Below, piece by piece: positions 1 to 64,000 of a DNA stretch of 64,000 nucleotides (positions are counted from its first letter, which is position 1; every line of letters starts with the position of its first letter). This stretch comes from Chrysoperla carnea (lineage: Eukaryota; Arthropoda; Insecta; Neuroptera; Chrysopidae): NCBI RefSeq assembly GCF_905475395.1, contig NC_058338.1, positions 95,651,435-95,715,434 of the forward strand. Reading direction: 5' to 3'. The translations under genes and the position numbers were made by a program. Under the pieces are notes generated by a model. The model did not search any database. It had not been told where the DNA came from and saw only the letters and a program-made list of their open reading frames with translations.

Positions 1-57
1 GTTACAAACTTGGGACTAAACTTAGTATACCTTGATATATTTCATATACACATGGTA
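1..57 (-). repeat. Edge of a 550-bp dispersed repeat (copy 1, cut by window start)
   Basis: The sequence CAAACTTGGGACTAAACTTA followed by TATATTTCATATACACATGG is the characteristic end of a family found at least nine more times in this window. Confidence 0.75.
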
Positions 58-149
58 GAAAAAACTCATGAAAAGCAGAGCTCCATTATCATATCACGTC
101 ATATTCGCCCCCTCCCCCATTATATATTTCTGATTAAAATATGATAAAA

Positions 150-1085
150 TAATAATAAAATTAATAAGCCGGAAAAAAGGGTCGAGCGTTGGAAAAGTAG
201 GGAAACGCGGCACCGATTTGAATGAAACATTTTGTAACGTGTTTATAGGACCCCAAGGAACATTCAGCCAACTTAACCTAGTCAGAAAGGGGAATAGGGC
301 CCCAGCGAGGGCTATAAGTCAAAATTTTTTTGAAATGCTTATTTTGGCTTAAAATTGTCTTCTAGGTATTTTTGGTCACTAAATACGAATCTGATGTCAG
401 ATTAAACAAATTCTGTTACGTATTTCAAAAATAATGCCATTTTGACCCGAAATTTCACTTTATTTGGTATATAAACGGAAAATTAAGTACTTATCAACAT
501 CGCCCAAACTGTTACCTGGGATATATTTTTAGTCGCTGATTACGAATCTGATGTCAGATAAACAGATTCTGTCACGTATTCCAAAAACCGAGCCATTATT
601 TGCCAAGAATTTCACTTTTTTGGCACAAAAACTGCAAATTAAGAATTTATCGTCCAAACTGTGCTCTAGGTGCTATTTTTGGTTGCTGATTACGAATCCG
701 ATGTCAGATAACACGGATTCTGTCACGTCTTACGAAAATCGTGCCATTTTTATCCAGAATTTAATTTTTTTGACACAAAAATGGCAAATTAAGTGTTTAT
801 CAAAAATGACACAATTTTCGGGAGGCATCATATAGAATCCTGGAACAAAGTTTGGACGACAAATACTTAGTTTCCCGTTTTTGTATTCAAAAAAGTAAAA
901 TTTTTTGCCAAAAATGGCACAATGTTTGGAAGATGAGCAGAATCCGTTAATCAGATATCGGATTTGGATGTCTACGTCATGCAAAGAACATACTCTCCAA
1001 GTTTTTCAGGTCTCTGCGATCAGCGATTTGGGATGTGCGTTGATCCGTCAGTCAGTGACTCATTCAGGACAAAGCATTTCATATG
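150..1085. repeat. Diverged repeat region with a ~150-bp tandem array
   Basis: Three units (about 361-513, 514-664, 665-815) each begin with a TATTTTTxGTxxCT motif, then TACGAATCTGATGTCAG, then a TTCTGTxACGT motif. The part at 195-300 (caccgatttgaatgaaa, cattcagccaacttaaccta) matches the inside of the foldback element at 51685-52590, so this is a relative of that element. No gene seen. Confidence 0.65.
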
Positions 1086-1089
1086 TATA

Positions 1090-2700
1090 GATAATTGTAG
1101 AACTAAACCAAATCAACTTTCGATTTTTTTATGAAAATTATAGATGGCACTATCAAAAAAACAACAATTTGCATATGTTAGAGGATGTTTTGAAAGATTG
1201 GCGTATTTCAGGGAGAGGAGTTGGGGGATTTTTTTCCACCAGTCGAAAGCCGTTTACCATAAAAACTAACCTTTTTTATTGGAATCTTTCCGAAAAAACG
1301 ACAAAATTCGACAGAAATGGAATGCACAAACATTTATAAGTCTAATTTTGCACTACCTTTCAGATTTAATCTATATTTGAACAAATGATTCGAACAAAAA
1401 TTTTTATGTATTGTAGCCTCGTTTCAAATTATTCAGTTCCTTGTGGTAAAACTTCTGAGAGGTCGCAAAATCCGTGTATAAATTCCCCTCACTGCTTAGG
1501 CTATTAAATTTATTTATAATCAAAAATTAATATTAAAAATCAAAATTTATTTGTTTTACAAATTTTAACATTTACATAACACAAAATGTATTTATTACAA
1601 AGTTATTATTTTGTCATATTTGTTTTAATTCAAATTTCTGCAACATTTTCCAACAGCTGCAGCGGTCGATCCTTTTTCAAGCCCTTTACGCTACGGTATG
1701 AACCACAGATTATAGTTTTTAATTTAAAACAGATCTGCAACTCCATGAAATTTTTTTACTATTTTAGTTCTCTTATGGTGCTTTACTCCAGATGGCTCTG
1801 CATGTTATAATCGTGTAGGGCCATCTATAGGGCCTTTCATTTACAAAATGATTCTCTCTTGTTTCGGGCAGTTTTCAATCAAGTAAAGACATATATTTTC
1901 TATCCTTGTCAAAAAGCGCTGGTTGGAAAATATAAAATATATTTAACTTATGTTGAATAGTTTTTTGACAAGTGTCCGAAACAAAAGCAAGTCGATGAAA
2001 AGGTATATTAGGTTCGATAATAATTTACCTATTTCAATGGTTGTTGGGGAAACAATATTTTATATATTTTTAAATAAATAAACAATACGTCTTTCAGAAT
2101 TCGTTTGCATATCATTAAAATTCGTTAATTTTCTTTGTGTGTATTCTCAATTGATTGCGTTTATTAACATTTTGTAGACCATTTTTGTAGTGACTTTAAG
2201 TGTTTAGGCCGTTTTTATTGTTCCCCTATTCATTAACTAAGTAGTGTAATTTAGTTTAAGTCGTTTTAGGCGTGTTTATAAATATATTTTCTGATTTTGT
2301 ATATGGTATTTACTGAGTTTATTTTAGTGCTTAGGTCTTGTAAATCGTGTTGATTACCTTTAGGTCGTGCTTATTCGTGATTATTTTTGATTATTAACGA
2401 ACTAAAATGGTTAGACATTGCATTTACATTACACTAAACTAGTAAATAATAATTTTAAACATGTTAATAAAAAAATGAATGCTATTTTGCTTCAAACATT
2501 GCAATAAATTATTATTTTATTTTTAAAAAACCTCACTTTATTTTATTAGAAGACAAATAAGTACAAAAAATTTAAAAAAATGATAAACTGAAGAGAAATA
2601 ATTCCAATAATATCTAATTCCCCCAATTTAAAAAAAAAGAAGTTCACTCGTAAGTGCCTTACTCCAGAAGGGTTTTTAAACAACATTTCATGTTCAATAG
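1090..2700. other. Gene-free AT-rich spacer
   Basis: No open frame with recognisable protein features. A weak inverted pair (GTTTCGGGCA near 1860, TGTCCGAAAC near 1975) suggests a short element relic. It may hold the 3' UTR of the minus-strand gene ending at 2810. Confidence 0.4.
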
Positions 2701-2714
2701 AGTTGCCTGTCTAT

Positions 2715-2895
2715 TTCTGTAATAAACTATAATCTGTGATATGACCTAGTCTATGCTGAATTAAATTGTTTCCTTCTGTAATAAACTATAATCTGTGATA
2801 TGACCTAGTCTATGTTGAATTAAATTCTGTCTCCTTCTGTAATAAACTATAATCTGTGATATGACCTAGTCTATGCTGAATTAAATTCTGTCTCC
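2715..2895. repeat. ~60-bp tandem repeat (3 copies) across the 3' end of the 10-finger gene
   Basis: Units at about 2715-2773, 2774-2834 and 2835-2895 each contain TAATCTGTGATATGACCTAG. The unit at 2835 is the coding C-terminus; the stop codon falls in the middle unit. Confidence 0.85.
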
Positions 2896-3931
2896 GAGTA
2901 AATGTTTTATTACAAAATTCACACGAAAATGATTTGTTGTATCCGCTATGAATTCGTTTATGTGCAATAAGATTGCTGAGATGACTAAATGCTTTTTCAC
3001 AAAATTCACAAGAAAACTTTCTCTCCCCAGTGTGAATGGGTGTATGTCTAATTAAATTTTGTTTCTGATTAAATGTCTTATTACAAAAGTCACATGAAAA
3101 TGGTTTTTCACCGGTGTGAACACGTTGATGTCGAGTTAAATGACTGGATACATTAAATTTTTTATCACACACATCACATGAAAATGGTTTTTCCCCCAAG
3201 TGTATGAGTTTATGTCGATTTAAATTTTGTTTCTGATTAAATGTCTTATAACAAATATCACATGATACAGGTTTTTCTCCCGTATGAATTCGTTTATGAA
3301 CAATTAAATTACTAGGATGGGTAAATTTTTTATGGCACACTTCACACGAAAACGGTTTTTCTCCGGAATGAGTTCGTCTATGCACAATAAAACTACTTTC
3401 ATGTCGAAATGTTTTCTCACAAATATCACATGAAAATGATTTTTCGTCACTGTGTATTCGTTTATGTCGAGTTAAATCACCTTGTATTTTAAATTTTTTA
3501 TCACAAATTTCACATGAATAAGGTTTTTCCCCGGTGTGAATTCGTCTATGCACAATTAAACTGCTTTCATGTCGAAATGTTTTCTCACAAATATCACATG
3601 GAAATGGGTTTTCTTCATGATTTTTTCGTTTTTCTCCGGTATGGCTACGTATGTGTTCAGTTAAATTTTGTTTTCGCATATATGTTTTATTACAAACGTC
3701 ACATGAAAATTGTTTTTCTCGATTGTGAATTTGTTTATTTACAACTACATCTGGAATATTTATTTCCGTATTTAATTGCTGTTCATATTCAACAAATTCC
3801 TCTGGTTCTGGTATTTCTTCTTTAACTGTTACATGTTCAAAAGGTAAAATCTCTTCCGATATTTCTTCTTTAATTGCTACGTGCTCCAATTCAAATGGGA
3901 CAATTTCTTCTTTAACCGTTCCAGGTTCCAT
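2810..3931 (-). CDS. Poly-C2H2 zinc finger protein (10 fingers), single exon, 373 aa
   Basis: Probable sequence-specific DNA-binding nuclear protein. The ATG at 3931 is chosen because the frame upstream has no other ATG, only a GTG. The first ~75 residues are acidic with repeated KEEI motifs and an EQQLNTEI motif that is shared with the genes at 33 and 40 kb. Ten C2H2 fingers follow (about residues 80-355), most joined by canonical TGEKPF-type linkers; fingers 2 and 4 are nearly identical, as are 6 and 8, which shows internal duplication. There is no ZAD. The stop codon lies in the middle of a ~60-bp tandem repeat, so copies of the C-terminal coding sequence continue past the stop. A 5' non-coding exon is possible: a splice-acceptor-like AAAG lies just before the ATG. 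The target is unknown. The finger family is certain; the exact N-terminus is less so. Confidence 0.85.
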   Translation of the reverse strand: MEPGTVKEEIVPFELEHVAIKEEISEEILPFEHVTVKEEIPEPEEFVEYEQQLNTEINIPDVVVNKQIHNREKQFSCDVCNKTYMRKQNLTEHIRSHTGEKRKNHEENPFPCDICEKTFRHESSLIVHRRIHTGEKPYSCEICDKKFKIQGDLTRHKRIHSDEKSFSCDICEKTFRHESSFIVHRRTHSGEKPFSCEVCHKKFTHPSNLIVHKRIHTGEKPVSCDICYKTFNQKQNLNRHKLIHLGEKPFSCDVCDKKFNVSSHLTRHQRVHTGEKPFSCDFCNKTFNQKQNLIRHTPIHTGERKFSCEFCEKAFSHLSNLIAHKRIHSGYNKSFSCEFCNKTFTRRQNLIQHRLGHITDYSLLQKETEFNST

Positions 3932-4177
3932 CGCCTTTGATTTTTCTTTCTTGATAAATAATAAATGATTATTCACACATTTACATCACAAAATTAATTC
4001 TCTGCATTCTCTTTAATGATGCACAATATATTCTATGATGATGCACTATAATGGACAGCATAGAATAAATGATTCGACAGTTAACAAGCAGCCATTATTT
4101 AATAGTCCGCGGGATAGCACCATTTTTGTAACATGATCAATAAAGAATATTCATGAATTTTTTTTTTTTTTTGCTTT

Positions 4178-4310
4178 TGTGTATTTTCATGATGAAGCTT
4201 GACGCTGAGCGTCAACAGCGTCAAATCGTACAACGCTAAACAGTATTTAGCTTTTTACGATTTGACGCTACTCAAGATTTTTTTTCCATTCAGATGGCAG
4301 CACGGCATAA
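4178..4310. repeat. Dispersed repeat with a 14-bp hairpin
   Basis: AGCGTCAAATCGTA (4217-4230) is complemented by TACGATTTGACGCT (4256-4269). Flanking parts (gtattttcatgatgaagcttgacgct, gccgtgct-like end) match 16703-16877. Confidence 0.55.
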
Positions 4311-5200
4311 ACTGACTTTTTATCATAGAAAAGTATATTCAATTTTTATTATCAGGATTAAATTTGAGAAAATTGGATAAATAAATCTATTATATATATT
4401 TTTTAATGTTTTCGTAAAACGAGAATAAAGGTTTAATTTAAAAAAATTTTATTTTCAGTTGATTGCCATTTCCAATTGATAATCATATTCACCATGGATA
4501 TACTTGTTTATCATTTCCATGTGTCCTATTAAAAATGAGATTATGGATTAATAAACTAAATTTGCTTTTGTCGCTCCGTTTTACAATTTGACGCTGGACA
4601 TAGTTTCATTTTTTTTCAGCTAGATGAAATCCTAATTTGTAAAATTTGTACAATTGCGGGAACTGTAATTTAGTAATCTACTCGCTTCTAAGGAATTTTC
4701 ATTAAATATTGATAACCGGGATTTGCAACTATGCCAACTGGCGATAATAATTCGTACTAATTAAAAGAGAAAGTAGGCCCGTTTTCAATGGTTCAAATTT
4801 TGACTTACATGTTACGTACCATTTATTAAAACTAAATGGAGTCTTCTACAAATAAAGTGATCTTGTTTGAATAATTTTTGTCTGTTTTATTTGTTTTCTT
4901 ATGTAAGTATTGAAAAATAAAAATACTTGAGTACGGCATGTTCGAGGCAAAATATTTTGGTCATAGTGTTCGAAAAATTCCCTACTGCGTTTTTTCAGAC
5001 CGGTAACTTAAATAGGACGCTGACATGCTCATTTTAACAGCCGAACACCCAGCACTTTCGAAAGAAAGTCGTAAAGAGAAAGTTTGGTAGACTTTCCAAA
5101 AGGAAGCCTCTTACGAAGTCTCACTTTCAAGTATGTAATCATTTAAAAAAAAAAGGGTTCTGTCCCGTGGACTATAAAGTCTAGCGAAAGAAAAAAGTAT

Positions 5201-5242
5201 GTCACAGACTTACATATTTGATTACATATATAAGTCTGTGAC
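5201..5242. promoter_or_regulatory. Perfect 12-bp inverted repeat upstream of the ZAD gene at 5398
   Basis: GTCACAGACTTA at 5201-5212 and its exact complement TAAGTCTGTGAC at 5231-5242 are separated by 18 nt. It lies about 155 nt before the ATG, close to where the other ZAD genes carry their palindromes. A dimer-binding operator or 5' UTR stem is inferred; chance or a repeat relic is possible. Confidence 0.45.
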
Positions 5243-5397
5243 CTATGTAGAAGTTAACCATTTTGTTTTGTCAATCGCAGTGTAAATAATAAGAATCGTA
5301 ACGATTTTATTTTGTAATTAATTAATTAAGTAATTCATTTTATTAGTTTTTATAATGATTTTATACTAAAATTGAGTCAAACAAATCAGAAGAAAAG

Positions 5398-8300
5398 ATG
5401 GAACAGACATATTCAATTGAAATAATCCAACCATCCGATTTAGAGAATCTATCAACACAGGATAATGTGATTGAATTAACAGATGTAGGAATCATTGGAT
5501 TAGATTCATTATGCCGTTTATGTGCAAATCGTAGTGATCATCTAATACCCATTTACGATGGTGAAGGTTTAGATTATCAATTGGAAGCAAAAATCAATCG
5601 TCATTTTCCATTTTCCGTGGAGCGAACGGATACTTTACCCACACACTGTTGTTATCAATGTGCAAGTACTTTATTGACTTGGCATGAATTAATTGAAACT
5701 AGTATTGAAGCGGATCGACGATTGAAAGCTCTAGAGTTTGACACAGTTGTCCAATTTAATCATGTAAGTAGAAAATAGATTGTACCTATATACAGAGTGC
5801 TCTTCTTTTTATACCATGTATATATGAAATATACATAGTATATTAAGTTTAGTTCCAAGTTTGTAACGCTTAAAAATAATGATGCTAGGAAAAAAATTTT
5901 GTCATAGGTGTTCATAGAATCACCTAATTATTCCATCCGGTTGTCCGTCCGTCCGTCTGTGGACACGATAACTCAAAAACGAAAAATGATATCGAGCTGA
6001 AATTTTTACAGCGTACTCAGGACGTAAACAGTGAGGTCAAGTTCGTAAATGAGCATCATAGGTCAATTGGGTATTGGGTCCATAGGATCCATCTTGTAAA
6101 CGGTTAGAGATAGAACAAAAGTTTAAATGTAAAAAATGTTCCTTATCAAAAATTAAACAACTTTTGTTTGAAACATTTTTTCGTAAACATCACTGTTTAC
6201 CCGTGAGGGCACCAATTAGGCGGAAATTTTATAATATGTACTATACTTGATTATCAGCTATGTATGTGTCACATGTTTGTATGTGTAATGTGATAAAGAA
6301 ATCAACACAGACTATGCATGGTATTTCAACAATTAACTCAGTCAATTGTTTGTTTTCACTTGTTTTTGAAATATTTTCAATTTTATTTTAGGCTCTTAAC
6401 ACAAAATTAATTTCGGTTAAATTTCGATCCACTTTCGAGGATACCGAAATATTACTTATTATTTTTTTAGACTTATAGACAATTTTATCTTTTAGAAACT
6501 GGAAAATCTAGAAGAACCAGCTGCACCGGAAGAAGTTATACCCGATGAAACCACTGAAATATATGAAGAAGCTCAAGAAACTGAGAATATCAGTGATGTT
6601 TCTACAAATGATCAACAAAGGTGTGTATATATTTAGCTTTTTTTGAAGAAATTCTGGGGATATTGTCATACATTTTCATATCGAAAAATGATATTTCCAT
6701 TCGTGGAAACTTTATTACCTTCATAGGACCGTTTGTATTCAAGAAGAAATGAATGACTCCCGTATTTTTAAATTTTGCTCATGAATTTAATTTCTCTTTT
6801 ATGGTAAAACCCATAAAAATCCTTGAAAAAACAGTCTGGCATAGGAATCGACTCCTCGTCAGTTGATTTTTATGGCAGCCGGCGGAAAATGTTTGTCTGA
6901 TTGTTCTGAACGAAATCATATTCATGTGAACTTGTGGTTTTTCGATTTACGCCCATAAAATGAGACAGAAGTCCTTCCTCCTTCCGGGCACCACATTCTC
7001 TTTATTTAACAAAAAACATACTATTGAATTTTATATTTTGGATTATTCTACATAAAAGGGTCTAAGTATTTTTAGACCCTTGACAATTTTCAACAAACCT
7101 CACAGTTATCGATATATAAGTGTTTGAAAACAAAAGTATGGGTTTTTGCCGAAAATAAAGATTATTTTGTAGTTTTGGTCAAAAATTTGATTTAAAAACC
7201 GTTTGATTTTATATTTTGGACCATCCACCTTCCGTTTGCGATTTAAAAAGGTTTGAAAAATAAAGTGAAAAAAGTAATAAAAAATATACTTTTTTATGAA
7301 TGCAGACAAATTTATTCTGCTCTCATGAATAGACGAAACTCTCTGTACATCATTCTAAATTTGAACAAACCCAAATATTTATGAAAATAAAAAAAAATTT
7401 ATGAGTTTATACTTAAGGTAGTACTATCGGTAATAGACTTTGCATTCAGAATTTAATGAAACTTGGCATAGTTGTCCATTATTATATCATAATTAACTAG
7501 TTAAATTTTTAGGGGCCTTCAGAGAACTGAAAATCTTAACGTCCAGTTTTGTGAAATAAAATAAAATCTGTGATTTCCCATAAGGATCAATGTTAAAATA
7601 TCTTTTTTTCAGTTCTCTGAAGACCCCTTAAAATTTAACTGGTTAATTATGATATAATAATGGACAACTATGCCAAGTTTCATTAAATTCTGAATGCAAA
7701 GACTATTACCGATAATAGTACTACCTTAAATAATAATAATTTTTATAAAGGTTCAAGTCTCCAAAGTGTTGAAAATCCTTTTTATAGGGACTCTTAAGTA
7801 TGAAATACCTGGATCCGCGGAGATGGGTTCGAAAAACCAACTTAATGATTTTCCTTCCTAATGATTTTGATTTTATTTGAATAATTATATACTAAAGAGA
7901 GTTTTCTGAGCATATCAAGATTTTAAAGTGCTACAAATCTATTCATCTAACTCTTTAAGTTGGAACTGAAGCAAGCAGATAATTTTAAAAATTCGTTAAA
8001 AGGTATTTTTGGATTTTCCTCCCGAGAAATTTTTTTTAAATTAATTGATTATATACTCAAAGAGGTTTACTGAACGTTTCAACTTTCTAAAGTGGTGCAA
8101 ACCCCTTTTATAGAGACTCTGCCTCTGCCTTTTAACGAATTTTTAAATTTGTCTGCTAGCTTCAGTTCCAACTTAAAAAGTCCCGAAAAGTAGCTCTGCA
8201 GGACTTTAAAATCTTGATATGTTTAGAAAACTTTTTTAGTATGTAAATAATCAAATAAAATCAAAATCGTTAGAGAAGAAAATCATTAAGTTGATTTTTC

Positions 8301-10654
8301 GACCCCCATCTCCATACTTAGAGTCCCTATAAAAAGGGTGTACAACACTTGAGAGACTTGACCTTTTTAAAACTTATTTTTATTTAAGTATAAACTCATA
8401 AAAATGTTTTGTTTTCAATAATATTTGGGTTTTTTCAAAGTTATAACGATGTAAAGAGAGTTTCGTTTAATCATGAGAGGAAAATTTGTCTACTAGTTTC
8501 CATTCACTTTATTAATTACAAAATAGTTCGTTTGGATATAAGTAAAAAATTTGATTGAAACTCGTTTTGTAGTTCACTTTTAACGTGAACTACTTGACCT
8601 ACTTGTTTGACCTTGGATAGATTATTGAGTTTTGAACTGTGCTAAAAACTTTTATTCAGTTGACAACGTATTTAAATACTATGGTTAATTAAACTTCGAA
8701 TTCGAAACAATCGAAATCTAGTGAAATTAGATTGGCTTGGTTTGATTTAATATAGAAATATAAATTATTTTTTGGAATTATCTTAAATGATTACGAATTT
8801 CGAACAGTTTACATAATCCTTCGGCATCGATTTAATTGTGAATTTAAAAAAAAAATGGAAGTCTTAATTCTAACTGTAACAGGTTTTAGGGTCAGGCGTA
8901 TTTGAGATGCTATTGTTAAGGTTGTGCTTAACGGTTTTTCCTGCGCAGAAATTTTTATTACCAGGGATTTCTCGATCAGGGACTTAAGTTAGTTTTTGAA
9001 TTTCACTGGTCTTTGTACTTTAGGCACTCATAAAGAGAAATCTCTGGTTCTACAAATTTTCGCAAAAAAAAAAAAAAATTAATGCACGATGTTGACAAAA
9101 GAGTCTTCAGAAATGATTCAATAATACGCCTAGCCATCCTTATAATTTTTCCGTAAGTTTTGGATACCAGAAGCACTACATAGATAACTACGTCTCCTAT
9201 TCTTCCATATCGAATGGTATTCTGACGTGTATTGTATTGTTTACAGGGTCGCACAGTTACGAGCGGCCGCCGTAACCGCTGGACGTCTTTTGTCATTTCG
9301 CCAAGCCCAGTCTAATTTCACTGTTGATTATTTAAATCAATCGAACACAACAAAACTTTGTACAACATCGGAAAATTTAAAGGAAACACAAAAATTTGAT
9401 ATTAAAATTGAGCCTAAAACAGAAGAATTGATACCCGAGCCTAAAAGAGAAGAATTATCATCTGAGCCTAAAATAGAAGAATTATCACAACAGGAATTAC
9501 CAACATCACGTACGAAAATTAAACGAAAAGTTAAAACGTTAAAACAAAAAACATCTAGAATTTATTTTAATTATTTACAAATTAGTGATAAATTAATAAG
9601 TAACGATAAATTGGTAAAGATTCAAACCAATAAGAGTGATAAATTAGTAAAGACTAAAATCAATAACAGTGATAAATTAGTAAAGATTCAAACTAATAAG
9701 AGTAATAAATTAGCAAATACTCAAACAAATAATAGTGATAAATTAATTAATAACGATAAATTAGCAAAGACACAAACCAATAATAGTGATAAATTAATAA
9801 ATAACGATAAATTAGCAACGATTCAATCCAACGACAATGATAAATTAGCGAAGACCCAAACCAAAAATGATGAAACTAATAATGAATATTTATGTGTATT
9901 TTGTGATGAAATGTTTTCAACAAAAAAATTATTAAACGCACATAAATATGAAAAACATAGTGTAGACGAGAAATGTCGTATTATCAATAAAGATGAAATT
10001 GATAATGCGCGTGTTATCATTGATAAACGTGTATATTATCAGTGTAAAGAATGTGGAAAAAATTTACATAGCCCTTACACATACATATGGCATCGACGCA
10101 TACATACCGGCGAACGACCTTACGTTTGTGATTTATGCGGTAAACAATTTCGTGTGTCACAAGGTTTAGTACGACATTTACGTGAAACTCATGCCGGTAT
10201 CAAAAATTTCCCATGCGACATCTGTGGTCGAATGTTTGGTACACGACGGAATGTTGACGAACATCGACGTATACACACGAACGAACGTCCTTATGTATGT
10301 GCCCTCTGTGGCAAATCGTTTAAACAGAAAGCATCATTATTCGTGCATACACGATCACATTCGGATAATTTCCCGCATAAATGTACGTATTGTGGACAAG
10401 GTTTCCGTACGAAGGCACCGTTGTTAATACATGTGACACGACACACGGGGGAGAAACCATATTCATGTGAAATTTGTGGACGATGTTTTCGTATTAAGTA
10501 TGAATTGAAGGGACATAAATTGATACATTCGGATGTGAAACCGTTTCATTGTGCTGTGTGTGGTATTTCATTTCGACAAAAACGTTATTTACGAAATCAT
10601 AATAAAGTGAAACATAATATTAATAATAATAGCAATAATCAAACAGTGCCTTAA
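5398..10654 (+). CDS. ZAD-C2H2 zinc finger protein, 3 exons, 632 aa (terminal exon version 1)
   Basis: Exons 5398-5763, 6496-6620 and 9247-10654 join in frame (phases 0 and 2) with GTAAGT and GTGTGT donors and TTTTAG and TTACAG acceptors. The N-terminal ZAD has cysteines C39/C42 and C85/C88; ZADs bind zinc and mediate dimerisation in insect transcription factors. Exon 2 is acidic. The terminal exon has a basic stretch, then a low-complexity run of repeated (N/S)DKL units (about residues 275-375), then eight C2H2 fingers to about residue 620. The second finger region (YQCKECGKNLHS) lacks the usual aromatic after the cysteine pair. Its fingers resemble those of the exon at 12.2 kb, which suggests exon duplication. 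A 12-bp perfect inverted repeat lies about 155 nt before the ATG. Probable nuclear DNA-binding regulator; target unknown. Confidence 0.88.
5810..6363 (+). repeat. 550-bp dispersed repeat, copy 2 (full-length type)
   Basis: Begins TATACCATGTATATATGAAA and ends with GTCAATTGTTTGTTTTCACT. Contains the GTCCGTCCGTCCGTCTGTGG run and the AACTCAAAAACGAAAAA segment shared by all copies. No coding capacity; SINE-like or a non-autonomous DNA element. Lies in intron 1 of the ZAD gene. Confidence 0.8.
7304..8491. mobile_element. Long inverted-repeat (foldback) element in intron 2 of the ZAD gene
   Basis: The left arm (about 7304-8003, with another element inserted) is complementary to the right arm (about 8129-8491). 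The ends both read AGACAAATTT-CTCATGA inward; inner arm ends are AAAATTCGTTAAAAGG and its complement. No coding capacity. Confidence 0.75.
7413..7729. mobile_element. 317-bp MITE with ~115-bp terminal inverted repeats and TTAA flanks
   Basis: Starts TTAAGGTAGTACTATCGGTA and ends with TACCGATAATAGTACTACCT then TAA. The TTAA at both ends suggests a piggyBac-type target site. Inserted in the left arm of the 7304-8491 element. Confidence 0.8.
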
Positions 10655-11267
10655 TTTTTTTTAGGATTTTTAGTATGTTATGCAGTTAAAATAAGGAATT
10701 TCTGAAAACACATTTCTTATGGTACTCAAAGGTTTAAAACTCCTTTTCCTTTTTTTGGAATATATACTGACGCACAAAATTGTGAACTTTTTTAAGTGTT
10801 GAATTATATCGATTCCTTTGAATATACTGCATTTAATTTTAGAATTAAGATCGGTGGCGGATTTAAGTGTTCGGTAAAAAGGTGATTCCAATATAGCCGT
10901 CCGTCCTCCCCAAAGCAGACAGTCAGCATGGCCCAGTCCTTGGAATTCTTTAAAAATTTTCAGTCACTTCAGAGAAAGAAAAGTTTCGAAATTAGTTCCT
11001 ACTGTTATTTCTCTGGAAGACAAAAAGTCAATTTTTACTGTGAAAATCGGGCGCGCTTTAAGAATTGTCTCCCAAGCCTTTTTTCTTGAATCTGCCACTG
11101 ATAAAACTTTATTTTTGTTTATAATTGTAAATATTTAGAATAATAAAATGCAAAAATTTTCTGTTCATGTTTCATTTTTAATATTTATTAAATTAGCTTC
11201 AAACACCCGCTTTGCGGGGTTCGAACTTCCCAAATCATTTCCAAAATCTATTCAATGAGAATTCCAA

Positions 11268-11555
11268 AAACAGCATCCAGAATATTCTGGAGTCAATCAA
11301 ATCATTTTTAACTCATTTAAAACAATTTCATAAATTTTAGAGCTTTCCAGATCATTCTTTAAATTTTTTTAACAGTCCATAATATTCTAGTGTGATTAAA
11401 ATCATTTTTATTTCATTTAAAACATCTCAATATATTTTAGAGCTTTCTAGATATTTCCAAAACTGTCAAGAATATTCTAGATTCAATCAAAAAATTTTTA
11501 ATTCATTTAAAACAGCTTAATATATTTTAAAGCTTTCCAGATTATTCTCGAAGTT
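11268..11555. repeat. Tandem repeat, ~3 units of 90-105 bp
   Basis: Each unit has a CAGxxCAxAATATTCT start, a CATTTAAAACA centre and a TTTTAxAGCTTTCxAGAT end. Lies between the first and second zinc-finger terminal exons. A GC hairpin with a tRNA B-box-like GGTTCGAAC precedes it (11206-11228). Confidence 0.6.
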
Positions 11556-12175
11556 TATAGATTTATCCTGAATATTTCAGTTTATTCTAATCTAAACTAA
11601 TCGAGAATAGCATTCTAGATCAGTCCAGACTAACATTCTATATCAGTCCAGAATAATGTAGAATGACTAATAATAACATATTATCGAAAAATACATTTTC
11701 AACTGAAAATGCGAAAAAAATATTCCAAGAAACTTTTTCTAATAATTTTTTTTCGATATTTCTAACCATCTTTGGCGTAAGACAAAATATTAAAAATCGG
11801 CCGTATTTATTAATTGTAGTATGCTGAGTTTAAAGTTCAGATTTCGGTTAAGTATCTTAAAAAATGTGCAAAATTTCAAATCGATATTCCTATAAATAAC
11901 GAAAATGTGAGATTACTCTATATTGCCACGATTCGTGGTTTTGTAAGCCACGTAAATTTTTCATACGTAAAAAGTTATGAACAAATCTTTAATATTGAAC
12001 CAACAGCGTAACCACGATGAAACGAGCTGAGATACTTGTTTCGTACAAAAAGTTAAAATTTTTCATTTAAAAATTGCCACGTGCCACGGTATACTAAGTC
12101 GGTTCTTTACCCAATTTTTTGTTTTGTTTATATGTGACAACGGTCTGAACTATTGAACTGTAAACATTTTTCCAG

Positions 12176-13808
12176 ATCACATGCTGCCGTTTTGGTCAGC
12201 TTCTCATCGTATCACAACGCTCAAAAAGCTTTACTATTCAATCAAGCGGCCGACGATCAATCAACACAAGCAATAACTACAGAAGAACGTTTAAAAATTG
12301 AAGAGAATCAACAGAATTCTGTCGAAGATGGTATCGAAACGTTACCATTAAGTGAACGAGTTCGCCAAAAATTATATCGTTGTGATACATGCAATGAAAC
12401 GTTTAAAACCTTAAGACATTTTAAAAATCATTTGACTGTAACGTTACACAAAGCAAGGCTACTCAGACCAACGTTAGAACGATCTTCTTCCGTCGAACGG
12501 CAACGATTTTATTGTGATATATGTGATTATGGTTTTAGTGAGCAGAATGTTATGTTACAACATCGTGAACAAACTCACGAAAATTGTCATAAAACTAACA
12601 ATGATCATTTACCGGAAACAACGGAAGAAAAAAATGAAGAATCCAAGTCTGTGGAAGTTGATGAGGAAGTTAAAATGCCTCCACATCAAGATACTCTTGC
12701 ATTAGCTGTAAGTATAATCAAAACTGAGTTAAACGAAGTCGAAAAACTTCACGAAACCACCGTCGAACAAACCATTTGTTACATTTGCAAATCACCATTT
12801 GAAATAAAAGACGATCTAAAACGACATATCCGAATCCGTCATCCTGAAACACACATCCAAAAAGTTGTAAAACGTCGTAAAAAATCTGAAATCACACCGA
12901 ATTTCTATTGTGATGTATGTTTAAAAGGATTTACACGAAAATATGATATGCAAAAACATCGTAAGCAATCCCATTCAGATGTGCCCGAAAAGGAGAATGT
13001 TAAGAAGAGTAAATCGCAACGGAATGCTGAGCTATTGGCACGATGTAAAATTGAATACGAAGGTCGACCACATTATAAATGTGAACATTGTAATCGTATT
13101 ATTCATTTATCGTATAATTTTCTTCGGCATCAGACAATTCATACGGGAGTGCGAGCGTTTTTCTGTCATTTATGCGGGAAAAGTTTTCGATTGTCAAGTG
13201 GTTTAAATCGTCATATTAAAGAATTACATTATGGTGTGAAAAATTATCCCTGTGATATGTGCGGACGATGTTTTGCGTCGAAAAATACACGAGATGATCA
13301 TATGAACATACATACGGGGGCTCGGCCCTTTGTTTGCGATCAATGCGGGAAATGTTTTAAACAAAAAGCTTCGTTACATGTGCATAAAATTTTCCATACT
13401 AATGAAAAACCGTATGTTTGTGGTACGTGTGGAAAACAATTTCGACGCGCAACCGAACTTAAAGTACATGGTTGGTTACATACAGGACATAAACCGCATG
13501 CGTGTACAACATGTGGTAGTACATTTCGTTTGGCGCAAGATTTAAAACGACATCAAAAGACACATAGTAAAGATTTTCAAGTGGCATGCGAAGAATGTGG
13601 CGCTTGTTTTGGACAAGCACGATATTTAAAGAGTCACTTAAAAACGCATCGTAGAAAAGAGGCAGCTGCTGTGTTAAATAATACAGAAACAGTTGAACAA
13701 GTTGTTGCTGAAGAGGATGTGGAGGAAACTGAAACGAAAGTTTTGGTTAATAATGTAACAATTCTACCAGATATTAATGTGGCTCCTGAATATATTGTTA
13801 GCAGTTAG
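12176..13808 (+). CDS. C2H2 terminal exon, 11 fingers; likely alternative 3' exon of the 5.4-kb ZAD gene
   Basis: An open frame begins at a good acceptor (TTTTTCCAG, ending 12175) in phase 2, exactly the phase used by the 9247 exon: both start with a base that completes an AG-x arginine codon. No in-frame ATG precedes the first fingers and no ZAD-like exon lies between 10655 and 12175, so the exon needs an upstream partner. The exon pair 5398-5763/6496-6620 fits without a frame change. It encodes about 543 aa with eleven C2H2 fingers in two clusters: three or four widely spaced, then seven contiguous. The contiguous part (FFCHLCGKSFRLSSGLNRH onward) is collinear with the fingers of the 9247 exon, indicating duplication. 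The tail is acidic (EEDVEETE). Alternatively it is a separate gene whose first exon I could not find. Confidence 0.8.
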
Positions 13809-13857
13809 CCCCAATTACTGAACGTTTGAACGTTTTTATTTTGTTAGTCTCACGTAT

Positions 13858-14773
13858 TACTCCCATCAAATTAGATTAGAAGTTTTGGGTGCAGCAATGC
13901 CACCGCCTATGCCAAGTTCTTTTTAGTTTTTTACCTATAAAATAAAAATTTTCATATGCGCCGAAATAAAAAAGTATAGGTCAGTTCAAAGTTATGGAGC
14001 GTAAAATTTCCAATAGATTTGTATATACAAACTTTTTTTATTTTTTATATTTAATGAAAAAAAAAATGTTGGTGTTTTTTTGTTTTGTTTTAATTTTCTT
14101 AAAAACTGTGCAATTTGGGGAAAAATATTTTGAATAAAAGTCTTTAAGCATGAAATTTCTAACCGGTCTGTATATTTAGATTGTTCCTAATATTTTACAT
14201 TTTCGGATAAATCGATATTTAAGTAAATATATACGAGGCATACATACTTATGTTTCTGCTCTCTTGTGATGAAAATTATAAGCCTAAAAAACTAATCCAT
14301 ACATATCGATTGAAAATTTTACGTTCTACAACATTGGACTGAAATATTTTTCACTAAAATGCATAGTTTTTGAATAAATTCAAAAAATTGGTTGGAAATT
14401 TTATGTTTAACAACTTTTATTCAAAGTATTTTTTCCCTAAAATCCACAGCTTTTAAGAAAAATTAAAAAAAACCAACTAAAACACGAAAAATTGTACATT
14501 GATGTGCATTTTTCAGAAAATATGAAAGACACGAAAAAGTTCATATACATAAATCAATCAGAAATTTTACGCCCGGCAACTTTGGACAAATTGCATTTCG
14601 AGGAAATTGCAAAAAATTTATGTAAAACGTGGGAAATCGTTCATTTTTCCGAAAACCCTCTTTCTTTTCTGCGCATATGAAAATTTTTATTGTACAGACA
14701 AAAAGCTCAAACTTGGCATAATGTAGCATTGCTACTTCCAAAACTTCAGTTTTCACCTAATTTGATGGGAGTA
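13858..14773. mobile_element. Foldback element of 916 bp
   Basis: TACTCCCATCAAATTAG at the left end is complemented by CTAATTTGATGGGAGTA at the right end, and arms stay complementary far inward (TTTTCATATGCGC at 13951, GCGCATATGAAAA at 14671). Begins about 50 bp after the stop codon at 13808. No coding capacity. Confidence 0.75.
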
Positions 14774-15398
14774 TATTATTTTAAATTATTTTTAAATTTT
14801 ATGCAAAAAGTGTGTTAAATACTCTGTAATGGATCTGTCCACAATTTTTAGGGTTACAGCAACAAATACTTTGCGACTCCTGAAATTTCGACAGTATAAT
14901 TCGAAGTGTCTTTTAACTACATTGAGAAAAAAAATCAAATCACTTGGAAAATACAAAATCTTTTGAAAAATATTACTTATAGTGTTATTTTTTACCAAGA
15001 TACACATTTTCTTTCAAGATAATCAAGTATACTCGAGGTGCTAATAATAATAATCAGGCGAGATTGAGTCCGTTGTCAAGAACTATAAATGCATTATCTT
15101 CTGGAATTTCTCGTTCCCAACTACTAGGCAGCTCTAAACTACTAAGTCTGATATAGTGCTCCAGGATATCTCATCCAAGACTATGTATGTCATCGAGCTC
15201 TCTACGCCCGCAGAAACGAAAATATATAACGAACCCCTATATTATCAAACATATAAAATTTTTGTTGCCAAAAATATCTTTGAGACAACTTGTATGTTTT
15301 TAAGTATACTTAAATATTGAAAAATGAAGAAAATAAACATACCATGCCATTGGCGAGGGATTTTAACCCAGCAATATCGATAATAGCAAATTTGAACT

Positions 15399-15758
15399 TA
15401 TACCATGTATATATGAAATATATCATAGTATACTAAGTTTAGTCCCAAGTTTGTGACGCTTAAAAATATTGATGCTACGAACGAAAATTTGGTATAGGTG
15501 TTCATAAAATCCATTTCCGGTTGTCCGTCTGCCTGTCAACACGTTAACTCAAAAACGAAAAAAGATATCAAGGGACATAAAAAGTGAGGTAGAGTTCGAA
15601 AATGAGCAAATTAGGTCAATGTCTTGGGTCCGTAAGATCCATTTTGTAAACCGTTAGAGATAGAAAAAAAGTATAAATGTAAAAAATAAACAACTTTTGT
15701 TTGAAACATTTTTTCGTAAACATCATTATTTACCCGTGAGGGCGCAAAGTAGTTTAAA
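15399..15758 (+). repeat. 550-bp dispersed repeat, copy 3 (3' end missing)
   Basis: Plus-oriented copy that runs into an opposite-oriented copy at ~15762. Confidence 0.75.
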
Positions 15759-15761
15759 CAA

Positions 15762-16328
15762 CTGAAAACAAACATTTGACTGAGTTAATTGTTGAAGTAC
15801 CATGTATAGACAGTTTTGATGACGCAATCGTTTGTTTTTTGACGTCACGTAAATAAAGAAAGATTTCCACTCTTAAATAGCCACACACATATAACTGATA
15901 TTCCCATATTAATACATACTACCAAATTTTCACCTAATTAGCGCCCTCGTGGGTAAACAGTGATGTTTACAAGAAAATGTTTCAAACAAAAGTTGTTTAT
16001 TTTTTTCTAACGAACATTTTTTACATTTAAACATTTGTTCTATCTCTAACGGTTTACAAGATGGGTCCTACGGACCCAAGACCCAATTGACCTATGTTGC
16101 TTATTTACGAACTCGACCTCAATTTCAGCTTGATATCTCTTTTCGTTTTTGAGTAATCGTGATGACAGACGGACAGACGACAGGCAGACAGACATACGGA
16201 AGTGAACTAATTAGATGATTCTATGAACACCTAAACCAAATTTTTTTTCGTATCATCAATGTTTTTAAGCGTTAAAAACTTGGGACTAAACTTAATATAC
16301 CATGTATATTTCATATACATGGTATAAA
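15762..16328 (-). repeat. 550-bp dispersed repeat, copy 4
   Basis: Minus-oriented copy ending CATATACATGGTATAAAA. With copy 3 it forms a near-palindrome of about 930 bp. Confidence 0.78.
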
Positions 16329-16417
16329 ACATTATATTGTATGTATACACAGATACCTTGTTTAAATTTTAAATGTATACGTTAATATATATTATGTATG
16401 TGTTTGTTTGTTTATCT

Positions 16418-16512
16418 TTCTTTACTTACATAAAGCAAACGAATGCGTAATCAACACTGTTTATAGATGATATTTCAGCAATTAACTCATTCAATTGTTT
16501 GTTTTCAATTGT
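16418..16512 (+). repeat. 550-bp dispersed repeat, 3' fragment (copy 5)
   Basis: Only the last ~95 bp of the family (ATCAACACTG through CAATTGTTTGTTTTCA) is present. Confidence 0.6.
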
Positions 16513-16702
16513 TATATTTGATTTGAAGTAATGCATTTTGTAGAGAGATCCAAAACAAATTAATTCTAATCGTTATATTAAATATTTAAACAAAAATAAA
16601 AAATTATATTGGAAATGTTTTTGTGTTTTTATTTTTTCATAACAATTTTACATTTTCTGATTTTTCTTTCAGAAAATTTGCTGAAAGTTTTAAGAGAGTT
16701 AA

Positions 16703-16877
16703 AGTGTATTTTCATGCTGATGCTTGACGCTGAGTTTGAGTGTCAAAGTATACTAAGCGTACTCATCATAGTTTATGTTATAATAGTAACACTTAGAATG
16801 TTTTAAAACGAGCATTTTTTTTGACATAGAGTATACATCAGATAGTCAGTTTAGGCCGTGCTGCCATCTAGAAAAAA
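16703..16877. repeat. Dispersed repeat related to 4178-4310 and 19948-20030
   Basis: Shares GTATTTTCATG and GCTTGACGCTGAG with the 4.2-kb copy, and the CTAAGCGTACTCATCAT to CACTTAGAATGTTTT hairpin part with the 19.9-kb copy. Confidence 0.55.
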
Positions 16878-16879
16878 AC

Positions 16880-17376
16880 TTAACGCTTAGAAATACTGAT
16901 GATACGAACAAAATTTTGGTATAGGTGTTCATAAATTCACCTAATTCCAAGCTGAAATTTTTATAGCGTGTTCAATACGTAAAGAGTTCGTAAATGGGCA
17001 ACATATGTCAATTGGGTTCATAGGATTCATCTTGTAAACCGTTAGAGATAGAAAAAAAGTTTAAATATGTAAAAAAAATGTTCCTTATAAAATAATAAAC
17101 AACTTTTGTTTGAAAATTTTTTTCGTAAACATCACTGTGAGGGCACAAATTTGGACAAAACTTTAGTGTCCATTTTCTCAAAAACTATAAAAGATAGGCA
17201 TTTGAAAATTTGCAGATAGAGTTAGAAAATAAGTGAATAAAATGATGAAAAAATTAGTTAATAGTGTTTTTAAACTTTTGTAATTTAATAAAAATAATGC
17301 AAGCAGGGACATTCAACACTTTCTATACAGGGTATTTCAACAATTAACTTAGTCAATTGTTTGTTTTCACTATGTT
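16880..17376 (+). repeat. 550-bp dispersed repeat, copy 6
   Basis: Plus-oriented, diverged copy whose 3' end lies only ~33 bp from the acceptor of the 17410 zinc-finger exon. Confidence 0.7.
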
Positions 17377-17409
17377 TTTTAATATTTTTAATATTTTTTT
17401 CAATTTCAG

Positions 17410-18733
17410 ACATGAAAAAAAAGTAATAAACAATACAATAAAATCAACGGACGACGTAAAAAATATTCGAATTCAAACATGTCAACCAGAAACAATTCAA
17501 AATGATCTTAAAATCAAAAAAGAATTTTTATCCAAAACATATAAATTATATGAAATAAAAACGAATACAGGGATACCAACAAATAATGAAAGAATACCAA
17601 CAAAAATCATCTATTTATGCTCCAAATGTCAACTAACATTTTCAACAATTGAAAAATTTACACAACATTCAAAATCACATTATCACTGTTCAATATGTTC
17701 GTGTTATTTCGAAAACGAATTAAAATGGTTTGAACATAACGCAAACCATGAACAAATTATACCGTGCGATTATTGCGAACAAAAATTTATACATGAAACA
17801 CATTTACAATACCATAAAATCGAATTCCATCAACAATTCGAATGTAATTTATGTAAAATTCGTTTTCAAAATGAACAACAATTAAAATATCATATTTTAA
17901 ATCATAATACCAACTTAAAATGTGAAATATGTTTTCGACAATTTACACGAGTGGGAAATTTAAATGCACATTTACTTACACACATAACCGATATTTATTG
18001 TAAAGTTTGTTGTTCGAGTTTTATCACACAATTTCGTTTAGAAAATCATCTTTCGATTCATACTGAAACGGAAATAGCTGAGAGTGAAATAAATCCGAAA
18101 TTTATTCAATGTTCGTTCAATGAAACATGTTTCGAAAAATTTCCATCACGTCTTCAATTATACGAACATAAAAAACAGTTTCATTTAAAAATACATGAAT
18201 ATCCATGCACAAAATGCGCGCGAAAATTTAAAACTGAATCTCAATTACGTACACATACAAAGAATAACCATCAATCAAATACTATGTGTTTAATATGTAA
18301 TAAACGTTTTTCCACGGAGAAAATCCTTCGAGAACATTTACGATTGCATACAGGAGAAAAACCATTTAAATGTAATATATGCAATGTACGTTTCCGTTGC
18401 CAAAGCAGTTTGGTCGGGCATCGTATGGTGCATAGTCATGAACGGCGTTACATGTGTGGAATATGTAAACGTACGTTCGCCAGGGCGTGTTATTTGAAGG
18501 GGCATTTACGTACGCATCGTCAAGAACGACCGTTTCAGTGTCCGTTTTGTGATAAACGATTTACACAATCGAATGTGTTAAAGTCACATATAAGCGTACG
18601 CCATCAGAATTGTTCGATTTGCCATAAGAATATTGGAAGTAAGATTTTAATGCGAGTACATTTATTGAAAGAGCATAATATTAAAAATGATGAAGCATCG
18701 AATGTTGGTAGCACTGTTTCAAACTATGTGTAA
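17410..18733 (+). CDS. C2H2 terminal exon, 13 fingers; likely third alternative 3' exon of the ZAD gene
   Basis: The acceptor (TTTCAATTTCAG, ending 17409) opens a frame in phase 2, like the exons at 9247 and 12176. The only nearby in-frame ATG (17372) lies in the T-rich acceptor tract at the edge of a dispersed repeat, so it is unlikely to be a start. About 440 aa with thirteen C2H2-type fingers covering nearly the whole exon. The first eight are divergent and closely spaced without TGEKP linkers; finger 7 has five residues between its cysteines (CSFNETC). Only fingers 9-10 have a classical TGEKPF linker. Less similar to the other two terminal exons than they are to each other, so older or faster-evolving. 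A stand-alone gene cannot be excluded, but no ZAD or other start exon is visible between 13809 and 17409. Confidence 0.75.
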
Positions 18734-18824
18734 ACTATCTTGGTTGAACCCAAACCGATATCGTTTTACTTCATACTTAAATTAGAAATTTTAGTTCAGT
18801 CACGGCCGCCATTTTTAAACTTTA

Positions 18825-19090
18825 TTTAAAGACACTATTTGCTCGAGTTACGACTCCATTTTTGACCCCCGACGCAAAAAGAGAAGTGTTATAAGTTTGA
18901 ACGCTAAATGTATCTGTCTGTGTCACTGTAGCTCTTAAACGGCTTGACCGATTTGAATGCGGTTTTTGTTTGTTTGAAAGATGACTAGATCGAAATTATT
19001 TTGGCTATGTTTCAAGAAAATCGGTTTATTTTGGAGAAAGGTACAAGGAAAAAACCGCATTTGTCGAGATTTTTAAATTTTGTAAATTTA
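18825..19090. repeat. Probable transposable-element fragment after the third zinc-finger exon
   Basis: GACCCCCGACGCAAAAAGAG, then CTCTTAAACGGCTTGACCGA, then GAATGCGGTTTTTGTTTG resemble a conserved insect repeat as I remember it; no second copy is in the window. Confidence 0.4.
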
Positions 19091-19655
19091 AGTTGTTAAT
19101 CTCACTTTAAGGACAGTATTCGTCCTTCGATTTTTTCAGTATATAGACATGATTGTACTTTTTGCCACATTTCCTTGGTATTCACAGGCGAATAACTTCC
19201 TTCGATTACTAAGAAATCCAAGATTGAATAAATCTGCTTGTCGAATCTTATTAATCAGTTTCCATCGAGGGAATTTTTTGTAAATTTCTCATCGTTCTTC
19301 GTTAAATATGATCTGATCTTCCGATCCAATAATTGTAGCAATTAATGTTCTTTTTTTGTTTGCTTGGTTGTTTTTTATTTGATTCCGGATCGATTAGATG
19401 GTCGTATTGCTATTGATTTTAAATGTAAATAAGAGAAGTTTTAATAAACACTTTATAAGAAAATAAACTCTTGTGTTCTTTCTTTATTTAAATTCATCCT
19501 TAAGATTTCATTTCCGTTTTTGCTAAATGACAAAAACCTAATCCTTTTAAATTCTTCATGCCCATCCCATAAAGTTTAGGAGAAATTCTATGCATAAAAT
19601 TATGGGATCCAAATTTTGATAGGTCAAAAATAAATATAAAAAGTAAAAAAACCCG

Positions 19656-20301
19656 ACTGTGTTAAATAATCTTCCCATTATTGGGAAGATTTAAACCGGT
19701 CTAGATTTTAATGGGTCCCGATTGTTAAAGTCGCTATGTAAACTTCTGGATTTGTTCCTTTTATTTTTAGCTAATATTTAACGCAGTCTGGTTTTTTTAT
19801 TTTTAAAATTTTTTTCTATTTCTATACACTTTTTAATTACAATTTTCAAATATCTATCCAGTGATATCTCACTTACATAGTTCGGGGACTTCCATTTTTA
19901 GCCTCTGATGTACGTATACTTGATTCCATAAAAAATGCAACAGTTAAAACATTCTAAGCGTACTCATCATATGTTCTGTTATAATAGTAACACTTAGAAT
20001 GTTTTGATTCGAGCATTTTTTTAAGACATAGACTATATGTCTGGTTCTTTGTGACGCTCTTGAAACCAAATGCGGGGACCGATTTCAACGGCAATCGATT
20101 TATCTATTTAATATCTATTCATTGATACCTCACTTAACATATAGTTAGTCAACTTCATTTTTTCTTGCAATATGACGTCTGGTGGTCGCCATATTGAATT
20201 TTCATTGCTGTGTTGTCTTTAGTGACGCTCACAAGATAAAGACAAATCAATTGACGTAAGAATCATCAAAATCGTTTGATCTTTAGAGTGTGCCGCTAAA
20301 G

Positions 20302-20375
<74 letters not shown>

Positions 20376-20435
20376 CATATAGACGGATAAAAACATTATC
20401 ACTCCTTTGCGTCACGCAGTCGGGTAAAAATAGAA
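19656..20435. mobile_element. Non-autonomous element with ACCCGACTG ends and an internal hairpin
   Basis: Starts AAAAAAACCCGACTGTG and ends CAGTCGGGTAAAAA. Shares ATGACGTCTGGTGGTCGCCA-type and AATCAATTGACGTAAGAATC segments with the copy at 45580-47055. Contains a hairpin at 19948-20007. Confidence 0.65.
20307..20371. repeat. (AT)n microsatellite
   Basis: About 65 bp of uninterrupted AT dinucleotides inside the element at 19656-20435. Confidence 0.95.
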
Positions 20436-20729
20436 TAAAATGTTTCAATTGACTTTCCTTCTAACGTGAATGTTTCGTGAAAATTCTTAAAAAATATGCC
20501 TTATTTAATTCGTTATTTATGATTAAAATAAAATCTGTAAAAAGTAGAATAAAACTTGGTATACCTAAAACTTTATAAATACTTTTCAAATAAGACATAC
20601 TAATTAAATGGAGACAAGCATTTTTTTTACTTTTTTCTGGCGAATTCACTTCATAATAATTTCAAATAAATGTCCTAAACAATAAACATATCGTCAAGTA
20701 TTGATCCATGTACATGATGCGTTAGGGTT

Positions 20730-20755
20730 GAACGGACTCAAAAAGGGGTGTGTTC
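20730..20755. promoter_or_regulatory. 26-nt palindrome upstream of ZAD-H2C2 copy 1
   Basis: Begins GAACGGACTC and ends GGGTGTGTTC, giving half-sites GAAC-n18-GTTC. Imperfect here, but the length is the same as upstream of copies 2 and 3. It lies 183 nt before the ATG. Conservation in three paralogous promoters supports a real element; the binding factor is unknown. Confidence 0.55.
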
Positions 20756-20805
20756 GACCCTCATTAAAGTTTGTAATTATGATTTTTTAAATTATGTATT
20801 GTATT

Positions 20806-20820
20806 ATTTTGACAATTAAA
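20806..20820 (+). promoter_or_regulatory. Conserved TTTTGACAATTAAA block, copy 1
   Basis: The block lies about 100 nt before the ATG and recurs at nearly the same distance in the two paralogues. A core-promoter or 5' UTR element is inferred. Confidence 0.45.
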
Positions 20821-20912
20821 AAAAATGTTTGAGACACAAACTTTTAAATCAAAAAACCATTGTTTAAATTAAACAATTGAATGAAAAATTTATACTTAAA
20901 AAAGAATATACA

Positions 20913-23900
20913 ATGGCCTTTACTTCATACTGTCGATTATGTGCGAAATTTATACCAGAAATTGATTTAATTGATATACTTGGTAATCGAAACGGCTTAG
21001 AAACAAAAATTAAACAATGTTTTCAATTAGAACTCAATAACAATGATAATGTTTCACCGAAACAAGCATGTATATTATGTGCGTCGAAAGTGCATTCATT
21101 TCATGATTTTCTAATACAAGTACAAAAATCTCAATTAGTATTTAAAACAAATTTTGTTGAAACAAAAGTGGAAGTTAATGACGATTTGGATGATTTTAAA
21201 TTTGATTTACATAATACAAACTCATCGGATAAATTTTCAGGTAAGAAAAAGTTATTTTCTGTGTAATTATTATAATTATTTTTAATTAGAAAATGATGAT
21301 TTCATAGATTATGATGATAATGATGGAGGAAATGAATCTGATGAGGATTATGAACCGGAGGACGATGTTAAAATTGAAATTAGACAATCTAGAAAGGTAT
21401 ATATTGGAATTTTTTATTTTTCATACGTTAAGCGCTCTTAAAATTAAAATTAAAATTTCTATTTTATAGGCTGGTCCAAAATTTAAAAAGGAAAAAGACG
21501 ATTTTACAAATCAAATAGAAACAGAAGAAGGTAAGTTTGATTCCACAGTCCAATTATAGGCCTGCGACGCACTCCCGATTTCACTCCTGAACCTTCAAAA
21601 TTTTGGTAATCGCACTAATTTTGGGATGTTTTTCCTATTTTCCGGGCGGTTGTGATGTTGGCAATGAAATTTTGCTATTACTAAATATTTTCTTAATTTT
21701 ACTTTATTTTGGGTGAAAATCCCATCCTTCTAGCATTCGATTGGTGAATAATGATCTGAATAATAGCGATCTGAATAGTGAAATTTTTCAAACTGTTCTG
21801 TTAATTTGATTATATTTCGAGTCGAAGGGTGAAAATCCCATCGTTCTAGAATGACTAGAACTAAAATCGTAGTTTTGGGGCGTTTTTTCGATTTTCCGAG
21901 AGATTGCAATGTGGCTATTTAAATTTTTCAAACTACTCTGTTAATTTGACTTTAGTTCTGGTCGATTGGTCAAAATCCCATCTTTCTAGCATGTACATGG
22001 AACTGAAAAATGTAATATTGGAAGGTTTTTTCGATTTTTGTAAAGTTAATTTTATAAGAAGGTACCTTACAATATATATTATTAATATTGGAATTAGTTT
22101 TGTGTGGTTGAAAGGTTACTCATTTTCTAAAGCTCTTTCTGGGGGTGAGCCACAGGCCTTACACAAAAGTCTAATAGTCTAATTACCAACAATCAATGAT
22201 CCGTTGATTGGCTTCTGGCACCGAAAAAGTAGGATTTCTCAATTGAAAATCTAAAAGGGAGCCTAAAAATATCCTTGAAGGTTATCCTCAATTCCTTTTT
22301 TGAAAATTACTTGATACCGAAGTATTATAGATAAGAGGTCCCTCAGGGTCTCTTAAATTTTTTCTCTACCGATAAAGTACTGATGTTAACAAAATTATTA
22401 CATGGAATAATCATTACCGAAGAAATCAGTTTTTATAACTAAACGGACCTGTTCAGTTTCACTTTTGTTTCGGGCAGTTATTTATCAGAAAAACTATTAA
22501 AATTTAAATGCAGGGTGTTCTAGGAGTAACCTCATGCCCTTGTTGCATTAGATAGAAAATAAAATTCTAAGACGAAAAGTCGTTTTCCATTTTTTTGATC
22601 CAATGCTCGGATAATTCGCTATTAAATAAAATAGGCAGCCAATCAGGAGCGAACTATAACGGCAAGGCAATGGAAGGGGGGGGGGGTAAATAGTAAGAAA
22701 CTGCGAGAGGTTCAAAGCGTGACGTGTACGTATACATACGCGTGCAAGAGTGTGAATGTGAAAAGTGCGAGTATAAGTGCATCGGATAAAAAAATGAAAG
22801 AGGAATTTTCGCCTGAGAATTTTATTTTCTACCTGCAACAAGATGCGTCTGTTACTCCTGAGACACCCTCTGTACTGAATCGCAAAAATAGTAGCACTCT
22901 CAAAAAAATTTTGTATGTTCTCGAAATTTCAAACAGGTATATCTCGGCGAAAAATGATTGGATTTGAATGAAATATATTTGATCTGATGGCTTGTACTTT
23001 CTAGTTTTTATCTCTGAGAAAATTTATTAATTAATTTGATATGAATTTTAAAAGTTTGCACGGGGTGCTTAAATATTTATACAAGAAATTGAAGATCTGC
23101 AAACAAAAGATTGTTTATTTCTCTTTAAATTAATTTTATATTAATCTTTATACGAACATTAAAAGCGGAGTTATTCGCTGGCCAAGCAAAAAAGACACTT
23201 TTCACATGCAGGATCTACTCAAATAATGACCTTGTATATGTATAAAATTGTTTGATTATTTATTTTCTAGATATTGAAGAAATGAAAAGTGCATTTTATC
23301 AAAAAGTGAGTGAAATCGCTGTAAAAAGTTTCAATCATTTAATATCGGATGAAATGTACGCACGTTTAATACGTGAAGTTGAAGAGAGCGAAGCGAAACC
23401 AACAAAAATGCCCGGTGATTTACGTCGATTAAATCGTTTTGAAGTATTAATTACCGATGATAATCGTAAAAAATTAATTGTACGCCGTGAAAATTCAACG
23501 GATCAAGTTAAATATTTTGTACCAAAAACAGAAATGTTTGATTTAATACGTGACGCACATTTACAATTAAATCATGGTGGTCGTTGTCGTATCGAGAGTT
23601 TATTACGTTCCAAATATAAAAATTTATCACGTGACTTGATTATGTTATATTTGAATTTGTGTACAGTGTGTAAATATCGGAAAAAATCAATCAGCGAACG
23701 TGTTCAATTCAAAGAAGAGAAACCAGTTGGTAAGTTTTTCATTTTCAATTATTGAAAATTGTTAAAATTAAAATGTTCGGATCATCTAGTACCTTTGCCT
23801 CTGTCCGTTTAGCAACCGACCCATGATCTGCGTATACTTGAGTATCAGTCCCGAGCGAACTAACGACAAATGCATCCAATGAGACATTCTGTAGCCTTTC

Positions 23901-26900
23901 GTGGTTAACTCAACAGCAAGTTGGTTATATTTTTCGAGCTTTTGAATGCCGAACAACTTATAGAACATTCGAAGTATCCTCAAATGGAATGATAATTTCG
24001 ATGATCTTTAGTCCCATACTAAATTCATCCAGGACTTCAGGTCAGGACGAGGAGTACTTCGTACCCCGGGTACTTGTCTATTAATGTTCAAGGCAGTACC
24101 CAGGGGTAGACATTATCCGCGAGAAAGGCGGTCTTGATTGGATGATTCAGCACGTGTGGTAATGCCTTATTGACATAACTACAACATCGACACCGTTTAT
24201 TCCCGTTTCCGCTTTTGCTGCCGAGCAACCTATAGAGCATCCAGAATCACCATATCAGGACGAGGAGCATTCCATACACCGGGTACTTGTCTATTGATGA
24301 TCAAGACAGCCCCCAAGAGTAGACTCAATCCGCGAAGTAGACGGTCTTAAATGAACAGTAAAATGATTCAGCATGTGCGGTAATGTCTCATTGACATAAC
24401 CACAACGTCGACTCCGTTTATCTCCGTTCCCGAATCGCCATGTTTCATTTAATGGAACGACACCGAATCGAGCTCAGTGGGGTAAAGCGATAGTTGCGGA
24501 ACCGAGTGTACCTACCATTCAGCAAAAAGTGCATGCTCGCTTCCTTTAGGTTTGTACAGGAGCACGCTTTTCCTTGATCTGGTATTCCTGGTAATCTAGC
24601 AAGATAGTATGCCCGAAGTGCTGAGCATAGATGAGCATCCTCCACCGAGTAAAAATGAAGAATATCAAAGGGTTTCAAACCGAATGAGTTTTTTTCGATT
24701 TTTTATAGCTTTGTGCGTCTCTGCAATGTTCCCAAGAAGTCAAAGAAGTGAGTTTTGGAGGTGTCAAAATCCCCCATTCCCGTCTTTTTTTTGTAGATAT
24801 TTCATGTGTTCAATAATCCATTGGCGAAGGAACTCGGTTATTCACGTGTTTTTATTTTTTTATTTTTTTTTTTGCAGTGTCTAAGCCACCTGTACCGAAA
24901 TTAAAATGTCATGAATGTAATCAAATGTTTTATACATCAAACGAAATTACGGATCATTTTGAAAGTGTTCATCAGAAACCAGTGGAATTCATTTGTTTGG
25001 AATGTTCGAAAATTTATAACAATTATATAACATATCGTAATCATCTATTGAGTCACAAAAATAGATTTCGATTTAGGTAATATATACTTTATTTTGTAGT
25101 CCCTCTCAGTCTATGAAAAAAAAAGTATTTCTCCAAATTTTTAAAATAATGGATTCTGATAGTTCTTGATCAGATTCGATGTTTTAGTAGAGTGTCTCCA
25201 TAACTAAACGCGATAGAAAAAGTTGGATAATATTTCTTGATCTCTTTTCAAGAGACAAGTTCATTGGCATCAACAAAAACTGGCTCGCATTTTTTGTTTT
25301 TAATTTATAAGCAAAAATACGACTCTTAAACTTATGTGAATAACGTCGTGAATGTGAATAATATAATTTTCACATCCTAAGGGCATTTTTTTCTGTAAAA
25401 TTCGGTGGCATCATTAAAATTTAAATAAAACGTTCGGTTTTCGAGTTTTGACCTAAAGTTGTGTTTTTTAAATAGGAAGCATAGTTGACTATGGCTTAGT
25501 TAAAAAATATGTATTACTTGCTGGGTCACTTTGGGCCCATATGTTCGAAATACCGAAAAATGAAATATAATAATTTGCTCGATTACTTTTGGGTTTTTTA
25601 ATATCTGTTTCTAGGAGGCTATGAATAAAATTCCAAGAAATATATTCGTTGTGTGCGTAGTCATGGTAGGGACAATAAAATCGATGCCAGCGCTTTAAGT
25701 GAAAAATTTTGGAGTTAAAGGGGGCTGTTATGACTAATTTGCAATTCTTTACATGTTAATGTAATAGAAATGTCAAATTAAAATTATTGAAAAACACGAA
25801 TTAATTAAACTTAATGCATTAAAAATTGTGAAAATAAGAAATTAAATTGAACAAATATTATTTTTCAAATGTAAATTATCATAATTATTTATTTAAATTT
25901 GTGAGACAAGAATATTAAATTTTAAATGTAAGTCTTAAATGCAATCCATACAATTATATATGCATCCATACAATTCTATAATTAAAGTAGTGTATCGTTA
26001 CCATGGAAACGAAACTCACGCACGGAGCGAATATGTTAAGTTTTATTTAATATATTAAAAATTATTGTGCATTGTATCGGAAATATATTTCAATCGCTAT
26101 CCAGAAATATATTTCTATTACTGGAATGACGATTTCAAACCTCTCAATTTTAAATTGTGCGCTGGAACCAGGTCCCTGATAAAAAACAAATTAATTTAAA
26201 TATTCAAATTGATGTTCCTGTTTATTGATTCTTTTCGATTTTTTGCTATTTCGGGCTTATGGGGCAAAAGCGCCCCAGCAAATAATGCATAGTTAAAGAG
26301 GAAACAAAATCTGTTTTAACTAAGCCATAGCCAACTATGCTTTCTATTTAAAAAAAACACAACTTTGAGTCATAACTCGAAAACCGACCATTTTATTTAA
26401 ATTTTTTAAATTTTAACGAAGCCACTAGATTCTACGGAAAAGAGTGCCTTTAGGACGTCAAAGTTATATTCTCTTAACTTTCAAACAACGGCGTTATTCA
26501 CAAAATCGAACTTTTGCTTATAACTCGAAAACAAAAGAAGCGAGCTACATTTTGTTGACGCCAATGAACTTGCCTCAAAAAAAGGGATCAAAATATTTTT
26601 TCGATCTACTATAGTTATGGAGATACCCTATTAAAACATTTTCCCACTCTGTACAGAGATCTAAGAGCACTTTTAAAAAACAGACGCTCCAGTTTGAAAC
26701 AAGTAGAATCATCAGAGATCCTCATGTTATGAAGGTGGTAGTTCAATCGACAGTGTTCTGTCAAAAGTCCTACCACCCTTCTCAACGGTGCTCTATTGAA
26801 TTTCAGGCAAGCACAGTCGTTTGGCGTAGCTGTGGTTATACACAGTTTGACCTATCGCATGCCCTTCGAAAAGTCCCAGTAATCAAGATGAGCTTGCATA

Positions 26901-29478
26901 GCCATTCCTTGATTCCAGTTTGGCTTTGTTTTTTTCCATTTTTACTTTCACATATTCCCTCAAAATTATTTCCCACTAATCAGTCTTTTTTTTAAACAGA
27001 TGTGAAGAATGCGATAAATTCTTTTCATCAAATCGAAAATTACAAGATCATAAACAACGTCACACCCAAGATCGTAAAAAGTTTTTTTGTAGTGTTTGTG
27101 GGAAAGGATTTTTAGATAAAAATTATCTAACAAAACATGAGAAACGAATTCATTTAGTTGGAGATATTACACCGGATACATTAAAATCACACGAATGTGA
27201 TGTGTGCCATAAATCATTTACTTCCGTTTCTAATTTAAACACACATAAAAAAGTTCACACAGGTAAGAACTCAATTTTCTATATTGTGATCGAATCAACA
27301 AAGAAATATTAATAAAGATGATATGCTTTAATTCTAGGTATTCGAGATCATACATGTGAACATTGTGGCAAAAGTTTCTTCTATAAAAAATGTTTGGATC
27401 ATCATATTACATCACATAGTGAAGAGAGACCTTTTACATGTGACTTATGTCCTGCACGGTAAAAATCTTATATATTATTACTCTAACAAGTTTTTTTCTG
27501 TTCTTATTTTTCTTATTCCTTTATCAAATTCCATGATTCACTCCCCATTTTTAAGCTTATTATGGTTAAGTTTTGACGAAAAATATACTCACGGTCTAAA
27601 AATGTACCGCTTGGGAAAAAACACGCTAGATAAGTAATTTGAACGAAAAAATATCATAAATTTAAATAATAAGTTTACTAAGCAAACATGTTTTTACAGA
27701 TTCTCTCCTAATACTCTAGAAATATAATTACTATTTTTAATACATGTTCTCCTAATAGTAATTTAGGAATTTTTGATTTTTTTTACCATTTTTCTATGAA
27801 ATTTGTTATTGTTGTTTTCAGCCAAGGGTTACGGTAACTACGGGAGTGGAATTCCGCACGGGTCGAGCTAGTTATTTATAATAATATCGGGTTAATAATA
27901 ATCATAATAATAATTATAATACGTAAGAGGGGTACCGCAAATGGGTCCCTAGCACCTAGATCAAGAGGTCCTGCCATCTGAGGGTGAAATGTCTCCGGGT
28001 AAGAGATGCTATTTTAAGCAGACCCAAACATTATAGACATGACGCCCTGCAGGTTCTTGCAGGTGCAAATAACATGTATGGAGGTATCATCGTCCTCCAT
28101 GCAGGCCTTGCAAATGGGATCATCAGAGATTCCAATGTTATGAAGGTGGTAGCTCAATTGACAGTGTCCTGTTAAGATTTCCACTGCCCTTCTCAACTGT
28201 GTTCTTGTGAGGCAAGCACAGTCGAATGGTCTAGCTGTGGTTATACAGTATTCAATAGGAACTTCTCGTAGTTATTCCTTGATCCTATAAATTACGGAGC
28301 ATCTTGCTTTGAGAATGACAGGTTCAGATGAAAGAGGCGTTTGGGATTATCTCTATTGTGTCGACGAGTCTGCTGCTTCCCTGGTGGATAAAATATAAGT
28401 GTTAATAGGTCTTAGAACCTCTGAAAAATTCTTAGGAATTCTGAAAAAAAAAATTTGGAACTCTGAATAATTCTAAATTTTTCAACGTTTTTGGACTGTC
28501 TAATTCAGACTTAATAAGTCTGGATAACTCTGAATTAGACAGTCCAAAAACGTTAAGAAAATCAGAGTTATTCAGAGTTCCTAAGACTTTTTCACAGTTC
28601 TTAAGACTTTTATAGAGTTTCAAAGTTTTATAAGACTTATTCTTTCTTCAAATATTTTTTCCACCAGGGTTCATTCTCTTTAATGCTAGAGTGACCCGGT
28701 ATCCAGATCAGTCTGACTATGTTATTCAGTGCCAGGCGATTCAGTCTTCGAAGCAAACATAGACTATCCTCGATTGGAATCTTGACGCCTAAAGGGCCTG
28801 AAATGTGCCCTGGCATCACTGTATTCTTTTATATTACAAATCTGAGCACCTCTCAGCATGGCGAAGATATTCCTTTATTCTAGGTCCATAAACTCAAGAG
28901 CCAGGTAGATCTCCGGCCCTTGACCGTAAGGTGATTCTAAAATTAAAAGAATAATTTTTATTTACAGTTTCAAGACGAAAATGTTATTACGTCAACATAC
29001 ATTTGTACATACAGGAATTAAACCATTCCAGTGTCACGTATGCGGAAAGAAATTTCGACGAAAACCAGCCTTACTTGAACATTCGATAACGCACACAAAT
29101 TTGTATCCATTTAAATGTGAAATTTGTGAAAAACGTTTTCGTTCAAAGAAAAATTGTGTTGTAAGTATATAAATTTTCTCTTAATAACAATGAGTTTAAT
29201 TTTTCAAAGATCCTGTAAATCAAGGTTAAATTCAGGATAAGATATTCCATACTTCTACTCGAATCCTTGTTTTCATAATCGCTTTGTTAAAGAAATATTT
29301 CGCTGGAAAGAATAAAAAGTGTTTTTTTTTTCAGTGGCATCAACGTTTACACACAGGAGAGAAACCGTACTCTTGTGAGATGTGCAATCGACATTTTACA
29401 TGCTCATCGTACTACGATAAACATATGAAACGTAATCATGGCGTTATCAAAGTAAAAAAAGAATTTGGTAATTGTTAA
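20913..29478 (+). CDS. ZAD / H2C2 integrase-type zinc-binding / C2H2 fusion protein, copy 1, 9 exons, 624 aa
   Basis: Exons 20913-21240, 21290-21396, 21470-21530, 23271-23729, 24878-25076, 27000-27262, 27338-27458, 28968-29160, 29335-29478; every junction is GT-AG and keeps frame. Start: ATG at 20913, matching both paralogues. ZAD cysteines C7/C10 and C53/C56. Exons 2-3 form an acidic linker (DEDYEPEDD). Exon 4 (residues 166-318) is a KRBA2/Ginger-like domain: a helical MKxxFYxKVxE region, then a [17 protein letters not shown] segment and an H2C2 zinc site (H262, H267, C296, C299). No integrase catalytic core follows. Exons 5-9 encode ten C2H2 fingers (about 328-617), some split by introns. 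Predicted nuclear DNA-binding regulator; the H2C2 part may bind DNA or protein (inference). Two paralogues lie downstream. Confidence 0.87.
21600..22010. repeat. Degenerate tandem repeat in intron 3 of ZAD-H2C2 copy 1
   Basis: AAAATCCCATCxTTCTAGxA recurs three times (near 21715, 21835, 21970) with similar flanks (CTGTTAATTTGA, CGATTTTCCG-like parts). Confidence 0.5.
22512..22874. mobile_element. TIR element (MITE) of ~363 bp in intron 3 of copy 1
   Basis: Left end CAGGGTGTTCTAGGAGTAAC and right end GTTACTCCTGAGACACCCTC pair; inner AGAAAATAAAATTCT arms also pair. Contains a G-run and no recognised protein. Confidence 0.6.
24038..24430. repeat. ~215-bp tandem duplication in intron 4 of copy 1
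   Basis: CAGGACGAGGAG, CCGGGTACTTGTCTATT, ATGATTCAGCA and TCATTGACATAACCACAAC recur in two consecutive units. The minus strand at 24445-24640 has a short frame that may be a LINE tail, not identified. Confidence 0.6.
25183..26640. mobile_element. 1.46-kb foldback element in intron 5 of copy 1
   Basis: Arms of ~325 bp (25183-25510 and 26310-26640) are complementary: AGCATAGTTGACTATGGCTT left, AAGCCATAGCCAACTATGCT right; TTCATTGGC left, GCCAATGAA right. About 800 bp of unique sequence lies between; no gene seen. Confidence 0.7.
26650..26900 (-). mobile_element. LINE 3' fragment, minus strand, intron 5 of copy 1
   Basis: Matches in reverse the LINE remnants at 50.5 and 54.2 kb (TTGAGAAGGGTGGTAGGACT on minus). 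Heavily degenerate. Confidence 0.5.
27490..27880. repeat. ~380-bp dispersed repeat ending CACGGGTCGAGCTAGTTA
   Basis: Shares CTTATTCCTTTATCAAATT, AATAATAAGTTTA and ACTACGGGAGTGGAATTCC with 41880-42215 and, in part, 59465-59580. Intron 7 of copy 1. Confidence 0.65.
27950..28350 (-). mobile_element. LINE fragment with C-terminal zinc-knuckle-like part, minus strand
   Basis: The minus strand encodes [20 protein letters not shown] followed by [15 protein letters not shown] and SIHVICTC, typical of the region after RNase H in I/R1/Loa-type LINEs. Broken; intron 7 of copy 1. Confidence 0.65.
28379..28669. mobile_element. Palindromic MITE splitting the LINE remnant
   Basis: AACGTTTTTGGACTGTCTAA and its complement flank a short centre; outer ends are CTGGTGGATAAAAT and TTTTTTCCACCAG. 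A relative lies at 63783-64000. Confidence 0.6.
28670..28930 (-). mobile_element. LINE fragment with RNase H motif, minus strand
   Basis: The minus strand encodes [20 protein letters not shown] with SIKENE after it, the RNase H signature (W-[IV]-PGHS/G-x-x-x-NE). Same LINE as 27950-28350, separated by the MITE. Intron 7 of copy 1. Confidence 0.65.
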
Positions 29479-30711
29479 AATATCAAAAATTCTTTTCTAA
29501 CTTTAAAATATTTTGTATCGAATATCAAAATGAATAAAATAGAGAAGAATGAACTTAACCGGGTTCATTAATCTACATAGATGGCCAGGTGCTGGAGATC
29601 TGTCTGGAGGAAGACGTTAATGTTATTGGTTGTCAGCATAACCAAAGTAAAATATGTGAAATGGTAATCATGGATCTCATTGATCTTATATAAGATCAAA
29701 AAGAAATAAAAATCCCCAGGTCGTTACACTATCATGTAGCTCGGTTGGAACTGCCAAGAAGGCAGTTGAAAAAAATAGTGAGTATTTTGATTGAACATTT
29801 TCGGTAAAATTTCCAGAGCTAATTCGATTCAGGACAATTTCCTCAATTTTTCACTGTAAGTGCTGCACCTCTATGAGGGTACATTTCAATTTAAAATTTT
29901 ACTAGATTTTTTTTATAAGTTGTTAATTTCAAAAAATGTGTTTTAATTTCCGTTGTATTTAATATAGTTCCTTAATTTTTTAAGAAACTATACAAATGTA
30001 CACGAGAGTTTCTATTTTATTCTCTTTGATTCTAAATGATCATGTTTTCAGAAAATAGAAGGAAAATATATAAAATTCCGAATCTGAATGCAAAACATTT
30101 GTATATGCCAAATTCTCTTAATACACTGTGTTTGTAATGTAATTTGTAATTTTTTTTAAAATAAATTATAAATGGGCGTACTCAGAACATTAAAGTGTTG
30201 AGTAACTATTGAGTTACATACTTAGATGGCTCAATACTTTTGTTGCGCGATGTGATTCTAATTGTCTAATTTGTCTTACTTAATACTTTGTTGCTCTGAA
30301 CACTGAATAAATTATATAGAATATTTAAAACTTTCAGAAAAATACTCAACTTTCGTTCATTCCTGAATCCTTACCAAAAAAAAAAAAAAAAACAAAAATT
30401 GAAAAAAAAAATACTTTTACGAGTTTTTAAAAGTCAACATTTTACATCCCAAATAGCCCTGGAGCCCATGACAGTAAAATGCACATACACGGATTTCGAA
30501 ATTTCGCATATGAATCAATACTATTTAACGATAAGTACAATATGGATTAGAAATATTTTTTGACAGGTTTTTTTATTTTTTTCTGGTGTGACATATTATT
30601 TTGGTCAAATTTGATCTATCACACCGAGAAATTCCGAAAGTAGAACTCAAAACGAACAAATAAAAAAAAATTAATTCCGCGTTAAGGGTGAAATTTTATT
30701 GGCTTTATATA

Positions 30712-31346
30712 TTAACAAGTGAAAAGAAACAATTGACTGAGTTAATTGTTGAAATACCATGCATAGTCAGTGTTGATTTCTTTATCACATAACACATACA
30801 AAAATGTATAGACAGTGTTGATGCGCAATCGTTTGTTTTTTTGACGTCACGTAAATAACAAAAGATATTCACTTTTAAATAGACACACACACAACTGATA
30901 TTCCTATATTAATACATACTATAAAATTTGCACCTAATTAACGCCCTCGTCGGTAAATAGTGATGTTTACAAAAAAATGTTTCAAACAAAAGTTTTTTAT
31001 TTTTTTATAAGGAACATTTTTTACATTTAAACTTTTGTTCTATCTCTAACGGTTTACAAATGGGTCCTACGGACCCAAGAACCAATTGACCTCTGATGCC
31101 CATTTACGAACTTGACCTCACTTTTTACGTCCTGAGTACGCTGTAAAAATTTCAGCTCGATATCTTTTTTCGTTTTTGAGTTATCGTGTCCACAGACGGA
31201 CGGACGGACAACCGGAAATGGACTAATTAGGTGATTTTATGAACAGCTATGACAAAATTTTTTTCCTAGCATCATTATTTTTAAGCGTTACAAACTTGGG
31301 ACTAAACTTAATATACTATGTATATTTCATATATGCATGGTATAAA
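30712..31346 (-). repeat. 550-bp dispersed repeat, copy 7 (with ~80 bp extra)
   Basis: Minus-oriented full copy, ending CATATATGCATGGTATAAAA. It contains an extra GACGTCACGTAAATAAC segment also present in copies 4 and 9. Confidence 0.8.
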
Positions 31347-31796
31347 AATCGGGTGACCAGACCTTTCTGTTACAATAAGAGCTGCCAGACCAAATTTTCC
31401 TTAAAATAGATACAATTTGCCTCTTACAAATTAATTTCCATGAAAGTGTAAAATACTTGTAATTATTAAAAATATAAAAATTTATAAAAAATATTTCTGC
31501 TAGGATAAACCCACCTATTACATATTGTACCTATCGTTAAACAGCATTGATTCATATGCGAAATTTCGAAATCCGTGTAAGTGCAGTTTTATTGTCAAGG
31601 GTTCCCCGCTTAAAATGTTTCAATAGCCAAAAATAATTATTTTAAACTGTAACGGTCATTTATCTAAATGTTGTTGTTTCTATTATGTTTAAATATGGTT
31701 ACATGTTTCGTAATAAATTGGTTGGCAATTTGGTTGATAAATTTCAGCATTTCATATATAGGAAAAAGCTTTTACATATAATATCGGCCGTTATAT

Positions 31797-31866
31797 TTGG
31801 TCCAGGATTCGAACCCCAGTGCGTTGCAGGGGAGCATGCTACCACAGAACCAATGATGGTGAACCT
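31797..31866 (-). other. tRNA-like sequence, probably a tRNA pseudogene or SINE head
   Basis: The minus strand has an exact B box (GGTTCGAATCC) and a D-arm-like TGTGGTAGCATGC, but anticodon and T-arm stems pair poorly, so a working tRNA is unlikely. Confidence 0.35.
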
Positions 31867-31875
31867 ATTTTTTTA

Positions 31876-32427
31876 TACCGTGTATATATGAAATATACAT
31901 AGTATATTAAGTTTAGTCCCAAGTTTGTAACGCTTAAAAATAATGATGCTAGGAAAAAAATTTTGTCATAGGTGTTCATAAAATCACCTAATTAGTCCAT
32001 TTCCGGTTGTCCGTCCGTCCGTCCGTCTGTGGACACGATAACTCAAAAACGAAAAAAGATATCGAGCTGAAATTTTTACAACGTACTCAGGACGTCAAAA
32101 GTGAGGTCAAGTTCGTAAATGAGCATCATAGGTCAATTAAGTCTTGGGTCCGTAGGATCCATCTTGCAAACCGTTAGAGATAGAAAAAAAGTTTAAATGT
32201 AAAAAATGTTCCTTATCAAAAATTAAACAATTTTTGTTTGAAACATTTTTTCGTAAACATCACTGTTTACCCGTGAGGGCGCCAATTAGGCGGAAATTTT
32301 AGAATATGTACTATACTTGATTATCAGTTATGTATGTGTCACATGTTTGTATGTGTTATGTGATAAAGAAATCAACACTGACTATGCATGGTATTTCAAC
32401 AATTAACTCAGTCAATTGTTTGTTTTA
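31876..32427 (+). repeat. 550-bp dispersed repeat, copy 8
   Basis: Plus-oriented and very similar to copy 2 (5810-6363). It faces away from copy 7, so the 31347-31875 spacer is flanked by inverted copies. Confidence 0.8.
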
Positions 32428-33142
32428 TTACTAAAATATCGACCCGGGCTCAATTTACGAACTAAATATAACAATTCTGATATTATATGTAGGAGCTTAA
32501 AAATAAAAATAAAATTTAAAAAGTATAAATTTATTAAACGAATTGAAATTTATTACAAAACATGTAGCCAATAAGTAACATAATAGAAATAACAATATAC
32601 CAAAACATTTGTAGTTATTAATAACAATTTTTGTATCCGTTACAAAACCATGTTCGAAAGTTTCCCATTTCTTCGGATTAAATCGAAAGACTCTAAACAT
32701 CGTGTAATTTTTCCCGGCTCCCGATATCAACATAAATTTTTCGGAAAGAATAAATAAATAGGTAAGTAATCGAGATTTTTTTTTTTATTTCATATTTAGG
32801 TAAATTAATAGTTCTAAGCCGCAGTATTATTTGAAGGATATTTATTTAAGTTTCTAATTATGGAAAAACTGGGTTTCTAATCATGGATTTCGGTCATATA
32901 ATTAGATTTTCACTATTTTCCCGTCTCTGTAGTTTATCTTACAACTTTAAAGTGGCAACTCTAACTGAAAACTCTAAATCAGAGGAACGTTTTTTCGTTT
33001 TTTGATCTGTCATGTAGATCAATTTTTATATTTTGTTATTTAACAATTCTAATAATTATTTTTTTTAAATATTATAAAATCCTACAAAAAAGCAGGTTCT
33101 ATGAAATCAATTTTAAACTTTTCCCTTGATTTAAAATTTTTT
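32428..33142. other. Spacer without recognised gene
   Basis: AT-rich; includes the presumed 3' UTR of the minus-strand gene at 33143-34867. I see no coding frame or clear repeat. Confidence 0.4.
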
Positions 33143-34867
33143 TTATTTCTTAATTAAAATAATAACATTTAGATGTTTATGATCATTCAATTCGTTTTTA
33201 TTTGTAAATATTCTGTCGCAATCTTCACACGCATATGGAGTTTGATCACTATGAATTCTTCTATGTTTTACAAAGTTTATTTTCATGCTAAATGTTCTAT
33301 GACAAACATAACAACAATATGGCTTGTCTCCTAAATGTGTTCGTTTATGCTTAGTTAAAATATGCTTCAGACTGAATGCTTTGTCACAAACATCACATGT
33401 ATATGGTTTCTCTCCTGTATGAGTTCGTTTGTGTACATATAGGCTGCTGTGATGAGTAAATGTTTTATTACAAACATTGCATGAGTGAGGTCTTTCTCCC
33501 GTATGAGTTATTTTATGAGTATCTAAAATATGTTTACGGTAGAATATTTTACCACAAACATCACAATCAAAATATTTTTCTGCTGTATGAATTCGTTTGT
33601 GTCTCAATAAAAGTAAATTCGAAGTAAATTTTTGATCACAAATTTCACATTTAAAAGGTTTTTCTTGAGTATGTGTTCGTTTATGTTTAACTAAATCACC
33701 ACTATATCTGTATGATTTATTACAAACATCACATGAGTAAGGTGTTTCTCCGGTATGAGTTCGTTTGTGACTACTTAAATTGTACCTGACATTGAATTTT
33801 TTATCACAAACATCACATGCATGCGGCTTTTTTCCTGTATGAATTTTTTTATGTTTACTTAGATCAGTAGCAGCAGCGAATGTCTTATCACAAATTTCAC
33901 ATGAATAGGGTTTTTCGCCGGTATGTCTTCGTTCATGTACAGCAAGATTACATTTATCTCTGAATGTTTTATTACAAATATTACAAGAAAAACGTTTTTC
34001 TCCGGTATGTCGTAGCTTATGTCTAGCAACATAACATTTATCTCTGAATGTTTTATTACAAATATTACAAGAATAACGTTTTTCTCCGGTATGTCCTAGC
34101 TTATGTCTAGCAACATAACATTTATCTTTAAATGTTTTATTACAAATATTACAAGAATAAGGTTTTTCTCCAGAATGAACAAGTTTATGTCTAACCATAC
34201 TCTTAGAATGAGTGAATTTTTTATTACAAACATTACAAGAATAAGGTCTTTCTCCTGTATGGATTCGTTTATGTCTAACTAAATTGCCGTTGGTGGTGAA
34301 TGCGTTATCACATACATCACATACGTAAGGTTTTTCTCCTGTATGAGTTCGTTTATGATAAGTTAATTTGGTACTAGTTCTGAACTTTTGGTCACAAACA
34401 TCACATGCATGCGGCTTTTTTCCATTATGAATTTTTTTATGATTACTTAGATTACTAGCAGCAGCGAATGTTTTATCACAAATTTCACATGAATAGGGTT
34501 TTTCGCCGGTATGTCTTCGTTCATGTACAGCAAGATTACCTTTTTCTCTGAATGTTTTATTACAAATATTACAAGAATAAGGTTTCTCTCCAGAATGAAC
34601 TCGTCTATGTATTTTCAAGCTAGTTTTTTTGTTGAATTTTTGGTTACAAACATCACACGAAAAAAGCTCTTCTTGTGTATTTGTGTGAATTTCTTTTAAC
34701 ATTTCATCATTTTCTGATTCACATCTGTTAAACATTTCGTCGAAATCTTCATCTTTTATAATTAATTCCGAATGTAAAGCTTGTTCAATTTTAATTTTTG
34801 ATTTTTTCAACATCTCATCAATATCCTCATCCATTTCATCATTATTTGAGTAAAATTCTTTTGACAT
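33143..34867 (-). CDS. Poly-C2H2 zinc finger protein (17 fingers plus a degenerate last one), 574 aa
   Basis: Single open exon. The ATG at 34867 (MSKEFYSNN) is chosen because the frame upstream offers only a TTG. An acidic N-terminal ~75 residues includes [15 protein letters not shown], the motif shared with the 40-kb gene and, more weakly, the 3-kb gene. Then eighteen C2H2-type units with mostly TGEKPYSC linkers. The last one ends HKHLN, so its final zinc ligand is missing. Fingers 2-4 and 9-11 are near copies of each other (NLAVHERRH, then AAA-[ST]-x-LS, then [11 protein letters not shown]), and fingers 7-8 are nearly identical ([10 protein letters not shown]), so the array grew by block duplication. 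No ZAD, KRAB-like or SCAN-like domain. Probably a nuclear DNA-binding protein; target unknown. An untranslated 5' exon could lie upstream. Confidence 0.85.
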
Positions 34868-35052
34868 TTCGGTATAATTAATTAACAAAACCTATTTTCA
34901 CCATGAACATAAATATTGTAAATATAATATGATAACATTTTAAATATAATATAAAAAATAAAATAATAAAAATTTCTTACCATTCATAAATCACCAAAAA
35001 GGTTATACATACATATACAGGAAGCACGTGCAAACCATAGGTCGAGCTAAGT

Positions 35053-36560
35053 GAGCTCCTTATAGTTAGCAGATAAAATTGTTATTTTTCACTCAAACTA
35101 TTTCCATTCATTTGGGAGGATTTGGGAATATAATTTTAGAATTTGGGAATTATTAGTTTTCCTGTAATTAATCATTCTTTTTTCAGCGTATAGTTAGCAG
35201 GTAGGAAATTAAATCCACTTAATTTTTATGTTATTCGAAAGGAAATCATTTGGGAATTACGATAAACACGGTTTCAGAGTTTGGGAATGTATAATTAATT
35301 AATAACACCTATTTTTTAGTAGATTGATAGGTTATGTTAATTAACCGTACACCTGAACCATTAATTGTTATATAGCAGTATGGCGCCAATATTCAAATAT
35401 TACTGAATAATTTATTTTATAATTTATGTTAATGTTAAGTTTTATTTTGCTTTAAAACTGTTCTTATTCAATTGGAAATCATTTGGGAAGATTTAGGAAT
35501 ATCATTTTATTATTTAGGACTGATTAGTTTTCATTTAATTAATTAGTTCTTCAAAGCGTATACTTAGAAGGTAAAAAATTAAATTTTCACCATTTTTACG
35601 TTATTTGATAATAATTTACATGGAGACTAATCTAATTCATTTGGGAATCACATTAAACACGGTTTCATCATTTGGGACACTAAAATTATTTAATTAATTA
35701 CATTTATTTTTTAGTTGATTTTTTGTGGTTATATTAATGGCGGCAATATTCAAATGTTACTTCATTTACAATAATTTTGTTTTTTTAATTTATGTAAATG
35801 TTAAGTTTTATTTTCCCTTAAAACTGTTCTTATTCAATTGGAAATCGTTTGGGAAAATTTAGGAATATAATTTTTTTATTTAGGACTGATTAGTTTTCAT
35901 GTAATTAATTATTTTTTCAAAGCGTATGCTTAGAAGATAATAAATTAAATTTTCACCATTTTTACGTTAATTGATAATAAATATCTGGATGATCGAGCTT
36001 TGCTCGGTATTTTTTGAGTTAAAAAGACACAAATTTTATCACTAATATAATAACCGTTTAAAATGTCTCGACACAAATACCAATTTGAATGTGCCAGTAA
36101 TGTCTTTTATTTCGTTAACTACGATATACACCAATAGATGCCAGGAAGAGTCATATTTTGCTGTGTATGTTTCGTTAACTACGATATACACCAATAGATG
36201 TCAGGAAGAGTCATATTTTGCTGTGTATGTTTCAGTTTTTCATGAAAAGACGAATAAAACGACGTTTTTTGAAAATGAAACCTTGCTAGATCGACTTTTC
36301 GCCCCAAAAAACCCCTGCATACCCATTTTCATGAAAATCGTTGGAGTCATTTCCGAGATCGTTGATATATATATACAAGAATTGCTCGTTTAAATATATA
36401 AGATTTACATAGAGACTAATCTAATTTATTTGAAAAGTACATTAAACATGGTTTTATTATTTGGGACACTAAAATTATTTACAGTACAGTATAATTAATT
36501 ATATTTATTTTTAGATGGTTTTTCAACACAGTATTCAATTTATCGTTAGTTATTTAATTT
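35053..36560. repeat. Left satellite arm of a large inverted-repeat structure
   Basis: Tandem units of ~315-400 bp with TCATTTGGGAATxAC, AAACACGGTTTCA, TTTGGGAxxxTA and GAATATTGxCGCCA-type motifs (here in reverse sense). They match the units at 43557-44915 in opposite orientation; the outer end is GAGCTCCTTATAGTTAGCAG. Confidence 0.75.
35980..36403. mobile_element. ~420-bp element inserted in the left satellite arm
   Basis: Interrupts the satellite unit between GATAATAA and TTTACATAGAGAC. Ends with ATACAAGAATTGCTCGTTTA. Holds two copies of a 60-bp segment (about 36108-36167 and 36168-36227). Probably a SINE or truncated LINE. Confidence 0.6.
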
Positions 36561-36621
36561 CGCATATGAATGATCTCTTAATGGGGTATTGAAAAATACA
36601 GGATCTCTAAATTTTTTATCA

Positions 36622-37217
36622 TTATATTGGCATAGATAATAGATGGTGTTTAATGCATTCCCGTTTTTAATTGATATAATTTCGCAAACTCAAGTACGCC
36701 TAATCCCTGCTTCATATAAAGAGTTTATAGCATATACTTGAAACTCGATAAATAACTTTTATCGATAAAAAAGCTTCAAACAAAACATTTTGGGTGAATA
36801 TGCGCACATCTTACGCAGATATTTATAAACTTGACCTAAGATTTCAAGTTCAATGAAAAGCTCGATCTACTCCGTAATTGGTAACAGATAGAGAAACACT
36901 TTAAATTAGAAAGTTTTTATGGTTAAAAATGTAACATTTTTGTTCGAAACATTTGCCGAAAACAGTATAGTTAACGAAAAAACAGACTGAAAAGTTTTAC
37001 CCAAAATAATTATAACTTATAATTGTTTCTACGGCATCAAGACACTCTTCGAAAAATATTTTCCAATAAATCCAATGAAAGTGGTTTATTTTTCCATAAA
37101 AACAATTTTTTGTTCAAATTGGAATGAAGAAACACGCAAAAAAATTAAAACTCTGTCTTAACTATTCGGTTATTTACAAAAAAAAAAAAGTGTTCGACTA
37201 ATGTTTGTAAGTTATAG
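36622..37217. repeat. Repeat core, first copy (part 1)
   Basis: Nearly identical to 42232-42828 (CATAGATAATAGATGGTGTT, CGCACATCTTACGCAGATAT and all between). No protein-coding frame. Confidence 0.8.
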
Positions 37218-37882
37218 TGTGATCAAATTAACTTTTTGAATTTTTTAATTCTGAGTTCGGAGAAAAAAATTGAATTTAGTAGATCATTATGATACAAATT
37301 GAAGAAACTAAAATCTAACATTTTATGATGGTCGGAAAGGGTCCAAAAAAAATGGTAAAGTGGCCTAATCCGGTCTTTCGCGTCAGACACCGTCGGATTG
37401 AGTTAAAAATAAAAAAGCGTTTAATAAGCTTAGGCGCCGTAAAAAGGCGGAAAAAATGAGCTGCGAATGAACCCGATTGATCATTCGATGTCCCCACAAA
37501 TTGCAAAAAACCATCGATTTTGCTCGAAATTTCAAAACTTCATAACTCTTGTTGTTTTAAAGATTCAAAGCTGAGATTTAAATGGATTGTAGCTTTTGTG
37601 CCCATGAAGTATCACACACAATTTCAGCAAGATCGAATGTATACTTTTTGCAAACCGCAGCTGAATGCAAAAAACAGGACTTTTGTAAAATGGCCCTAAA
37701 AAAGTTGTGGTGCGGTAACGCGCTATTTTTTTTACGCGATCATATGCTTCAATAGTTAAAGTAATACCTACTAAAGTGCCAATCTCTTATCTTTAGTAAC
37801 AGTTACTAAAATATTAATTTTAAATTACTATTATTTTAAATTATAACATTAAAAATAGGATGGGAGTAATGGGAGCAATTAT

Positions 37883-38543
37883 TAAGAGACAGAAGTTTTG
37901 TGACATTATAGTATGATGCATATGCATTTAATATTGTGATGCACTTACTATATTGAACTTTTGCTGCTATTTAGCTGCCTTGATGGATTATGTTTTGCTC
38001 TTTCGTAAGGCAAGAGTAAAAACTTTATCGTATAATACCTTATTGTAACTGTATTTAACACATATTCTTTGCATGTGAATTTAATTTTTGCATTTGCCGT
38101 TAACAGTTTGAATAATTCCTAGTACTTCCATAAGTGACTGTTAAATATAATTCAATTTTTTTATTAATTAAGTTACCTATGTAACTTAATATATTATTAA
38201 TTGAGTTGATTATTGTCAAATAAATTGCAAGTTACATAATTAATTTTCAAACATTATATTGGAAAATATTTCTTCTATTATAATATTGTGTTTTTGTTTG
38301 GAGATTTATTTGTAAAGTATGGCTGATATTACTATCGATTGTGCAATCTGCGGCAAGGACGCTTCTATTGGTTCCGTTGCTATTAAGAAGCGCGGAATAA
38401 AATTAATGCTAGCCATCGTAGTAAAGATAAGATGTACTTGAAGTTTAAGAAGCAATGCCCTATTACCGTCGGGAAATTAAAGTTCATCACAATATTAAAT
38501 GCATATGCATCATACTATAATGTCACATAACTTCTGTCTCTTA
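37883..38543. mobile_element. 661-bp DNA element with ~60-bp TIRs
   Basis: Starts TAAGAGACAGAAGTTTTGTG and ends CATAACTTCTGTCTCTTA, with paired TATGATGCATATGCATTTAA arms. Contains a short frame at 38319 (MADITIDCAICGKDAS) with a CxxC pair; otherwise non-coding, so probably non-autonomous. Confidence 0.7.
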
Positions 38544-39175
38544 GATGTGTACCTTTGAATATATCATTTTTCGTTTGAAGCATTTTCCTCGATTCAACTT
38601 ATTTTTCGAGTTTTACGTATATATCAAGTTAAAAACTCTGTAAAAGCTCAAACCAACTCAACCAAATTTTTGAAATTACCAAATTAAATACATTTCAAAT
38701 ACCTCCTACGCTAGCTTGTACCTGTACCTACTATAAGAGAATAAATATTTTATTTACAATTTTATCAATAAAAATGCAGTTTTTATTTCATGATCAATTT
38801 ATTTATCTTTATTAGAATAAACAGTTAAATAATTTTCCTTCCTATCCACATCCTCTTCACACTTCCTAATTAACACTTTTTTTATTGTACGAATTATTAT
38901 TCTTTAATAAAAATAAGATTCGCATAAAGCATTAATCTACACCTACATAAAAAATGATACAAATCATCATTAAATATATATTTTGACATTAATCACTCCC
39001 AAAACACTTCAAACAAACCTTCACAAACGATTCGATCTTTGAAAATTTCCCGATTAAATAAATATAGTTTTAATGTCAAATAAACATTCACATAAATTAA
39101 AAAAACAAAATTATTGTCAATGAAGAACATTTGAATATTGCCGCCATTCATATAACCATAAAGAATCTTCTAAAA
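38544..39175. repeat. Repeat core, first copy (part 2)
   Basis: Matches 42879-43556 (GTGTACCTTTGAATATATCA, CCTCCTACGCTAGCTTGTAC). The last ~180 bp resemble the right satellite arm. Confidence 0.75.
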
Positions 39176-39280
39176 ATTGCGAGTAATACATTTCAAAACG
39201 TTAATACTGATTTATTTGTCAGTGAAGAACAAATAAATAGAAACAAATTAAACGAATTAAATACAGAACTGATTATTAAC

Positions 39281-39932
39281 AAGTGAAAACAAACAATTGA
39301 CTGAGTTAATTGTTGAAATACCATGTACAGGCAGTGTTGATATCTCTGTCACATTTCACATACATACATATCTGACATATTTAACTGATATTCTCATATA
39401 ATGCGCAAGTGTTGATGCGCAATCGTTTGTTTTTTTGACGTCACGTAAATAACAAAAGATATTCACTTTGATATTCCTATATTAATACATACTATAAAAT
39501 TTGCACCTAATTAACGCCCTCGTGGGTAACCAGTGATGTTTACAAAAAAATGTTTCAAACAAAAGTTTTTTATTTTTTTATAAGCAACATTTTTTACATT
39601 TAAACTTTGGTTCTATCTCTAACGGTTTACAAGATGGGTCCTACGGACCCAAGACCCAATTGACCTATGATGCTCATTTACGAACTTGACCTGACTTTTT
39701 ACGTCCTGAGTACGCTGTAAAAATTTCAGCTCGATATCTTTTTTCGTTTTTGAGTTATCGTGTCCACAGACGGACGGACGGACGGACGGACGGACAACCG
39801 GAAATGGATTAATTAGGTGATTCTATGAACACCTATACCAAAATTTTGTTGGTAGCATCAATATTTTTAAGCGTTACAAACTTAGGACGAAACTTAATAT
39901 ACTATGTATATTTCATATATACATGGTATAAA
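39281..39932 (-). repeat. 550-bp dispersed repeat, copy 9, running into the 12-finger gene
   Basis: Minus-oriented copy with an expanded GGAC run (39775-39794). It ends CATATATACATGGTATAAAA directly before sequence coding for the acidic N-terminus of the 40-kb gene. Confidence 0.8.
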
Positions 39933-41162
39933 AATGAAATATTTGATGTGAGTGAAAGTGATTCAATAGATTATAAAGAACCATTCAAAGGTGAACAAGA
40001 AGGAATACTTGAAGAAACTGATATTAAAATGGAGAATGAACGAATTAAACTTGAACAACAATTAAATACTGAATTAATTATTAAAGATGAAATATTTGAT
40101 GGAAATGATTTAGAATTTCATAATATTAAAAATGAAGAAAAATCTTTGACGTGTGAAGTGTGTGATAAAACTTTTAATAAAAAACACCATTTAAGTGAAC
40201 ATAAACGAATTCATACCAGGGAAAAATGTTTTTCATGTGAAGTGTGTGATAAATCATTTAATTATAAAAGCAACTTAGTTCAACATAAACGAATTCATAC
40301 CAAGGAAAAACCTTTTTCATGTGAAGTGTGTGAGAAATCATTTACTTATAAAAACGGTTTAATTCAACATGAACGAACTCATACAGGGGAAAAACCTTTT
40401 TCATGTGAAATGTGTGATAAAACATTTACTCTAAAAAGTAATTTAATAAACCATAAACGAACTCATACAGGTGAAAAACGTTTTCCATGTGAAGTGTGTG
40501 ATAAATCATTTAATTATAAAAGCATCTTAGTTCAACATAAACGAATTCATACCGGGGAAAAGCCTTTTTCATGTGAAATGTGTGATAAAATATTTACTCA
40601 AAAATGCAGTTTAAATGTACATAAACAAAGTCATGTAGGTGAAAAACGTTTTTCATGCGAAATGTGTGATAAATCATTTAATTATATAAACCTTTTAATT
40701 CAACATGAACGAATTCATACTGGGGGAAAACCCTTTTCATGTGAAATGTGTGATAAAGAATTTACTCAGAAAAGTAATTTAGTTACACATAAACGAACTC
40801 ATACAGATGAAAAACCTTATTCATGTGAAATGTGTGATAAATCATTTAAAAGAAAACTCGATTTAATTCGGCATGAACGAATTCATACTGGGGAAAAACC
40901 TTATTCATGTGAAATGTGTGATAAAACATTTGCTCAAAAAAGCAGTTTAACTATACATAAACAAAGTCATACAGGTAAAAAACGTTTTTCATGTGAAATG
41001 TGTGATAAATCATTTAATTATATAAACCTTTTAATTCAACATGAACGAATTCATACTGGGGAAAAACCCTTTTCATGTGAAATGTGTGATAAAACATTTA
41101 CGCGGAAAAGTTATTTAATTCTACATAAACGAATTCATACCGAAGATAAATCTAAATTGTAA
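39825..41162 (+). CDS. Poly-C2H2 zinc finger protein (12 fingers); N-terminus uncertain
   Basis: Twelve nearly uniform C2H2 fingers (FSCEMCDK/FSCEVCDK type, TGEKPFSC linkers) run from about residue 108 to near the stop. The frame is open from an ATG at 39825, but the first ~35 residues are encoded by the end of a dispersed 550-bp repeat (39281-39932) and form a hydrophobic stretch unlike the sister genes. A start at 40029 (MENERIKLEQQL), or an upstream exon spliced in after the repeat, is more likely. The RIKLEQQLNTELIIKDE motif matches the 33-kb gene. Fingers 6-8 and 10-12 are close copies; fingers 7 and 11 are identical (NYINLLIQHERIH). Likely a nuclear DNA-binding protein. The gene sits between the inverted satellite arms of a 9.9-kb repeat structure. 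Confidence 0.78.
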   Translation: MNTYTKILLVASIFLSVTNLGRNLIYYVYFIYTWYKNEIFDVSESDSIDYKEPFKGEQEGILEETDIKMENERIKLEQQLNTELIIKDEIFDGNDLEFHNIKNEEKSLTCEVCDKTFNKKHHLSEHKRIHTREKCFSCEVCDKSFNYKSNLVQHKRIHTKEKPFSCEVCEKSFTYKNGLIQHERTHTGEKPFSCEMCDKTFTLKSNLINHKRTHTGEKRFPCEVCDKSFNYKSILVQHKRIHTGEKPFSCEMCDKIFTQKCSLNVHKQSHVGEKRFSCEMCDKSFNYINLLIQHERIHTGGKPFSCEMCDKEFTQKSNLVTHKRTHTDEKPYSCEMCDKSFKRKLDLIRHERIHTGEKPYSCEMCDKTFAQKSSLTIHKQSHTGKKRFSCEMCDKSFNYINLLIQHERIHTGEKPFSCEMCDKTFTRKSYLILHKRIHTEDKSKL

Positions 41163-41879
41163 AATAAAAATACCTATAAAATTTATTTAAAGGAGTAACG
41201 TGAGGAAGCACACTCGAGGAAGCTGGGCGAGGTGAAGTATCCAATGGTCCAAATGTATGGAGGTTTAAGAACAAAACTTCCATCGAATCAAATTTTAATA
41301 ATAATTGTCATACAAGCATTTATTGTCATAAAAACCTTTGAATATTATGAAAAAGTGAATAAATATTGCGTGATAATAAAATTGATTTATATTTATTTGA
41401 TTTTCTTGAAGTTCTTTTTATGATAAAAAATCTTGCACACACTGTAATATGAAATTAATACGAATGTCAAGTTGGTACTACTGATACTGTTTATATCATG
41501 GTACAATTATTGGGATCTGACATATGGGCGGGGCTAAAAAAACATGGCTGACATAAAGTGACAAATTTTAATAATAACGTAGCAATACATATTCTTTATG
41601 CAATTTTTCAAGAAGAGAATGATTAATATTAATGAAATTTGTTGTTGGGGGTAAACAAAACCGAGTAATCGTAATTTTACTGAATATGAAAGACTTTTGA
41701 AAGCAAGTCATGTGATTAAATGTCGAAAAATCAAATCGAAGGTGATGAGAATGTGCTCAGTTTAACGTCATACTGTTTACAAATAACAGTATTTAAATAA
41801 ATTGAATTGATTTTTTCTGATTTTTAATTGTCTTTTACCTATCCTTCTCTTTCTTCCGTCTGTCCTACCCTTTTCTTTC

Positions 41880-42215
41880 TTATTCCTTTATCAAATTTCA
41901 TGATTTTCCCTTTATTTTCAAGCTTATTTGGTTTAGAATTGGTGAAAGTATACTCACAATCTTAAAATGTACTGCTTAGGAAAAAACAGACAAATAATTT
42001 GAACGAAAAAATATCCATAAATTTAAATAATAAGTTTATTAGGCAAACATGTTAGTTGTTATAGATGCTCTCCTAATACGCCAGACATATAATTACTATT
42101 TTAAATACATGTTCTCCTAATATTAATTAAAAAACTTTTGACTTTTTTCTCCACTTTTCTACCATATTTATTGTTTGTTATTTTTAACTACGGGAGCGGA
42201 ATTCCTCACGGATCG
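41880..42215. repeat. ~340-bp dispersed repeat, second copy
   Basis: Collinear with 27490-27880, ending ACTACGGGAGCGGAATTCCT then CACGGATCGAG. Confidence 0.65.
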
Positions 42216-42231
42216 AGAAAATACGATATAT

Positions 42232-43556
42232 TATCACTATATTGGCATAGATAATATATGGTGTTTAATGCATTCCCGTTTTTAATTAATATAATTTCGC
42301 AAACTCAAGTACGCTTCATATAAAGAGTTTATAGCATATACTTGAAACTCGATAAATAACTTTTATCGATAAAAAAAGCTTTAAACAAAACATTTTGGGT
42401 GAATATGCGCACATCTTACGCAGATATTTATAAACTTGACCTAAGATTTCAAGTTCAATGAAAACCTCAATCTACTCCGTAATTGGTAACAGATAGAGAA
42501 ACACTTTAAATTAGAAAGTTTTTATGATTAAAAATGTAACATTTTTGTTCGAAACATTTGCCGAAAACAGTATAGTTAACGAAAAAACAGACTGAAAAGT
42601 TTTACCCAAAATAATTATAACTTATAATTGTTTCTACGTCATCAAGACACTCTTCGAAAAATATTTTCCAATAAATCCAATGAAAGTGGTTTATTTTTCC
42701 ATAAAAACCATTTTTTGTTCAAATTGGAATGAAGAAACACGCAAAAAATTAAAACTCTGTCTTAACTATTCGGTTATTTACAAAAAAAAAATAAATGCTC
42801 GGCTATTGTTTGTAAGTTATGGATCAGACTGAATTTTTTATTGAACCCGAAAACTTGATCGAATTGAATACCCGTATAAGATGTGTACCTTTGAATATAT
42901 CATTTTTCGTTTGAAGCATTTTCCTCGATTCAACTTATTTTTCGAGTTTTACGTATATATCAAGTTAAAAACTCTGTAAAATGCTCCAACCAACTCAACC
43001 AAATATGTGAAATTATATAGTACAAAAAGAAAACCAAATTAAATACATTTCAAATACCTCCTACGCTAGCTTGTACCTGTACCTACTATAAGAGAATAAA
43101 TATTTTATTTACAATTTTATCAATACAAATGCAGTTTTTATTTCATGATCAATTTATTTATCTTTATTAGAATAAACAGTTAGACTATCAATAATTTTCC
43201 TTCCTATCCACACTTCACACTTCCTAATTAACACTTCTTTTATTGGACGAATTATTAATCTTTAATAAAAATAAAAAAAATTTGAAAGTAGTTTCGCATA
43301 AAGCATTAATCTGCACCTACATAAAAAATGATACAAATGATCATATAGAAAATATCCATTGAATATTTTGACATTAATCAGTCCCAAATAATAAAATTAC
43401 AAAATCTGAATATTTTTACATTAATCACTTCCAAAACACTTCAAACAAACCTTCACAAACGATTCATTCTTTGAAAACATTTACATAAATTAAAAAACAA
43501 AATTATTGTAAATGAAGTAACATTTGAATATTGCCGCCATTAATATAACCACAAAA
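42232..43556. repeat. Repeat core, second copy
   Basis: Direct copy of the core at 36622-39175 but without the 37.2-38.5 kb insertion; the two copies flank the 12-finger gene. No protein-coding frame. Confidence 0.78.
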
Positions 43557-44915
43557 AATCAACTAAAAAATAAATGTAATTAATAAATTAATTATACTTT
43601 CCCAAATGATGAAACCGTGTTTAATGTGATTCCCAAATTAATTAGATTAGTCTCCATGTAAACTATTATCAAATAACGTAAAAATAGCAAAAATTTAATT
43701 TTTTACCTCCTAAGTATACGCTTTGAAAAATAATTAATTACATGAAAACTAATCAGTCCTAAATAATAAAATTATGTTCCTAAATCTTCCCAAACGATTC
43801 CCAATTGAATAAGAACAGTTTTAATGAAAAATAAAACTTAACATTTACATAAATTAAAAAAACAAAATTATTGTCAATGAAGTAATATTTGAATATTGCC
43901 GCCATTAATATAACCACAAAAAATCAACTAAAAAATAAATGTAATTAATTAAATAATTTTAGTATCCCAAATGATAAAACCGTGTTTAATGTGATTCCCA
44001 AATGAATTAGATTAGTCTCCATGTAAATTATTATCAAATAACGTAAAAATGGTGAAAATTTAATTTTTTACCTTCTAAGTATACGCTTTGAAGAACAAAT
44101 TAATTAAATGAAAACTAATCAGTCCTAAATAATAAAATTATATTCCTAAATCTTCCCAAACGATTTCCAATTGAATAAGAACAGTTTTAAAGCAAAATAA
44201 AACTTAACATTAACATAAATTATAAAATAAATTATTCAGTAATATTTGAATATTGGCGCCATACTGCTATATAACAATTAATGGTTCAGGTGTACGGTTA
44301 ATTAACATAACCTATCAATCAACTAAAAAATAGGTGTAATTAATTAATTATACATTCCCAAACTCTGAAACCGTGTTTATCGTAATTCCCAAATGATTTC
44401 CTTTCGAATAACATAAAAATTAAGTGGATTTAATTTCCTACCTGCTAACTATACGTTGAAAAAAGAATAATTAATTACAGGAAAACTAATAATTCCCAAA
44501 TTCTAAAATTATATTCCCAAATCCTCCCAAACGATTCCCAAATGAATGGAAATAGTTTGAGTGAAAAATAACAATTTTATCTGCTAAGTATACGGAGCTT
44601 TCAGGTGTACGGTTAATTAACATAACCTATCAATGAACTAAAAAATAGGTGTAATTAATTAATTATACATTCCCAAACTCTGAAACCGTGTTTATCGTGA
44701 TTCCCAAATGATTTCCTTTCGAATAACATAAAAATTAAGTGGATTTAATTTCCTACCTGCTAACTATACGCTGAAAAAAGAATCATTAATTACAGGAAAA
44801 CTAATAATTCCCAAATTCTAAAATTATGTTCCCAAATCCTTCCAAACGATTCCCAAATGAATGGAAATAGTTTGAGTGAAAAATAACAATTTTATCTGCT
44901 AAGTATACGGAGCTC
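43557..44915. repeat. Right satellite arm
   Basis: Four units beginning near 43557, 43919, 44315 and 44630, each with ACTAAAAAATA-GGTGTAATTAATTA, ACCGTGTTTA and CAAATGAATxGxxATAGT-type motifs. Outer end CTGCTAAGTATACGGAGCTC is complementary to the left arm's outer end at 35053. Confidence 0.78.
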
Positions 44916-44961
44916 AAAAAGCTTTTCGAAAATGAGAGACAAATAAGCAAAGCACTTATAT

Positions 44962-44987
44962 GAACGCATTCTTTATTGAGTGCGTTC
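44962..44987. promoter_or_regulatory. 26-nt palindrome upstream of ZAD-H2C2 copy 2
   Basis: Half-sites GAACGCA and TGCGTTC are exact complements at the ends of a 26-nt unit, 170 nt before the ATG. Same overall length and half-site type as in copies 1 and 3. Confidence 0.6.
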
Positions 44988-45030
44988 TCACATATTCAAT
45001 CTTGTATACAAACTAAAAATGTATACATTT

Positions 45031-45045
45031 ATTTTGACAATTAAA
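45031..45045 (+). promoter_or_regulatory. Conserved TTTTGACAATTAAA block, copy 2
   Basis: About 97 nt before the ATG; same block as in copies 1 and 3. Confidence 0.45.
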
Positions 45046-45131
45046 ATTGTCTGATTATGAGAGAAAATGTTTAAATAAAATTAATTATTAATCATATAAT
45101 TGAATAAAATATTAAAAAAATAATAATAATA

Positions 45132-48100
45132 ATGACTTTCACATCGTACTGTCGATTATGTGCAAAATGTATAGCAGAAGTTGATTTAATTGATATACAT
45201 GGCAATCGAAACGGCTTAGAAATGAAAATTAAACAATGTTTTCAATTCGAATTGGATAATGATAATGTTTCACCGAAACAAGCTTGTATATTATGTGTAT
45301 CTAAAGTGCAATTGTTCCATGATTTCGTGATACAAGTACAAAAAGCTCAACTAGTATTCAAATCAAATACTAATTTTGTTGAGACAAAAGTTGAAGTGAA
45401 CAATGCTGACTTGGATGATTTTAAATATGATTTAAATAATACAAATTCGGACAAGTTTTCAGGTAATGCTTTAAATAAATAAAAAAGTTAATAGTTTAAA
45501 CTCCCAGTTGGCTAGAGATTCAATCCTTTTACGACCCTTTTATGTAGATATTTTATGTATTTAAAATTATTAAAAAAAATTAAAAACCCAACTGAGTTAA
45601 ATAGAAACAAAAGAAAAAAAGTCCAGTAGTTTACATAGCGACTTTAACAGTCGGGACCCATTGTTGGGAAGATACGAGCCAGTGTAGATTTTAGTGGGTC
45701 TCGACTGTTAATGTAAACTGCTGGACTTGTTTTCTTTCCAGTTTATATTTAACCTAGTCGGATTTTTTGATTTGTAAATAATTTTTTTATTTTATCTTTT
45801 TAGTTATATATCCCACTTACCATAGTTTGTCGACTTTAATTTTCAGCTTATGTATGTATGTTTGGTCCTTTTGAGGCGCTCTAGAAACCAAACGATCTAG
45901 AACTAAACAGAATTGTTTATGTGTCTAGAAACTTAAGACATAGCTTCGACAAGAGAATTATGAGCAACCTTTACTTTGCTTACGTTTATAGCAGGCTTAA
46001 ATACGGAGTTCTTCTTTGGGGAAACTCCACACATGCAGCTCAGTTTTTTATTCTACAAAAACGCATAGTCAGAGTTTTAGCAAACATTGATCAGCCGACA
46101 TCATGCAGAGAATTTTTAAAGAGTTCGGGTTTTTGACCTTGACAGGAATTTACATTTACGAATGTCTTATCTATACAAAACAAAATTTAAACACAATGTA
46201 TAACTATAATCATGACTATGACACGAGACATGCATCCCAATTTAGAACTCCTAAGCATAATTTAACCTTGTTTGAATGTGACCCAATACACAATGCGTCT
46301 AAGCTGTACAACAATTTGTCGGAAAGCATAAAAAGTATTTCAAGTTAATAAATTTAAAATAGCGTCTAGAAGGTTGATACTTGAAAAATCCCCATATACA
46401 CTGAATGAATTTTTTAATTAACTTTTTAATTGTGACCAGCCTATATGTATTTACACATCTTTTCGGCAATAAAATTTATTATTATTATTAACGCGTGAAC
46501 CGATTTTAATGATTATTACTTTAATCGATTTGTCTATTTAATAGCTATTCAATAATACCCCACTTGACATAGTTCGCCGACTTTCATTTTTTTTCTTTTT
46601 CACAATATGGCGCCTGGTGGTCGCCATATTGACTTTTCATTATTGCCTCGCACTCGCAAGGCCATCAAAATCGGTCAACGCGTTTGGTCTCTAGTGTGCC
46701 ACATAGGAATACACATTTTTAGTCGAGAACTTCTCTTAAATTGGGCGAGAAAAAATTGAAAATGATATTCATAGAAAAAAATGTAACAAGTGAAATTTAC
46801 AAAATTTAAAAAAATCCTGACAAATTTTTCGGGAACGGAACCCTAAACTCGCACTTGAAATATGGTGTCTGGTGATCGACATATTGAATTTTCATTACTG
46901 CCATATCTTTAGTAGCACTTGCAATGTTAAAGCAAATCAATTGACGTAAGAATCATCAAAATCGACCGACGCAATTGGCCTCTATTGTACCACATAAGAA
47001 CAGACATAGACTGATAAACACATTACGACCTTTGCGTTGCTCAGTCGGGTAAAAACATGAAAAGACAAAATTCTTGGGGAGAAAATATGAATTTAGTGAT
47101 GAAGCGCTGCTCCTTTTTTTACTGTAATGGGAATTTAAACTTATTAATTATTTATTAGTTTTTAGTAGGTTTTGTTTTAAAATAAATTGTGTTTATTTGA
47201 AAGATTACGACGACAATTATGGAGAAAGTGGGTCTGATGACGATTATGAACCTGAACCTGAACCGACTGAAATTAAAAGTAAATCCAAACAATCGAAAAA
47301 GGTGTGTATGCAATTATTATAGTTTTTATTTTAAATTAATTACAATTTTTGTTTTCATAGAATGGATTGCAATTTAAAAAAGAAGATGAAACGGAAACAG
47401 AAGAAGGTGAGTTGATGGAATTATAAGTTTTGCTCTTTAATGTGAAACTCTGATAATTTAGGTCAAGAACCAATCGAAGTATTTGACAGTAATTTCAGAA
47501 AAGTTTGAAATTGGAGAGGCTGTTTAACAAGTTCATGTCTAACAAATTTTTCGTCCACAATAATTTTTATAGTCGAGAACTTCTCTTAAATTGGGCGAGA
47601 AAAAATTGAAAATGATATTCATAGAAAAAAATGTAACAAGTGAAATTTACAAAATTTAAAAAAATCCTGACAAATTTTTCGGGAACGGAACCCTAAACTC
47701 GCACTTGAAATATATCTAAGAATACTCTCCATTAAATTACCTTTTTCCTAAAAGCGTTCTCCAAATTGAACCGATTTTGAAGATCATCATTTAATTTTGT
47801 ATTGTTTCGGATACGTAACCCTAAACTCATGTAAAACATAGCTAAGAACACTCCCCATTAAATTACCTTTCGAACAAAACAAAAAAATTAAAATCAGTTC
47901 ATCCGTTTAGGTGCTACGATGTCACAGACGGGCAGCGGTCAATTTGACCAAAAATTTGAAAAGTATGACCTAAATTTAGTAGGATTACATACTTGGTTTA
48001 CCAAAATTGGATATAATTTGGATATGATAGAGCAAATTTAATTTTATTATTTTGATGACGTCATTAAGTTTAAAAAATCGATTTTTTTTATAACATAGCC

Positions 48101-51100
48101 AAATTTTATCCGATCTGAATGGAGTTTTTTTAAACCCATTAATTTTGGGTCAAACTTTTCATCTTTGATAATAGTTTTTCGCTAAAATTTACCTTTATGT
48201 TTAATATCGGGACTTTGCGGTGAATATTGATACTCAACACGAGAGATATAAGCTTACTAAAATTTCCTCCGTAACATAAAAAAAAATTATTTAAACTCAA
48301 AACTGAAAACTACTATCAATAAAATATTATCGCTACGAAACATTGTTTTAGTAAATAATATAATAATACTTATTATTTTCGTTATTATTATTAACTCGAA
48401 ATTTCGAACTCCTTAACAAGCTCTGGTCATCAGCTAGGACAGGTTCTTCATTTTCTAAGCTTGCCCTGGTGTACCCCTAGCTACGGGCCTGACCCTACAT
48501 AATTAACGAGCTCAAAATAAACCCTCGCTGATGCAAAGTGCGATGATTTTTGATAGTTTCATACACTAATATATTTCTTTTTCCAGATATTGAAGCGATG
48601 AAAACAGCATTTTATAAAAAAGTGAATGAAATGTCTGCAAAAAAATTCAGTCATTTAATAACCGACGAAATGTACGGCCGTTTAATACGTGAAGTTGAAG
48701 AGAGCGAAGCAAAAACAAAAAAAATCACTGACGATTATAAAAGATTAAATCGTTTTGAAGTATTAATTACCGATGATAATTGTAAAAAATTAATTGTACG
48801 TCGAAATAAACCAACGGATCCAATCAAATATTTTGTACCAAAAAGTGAAATGTTTACGTTATTACGTGAAGCACATTTACAATTAAATCATGGGGGTCGG
48901 TGTCGTGTAGAAGCTTTGCTACGTTCAAAATATAAAAATTTATCGACCGATTTAACAATGATGTATCTAAATTTGTGTAAAGTGTGTAAGAATCGTAAAA
49001 AACCACCATACGAACGTGATCAAGCAAAATCGAAAGAAGTTAAACAGCCTGGTAAATTTTTATACAGGGTGCGCCAATTTTTATATCGATAAACATTGAA
49101 TAACTTTGACATTTGTCAATCGATTGAATTTAGTACTTTAACCATGAATCGAAACAACCTGCCGAAATAGTGACGCTGTACATTGAAACTAGTCGTTCAG
49201 CTTTGTTAAATCAACGTGCATATCGTAGAAAATACCGTGGCCAACAGGCACCATCTGAACCAAGGCTTTCGAATTAACTACTTGAAGCGGTTAGAGAGAG
49301 CGTTGCCAAAAACCCAAAAGGGTCGTATCGTCATCACTGCCGCTCGAATGGTTGACACTGAATCTGATTTTTGGAAGCAAATTTTGATAACCGATGAGGC
49401 CCATTTCACACTTCCTGGCGACATTAATAAGCAAAATTCCCGCATTTAGGGAACAGAAAATCCACACGAGATTTATGAAACGCCATTGCATGCCCAACAA
49501 GACGGTGCGTCATGCCACACTGCAAATAACACAATTTAGTTTCTGCAACGAAAATTCCCTGGATGATGTCAGTAAGAGGCGACATTAACTAGCCATCCAG
49601 ATCTCCAGATTTGATCCTTCCGGGCATCTTTTTGTGGTATTAAGGTAGCGAGCCTCAGGTCAATGACGAGCTCAAGGCAAACATTCGTACCTAAATTGAA
49701 TAAAAATATTCTATGTTTACATACCGACGGCGCACTCTATACAAAATCTCAAATCTACAGCTGTTGTGAACTTGTATTTTCTTATCACGGTTCCATTTTT
49801 TTGCAGCATCCACTCCAGCAAGATTAAAATGTAACGTATGTAATAAAATGTTTCATACATCAAACGAAATTACCGATCATTTTGAAAGTGTTCATAAACA
49901 ACCAGTTGAATTCATTTGTTTGGAATGTTCGAAAATCTTTTACAATTATATTAAATATCGTAATCATCTTTTAAGTCATAAAAATAAATATCGATATAGG
50001 TAAGGCATTTTGCAAATTTAGGATAATCGTGAGGAATTCTCGTGAGGAATGAGATCGAGATATACTTAACTTTTCACCCTCTCCCGAGTTATATCTTTAT
50101 ACGGATTTTCAAGGGTCCGAAGATCTATCTAATGCGGGAGTTTATGGACCTAAAATAAAGGTATCGATTCCTCTTGGTCAATATGCGACGGTTTTTCAAT
50201 CAGAAATCTTCACGATGCTGAGAGGTGTTTAGATTTGTAATACGAAAGGTTAAAGTGAGGCTCATATAAATATCTTCTCAGATAGTACTTCAGGTCTATC
50301 TTCCGGTCCTGTAAGCATCAAGATGCCAATCGAGGATAGTCAAAAATACTTCGAAGTCTGAATAGCCTGGCACTGAATATCACAGTAAGTCTCGTTCACC
50401 TGAGGCTGTTCTTCCCATAGCAAGATGATTTATAATTTAATGAATCAAGGAATGGTTACGACAAGCCCATCTTGATTGCCGGGACTTTGCCCAGGCCATG
50501 CGATACGTCAAACTGTGTATAACCACAGCTAGGCACATCGACTGTGCTCACCAGAAACTCACTAGATCGCGGCTGAGAAGAGTGGTGGAACTCTTGACAG
50601 GACATTCGATTGAATTATCTCTAATGATTCCACTTGTAGGTCCTGTATGGGGGACGATGAAACCTCCTTACGTGTTATTTGTCCTTGTAGAAATCTGCAG
50701 GTGTCAGTTTTAGAAAGTATGAGATTCATCACGTGGGCTTTCTGCGTGGCGTCTGGTTTCGACAGAATCCTATAGCTTCATCTGCTTAAAATAGTACCTG
50801 TTATCTAAAGATGTTTCGCCCAAGGAGAGCAAAGGATTATTTCTATTAGGACGCATATATTTTTTGGAAATATAATCATTTCAAATTATGTTCCTTCAAA
50901 AACAATCAGGAAATTTTAGGAAAAGTCAGGTAATTTCATAAAAACAGTTCAATCGTTACTCTGACTAAGTTACTTTTGATTATGGAGGCGTTGATAAATG
51001 GTAACTTACCTGGTGATTTAAATTGGAACTACTGAAAAAGCGGACCACTTCCTGTTTTAATTAATACGAATTATTATCGCCAGTTGGCGGGATTTATCTA

Positions 51101-54100
51101 ATTTGAATTTGAAATGATAAATGATAAGTACAAGTATTACCATCTGATAATATAAATTGGAGCTAGTTGGCGGATTTGCAACTCCCAGTTACCAATATAG
51201 ACCTTACAGAAATCTCGGTATCTTATACTGACCAACCGAACCATTTCAATCTATCTAGGGAAAGATTACTTAGGTTTTCTCTTTCCTTTCCGATATTGTT
51301 AATATGTTTTATTTTTTCCTTTTGCACAGATGCGAACAATGCGATAAATGTTTTTCATCAAATCGAAAATTACAAGATCATAAACAACGACATTTAAAAG
51401 TACGCAAAAAGAAACATTTTTGTAGTGTTTGTGGCAAAGGATTTTTAGAACGAAGTTATCTAACAAAACATGAGAAACGGATTCATTTAATTGGTGATAT
51501 TTCACCGGAACAATTGATTAAACATGAATGTGATATTTGTCACAAGTCATTTTCATCCATGTCCAATATGAATAACCACAGGAAAATTCATTCTGGTAAG
51601 AATTCGGAATTTTAGAAATCCAGATTTTTTTATAAATTATCAGACCTCCTTCTCCCCTCATTTACGAAACTAAAATAGGGGCAAAATTAACACTTTTATT
51701 GGAAATACTTTTTCCAAAATCGATGAAAGGACCCTAAACGAATAGATAGAAAAATAGATTCGTGTGAAAATTTTTCAAATCGCCCCCAAAATGTTTTTCG
51801 GGTAGTTTTCGAGCTACGCGCAATCAAAGCTACACATATATTACGATTATTAGTACAGTTAATAAGCTGGGATGCGCATAGGAAAAATTGGAAAACAGCA
51901 CCGATTTTAATGAAGCTTTTCTAACGTTTTTATAGGACCTCAATGAACATTCAGCCAACTTAACCTAGCCATAGGGGGAGAGGAGAAATAGAGTCCCAGC
52001 GGGGTTCATAGAGTCCAAAAACAACCCCAAGGCAGGAGATGACAAAAAAATTATTTGAAATTCTTATTTTGGTTTAAAACTTGCCGTGTTTTTACACAAA
52101 GACACGGCAAACTAAATATTTATCGTTCAAACTGTGCTCTAAGGGGTATAATTTTCGGAATACGTGGCAAATTCCGGGTAGTCTGACAACGAACAATTTT
52201 TTAGTCATCTCCTGGGTTGGGCCAAATTTTGGAATACATATGTCCCCACTAGGGATCTATCCCAATCTATGACTAGTTTTAGTTGTCTGAATATTTTTTG
52301 TGGTACTATAAACACATTACAAAAGGTTTCATTTGAATCGGTGCTGTTTTCCAACTTTTACATACATCCCTTATTAGCCCGTGCTAATAGCTATAATATA
52401 TGTATAGCTTTAATTGCCCGTAGCTCGAAAACTACTCGTTAAAAAATTTTATAGCCGTGAGAGCTTTTGATCAGACCGATCCGAAGAACATTTTGGGGGC
52501 GCTTTGAACAAGTTTCACAGAAAGCCTTTTTCCTATCTAATCGTGTTGGATCTTTCCACAAAAATCTAATGATTAGGCAAGCGTTAATTTTTTTTTGAAT
52601 TAATTCGAATTTTAAAAAAATTTTTTTTTTTTTAAATTATAAACAATATTCTAAATTAATTTTTAACTTATTTTGAAATTTAAACTCAAACTTAAAACTA
52701 GAATCATTTTCCCTTCGAGTCACATAACTTTAGATTTCGTTATTTTTCTCTTAATTTTGGTTTTATATTATATAGTTTGAGGAACCTTCAGAATTGAAAT
52801 GATCTCAAATTGATTGTTATTAATTTCATGTGGTTTCTAGGTATTCGAGAACATACTTGTGAGCATTGTGGTAAAAGTTTCTTCTATAAAAAATGTTTGG
52901 AACATCATATAACAACGCATAGCGACGAACGGCCTTTTACATGCGAACAATGTCCCGCACGGTAAAAATTGATTAATTCGCTCAGCCGAGTTTCAATAGG
53001 ATCTCCTAGTGCTTAAAATTAAATAAATATAAAACGAAATTTAAAAAAAAATTTTAATAGTGTATCAATAATTCAAAATGTTTATGATTCGCTTATAAGC
53101 ATTCGAAAGGTTATGTGATAAGAAATATTGTTCTATTTTTTATTCTGGTCGCCATATATGTTATCTGTGAGACAGACACTAGCGACTCTATTGAAGCTGG
53201 GCAATGCGAATAACTACAGAAGATGGTATACGGATGACTTACATCCATCTGATAACCAGATGAGTTATATTTTTTTATAAAATTTTATGGATTGATAAAG
53301 ACACCTATGATAGTTTGTCTATCGAAAAGTGTTCATGGCTATTTTTAATTAAATTGAGATTTTGAATTAAATTTTTTTTAACGAAAATGGAAAGATCATA
53401 AATAAGTTTTACAAAATATGTCTCATCTGCCTTTTTTACTTATCTAAATTATAAGAAATAAACAATATTAATTTACAGTTTCAAAACAAAAATGCTTCTA
53501 AGACAACATGTACTCGTGCACACAGGAGCTACACCGTTCCAATGTTATATATGCGGAAAGAAATTCAAACGAAAGCCAGCATTAATTAGCCATTCTATAA
53601 CTCACACAAATTTGTATCCATTTAAATGTGAAATATGCGATAAACGTTTTCGTTCAAAGAAAAATTGTCTTGTATGTATAAAATTATACAAAATACTTTG
53701 CTCTGCACAAACCTTATGTTTAATTTAATGTAATCATTCCTTCTCGTCGAGAATGGGAATGAGATATACATAACTTTTCACCCCCTCCTGGACAATATCT
53801 TCATACCGATGGGTCAAATGTCGAAGATCTATGTAGTGCGGAGGTTTATGGATCTAGAATAAAGAAATCGATTCCTCTTAGTAAATATGCGACAGTTTTG
53901 TAATTAGAAATCGCCAGAAAGGCTACAGTGGGGCACATATCAGTATGTTCTCAGATAGTCATCATAGAGGATAGTTTATGATGAATTGAATCGCTTGGCA
54001 TTGAATAATACAGTCAGGCTGATCTGGGTACCAAGCCACTCTGTCGTTATTACACATGAGCCTGTCATTCCCATAGCAAGATGCTCCGTAGTTTACCCAA

Positions 54101-54856
54101 CCAAAGAATGGCTACGACAAGCCCATATCGATATTAAAGGACTTTGCGCAGCGTATGTGACAGGCCAAACTGTGTTTGACCACAGTTGAGAAGGGTGGTG
54201 GGATTCTTGACAGGATGCTATCGATTGAATCTTCATAACACTTTGTTCTTTGTGAAATGATCTTACTTGTAGGGCCTGTATGGAGGACAATGAAATCTCC
54301 AAACATATTATTTGCACCTGCAGGGCGTCAAGTTTAAAATTTTGGGCCCGATACCTTGGGTCCATCAATCCTGGGAAATCCCGTCGAAGAAGCTGTAGAC
54401 TTTCGGCGTGGCGTCTTGTCTCGACAGAATCTTATAGCTTCATGTGCTTAAAATAGAATCCCTTACTCGGAGACATCTTGCCTTAGGCTGACAGGTTGTT
54501 CTCAAGGAGGGTATAGAGGACCGTTTAGTTTTGGTGCTAGGGACCCATTTGCCGTACTCTCCTAATGTATTATTGTTATTATTCACGCCACAGGAAGCGT
54601 CATAATTTATCCGATTATGAGTTCCTTGTCACCACGTAGGCTGTATAATGTTTGTGCAGGGTTAATTTTTCCATATTTTATTTGTAATCAAGTTTTTTAT
54701 TTTTTGTTTCAGTTTCATCAACGTTTACACACGGGCGAAAAACCGTACTCTTGTGAGATGTGCAATCGACATTTTGCATGCTCATCGTACTACGATAAAC
54801 ATATGAAACGTAATCATGGCGTTGTCAAAGTCAAAAAAGAGTTTTCTAGTTGCTAA
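45132..54856 (+). CDS. ZAD / H2C2 integrase-type zinc-binding / C2H2 fusion protein, copy 2, 9 exons, 618 aa
   Basis: Exons 45132-45462, 47204-47301, 47361-47406, 48587-49051, 49807-49999, 51330-51595, 52841-52961, 53479-53671, 54713-54856, with the same intron phases as copy 1 throughout; exons 7, 8 and 9 have identical lengths (121, 193, 144). ZAD cysteines C7/C10 and C52/C55; acidic linker ([12 protein letters not shown]); H2C2 domain about residues 159-313 with H255, H260, C289, C292 intact; ten C2H2 fingers to the C-terminus. The last exon is nearly identical to copy 1 even at silent sites. Introns hold a LINE fragment, a mariner remnant just after the exon 4 donor, a foldback element and a second LINE fragment. 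No break in the coding sequence was seen, so it is probably functional. Same predicted role as copy 1. Confidence 0.87.
45893..46490 (+). mobile_element. LINE 3' fragment (end of reverse transcriptase region)
   Basis: Two overlapping frames encode a LINE C-terminal region ([46 protein letters not shown]); a frameshift separates them near 46120. Ends AATAAAATTTATTATTATTA. A 5'-truncated, broken non-LTR retrotransposon. Confidence 0.75.
46721..46862. repeat. 142-bp segment, first of two identical copies
   Basis: From AGTCGAGAACTTCTCTTAAA to CTCGCACTTGAAATAT; base-for-base the same as 47570-47711 by eye. Confidence 0.85.
47570..47711. repeat. 142-bp segment, second identical copy
   Basis: Identical to 46721-46862. 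Downstream (to ~47900) a diverged tandem continues with ACCCTAAACTC and CCATTAAATTACCTTT. Confidence 0.85.
49065..49738 (+). mobile_element. Deleted mariner-type (Tc1/mariner) transposon
   Basis: TIR ends CAGGGTGCGCC and GGCGCACTCT with flanking TA. Degenerate transposase pieces: [13 protein letters not shown]-like (HTH part), then [20 protein letters not shown] (the SDEAHF catalytic region of mariners) and a frame-shifted ENPHEIYE part. About half normal length with several breaks. Sits 13 bp after the exon 4 donor of ZAD-H2C2 copy 2. Confidence 0.78.
50090..50830 (+). mobile_element. LINE 3' fragment in intron 5 of copy 2
   Basis: Collinear with 53755-54545 (TTTATGGACCTAAAATAAAG, GAAGAGTGGTGGAACTCTTG, CACAGCTAGG). 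Encodes scraps such as [17 protein letters not shown]. Same family as the minus-strand pieces in copy 1. Confidence 0.6.
51685..52590. mobile_element. ~900-bp foldback element in intron 6 of copy 2
   Basis: Arms pair over long stretches: CGCCCCCAAAATGTTTTTCG and CATTTTGGGGGCG; GGAAAACAGCACCGATT and AATCGGTGCTGTTTTCC. Related to the sequence at 150-1085. Confidence 0.7.
53755..54545 (+). mobile_element. LINE 3' fragment in intron 8 of copy 2
   Basis: Same LINE tail as 50090-50830; encodes [19 protein letters not shown], the RNase H signature. Broken. Confidence 0.62.
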
Positions 54857-55790
54857 AAATGTTTAATTTTATGTTTCCTTCTAGCTAAATAAGTTTTAAC
54901 GATTTTATGGAAAACATAAGTTAATTATATCTCAAACTTTAGAGATAGTTTTTCTTTTCTTAAAGGACGTTATTAAACTTTGAGCCTTGTTCGAGATTTA
55001 CCAATCCTCGCACAGTTGAAAACATAATGGTAAAATACATTATACCCTTTTCAATAATAAGGGAAATCTGACCCTGGTGCAGGAATAATCCAAAAAGAGG
55101 GTTTTCGAGTAAGAGAACATTTTATTTTGTCAAAATGTAGTAGTTCGAAATTATGCGGTGAAGTAATCGAAAAATTGTATTTTTCGTATATGGACCTCCA
55201 GCTGGTTACATTTGGCTTAATGTTACATCTGATATAATGTTTCACACAAATTGCGATAAAATTTCTTTAAAAAAAATTGAAGTGTGCCGTAATTTGAATG
55301 TAAAGTGTCCCAAAATTGACGAACGAAGTAATTTTAATACAAAACACAGATTTTTTGTAAATCTTTTATCGATTCGTAAAATAGACAGTCAAATTGTAAT
55401 TAATTATCCCGAGAAATGTTTCTCGTCTTATTTCAAATACCTAGAGTTCTAATAGTTATTTTTGATAATTTTAAATTTAGACCGTAAAATTCTATTTTTT
55501 GAATAAATGTGGCTGAATATTGTTTATATAAATAACTCTCTTCAGTTGCAAAAAGTCACCAAGTACAATATCTAAGATTGTTAAAACCCATTATTTGGGT
55601 TGTCAATAATCAATAATAGTCTAATCTTTTTTGGGACACTTTTTACAATAGTTTTGTAAATCCTATGTATTGTAATTTGTAATGTTTTTAAATAAATCAT
55701 GAATACTTTAATTTTTGCAGTTCTCACCTTTTTGAAAATTACTTTTGGCTTCGTTTAAGTCTCCGTTTCGTTCTCCAAATCACTATTTAT
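54857..55790. other. Spacer and presumed 3' UTR of ZAD-H2C2 copy 2
   Basis: No gene recognised. AATAAA-like signals occur (e.g. near 55500 and 55690), but none can be assigned with certainty. Confidence 0.4.
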
Positions 55791-55797
55791 GTGGCTA

Positions 55798-56099
55798 TAC
55801 AGAATGTTCGAATTACAACTAGGCATATAAATGTCACGAGTTTGGCAGAATACATGCGTTAAGCAATGCATCTAAGTGAGAGGTATTATATACATGTGTT
55901 GAAGGTTCGATATGCGTTGAGAAAGTTGTAAGACGCTTGGAGAGTGGGAATTTCTTAGTTGAATAGATGAACTAAGCCACGATACAAGTCACTTTTGCAA
56001 TTTCATATAATACCTCTTACTAAGATGCATTGCTTAACTAATGTACTCAGTCATACTCGTGATATTTATATGCCTAGATGTAAATCAAACATTCTGTAT
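55798..56099. mobile_element. 302-bp MITE with ~95-bp TIRs and TA flanks
   Basis: Left TACAGAATGTTCGAATTACA and right TAAATCAAACATTCTGTA pair, as do the inner TTAAGCAATGCATCT arms. Tc1/mariner-like target preference. Confidence 0.78.
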
Positions 56100-56214
56100 A
56101 TTGTAGTATCCTGAAATATTATATTTTACCCAATTTATTTCTTACAGAGCATGATCAATCGATCATGGGATCATAATGCTGAATAAGCAGAGTGCCAAAC
56201 GATTTTAAACGTGC

Positions 56215-56510
56215 TAACATCTGAGGTAATTGCTTAGGTCCAACCTTTGTAGATTCGTAAGAAAAAATGTAAAGTGATACGTGATAAGTATTTTTTTAAG
56301 TCAAAAAGCGAAAAAATTCAGTGAAATCACAATGCTTTTTGTAAAACATTTTGTGGTATGAAAATTTGACATTCAATGTATGTTTTTTTGATAAATGTCC
56401 CTATATTCATTTCAATGTATATTTTTGTAATATCCCAATATTATTCTGATAAATGCATTTAAAAAAAATAAATATCCCTAGCTGACCTAAGCAATTACCT
56501 CAGATGTTGG
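56215..56510. repeat. Inverted repeat, ~28-bp arms
   Basis: AACATCTGAGGTAATTGCTT near 56217 and AAGCAATTACCTCAGATGTT near 56490 are complementary; a small TIR element is likely. Confidence 0.6.
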
Positions 56511-56566
56511 TAGGTTTCTCACTGTCCGGAAAGATAGGCGTTGGTTAGTCTATATAAAATTATAAA

Positions 56567-57030
56567 CAGGGCTGCCAGTAGAGTCAACTTATTTTATACC
56601 GCTCGGTCACTGAAATTATACAGAATCAAATCTCATTATACAAAGCGACAAAATTGTAGAAAAAACAGTTCCAGTAGCAAGTGGCGCTGCGTTAAAAAGT
56701 CACTTTTACGTTTACTTGTAATGCTAACGAATGTTACTCAGATAATGCCAATTTCCATTAGTATAGTTTTCGAAAGAGCGACAAACGCATCACGCCATCT
56801 ACGATTAAGAAATGTTCGTTATCTCAAATAATCGGTATTTTTACTCTCACAAAATATACTTCACGTTTGAATTTTTTTGTATCCAATTATACGAGGCAAT
56901 CTGCTATACAAACTGGATACATAAAATAACCATATACACTTTTTGTATCCGACTATATAATCTGGCAGCCTTGATTATAAAGTCAATTTAGAATACCCTA
57001 TTAAAGTGGTTAGTACAACTGGCAGCCCTG
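56567..57030. mobile_element. 464-bp TIR element directly upstream of copy 3's palindrome
   Basis: Ends CAGGGCTGCCAGT and ACTGGCAGCCCTG are perfect 13-bp inverted repeats. No target duplication or transposase seen; hAT-like ends are only a guess. Confidence 0.6.
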
Positions 57031-57032
57031 GT

Positions 57033-57058
57033 GAACACACTCATTTTTGAGTGCGTTC
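57033..57058. promoter_or_regulatory. 26-nt palindrome upstream of ZAD-H2C2 copy 3
   Basis: GAACACACTCA and TGAGTGCGTTC pair at 10 of 11 positions around a short T-rich centre, 170 nt before the ATG. It begins 2 nt after the end of a TIR element (56567-57030). Confidence 0.6.
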
Positions 57059-57090
57059 AAACCTATTTGCAAATATAAGTTGTGTATATT

Positions 57091-57107
57091 AATTTTGACA
57101 ATTAAAA
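57091..57107 (+). promoter_or_regulatory. Conserved TTTTGACAATTAAAA block, copy 3
   Basis: About 107 nt before the ATG; same block as in copies 1 and 2. Confidence 0.45.
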
Positions 57108-57202
57108 CAAAATATTTTTATAAGAAACAAACAATTGTTTTAAAATAAAAACAAATAATTTAAACTAAACAATTGAATATAACAAATAAAAATTAATGTA
57201 AA

Positions 57203-60200
57203 ATGGCATATGATTCTTTTTGTCGTTTATGTGCAACAGATACACCACCAATTGATTTAATCGATATAGAAGAAAATCCAAACGGTTTACAAATGAAAAT
57301 TGAACAATGTTTTCAAATAAAATTCGATGATAATGATAATATTGCACCAAAACAAGCATGTATATTGTGTGCATCAAGAGTTCATTCATTTTATGCATTC
57401 TCAATACAAGTACAAAAAGCACAGCTTGTATTTAAATCAAATCCAAATTTTGTTGAAGCGAAACTTGAAGATATCAATAATGATTTTGATGATTTTAAAT
57501 TTGATTTACATAATACAAATTCATCTGATAAATTTTCCGGTAAGCTAAAATTTGTGAGACTTTTTTTAAATGAAATTTTTAATAAATTTTTGATTTTCTT
57601 TTTTTTTTTTTTTGAAGATTGGGATGATAATGACGGAGATAATGGTTCAGGTGATGATTACGAACCGGAGCCTAAAGTTAAAAGGGAATCGAAACAGTTT
57701 AAAAAGGTGTGTATGATTGAAAAAGATTGGCTTTTTTTTTCGTTACCGGAACTTTTATCCTTTGTATAGTTAAATCGATGACATTTTGAGTGATTACTTA
57801 TTCAATTTTTAGCTTGATTAAAATATAAATTTTATTCAAAAAGCGTAATTTATTGTTTTTAGAATGGACTTCGTCAGAAAACAGGAAATAAAAATAATTT
57901 TAATCTAAAAGAATCAGAGGAAGGTAAGTTTCAAAACACTTCGACTTTAAAGATTACGATATTTCACAACATTAAACAATCGATTCAACTACAATCGATT
58001 GATTATAAAACATCCATTAAATAAATCAAAATCACTTATATTTCAAAATATTAATCACAGATCTGGTAATTATAGCAGGGATGTAGTATAAAGTCCTACT
58101 TTAGACAAGGGGGGTGTATCACTCAGGTGGGAAGTAATGTGCCTACTTTTGATTGGTTGCAGCTCTCATTTGCAGGAAATTCAAATAAAACGATAATATT
58201 TCGTGTGTTTAAGATTTTAATTTTCTATATCCATGGTTTTAGATTGCCTCAAGCAATATGCCTGCTTTTGATTGGCAGCGGCTGTTCGTACTCTAAATTG
58301 CGGGAAAATTTAAATGGGTAGCGAATTCTGCGTGTTGTAGATTGGTCCGAGCAAAAAATCTTTCTATTTAAAGTTAAATCTTTTACCCAAAGGAAAAATA
58401 TGTATTTTTAAAAAAATACAATTTAGAAATTAATTACAAATATAATATTTTTAACTAATTACCCTTGGATGAAGGAATGTACCTTTAATATTCCTTTGAC
58501 CGACTAATTACCTAAAGAATATTCCATGCTTACAAACGAATCAAAAACACTTAAAGAACGCTTTGAGCATACTTTCAGCATGCGCCTAGTTAACAACCAA
58601 TAGAAAGTAGGCACAATGATACCCTGCCTCTTTCCCCTGAGTGAGACTCATCCCACTCGATTATACTCCATCCCTTTTAAAATATTCCTATATCCATGAT
58701 ATTAATTTATTTATACAATACACATTACATAAGTGTATGATATTTTTAAAGAAAATTAGAAGTATTTCGTAAATTACAAGTTGAAAGTAGAATAACTCTT
58801 ATTTAAAATCGCAGAGATTATAGTACATCCGGCAGACAGTTTCAGATAGAAAAAAGTTCGACATTAATGAAACTTTGGATGTTGTTCAGGTATGGGTGGT
58901 TAATTAATAGATAGAGTAGATAGTTCAAAGTCAGTGATTGTAATTAGGAATCATAATCACAACAACATTTCATCATAATTCGGAAGAAATAAGGAATTCT
59001 GTATTTATTTTAGTATCTTTAGCGAATTTAGAATCAAAGGGCCATATCTCGGTAACGAATTGACATACAAATCTGATTGAATAATCAAAATTGTTGGAAA
59101 TTTAGTATTTTTAGCGAATTTTGAATCAAAGAGCCATATATCTTGGTAACGAATTGACATACAAATCTTATTGAATTTTCAAAATTGTTGGAAATTTAAC
59201 GTTCTACAAAAAAGTATAGGAATGCTTTCGCCGTAGGACGTAAGGGAAAAATGTTATTGATGAAAACCGGAGGAAGGTCGAAAATTTCTTTCCCCTTCCC
59301 TTTTCTCATAAGTTTCTCGAGGTCCAAAACTTGAGAAAATATTAATTAACCATCTCTGAACAACATCCCTAAGTTTCATTAACTTCCAACCTTTTTCCAG
59401 CTTATCGTCTAGCCTATATTATTTCTCTAGCCTGTTTTTTTTGTCACTTCGCGAAATCTTCCTTATTCCTTTATTAAAGCTTATCGTTTTGGCTAATGAC
59501 GAAAGATAGACTCATGATCTAAAAATGTACCATGCCGTGGAATACCGTACTGTGGAATTCCACACGGGTCGAGCTAGTTATCTCAAAGATTTTTCAAACA
59601 AATTGACCATTTTTTTATGCACAAAACTTATATATATCCAGTAAACAAGGGAGAAAAAAAAGACGAAATATCTAAATTTTGACCGATTTTGAAGTTTGGG
59701 ATCAAACAAAGTTCATCCTCTAGATCAAAAGTTATATGGGGTCGGGTAGTACTTTTGTCCAGGAGTGTAGTAACTTCCACTTCTAAGAGAAGGTAAAATA
59801 TATGTTGAAAATATCAATGGGAATCGAAAGAGGGATAAATTCTAAGCAAAAAGTGTCAATACTTTCTATATATACTTTTCGAAATACTAGCATATTTCGA
59901 AAAGTCAATACTTTCCGAGCTATTGGCGATTAAAATTCGAAGTATTTACCGTCAAATAAATTAAATATTTGACGGTTTTTAATTTTAAATACTATTTAAA
60001 GTATGATATACTTTTTTTCAAAAAGGGTCAAATTTTCAGTTATTTAACGTTAAATACTCCGAATTTCAATCGCCAATAATTCGGAAATTATTGACTTTTC
60101 GAAATATGCTTAAATGACACTTTTTGCTTAGAATTCGTCCCTCTTCCAATTCCCGTTAAAATCTTAAATTTGACATCATAAAACTTTTGGTTCTTGGGGT

Positions 60201-62518
60201 CTTATCTACTTATTACCAAATTTTCAGGACAATCGGAGTTATAGGAAAGAATTTGGAGTTTTATTCCTCGTTTACTGGAGTATAATGTGTATTTTTCGTT
60301 TTATAACAATTAAAAATTATTGTTTGTTTCCCAATTTTTCTAGATATTGAAGAAATGAGAACCGCATTTAATCAAAAAGTACATGAAATGTCCGTTAAAG
60401 TTTCCAATCATTTATTATCGGATGAAATGTACGCACGTTTAATACGTGAAGTTGAAGAGAGCGAAGCAAAAGAAAAAAAATTATTGGGTGATCAACGACG
60501 TTTGGCACGCTATGAAATCATCGTACACGATAATAATCGTAAACGATTAGCTATTCGTCGCGAACAACCATCGGATCCAATCAAATATTATGTACCAAAA
60601 AGTGAACTATTCGATTTGATACGTAACGCACATGTACAAAATAATCATGGCGGTCGATGTCGCATTGAAAGTGTTTTACGCTCCAAATATAAAGATATAT
60701 CACGTGATCTGATTGTATATTACTTAAAGTTATGTACAGTGTGTAGGAATCGTAAAAATACGGTTAGTGAACGACAACAAATCAAAAGGGAAGAAGAAAA
60801 AGAGAAACCGAAAGGTAAGTTACACGCGTATTCACTCTAAAACAGAAGGTGGAGGGGGGGGCGAAACTCACATGGATAGTGGGCCTCTTAAATACCAGCG
60901 TCTAAATTCAAAATGAATGAAATGTAGTGGCTGCTACAGCAGACGCTCTCTAATGGTGTAAATGTTGTTTGAAATGTCATTTAAATAATAAATTATATTA
61001 TTTAAAATTATTTTATTTTTGGTTTCATTTTACGAGTACCTCGAAAATTCAACTCATTTTCGTAAATAAAGTAGAGAAAATGTTTAAATTAAAAGTTATT
61101 CTTTATAAAACAGGGAACAACTTTTATTCTAGTCGCCTATTTTTATACTCTGTATATATGTAATATATATCAAGGTACCCTGTATATATGTAATATATAT
61201 CAAGGTATATTAAGTTTAGTCCCAAGTTTGTAACGTTAAAAAATATTAATGCTACGAACAAAAGTTTGGTATAAGTGTTCATAAATTCACCTAATTAGTC
61301 CATTTACGATTGTCTGTTCGTCTGTGTCAACACGATAACTCAAAAATGAAAAAAGATATCAAGCTGAATTTTTATAGTGTGCTCAGGACATAAAAAGCGA
61401 GGTCGAGTTCGTAAATGAGCAAGTAAGTCAATTGGGTCTTGGTTTCGTAGGACCCATCTTGTAAACCGTTATAGATGCAAAAGTTTAAATGTAAAAAATG
61501 TTTCTTATAAAAAAATAAACAACTTTCGTTTGAAACATTTTTTCCTAAACATCTCTGTTTATCCGTGAGAGCGCAAATTATATAGTATGTATTATATGAG
61601 AATATCGGTAATGTGTCTGTGGCTATCTAAGAGTGGCTATCTTTCTTTACTTATGACGTAAGCAAATAAACGAATGCGTAATCAACACTGTCTGTACATG
61701 ATATTTCAATAATTAATTCAGTCAATTTTTTGTTTTTTTAAACCAGTCAACAATTAGAAAAAACTTTTTGAATTATAGTTAAAGTTTTTTTTTGATGGCG
61801 GCCTGACAAACCCCCTCTCCACTCACATTGCTTAATTCTTCATGTGAGTAGATTGACAATCATTCTAAAATCAGGTTCCTGATGATACTGGACGATATCA
61901 CACCGTCTGTATTTCTTTGGAATATCTGTCCATTAATTCTGAAATCAGTTCAAACTTGAGAAAACGGTACATCTTTGGCAGTCTATTGGTACAAAAAAAA
62001 ACCAGCTTTTAGCACGCGTGATAAGGTTACGGTTGAGAACGAGGTGCTGGATAACACCTATGAAAATATTCCTAAAATAACTCACTAAAATTAGGCTAAA
62101 ACTAAGAAAAAATTTAATAATGATTTTTTGTTAACTTCGAGTTGCGACATAGTTATTGAAATAAATACCACGATACTCGAAATAAAATTGTATATTAAGA
62201 AATTCTATTTAAAAATATAAAAAAACATACAACAGCAAACATCGTCAGTAGCTAAATTTATTCATATAACACATTACAAGCATTTCAATAACTTCGAAAA
62301 TATTTATTTAATTTTTCAGTAATTACACCACCTCAACGAAAATTAAAATGTCACGAATGTAACGAAATGTTTTATACATCAAATGAGTATACGGATCATT
62401 TTGAAAGTGTTCATCAGAAATCCGTCGAATTTATGTGCTACGAGTGTAATAGAATTTATAATAATCATATTTCATATTTGAATCATCTTAATAGTCATAA
62501 AAATAAATTTCGATTTAG
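57203..62518 (+). CDS. ZAD / H2C2 integrase-type zinc-binding / C2H2 fusion protein, copy 3, exons 1-5 (3' part outside window)
   Basis: Exons 57203-57539, 57618-57706, 57863-57923, 60344-60814 and 62320-62518 follow the exon plan and phases of the two upstream copies. ZAD cysteines C7/C10 and C53/C56; acidic linker (GDDYEPEPKVKRE); H2C2 domain about residues 163-319 with H259, H264, C293, C296; then the first two C2H2 fingers. The remaining fingers (exons 6-9 in the paralogues) are not found by 64000 and are presumed to lie to the right: intron 5 is 1.3-1.9 kb in the other copies and 1.48 kb of it is seen here. This is the most divergent of the three (for example AHVQNNHGG against AHLQLNHGG). 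The gene is cut by the window edge; nothing suggests it is broken. Confidence 0.85.
58078..58674. mobile_element. ~600-bp TIR element in intron 3 of copy 3
   Basis: GGGATGTAGTATAA left and TTATACTCCATCCC right; inner TGTGCCTACTTTTGATTGGT and ACCAATAGAAAGTAGGCACA also pair. Confidence 0.7.
59465..59580. repeat. Fragment of the CACGGGTCGAGCTAGTTA repeat
   Basis: Third, shorter copy of the family at 27490-27880 and 41880-42215. Confidence 0.55.
59622..60292. mobile_element. ~670-bp foldback element in intron 3 of copy 3
   Basis: Almost completely palindromic around 59963: ATCCAGTAAACAAGG left and CCTCGTTTACTGGAG right; CTAAGCAAAAAGTGTCA and TGACACTTTTTGCTTAG inside. Confidence 0.75.
61141..61737 (+). 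repeat. 550-bp dispersed repeat, copy 10
   Basis: Plus-oriented diverged copy in intron 4 of ZAD-H2C2 copy 3; its first ~37 bp are duplicated in tandem (CTGTATATATGTAATATATA twice). Confidence 0.75.
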
Positions 62519-62689
62519 GTACGAAAACACATGTATTCGATTTGGAACATACAGGGTGGATCAATCTATAATGGCTAATAGCTCATTTTGTAGTTAAGCA
62601 ATCAATAAATAACTGATGAGGGGACATCATGTTACGACATCAAATTGGATCTAGTTCTCTTGGTTGCTTTAATAGTCAATTTAGATCCT

Positions 62690-62975
62690 AAAAAGTAAGG
62701 GATACGATAACACTTTAAATTAGAAAGATGATTCTCATAAAAAAAACTAATATTTTTTTCAAGAACCGTCAAAACTACAGAAAAATGCTTAAGTTAAAAG
62801 TTTAACCTAAAATTCTAGTTTCAAAGTCATTTCTGACCTTCATCTTGATGATCTTGATGACACTTCCTCCGAAAATCAGCGATTTTCGAAAAAATGTTTT
62901 AAATAAAAAATGTTAATTTTATTATGAGGATCAACTTTATAATTTAAAGTGTTCTTCTATCTCTTACCTTTTAAG
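62690..62975. repeat. Imperfect inverted repeat in intron 5 of copy 3
   Basis: AACACTTTAAATTAGAAAG near 62708 pairs with CTTTATAATTTAAAGTGTT near 62935. Sequence 62520-64000 otherwise shows only AT-rich intron and repeat scraps. Confidence 0.5.
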
Positions 62976-63782
62976 AGGTTATATCCAGTTGCGAGTTCAA
63001 AAACACGTATTTTTTGTGAAGTTTTTATTTTGCATGAATATATATATAGGACATTTCTTTAATTTTAAGATCCCGAAGTCCGATTTCAAAAATTTGATAT
63101 GATACTGCTCCTGTAGGCAATCTACTGGAAGTCCGGCGATGAGCATCATATCTCTGGTTTGGATTATCTAAAATGAAAAAATCCAGAATATTTCTTTAGC
63201 TGATAGATGAGCACAAGTATTAATCGAAGGAATAACTTCCGTTTTTAAAGTGGTGTAAAATAAATAATTTTCAGAAATCTTATTTCTTCTATTAATACTT
63301 GGGGAAAATATCTAAGAAGATTGTGTAAAAATTCGAAACCGATCGGTTGAGCCGTTTTGGAGAAATCTTGCTCATCGACTTTGAAAACGTTGTTTCGAGA
63401 AAAACGCATTTATAGTTTCATAAGACGTTTACACTCAGTTAATTATTATTATTATTCATTTTGTTAAAATATATCCTTAATATATATTCTTAAAATATTA
63501 AATATATAATTAGCTAATTAATAATTTTATAATCTAGCTAAATATTTTTATTGTGGGTCCTTAAGGGGATATATTTTAACAAAATGCATAATACAGCCCA
63601 CAGAAATGCTCATCTTAATTTGGATTATTATTATTATTATTTTATTTATTTATTTATTTTTTTTGATCCGTTTATCTTCGTAAATATTTCTCGGATCAAC
63701 TTGAAATTTTTATAGAATATAACCCCTTAAGATCTCAATTGACTATTAAAGCAATTCGGAGAACTACTCTGCCGGAAAAAAT

Positions 63783-64000
63783 ATTTGATGAAAAAATAAG
63801 TCTTAATAAGTCTAAGAATCTGAAAAAGTCGTAGGAATAACTCTGAATTTAATAACGTTTTTGGACTAGTCTAATTCAGAGTTATTCAGGCTAATCCAAA
63901 AACGTTGAGAAATTCAGAGTTCATAAGACTCTTTCAGAGTTTCTAAGATCTTTTCAGAGTTTTCTAAGACTTATTCTTTCTTTAAATATTTTTTTCATCA
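63783..64000. mobile_element. Palindromic MITE, second copy, at the right window edge
   Basis: TGATGAAAAAATAAGTCTTA at the left pairs with TTTTTTCATCA at the edge; the core ACGTTTTTGGACTAGTCTAA matches 28379-28669. Confidence 0.6.

Follow-up and report, generated by a model that had tools for sequence, protein, structure and literature searches.

An integrase-type H2C2 module, probably gained as a symmetric exon, in a ZAD zinc-finger gene family of Chrysoperla carnea

To our knowledge, little is known of how ZAD-ZNF genes acquire new interaction surfaces. The window analysed here, a stretch of 64,000 nt on NC_058338.1 of Chrysoperla carnea, raises this question, since it contains genes that appear to carry an integrase-type zinc-binding module between their ZAD and their C2H2 fingers. 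Two of these genes, A and B, are complete, with predicted products of 624 aa and 618 aa, whereas gene C is partial, with two of its fingers (exon 5) in the window and eight in the DNA beyond it. The exons in the window are listed below; all rest on splice models, and further evidence is given in brackets.

20913..21240, +, gene A exon 1, ZAD with C7, C10, C53 and C56 (Pfam)
21290..21396, +, gene A exon 2, acidic linker
21470..21530, +, gene A exon 3, linker, ending in phase 1
23271..23729, +, gene A exon 4, integrase-type H2C2 module, phase 1-1 (Pfam, alignment)
24878..25076, +, gene A exon 5, C2H2 fingers 1-2
27000..27262, +, gene A exon 6, C2H2 fingers (Pfam)
27338..27458, +, gene A exon 7, C2H2 fingers
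28968..29160, +, gene A exon 8, C2H2 fingers
29335..29478, +, gene A exon 9, last fingers and stop
45132..45462, +, gene B exon 1, ZAD (Pfam)
47204..47301, +, gene B exon 2, acidic linker
47361..47406, +, gene B exon 3, linker
48587..49051, +, gene B exon 4, H2C2 module, phase 1-1 (Pfam, alignment)
49807..49999, +, gene B exon 5, C2H2 fingers 1-2
51330..51595, +, gene B exon 6, C2H2 fingers (Pfam)
52841..52961, +, gene B exon 7, C2H2 fingers
53479..53671, +, gene B exon 8, C2H2 fingers
54713..54856, +, gene B exon 9 and stop
57203..57539, +, gene C exon 1, ZAD (Pfam)
57618..57706, +, gene C exon 2, acidic linker
57863..57923, +, gene C exon 3, linker
60344..60814, +, gene C exon 4, H2C2 module, phase 1-1 (Pfam, alignment)
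62320..62518, +, gene C exon 5, C2H2 fingers 1-2

An earlier note on this DNA had described three tandem genes spanning 20913-62518. The tandem array and the start, which is that of gene A exon 1, are correct, but the number and the end are not. The genome holds six family copies (A-F), four in tandem (three in the window and the fourth just outside it) and two on the same chromosome about 93.5 Mb away. Because exons 6-9 of gene C lie outside the window, with the gene ending at C2:95717811, position 62518 is the end of exon 5 and not that of the gene. The note had also proposed that ZAD, H2C2 and C2H2 parts share one spliced frame with up to ten fingers, and the models agree: in all six copies the predicted frame is open (618-644 aa) with GT-AG introns throughout, and the predicted architecture runs from ZAD through an acidic linker and an integrase-type H2C2 exon to a C-terminal array of ten C2H2 motifs, as counted by pattern matching.

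Membership of the ZAD-ZNF family, a large group of insect transcription factors with 91 members in Drosophila melanogaster according to the available text of PMC9810180, is supported at both ends of the protein. The ZAD (PF07776) scores 41.1, 43.5 and 45 bits in genes A, B and C and 45.2-45.5 bits at the loci of copies D, E and F, against a cut-off of 28, and 150 ZAD matches were scored among 484 candidates in the genome, an abundance that fits an insect. Of 323 overlapping TTAGG matches, those listed lie dispersed within C1 and so are not diagnostic of the order; (TTAGG)3 was absent from all three chromosome-end pieces inspected, one of which has N at either end. A further ZAD exon in the window, at 5494-5742, was set aside, being only 27% identical to that of gene A.

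The H2C2 exon itself, exon 4, is symmetric (phase 1-1) in all six copies, with a length that is a multiple of three and AG/GT borders. Two ZAD paralogs of the same genome (L064 and L065), for which splice models were made by hand, do not have this exon, and their flanking phases (1,0,1,2) are those of the family minus exon 4. The symmetry of the exon, together with the same flanking phases in the exon-less paralogs, suggests that the H2C2 exon probably entered a phase-1 intron of a ZAD gene.

What kind of domain entered is less plainly read from domain models. Exon 4 of A, B and C matches PF17921 (integrase H2C2) at 20.9, 20.8 and 18.9 bits (E values of 4e-4 to 2e-3), and with D included the scores span 18.9-21 bits, all under the curated cut-off of 25.5; the full-length Pfam scan of the gene A protein does not have PF17921 among its matches. 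The domain call is thus not based on Pfam alone but on the zinc ligands and on collinear alignment to integrase-like genes, and we describe the module as integrase-type without filing it as a Pfam member. The ligands, H-x4-H ... C-x2-C, are intact in all six copies, including the three in the window, where identity to gene A over exon 4 is 72% for B and 66% for C, so that the proposal of four kept ligands amid diverged surroundings holds. As to collinearity, hhalign of exon 4 of A-D against the N-terminal part of L033, an integrase-like gene of the same genome, gave 96.9% over 112 columns, compared with 5.5% for the module against L042 and 1.3% against gypsy, for which one frame was tried; these comparisons covered L033, L050 and L042, leaving aside L039 and L041, and the same-genome module search scored only the search's candidates. 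Structure was less informative. Two AlphaFold models, made for window sequences only, were both poor (pLDDT of 46.2 and 56.2), and Foldseek with them found no match in the PDB or among viral models at E <= 0.001; the foamy-virus intasome that came 13th in the PDB list, with an E value of 3.9, we do not take as support. Nothing relevant emerged when solved structures were searched by sequence and by profile, and no relative was found in the viral contigs scanned.

The earlier note had seen no catalytic core in these proteins and had called the module Ginger-like. The former observation is upheld, as no DDE core is present in any of the six family proteins, and tblastn of three integrase cores against the surroundings of the genes gave chance-level matches only (best E 0.61). 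The label is not, since the proteins have no DDE core and the Y/F-P-Y/F-Y/F motif (YPYY, found in Ginger1 only) is absent from the module in the six copies and from the pieces of five relatives. For L033 itself, no integrase core is among the Pfam matches with E values up to 0.01, and its D, D and E were spotted by eye only.

Our reading is that an integrase-type module was captured by a ZAD-ZNF gene, duplicated with it and kept by selection, with a role in protein assembly; as a whole we favor this account by a modest degree, whereas its origin-and-selection part taken separately seems to us likely. Purifying selection on the module is indicated by dN/dS values of 0.20-0.48 for exon 4, with a bootstrap upper bound below 1 in all 15 pairs (Nei-Gojobori estimates, in which dS is partly saturated and the pairs are non-independent). 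These values are not near 1, the outcome that would have spoken against a domesticated piece under selection inside a DNA-binding factor, and together with the conserved exon structure they support that proposal. In the 59-codon core of the module, one of the 15 pairs reaches 1.02. It could be argued that the module is spliced in frame but is merely a spacer with no specific binding role. The lower dN/dS of the C2H2 fingers (0.11-0.23), which makes the module the less constrained part, would fit this view, as would the altered loop beside the second histidine in copies E and F, where GGR is lost. However, the adjoining linker is more relaxed still, with 10 of its 15 pairs below 1 where exon 4 has all 15, and the four zinc ligands, invariant in the six copies, are the sole invariant columns in a ten-row alignment of relatives (from which L032 was left out, as it does not have C-x2-C). 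We therefore consider a mere spacer unlikely.

The direction of transfer could also be reversed, the module being an old host domain later taken up by integrase-like genes such as L033 and L032. The module does seem to move between contexts, as it stands alone in L039 and is joined to a hAT transposase in L032, and the tree leaves the root unsettled: the node uniting the family with its relatives has weak support (49/61), long branches are flagged, and gypsy is represented by four copies from a single family (4 of 13 gypsy-type loci were usable). Yet the PF17921 domain generally precedes an integrase core (150 matches were scored in the genome, most in long frames), and gypsy copies have the same ligand pattern with other spacing, so that the reverse direction appears slightly less probable than the spacer. 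Far less probable than either is that exon 4 stands apart from the ZAD-ZNF message, as an intron-nested gene or remnant of transposon origin that is not spliced into it. Exon 4 is an open frame by itself, with a methionine at the fifth codon in A, B and C. This idea, which would have spoken against the note's fusion, is hard to reconcile with the phase 1-1 symmetry, with splice borders and frame conserved in six copies, with the splitting of the module by an intron in E and F, and with the introns of 66, 590 and 338 nt before, inside and after the module in F; the core search around the genes gave no convincing remnant either.

If the preferred account of capture is correct, an ancestral ZAD zinc-finger gene would have gained the N-terminal zinc-binding module of an L033-type integrase-like gene in its third, phase-1 intron. 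The module would have arrived as one symmetric phase 1-1 exon without a catalytic core, and because of this symmetry the reading frame would have been kept. Tandem copies and copies at a distant site would then have arisen by duplication, with the module apparently staying under purifying selection afterwards. The capture and its direction we infer from gene structure and sequence comparison. We tentatively suggest, at somewhat less than even chances, that the H2C2 module has an assembly function. The integrase H2C2 domain has a multimerization role, according to the available text of PMC12863088. The ZAD may dimerize the protein and the C2H2 array may bind DNA, while the module might act as a second zinc-folded assembly surface, like the N-terminal domain of integrases, which could yield higher-order complexes on chromatin. 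It is conceivable, though doubtful, that the captured module lets ZAD proteins co-assemble with L033-like integrases, and thereby tether, restrain or silence such elements. If true, the family would be an independently reached insect counterpart of mammalian integrase fusions with KRAB and SCAN factors.

Fusions of this general kind are already known, and the names KRBA2 and SCAND3 point to fusion with transcription-factor domains (KRAB, SCAN). These mammalian host genes likewise have an integrase-derived part, but, compared by description only, they belong to the rve (integrase core) class in the available text of PMC3257199, whereas our family has no core and joins its module to ZAD and C2H2 fingers. 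ZAD-ZNF genes, including the fly Cucoid clade, share the N-terminal ZAD, linker, C2H2 array, tandem clusters and common intron positions; an integrase module, here between linker and fingers, is not mentioned for that clade in the available text of PMC9810180. The same text describes Drosophila CG6689 as a ZAD-ZNF that gained a transposase-related zinc-binding domain as extra exons, but that domain is a P-element-like THAP, N-terminal and in the first two exons, whereas ours is H2C2 in one internal symmetric exon. Imagin of malacostracan crustaceans is also an arthropod gene whose H2C2 finger has stayed under purifying selection although catalysis was lost; unlike our family it keeps a dead integrase core and, in decapods, the YPYY motif, and the available text of PMC12863088 mentions no ZAD or C2H2 array. 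Vertebrate GIN1/GIN2 are integrase-derived with a conserved HHCC zinc finger, but keep an integrase-like domain and, as far as the available text of PMC3424704 goes, have no ZAD-ZNF fusion. None of the four open papers compared for this has both a ZAD term and an H2C2 term. PMC4351887, a paper on transcription factors, contains the terms ZAD, H2C2 and C2H2, and a case may also be annotated elsewhere. Given KRBA2, SCAND3 and the ZAD-THAP protein CG6689, the combination of ZAD, H2C2 and C2H2 is a new variant of a known theme.

With a domain that scores under the Pfam cut-off and goes unlisted when the full-length protein is scanned, surveys of domains may miss other fusions of this sort. In this family the proposed capture can be read from gene structure, since the exon is symmetric and its intron is known, paralogs do not have it, and the module has an integrase-like relative in the same genome, which makes it a readable example of a transcription factor gaining a new part. 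The family thus makes it testable whether the zinc domain of an integrase, without its enzyme, still drives protein assembly.

The fusion genes of the window (C2:95651435-95715434; C2 is NC_058338.1) belong to a six-member ZAD-ZNF family in the 559 Mb genome of Chrysoperla carnea, in which an exon for an integrase-type H2C2 module (exon 4) lies between an acidic linker and the C2H2 fingers. The earlier note counted three tandem genes, a number that now has to be raised to four (A-D), with two further copies (E and F) on the same chromosome at a distance of ~93.5 Mb:

Gene A, window 20913-29478, complete, 624-aa open frame
Gene B, window 45132-54856, complete, 618-aa open frame
Gene C, from window 57203 past the window end to C2:95717811, 626-aa open frame
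Copy D, C2:95721195-95728146, fourth tandem copy, after C, 641-aa open frame
Copy E, C2:2006516-2002670, minus strand, 644-aa open frame
Copy F, C2:2116709-2121472, plus strand, 637-aa open frame

All introns of the six copies have GT-AG borders, and the intron phases in A-D are 1,0,1,1,2,1,2,0. ZAD matches exceed the Pfam cut-off in window genes A-C and also where D, E and F lie; the fingers, put earlier at up to ten, number ten motifs in each of the six copies by pattern search. Against PF17921, the H2C2 exon of A-D scores 18.9-21 bits, below the cut-off of 25.5, and a Pfam scan of the complete A protein (E up to 0.01) does not report this profile.

Three single-frame C2H2 array genes sit between and beside the fusion genes:

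Window 17348-18733, plus strand, single-frame C2H2 array gene
Window 33143-34891, minus strand, single-frame C2H2 array gene, tandem array of 84-bp period
Window 39813-41162, plus strand, single-frame C2H2 array gene, tandem array of 84-bp period

Judged by eye from its motif, a decayed mariner-like element seems to lie in intron 4 of gene B (window 49100-49730).

The module is under selection, as had been proposed. By the Nei-Gojobori method, dN/dS in exon 4 was 0.20-0.48 among the 15 pairs of copies, with the bootstrap 97.5% bound below 1 in all 15; for its 59-codon core this held in 14 of 15 pairs, the exception being A-E (1.02). The fingers gave 0.11-0.23 (bound below 1 in 15/15); the module is thus constrained, but less so than they are. 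Values were 0-0.42 in the ZAD (15/15) and 0.13-0.78 in the linker (10/15). Blastn among the tandem copies gave 58 matches, of which 43 link corresponding exons and 15 are non-exonic on both sides. Thirteen of the latter join non-corresponding introns and two link the third introns of B and D, a match in which part of the D sequence is a repeat, since that part matches intron 1 of B as well. Finger contact positions are near-identical in A, B and C and different in D, E and F, and these residues suggest different DNA targets. Between E and F, the ZAD codons have dN 0 and dS 0.02, compared with dS of 0.42-0.57 in exon 4, linker and fingers, a hint in the sequence of gene conversion in exon 1.

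When exon 4 of A was searched against the genome (E up to 1), 17 places were found among the candidate loci scored: the four tandem exons, four half-exons from E and F, and nine further ones led by L019/L039 (E 3.6e-14), L020/L032 (2.5e-11) and L021/L033 (4e-7). L033, a 525-aa frame, has the same module ahead of an integrase-like core whose D, D and E were recognised by eye; Pfam at E up to 0.01 lists the H2C2 part alone (33.7 bits). Two further integrase-like frames, L041 (C6:16.12 Mb) and L042 (C6:26.02 Mb), are 41% and 40% identical to L033; both have a core of this kind in which the second catalytic D is by eye replaced by S, and they are possibly domesticated. In profile comparison the exons of A-D gave 96.9% with L033 over 112 columns, 5.5% with L042 and 1.3% with the gypsy frame L050, whose alignment pairs the same ligands despite this value. 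The two histidines are spaced x4 in A-F, L039 and L033 and x5 in L041 and L042; four gypsy copies, all from a single family, have x6. In a 15-row tree the six family exons form one group (99/99), which joins L039/L032 with weak support (49/61), long branches being flagged.

The four ligands (H-x4-H ... C-x2-C in A-F), previously described as intact in three copies, are the sole invariant columns in an alignment of the six family exons with L039, L033, L041 and L042. Of the ten aligned sequences, nine match PF17921 (E up to 1). L039 (L039:6887-7483, C3:37.99 Mb) carries the module with intact ligands and without a core in a 198-aa open frame (29.1 bits against PF17921, above cut-off), which may be a separate gene or a single exon. 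L032, left out of the alignment as it lacks C-x2-C, is a second, different fusion of the same module: its 726-aa open frame (L032:3751-5931, minus strand, C4:25.54 Mb) places the module, which shares 57% identity with the one in L039, N-terminal to a hAT transposase (Dimer_Tnp_hAT, E 1.7e-15).

Exon 4 measures 459, 465, 471 and 471 nt in A, B, C and D; in E and F it comes as 217+254 nt. Its outer borders are of phase 1 on both sides throughout. F has one extra intron (phase 2) within it, as does E, to judge from its exon lengths; this may reflect a gain in E/F or a loss elsewhere. The ZAD paralogs L064 and L065, which lack the module and were modelled by hand, have phases 1,0,1,2, the family borders minus exon 4; in L064 the corresponding intron measures 74 nt. 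The simplest account would be that a single exon was inserted into the third intron. The absence of a visible catalytic core also stood: tblastn with three integrase cores as queries found nothing better than E 0.61 in the six gene regions.

The combination of ZAD, integrase-type H2C2 module and C2H2 array, which the earlier note presented as apparently undescribed, was not found in a search that covered open papers. KRBA2 and SCAND3 are counted among integrase-derived genes (PMC3257199), the ZAD-ZNF CG6689 has acquired a THAP domain (PMC9810180), whereas A-F carry the H2C2 module, and the arthropod gene Imagin retained H2C2 with a dead core (PMC12863088), whereas no core was found in A-F. Given these precedents, and a combination not itself met in the open papers searched, we regard the family as a variation on the known themes of integrase-derived genes and ZAD-ZNF domain gain.

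Structure predictions were too poor for use. In proteins of these families, the ZAD mediates dimerisation and the C2H2 fingers bind DNA. PMC9810180 mentions a ZAD dimer model, and according to PMC12863088 the integrase H2C2 domain aids multimerisation; by analogy, the module would serve as a second assembly surface beside the ZAD.
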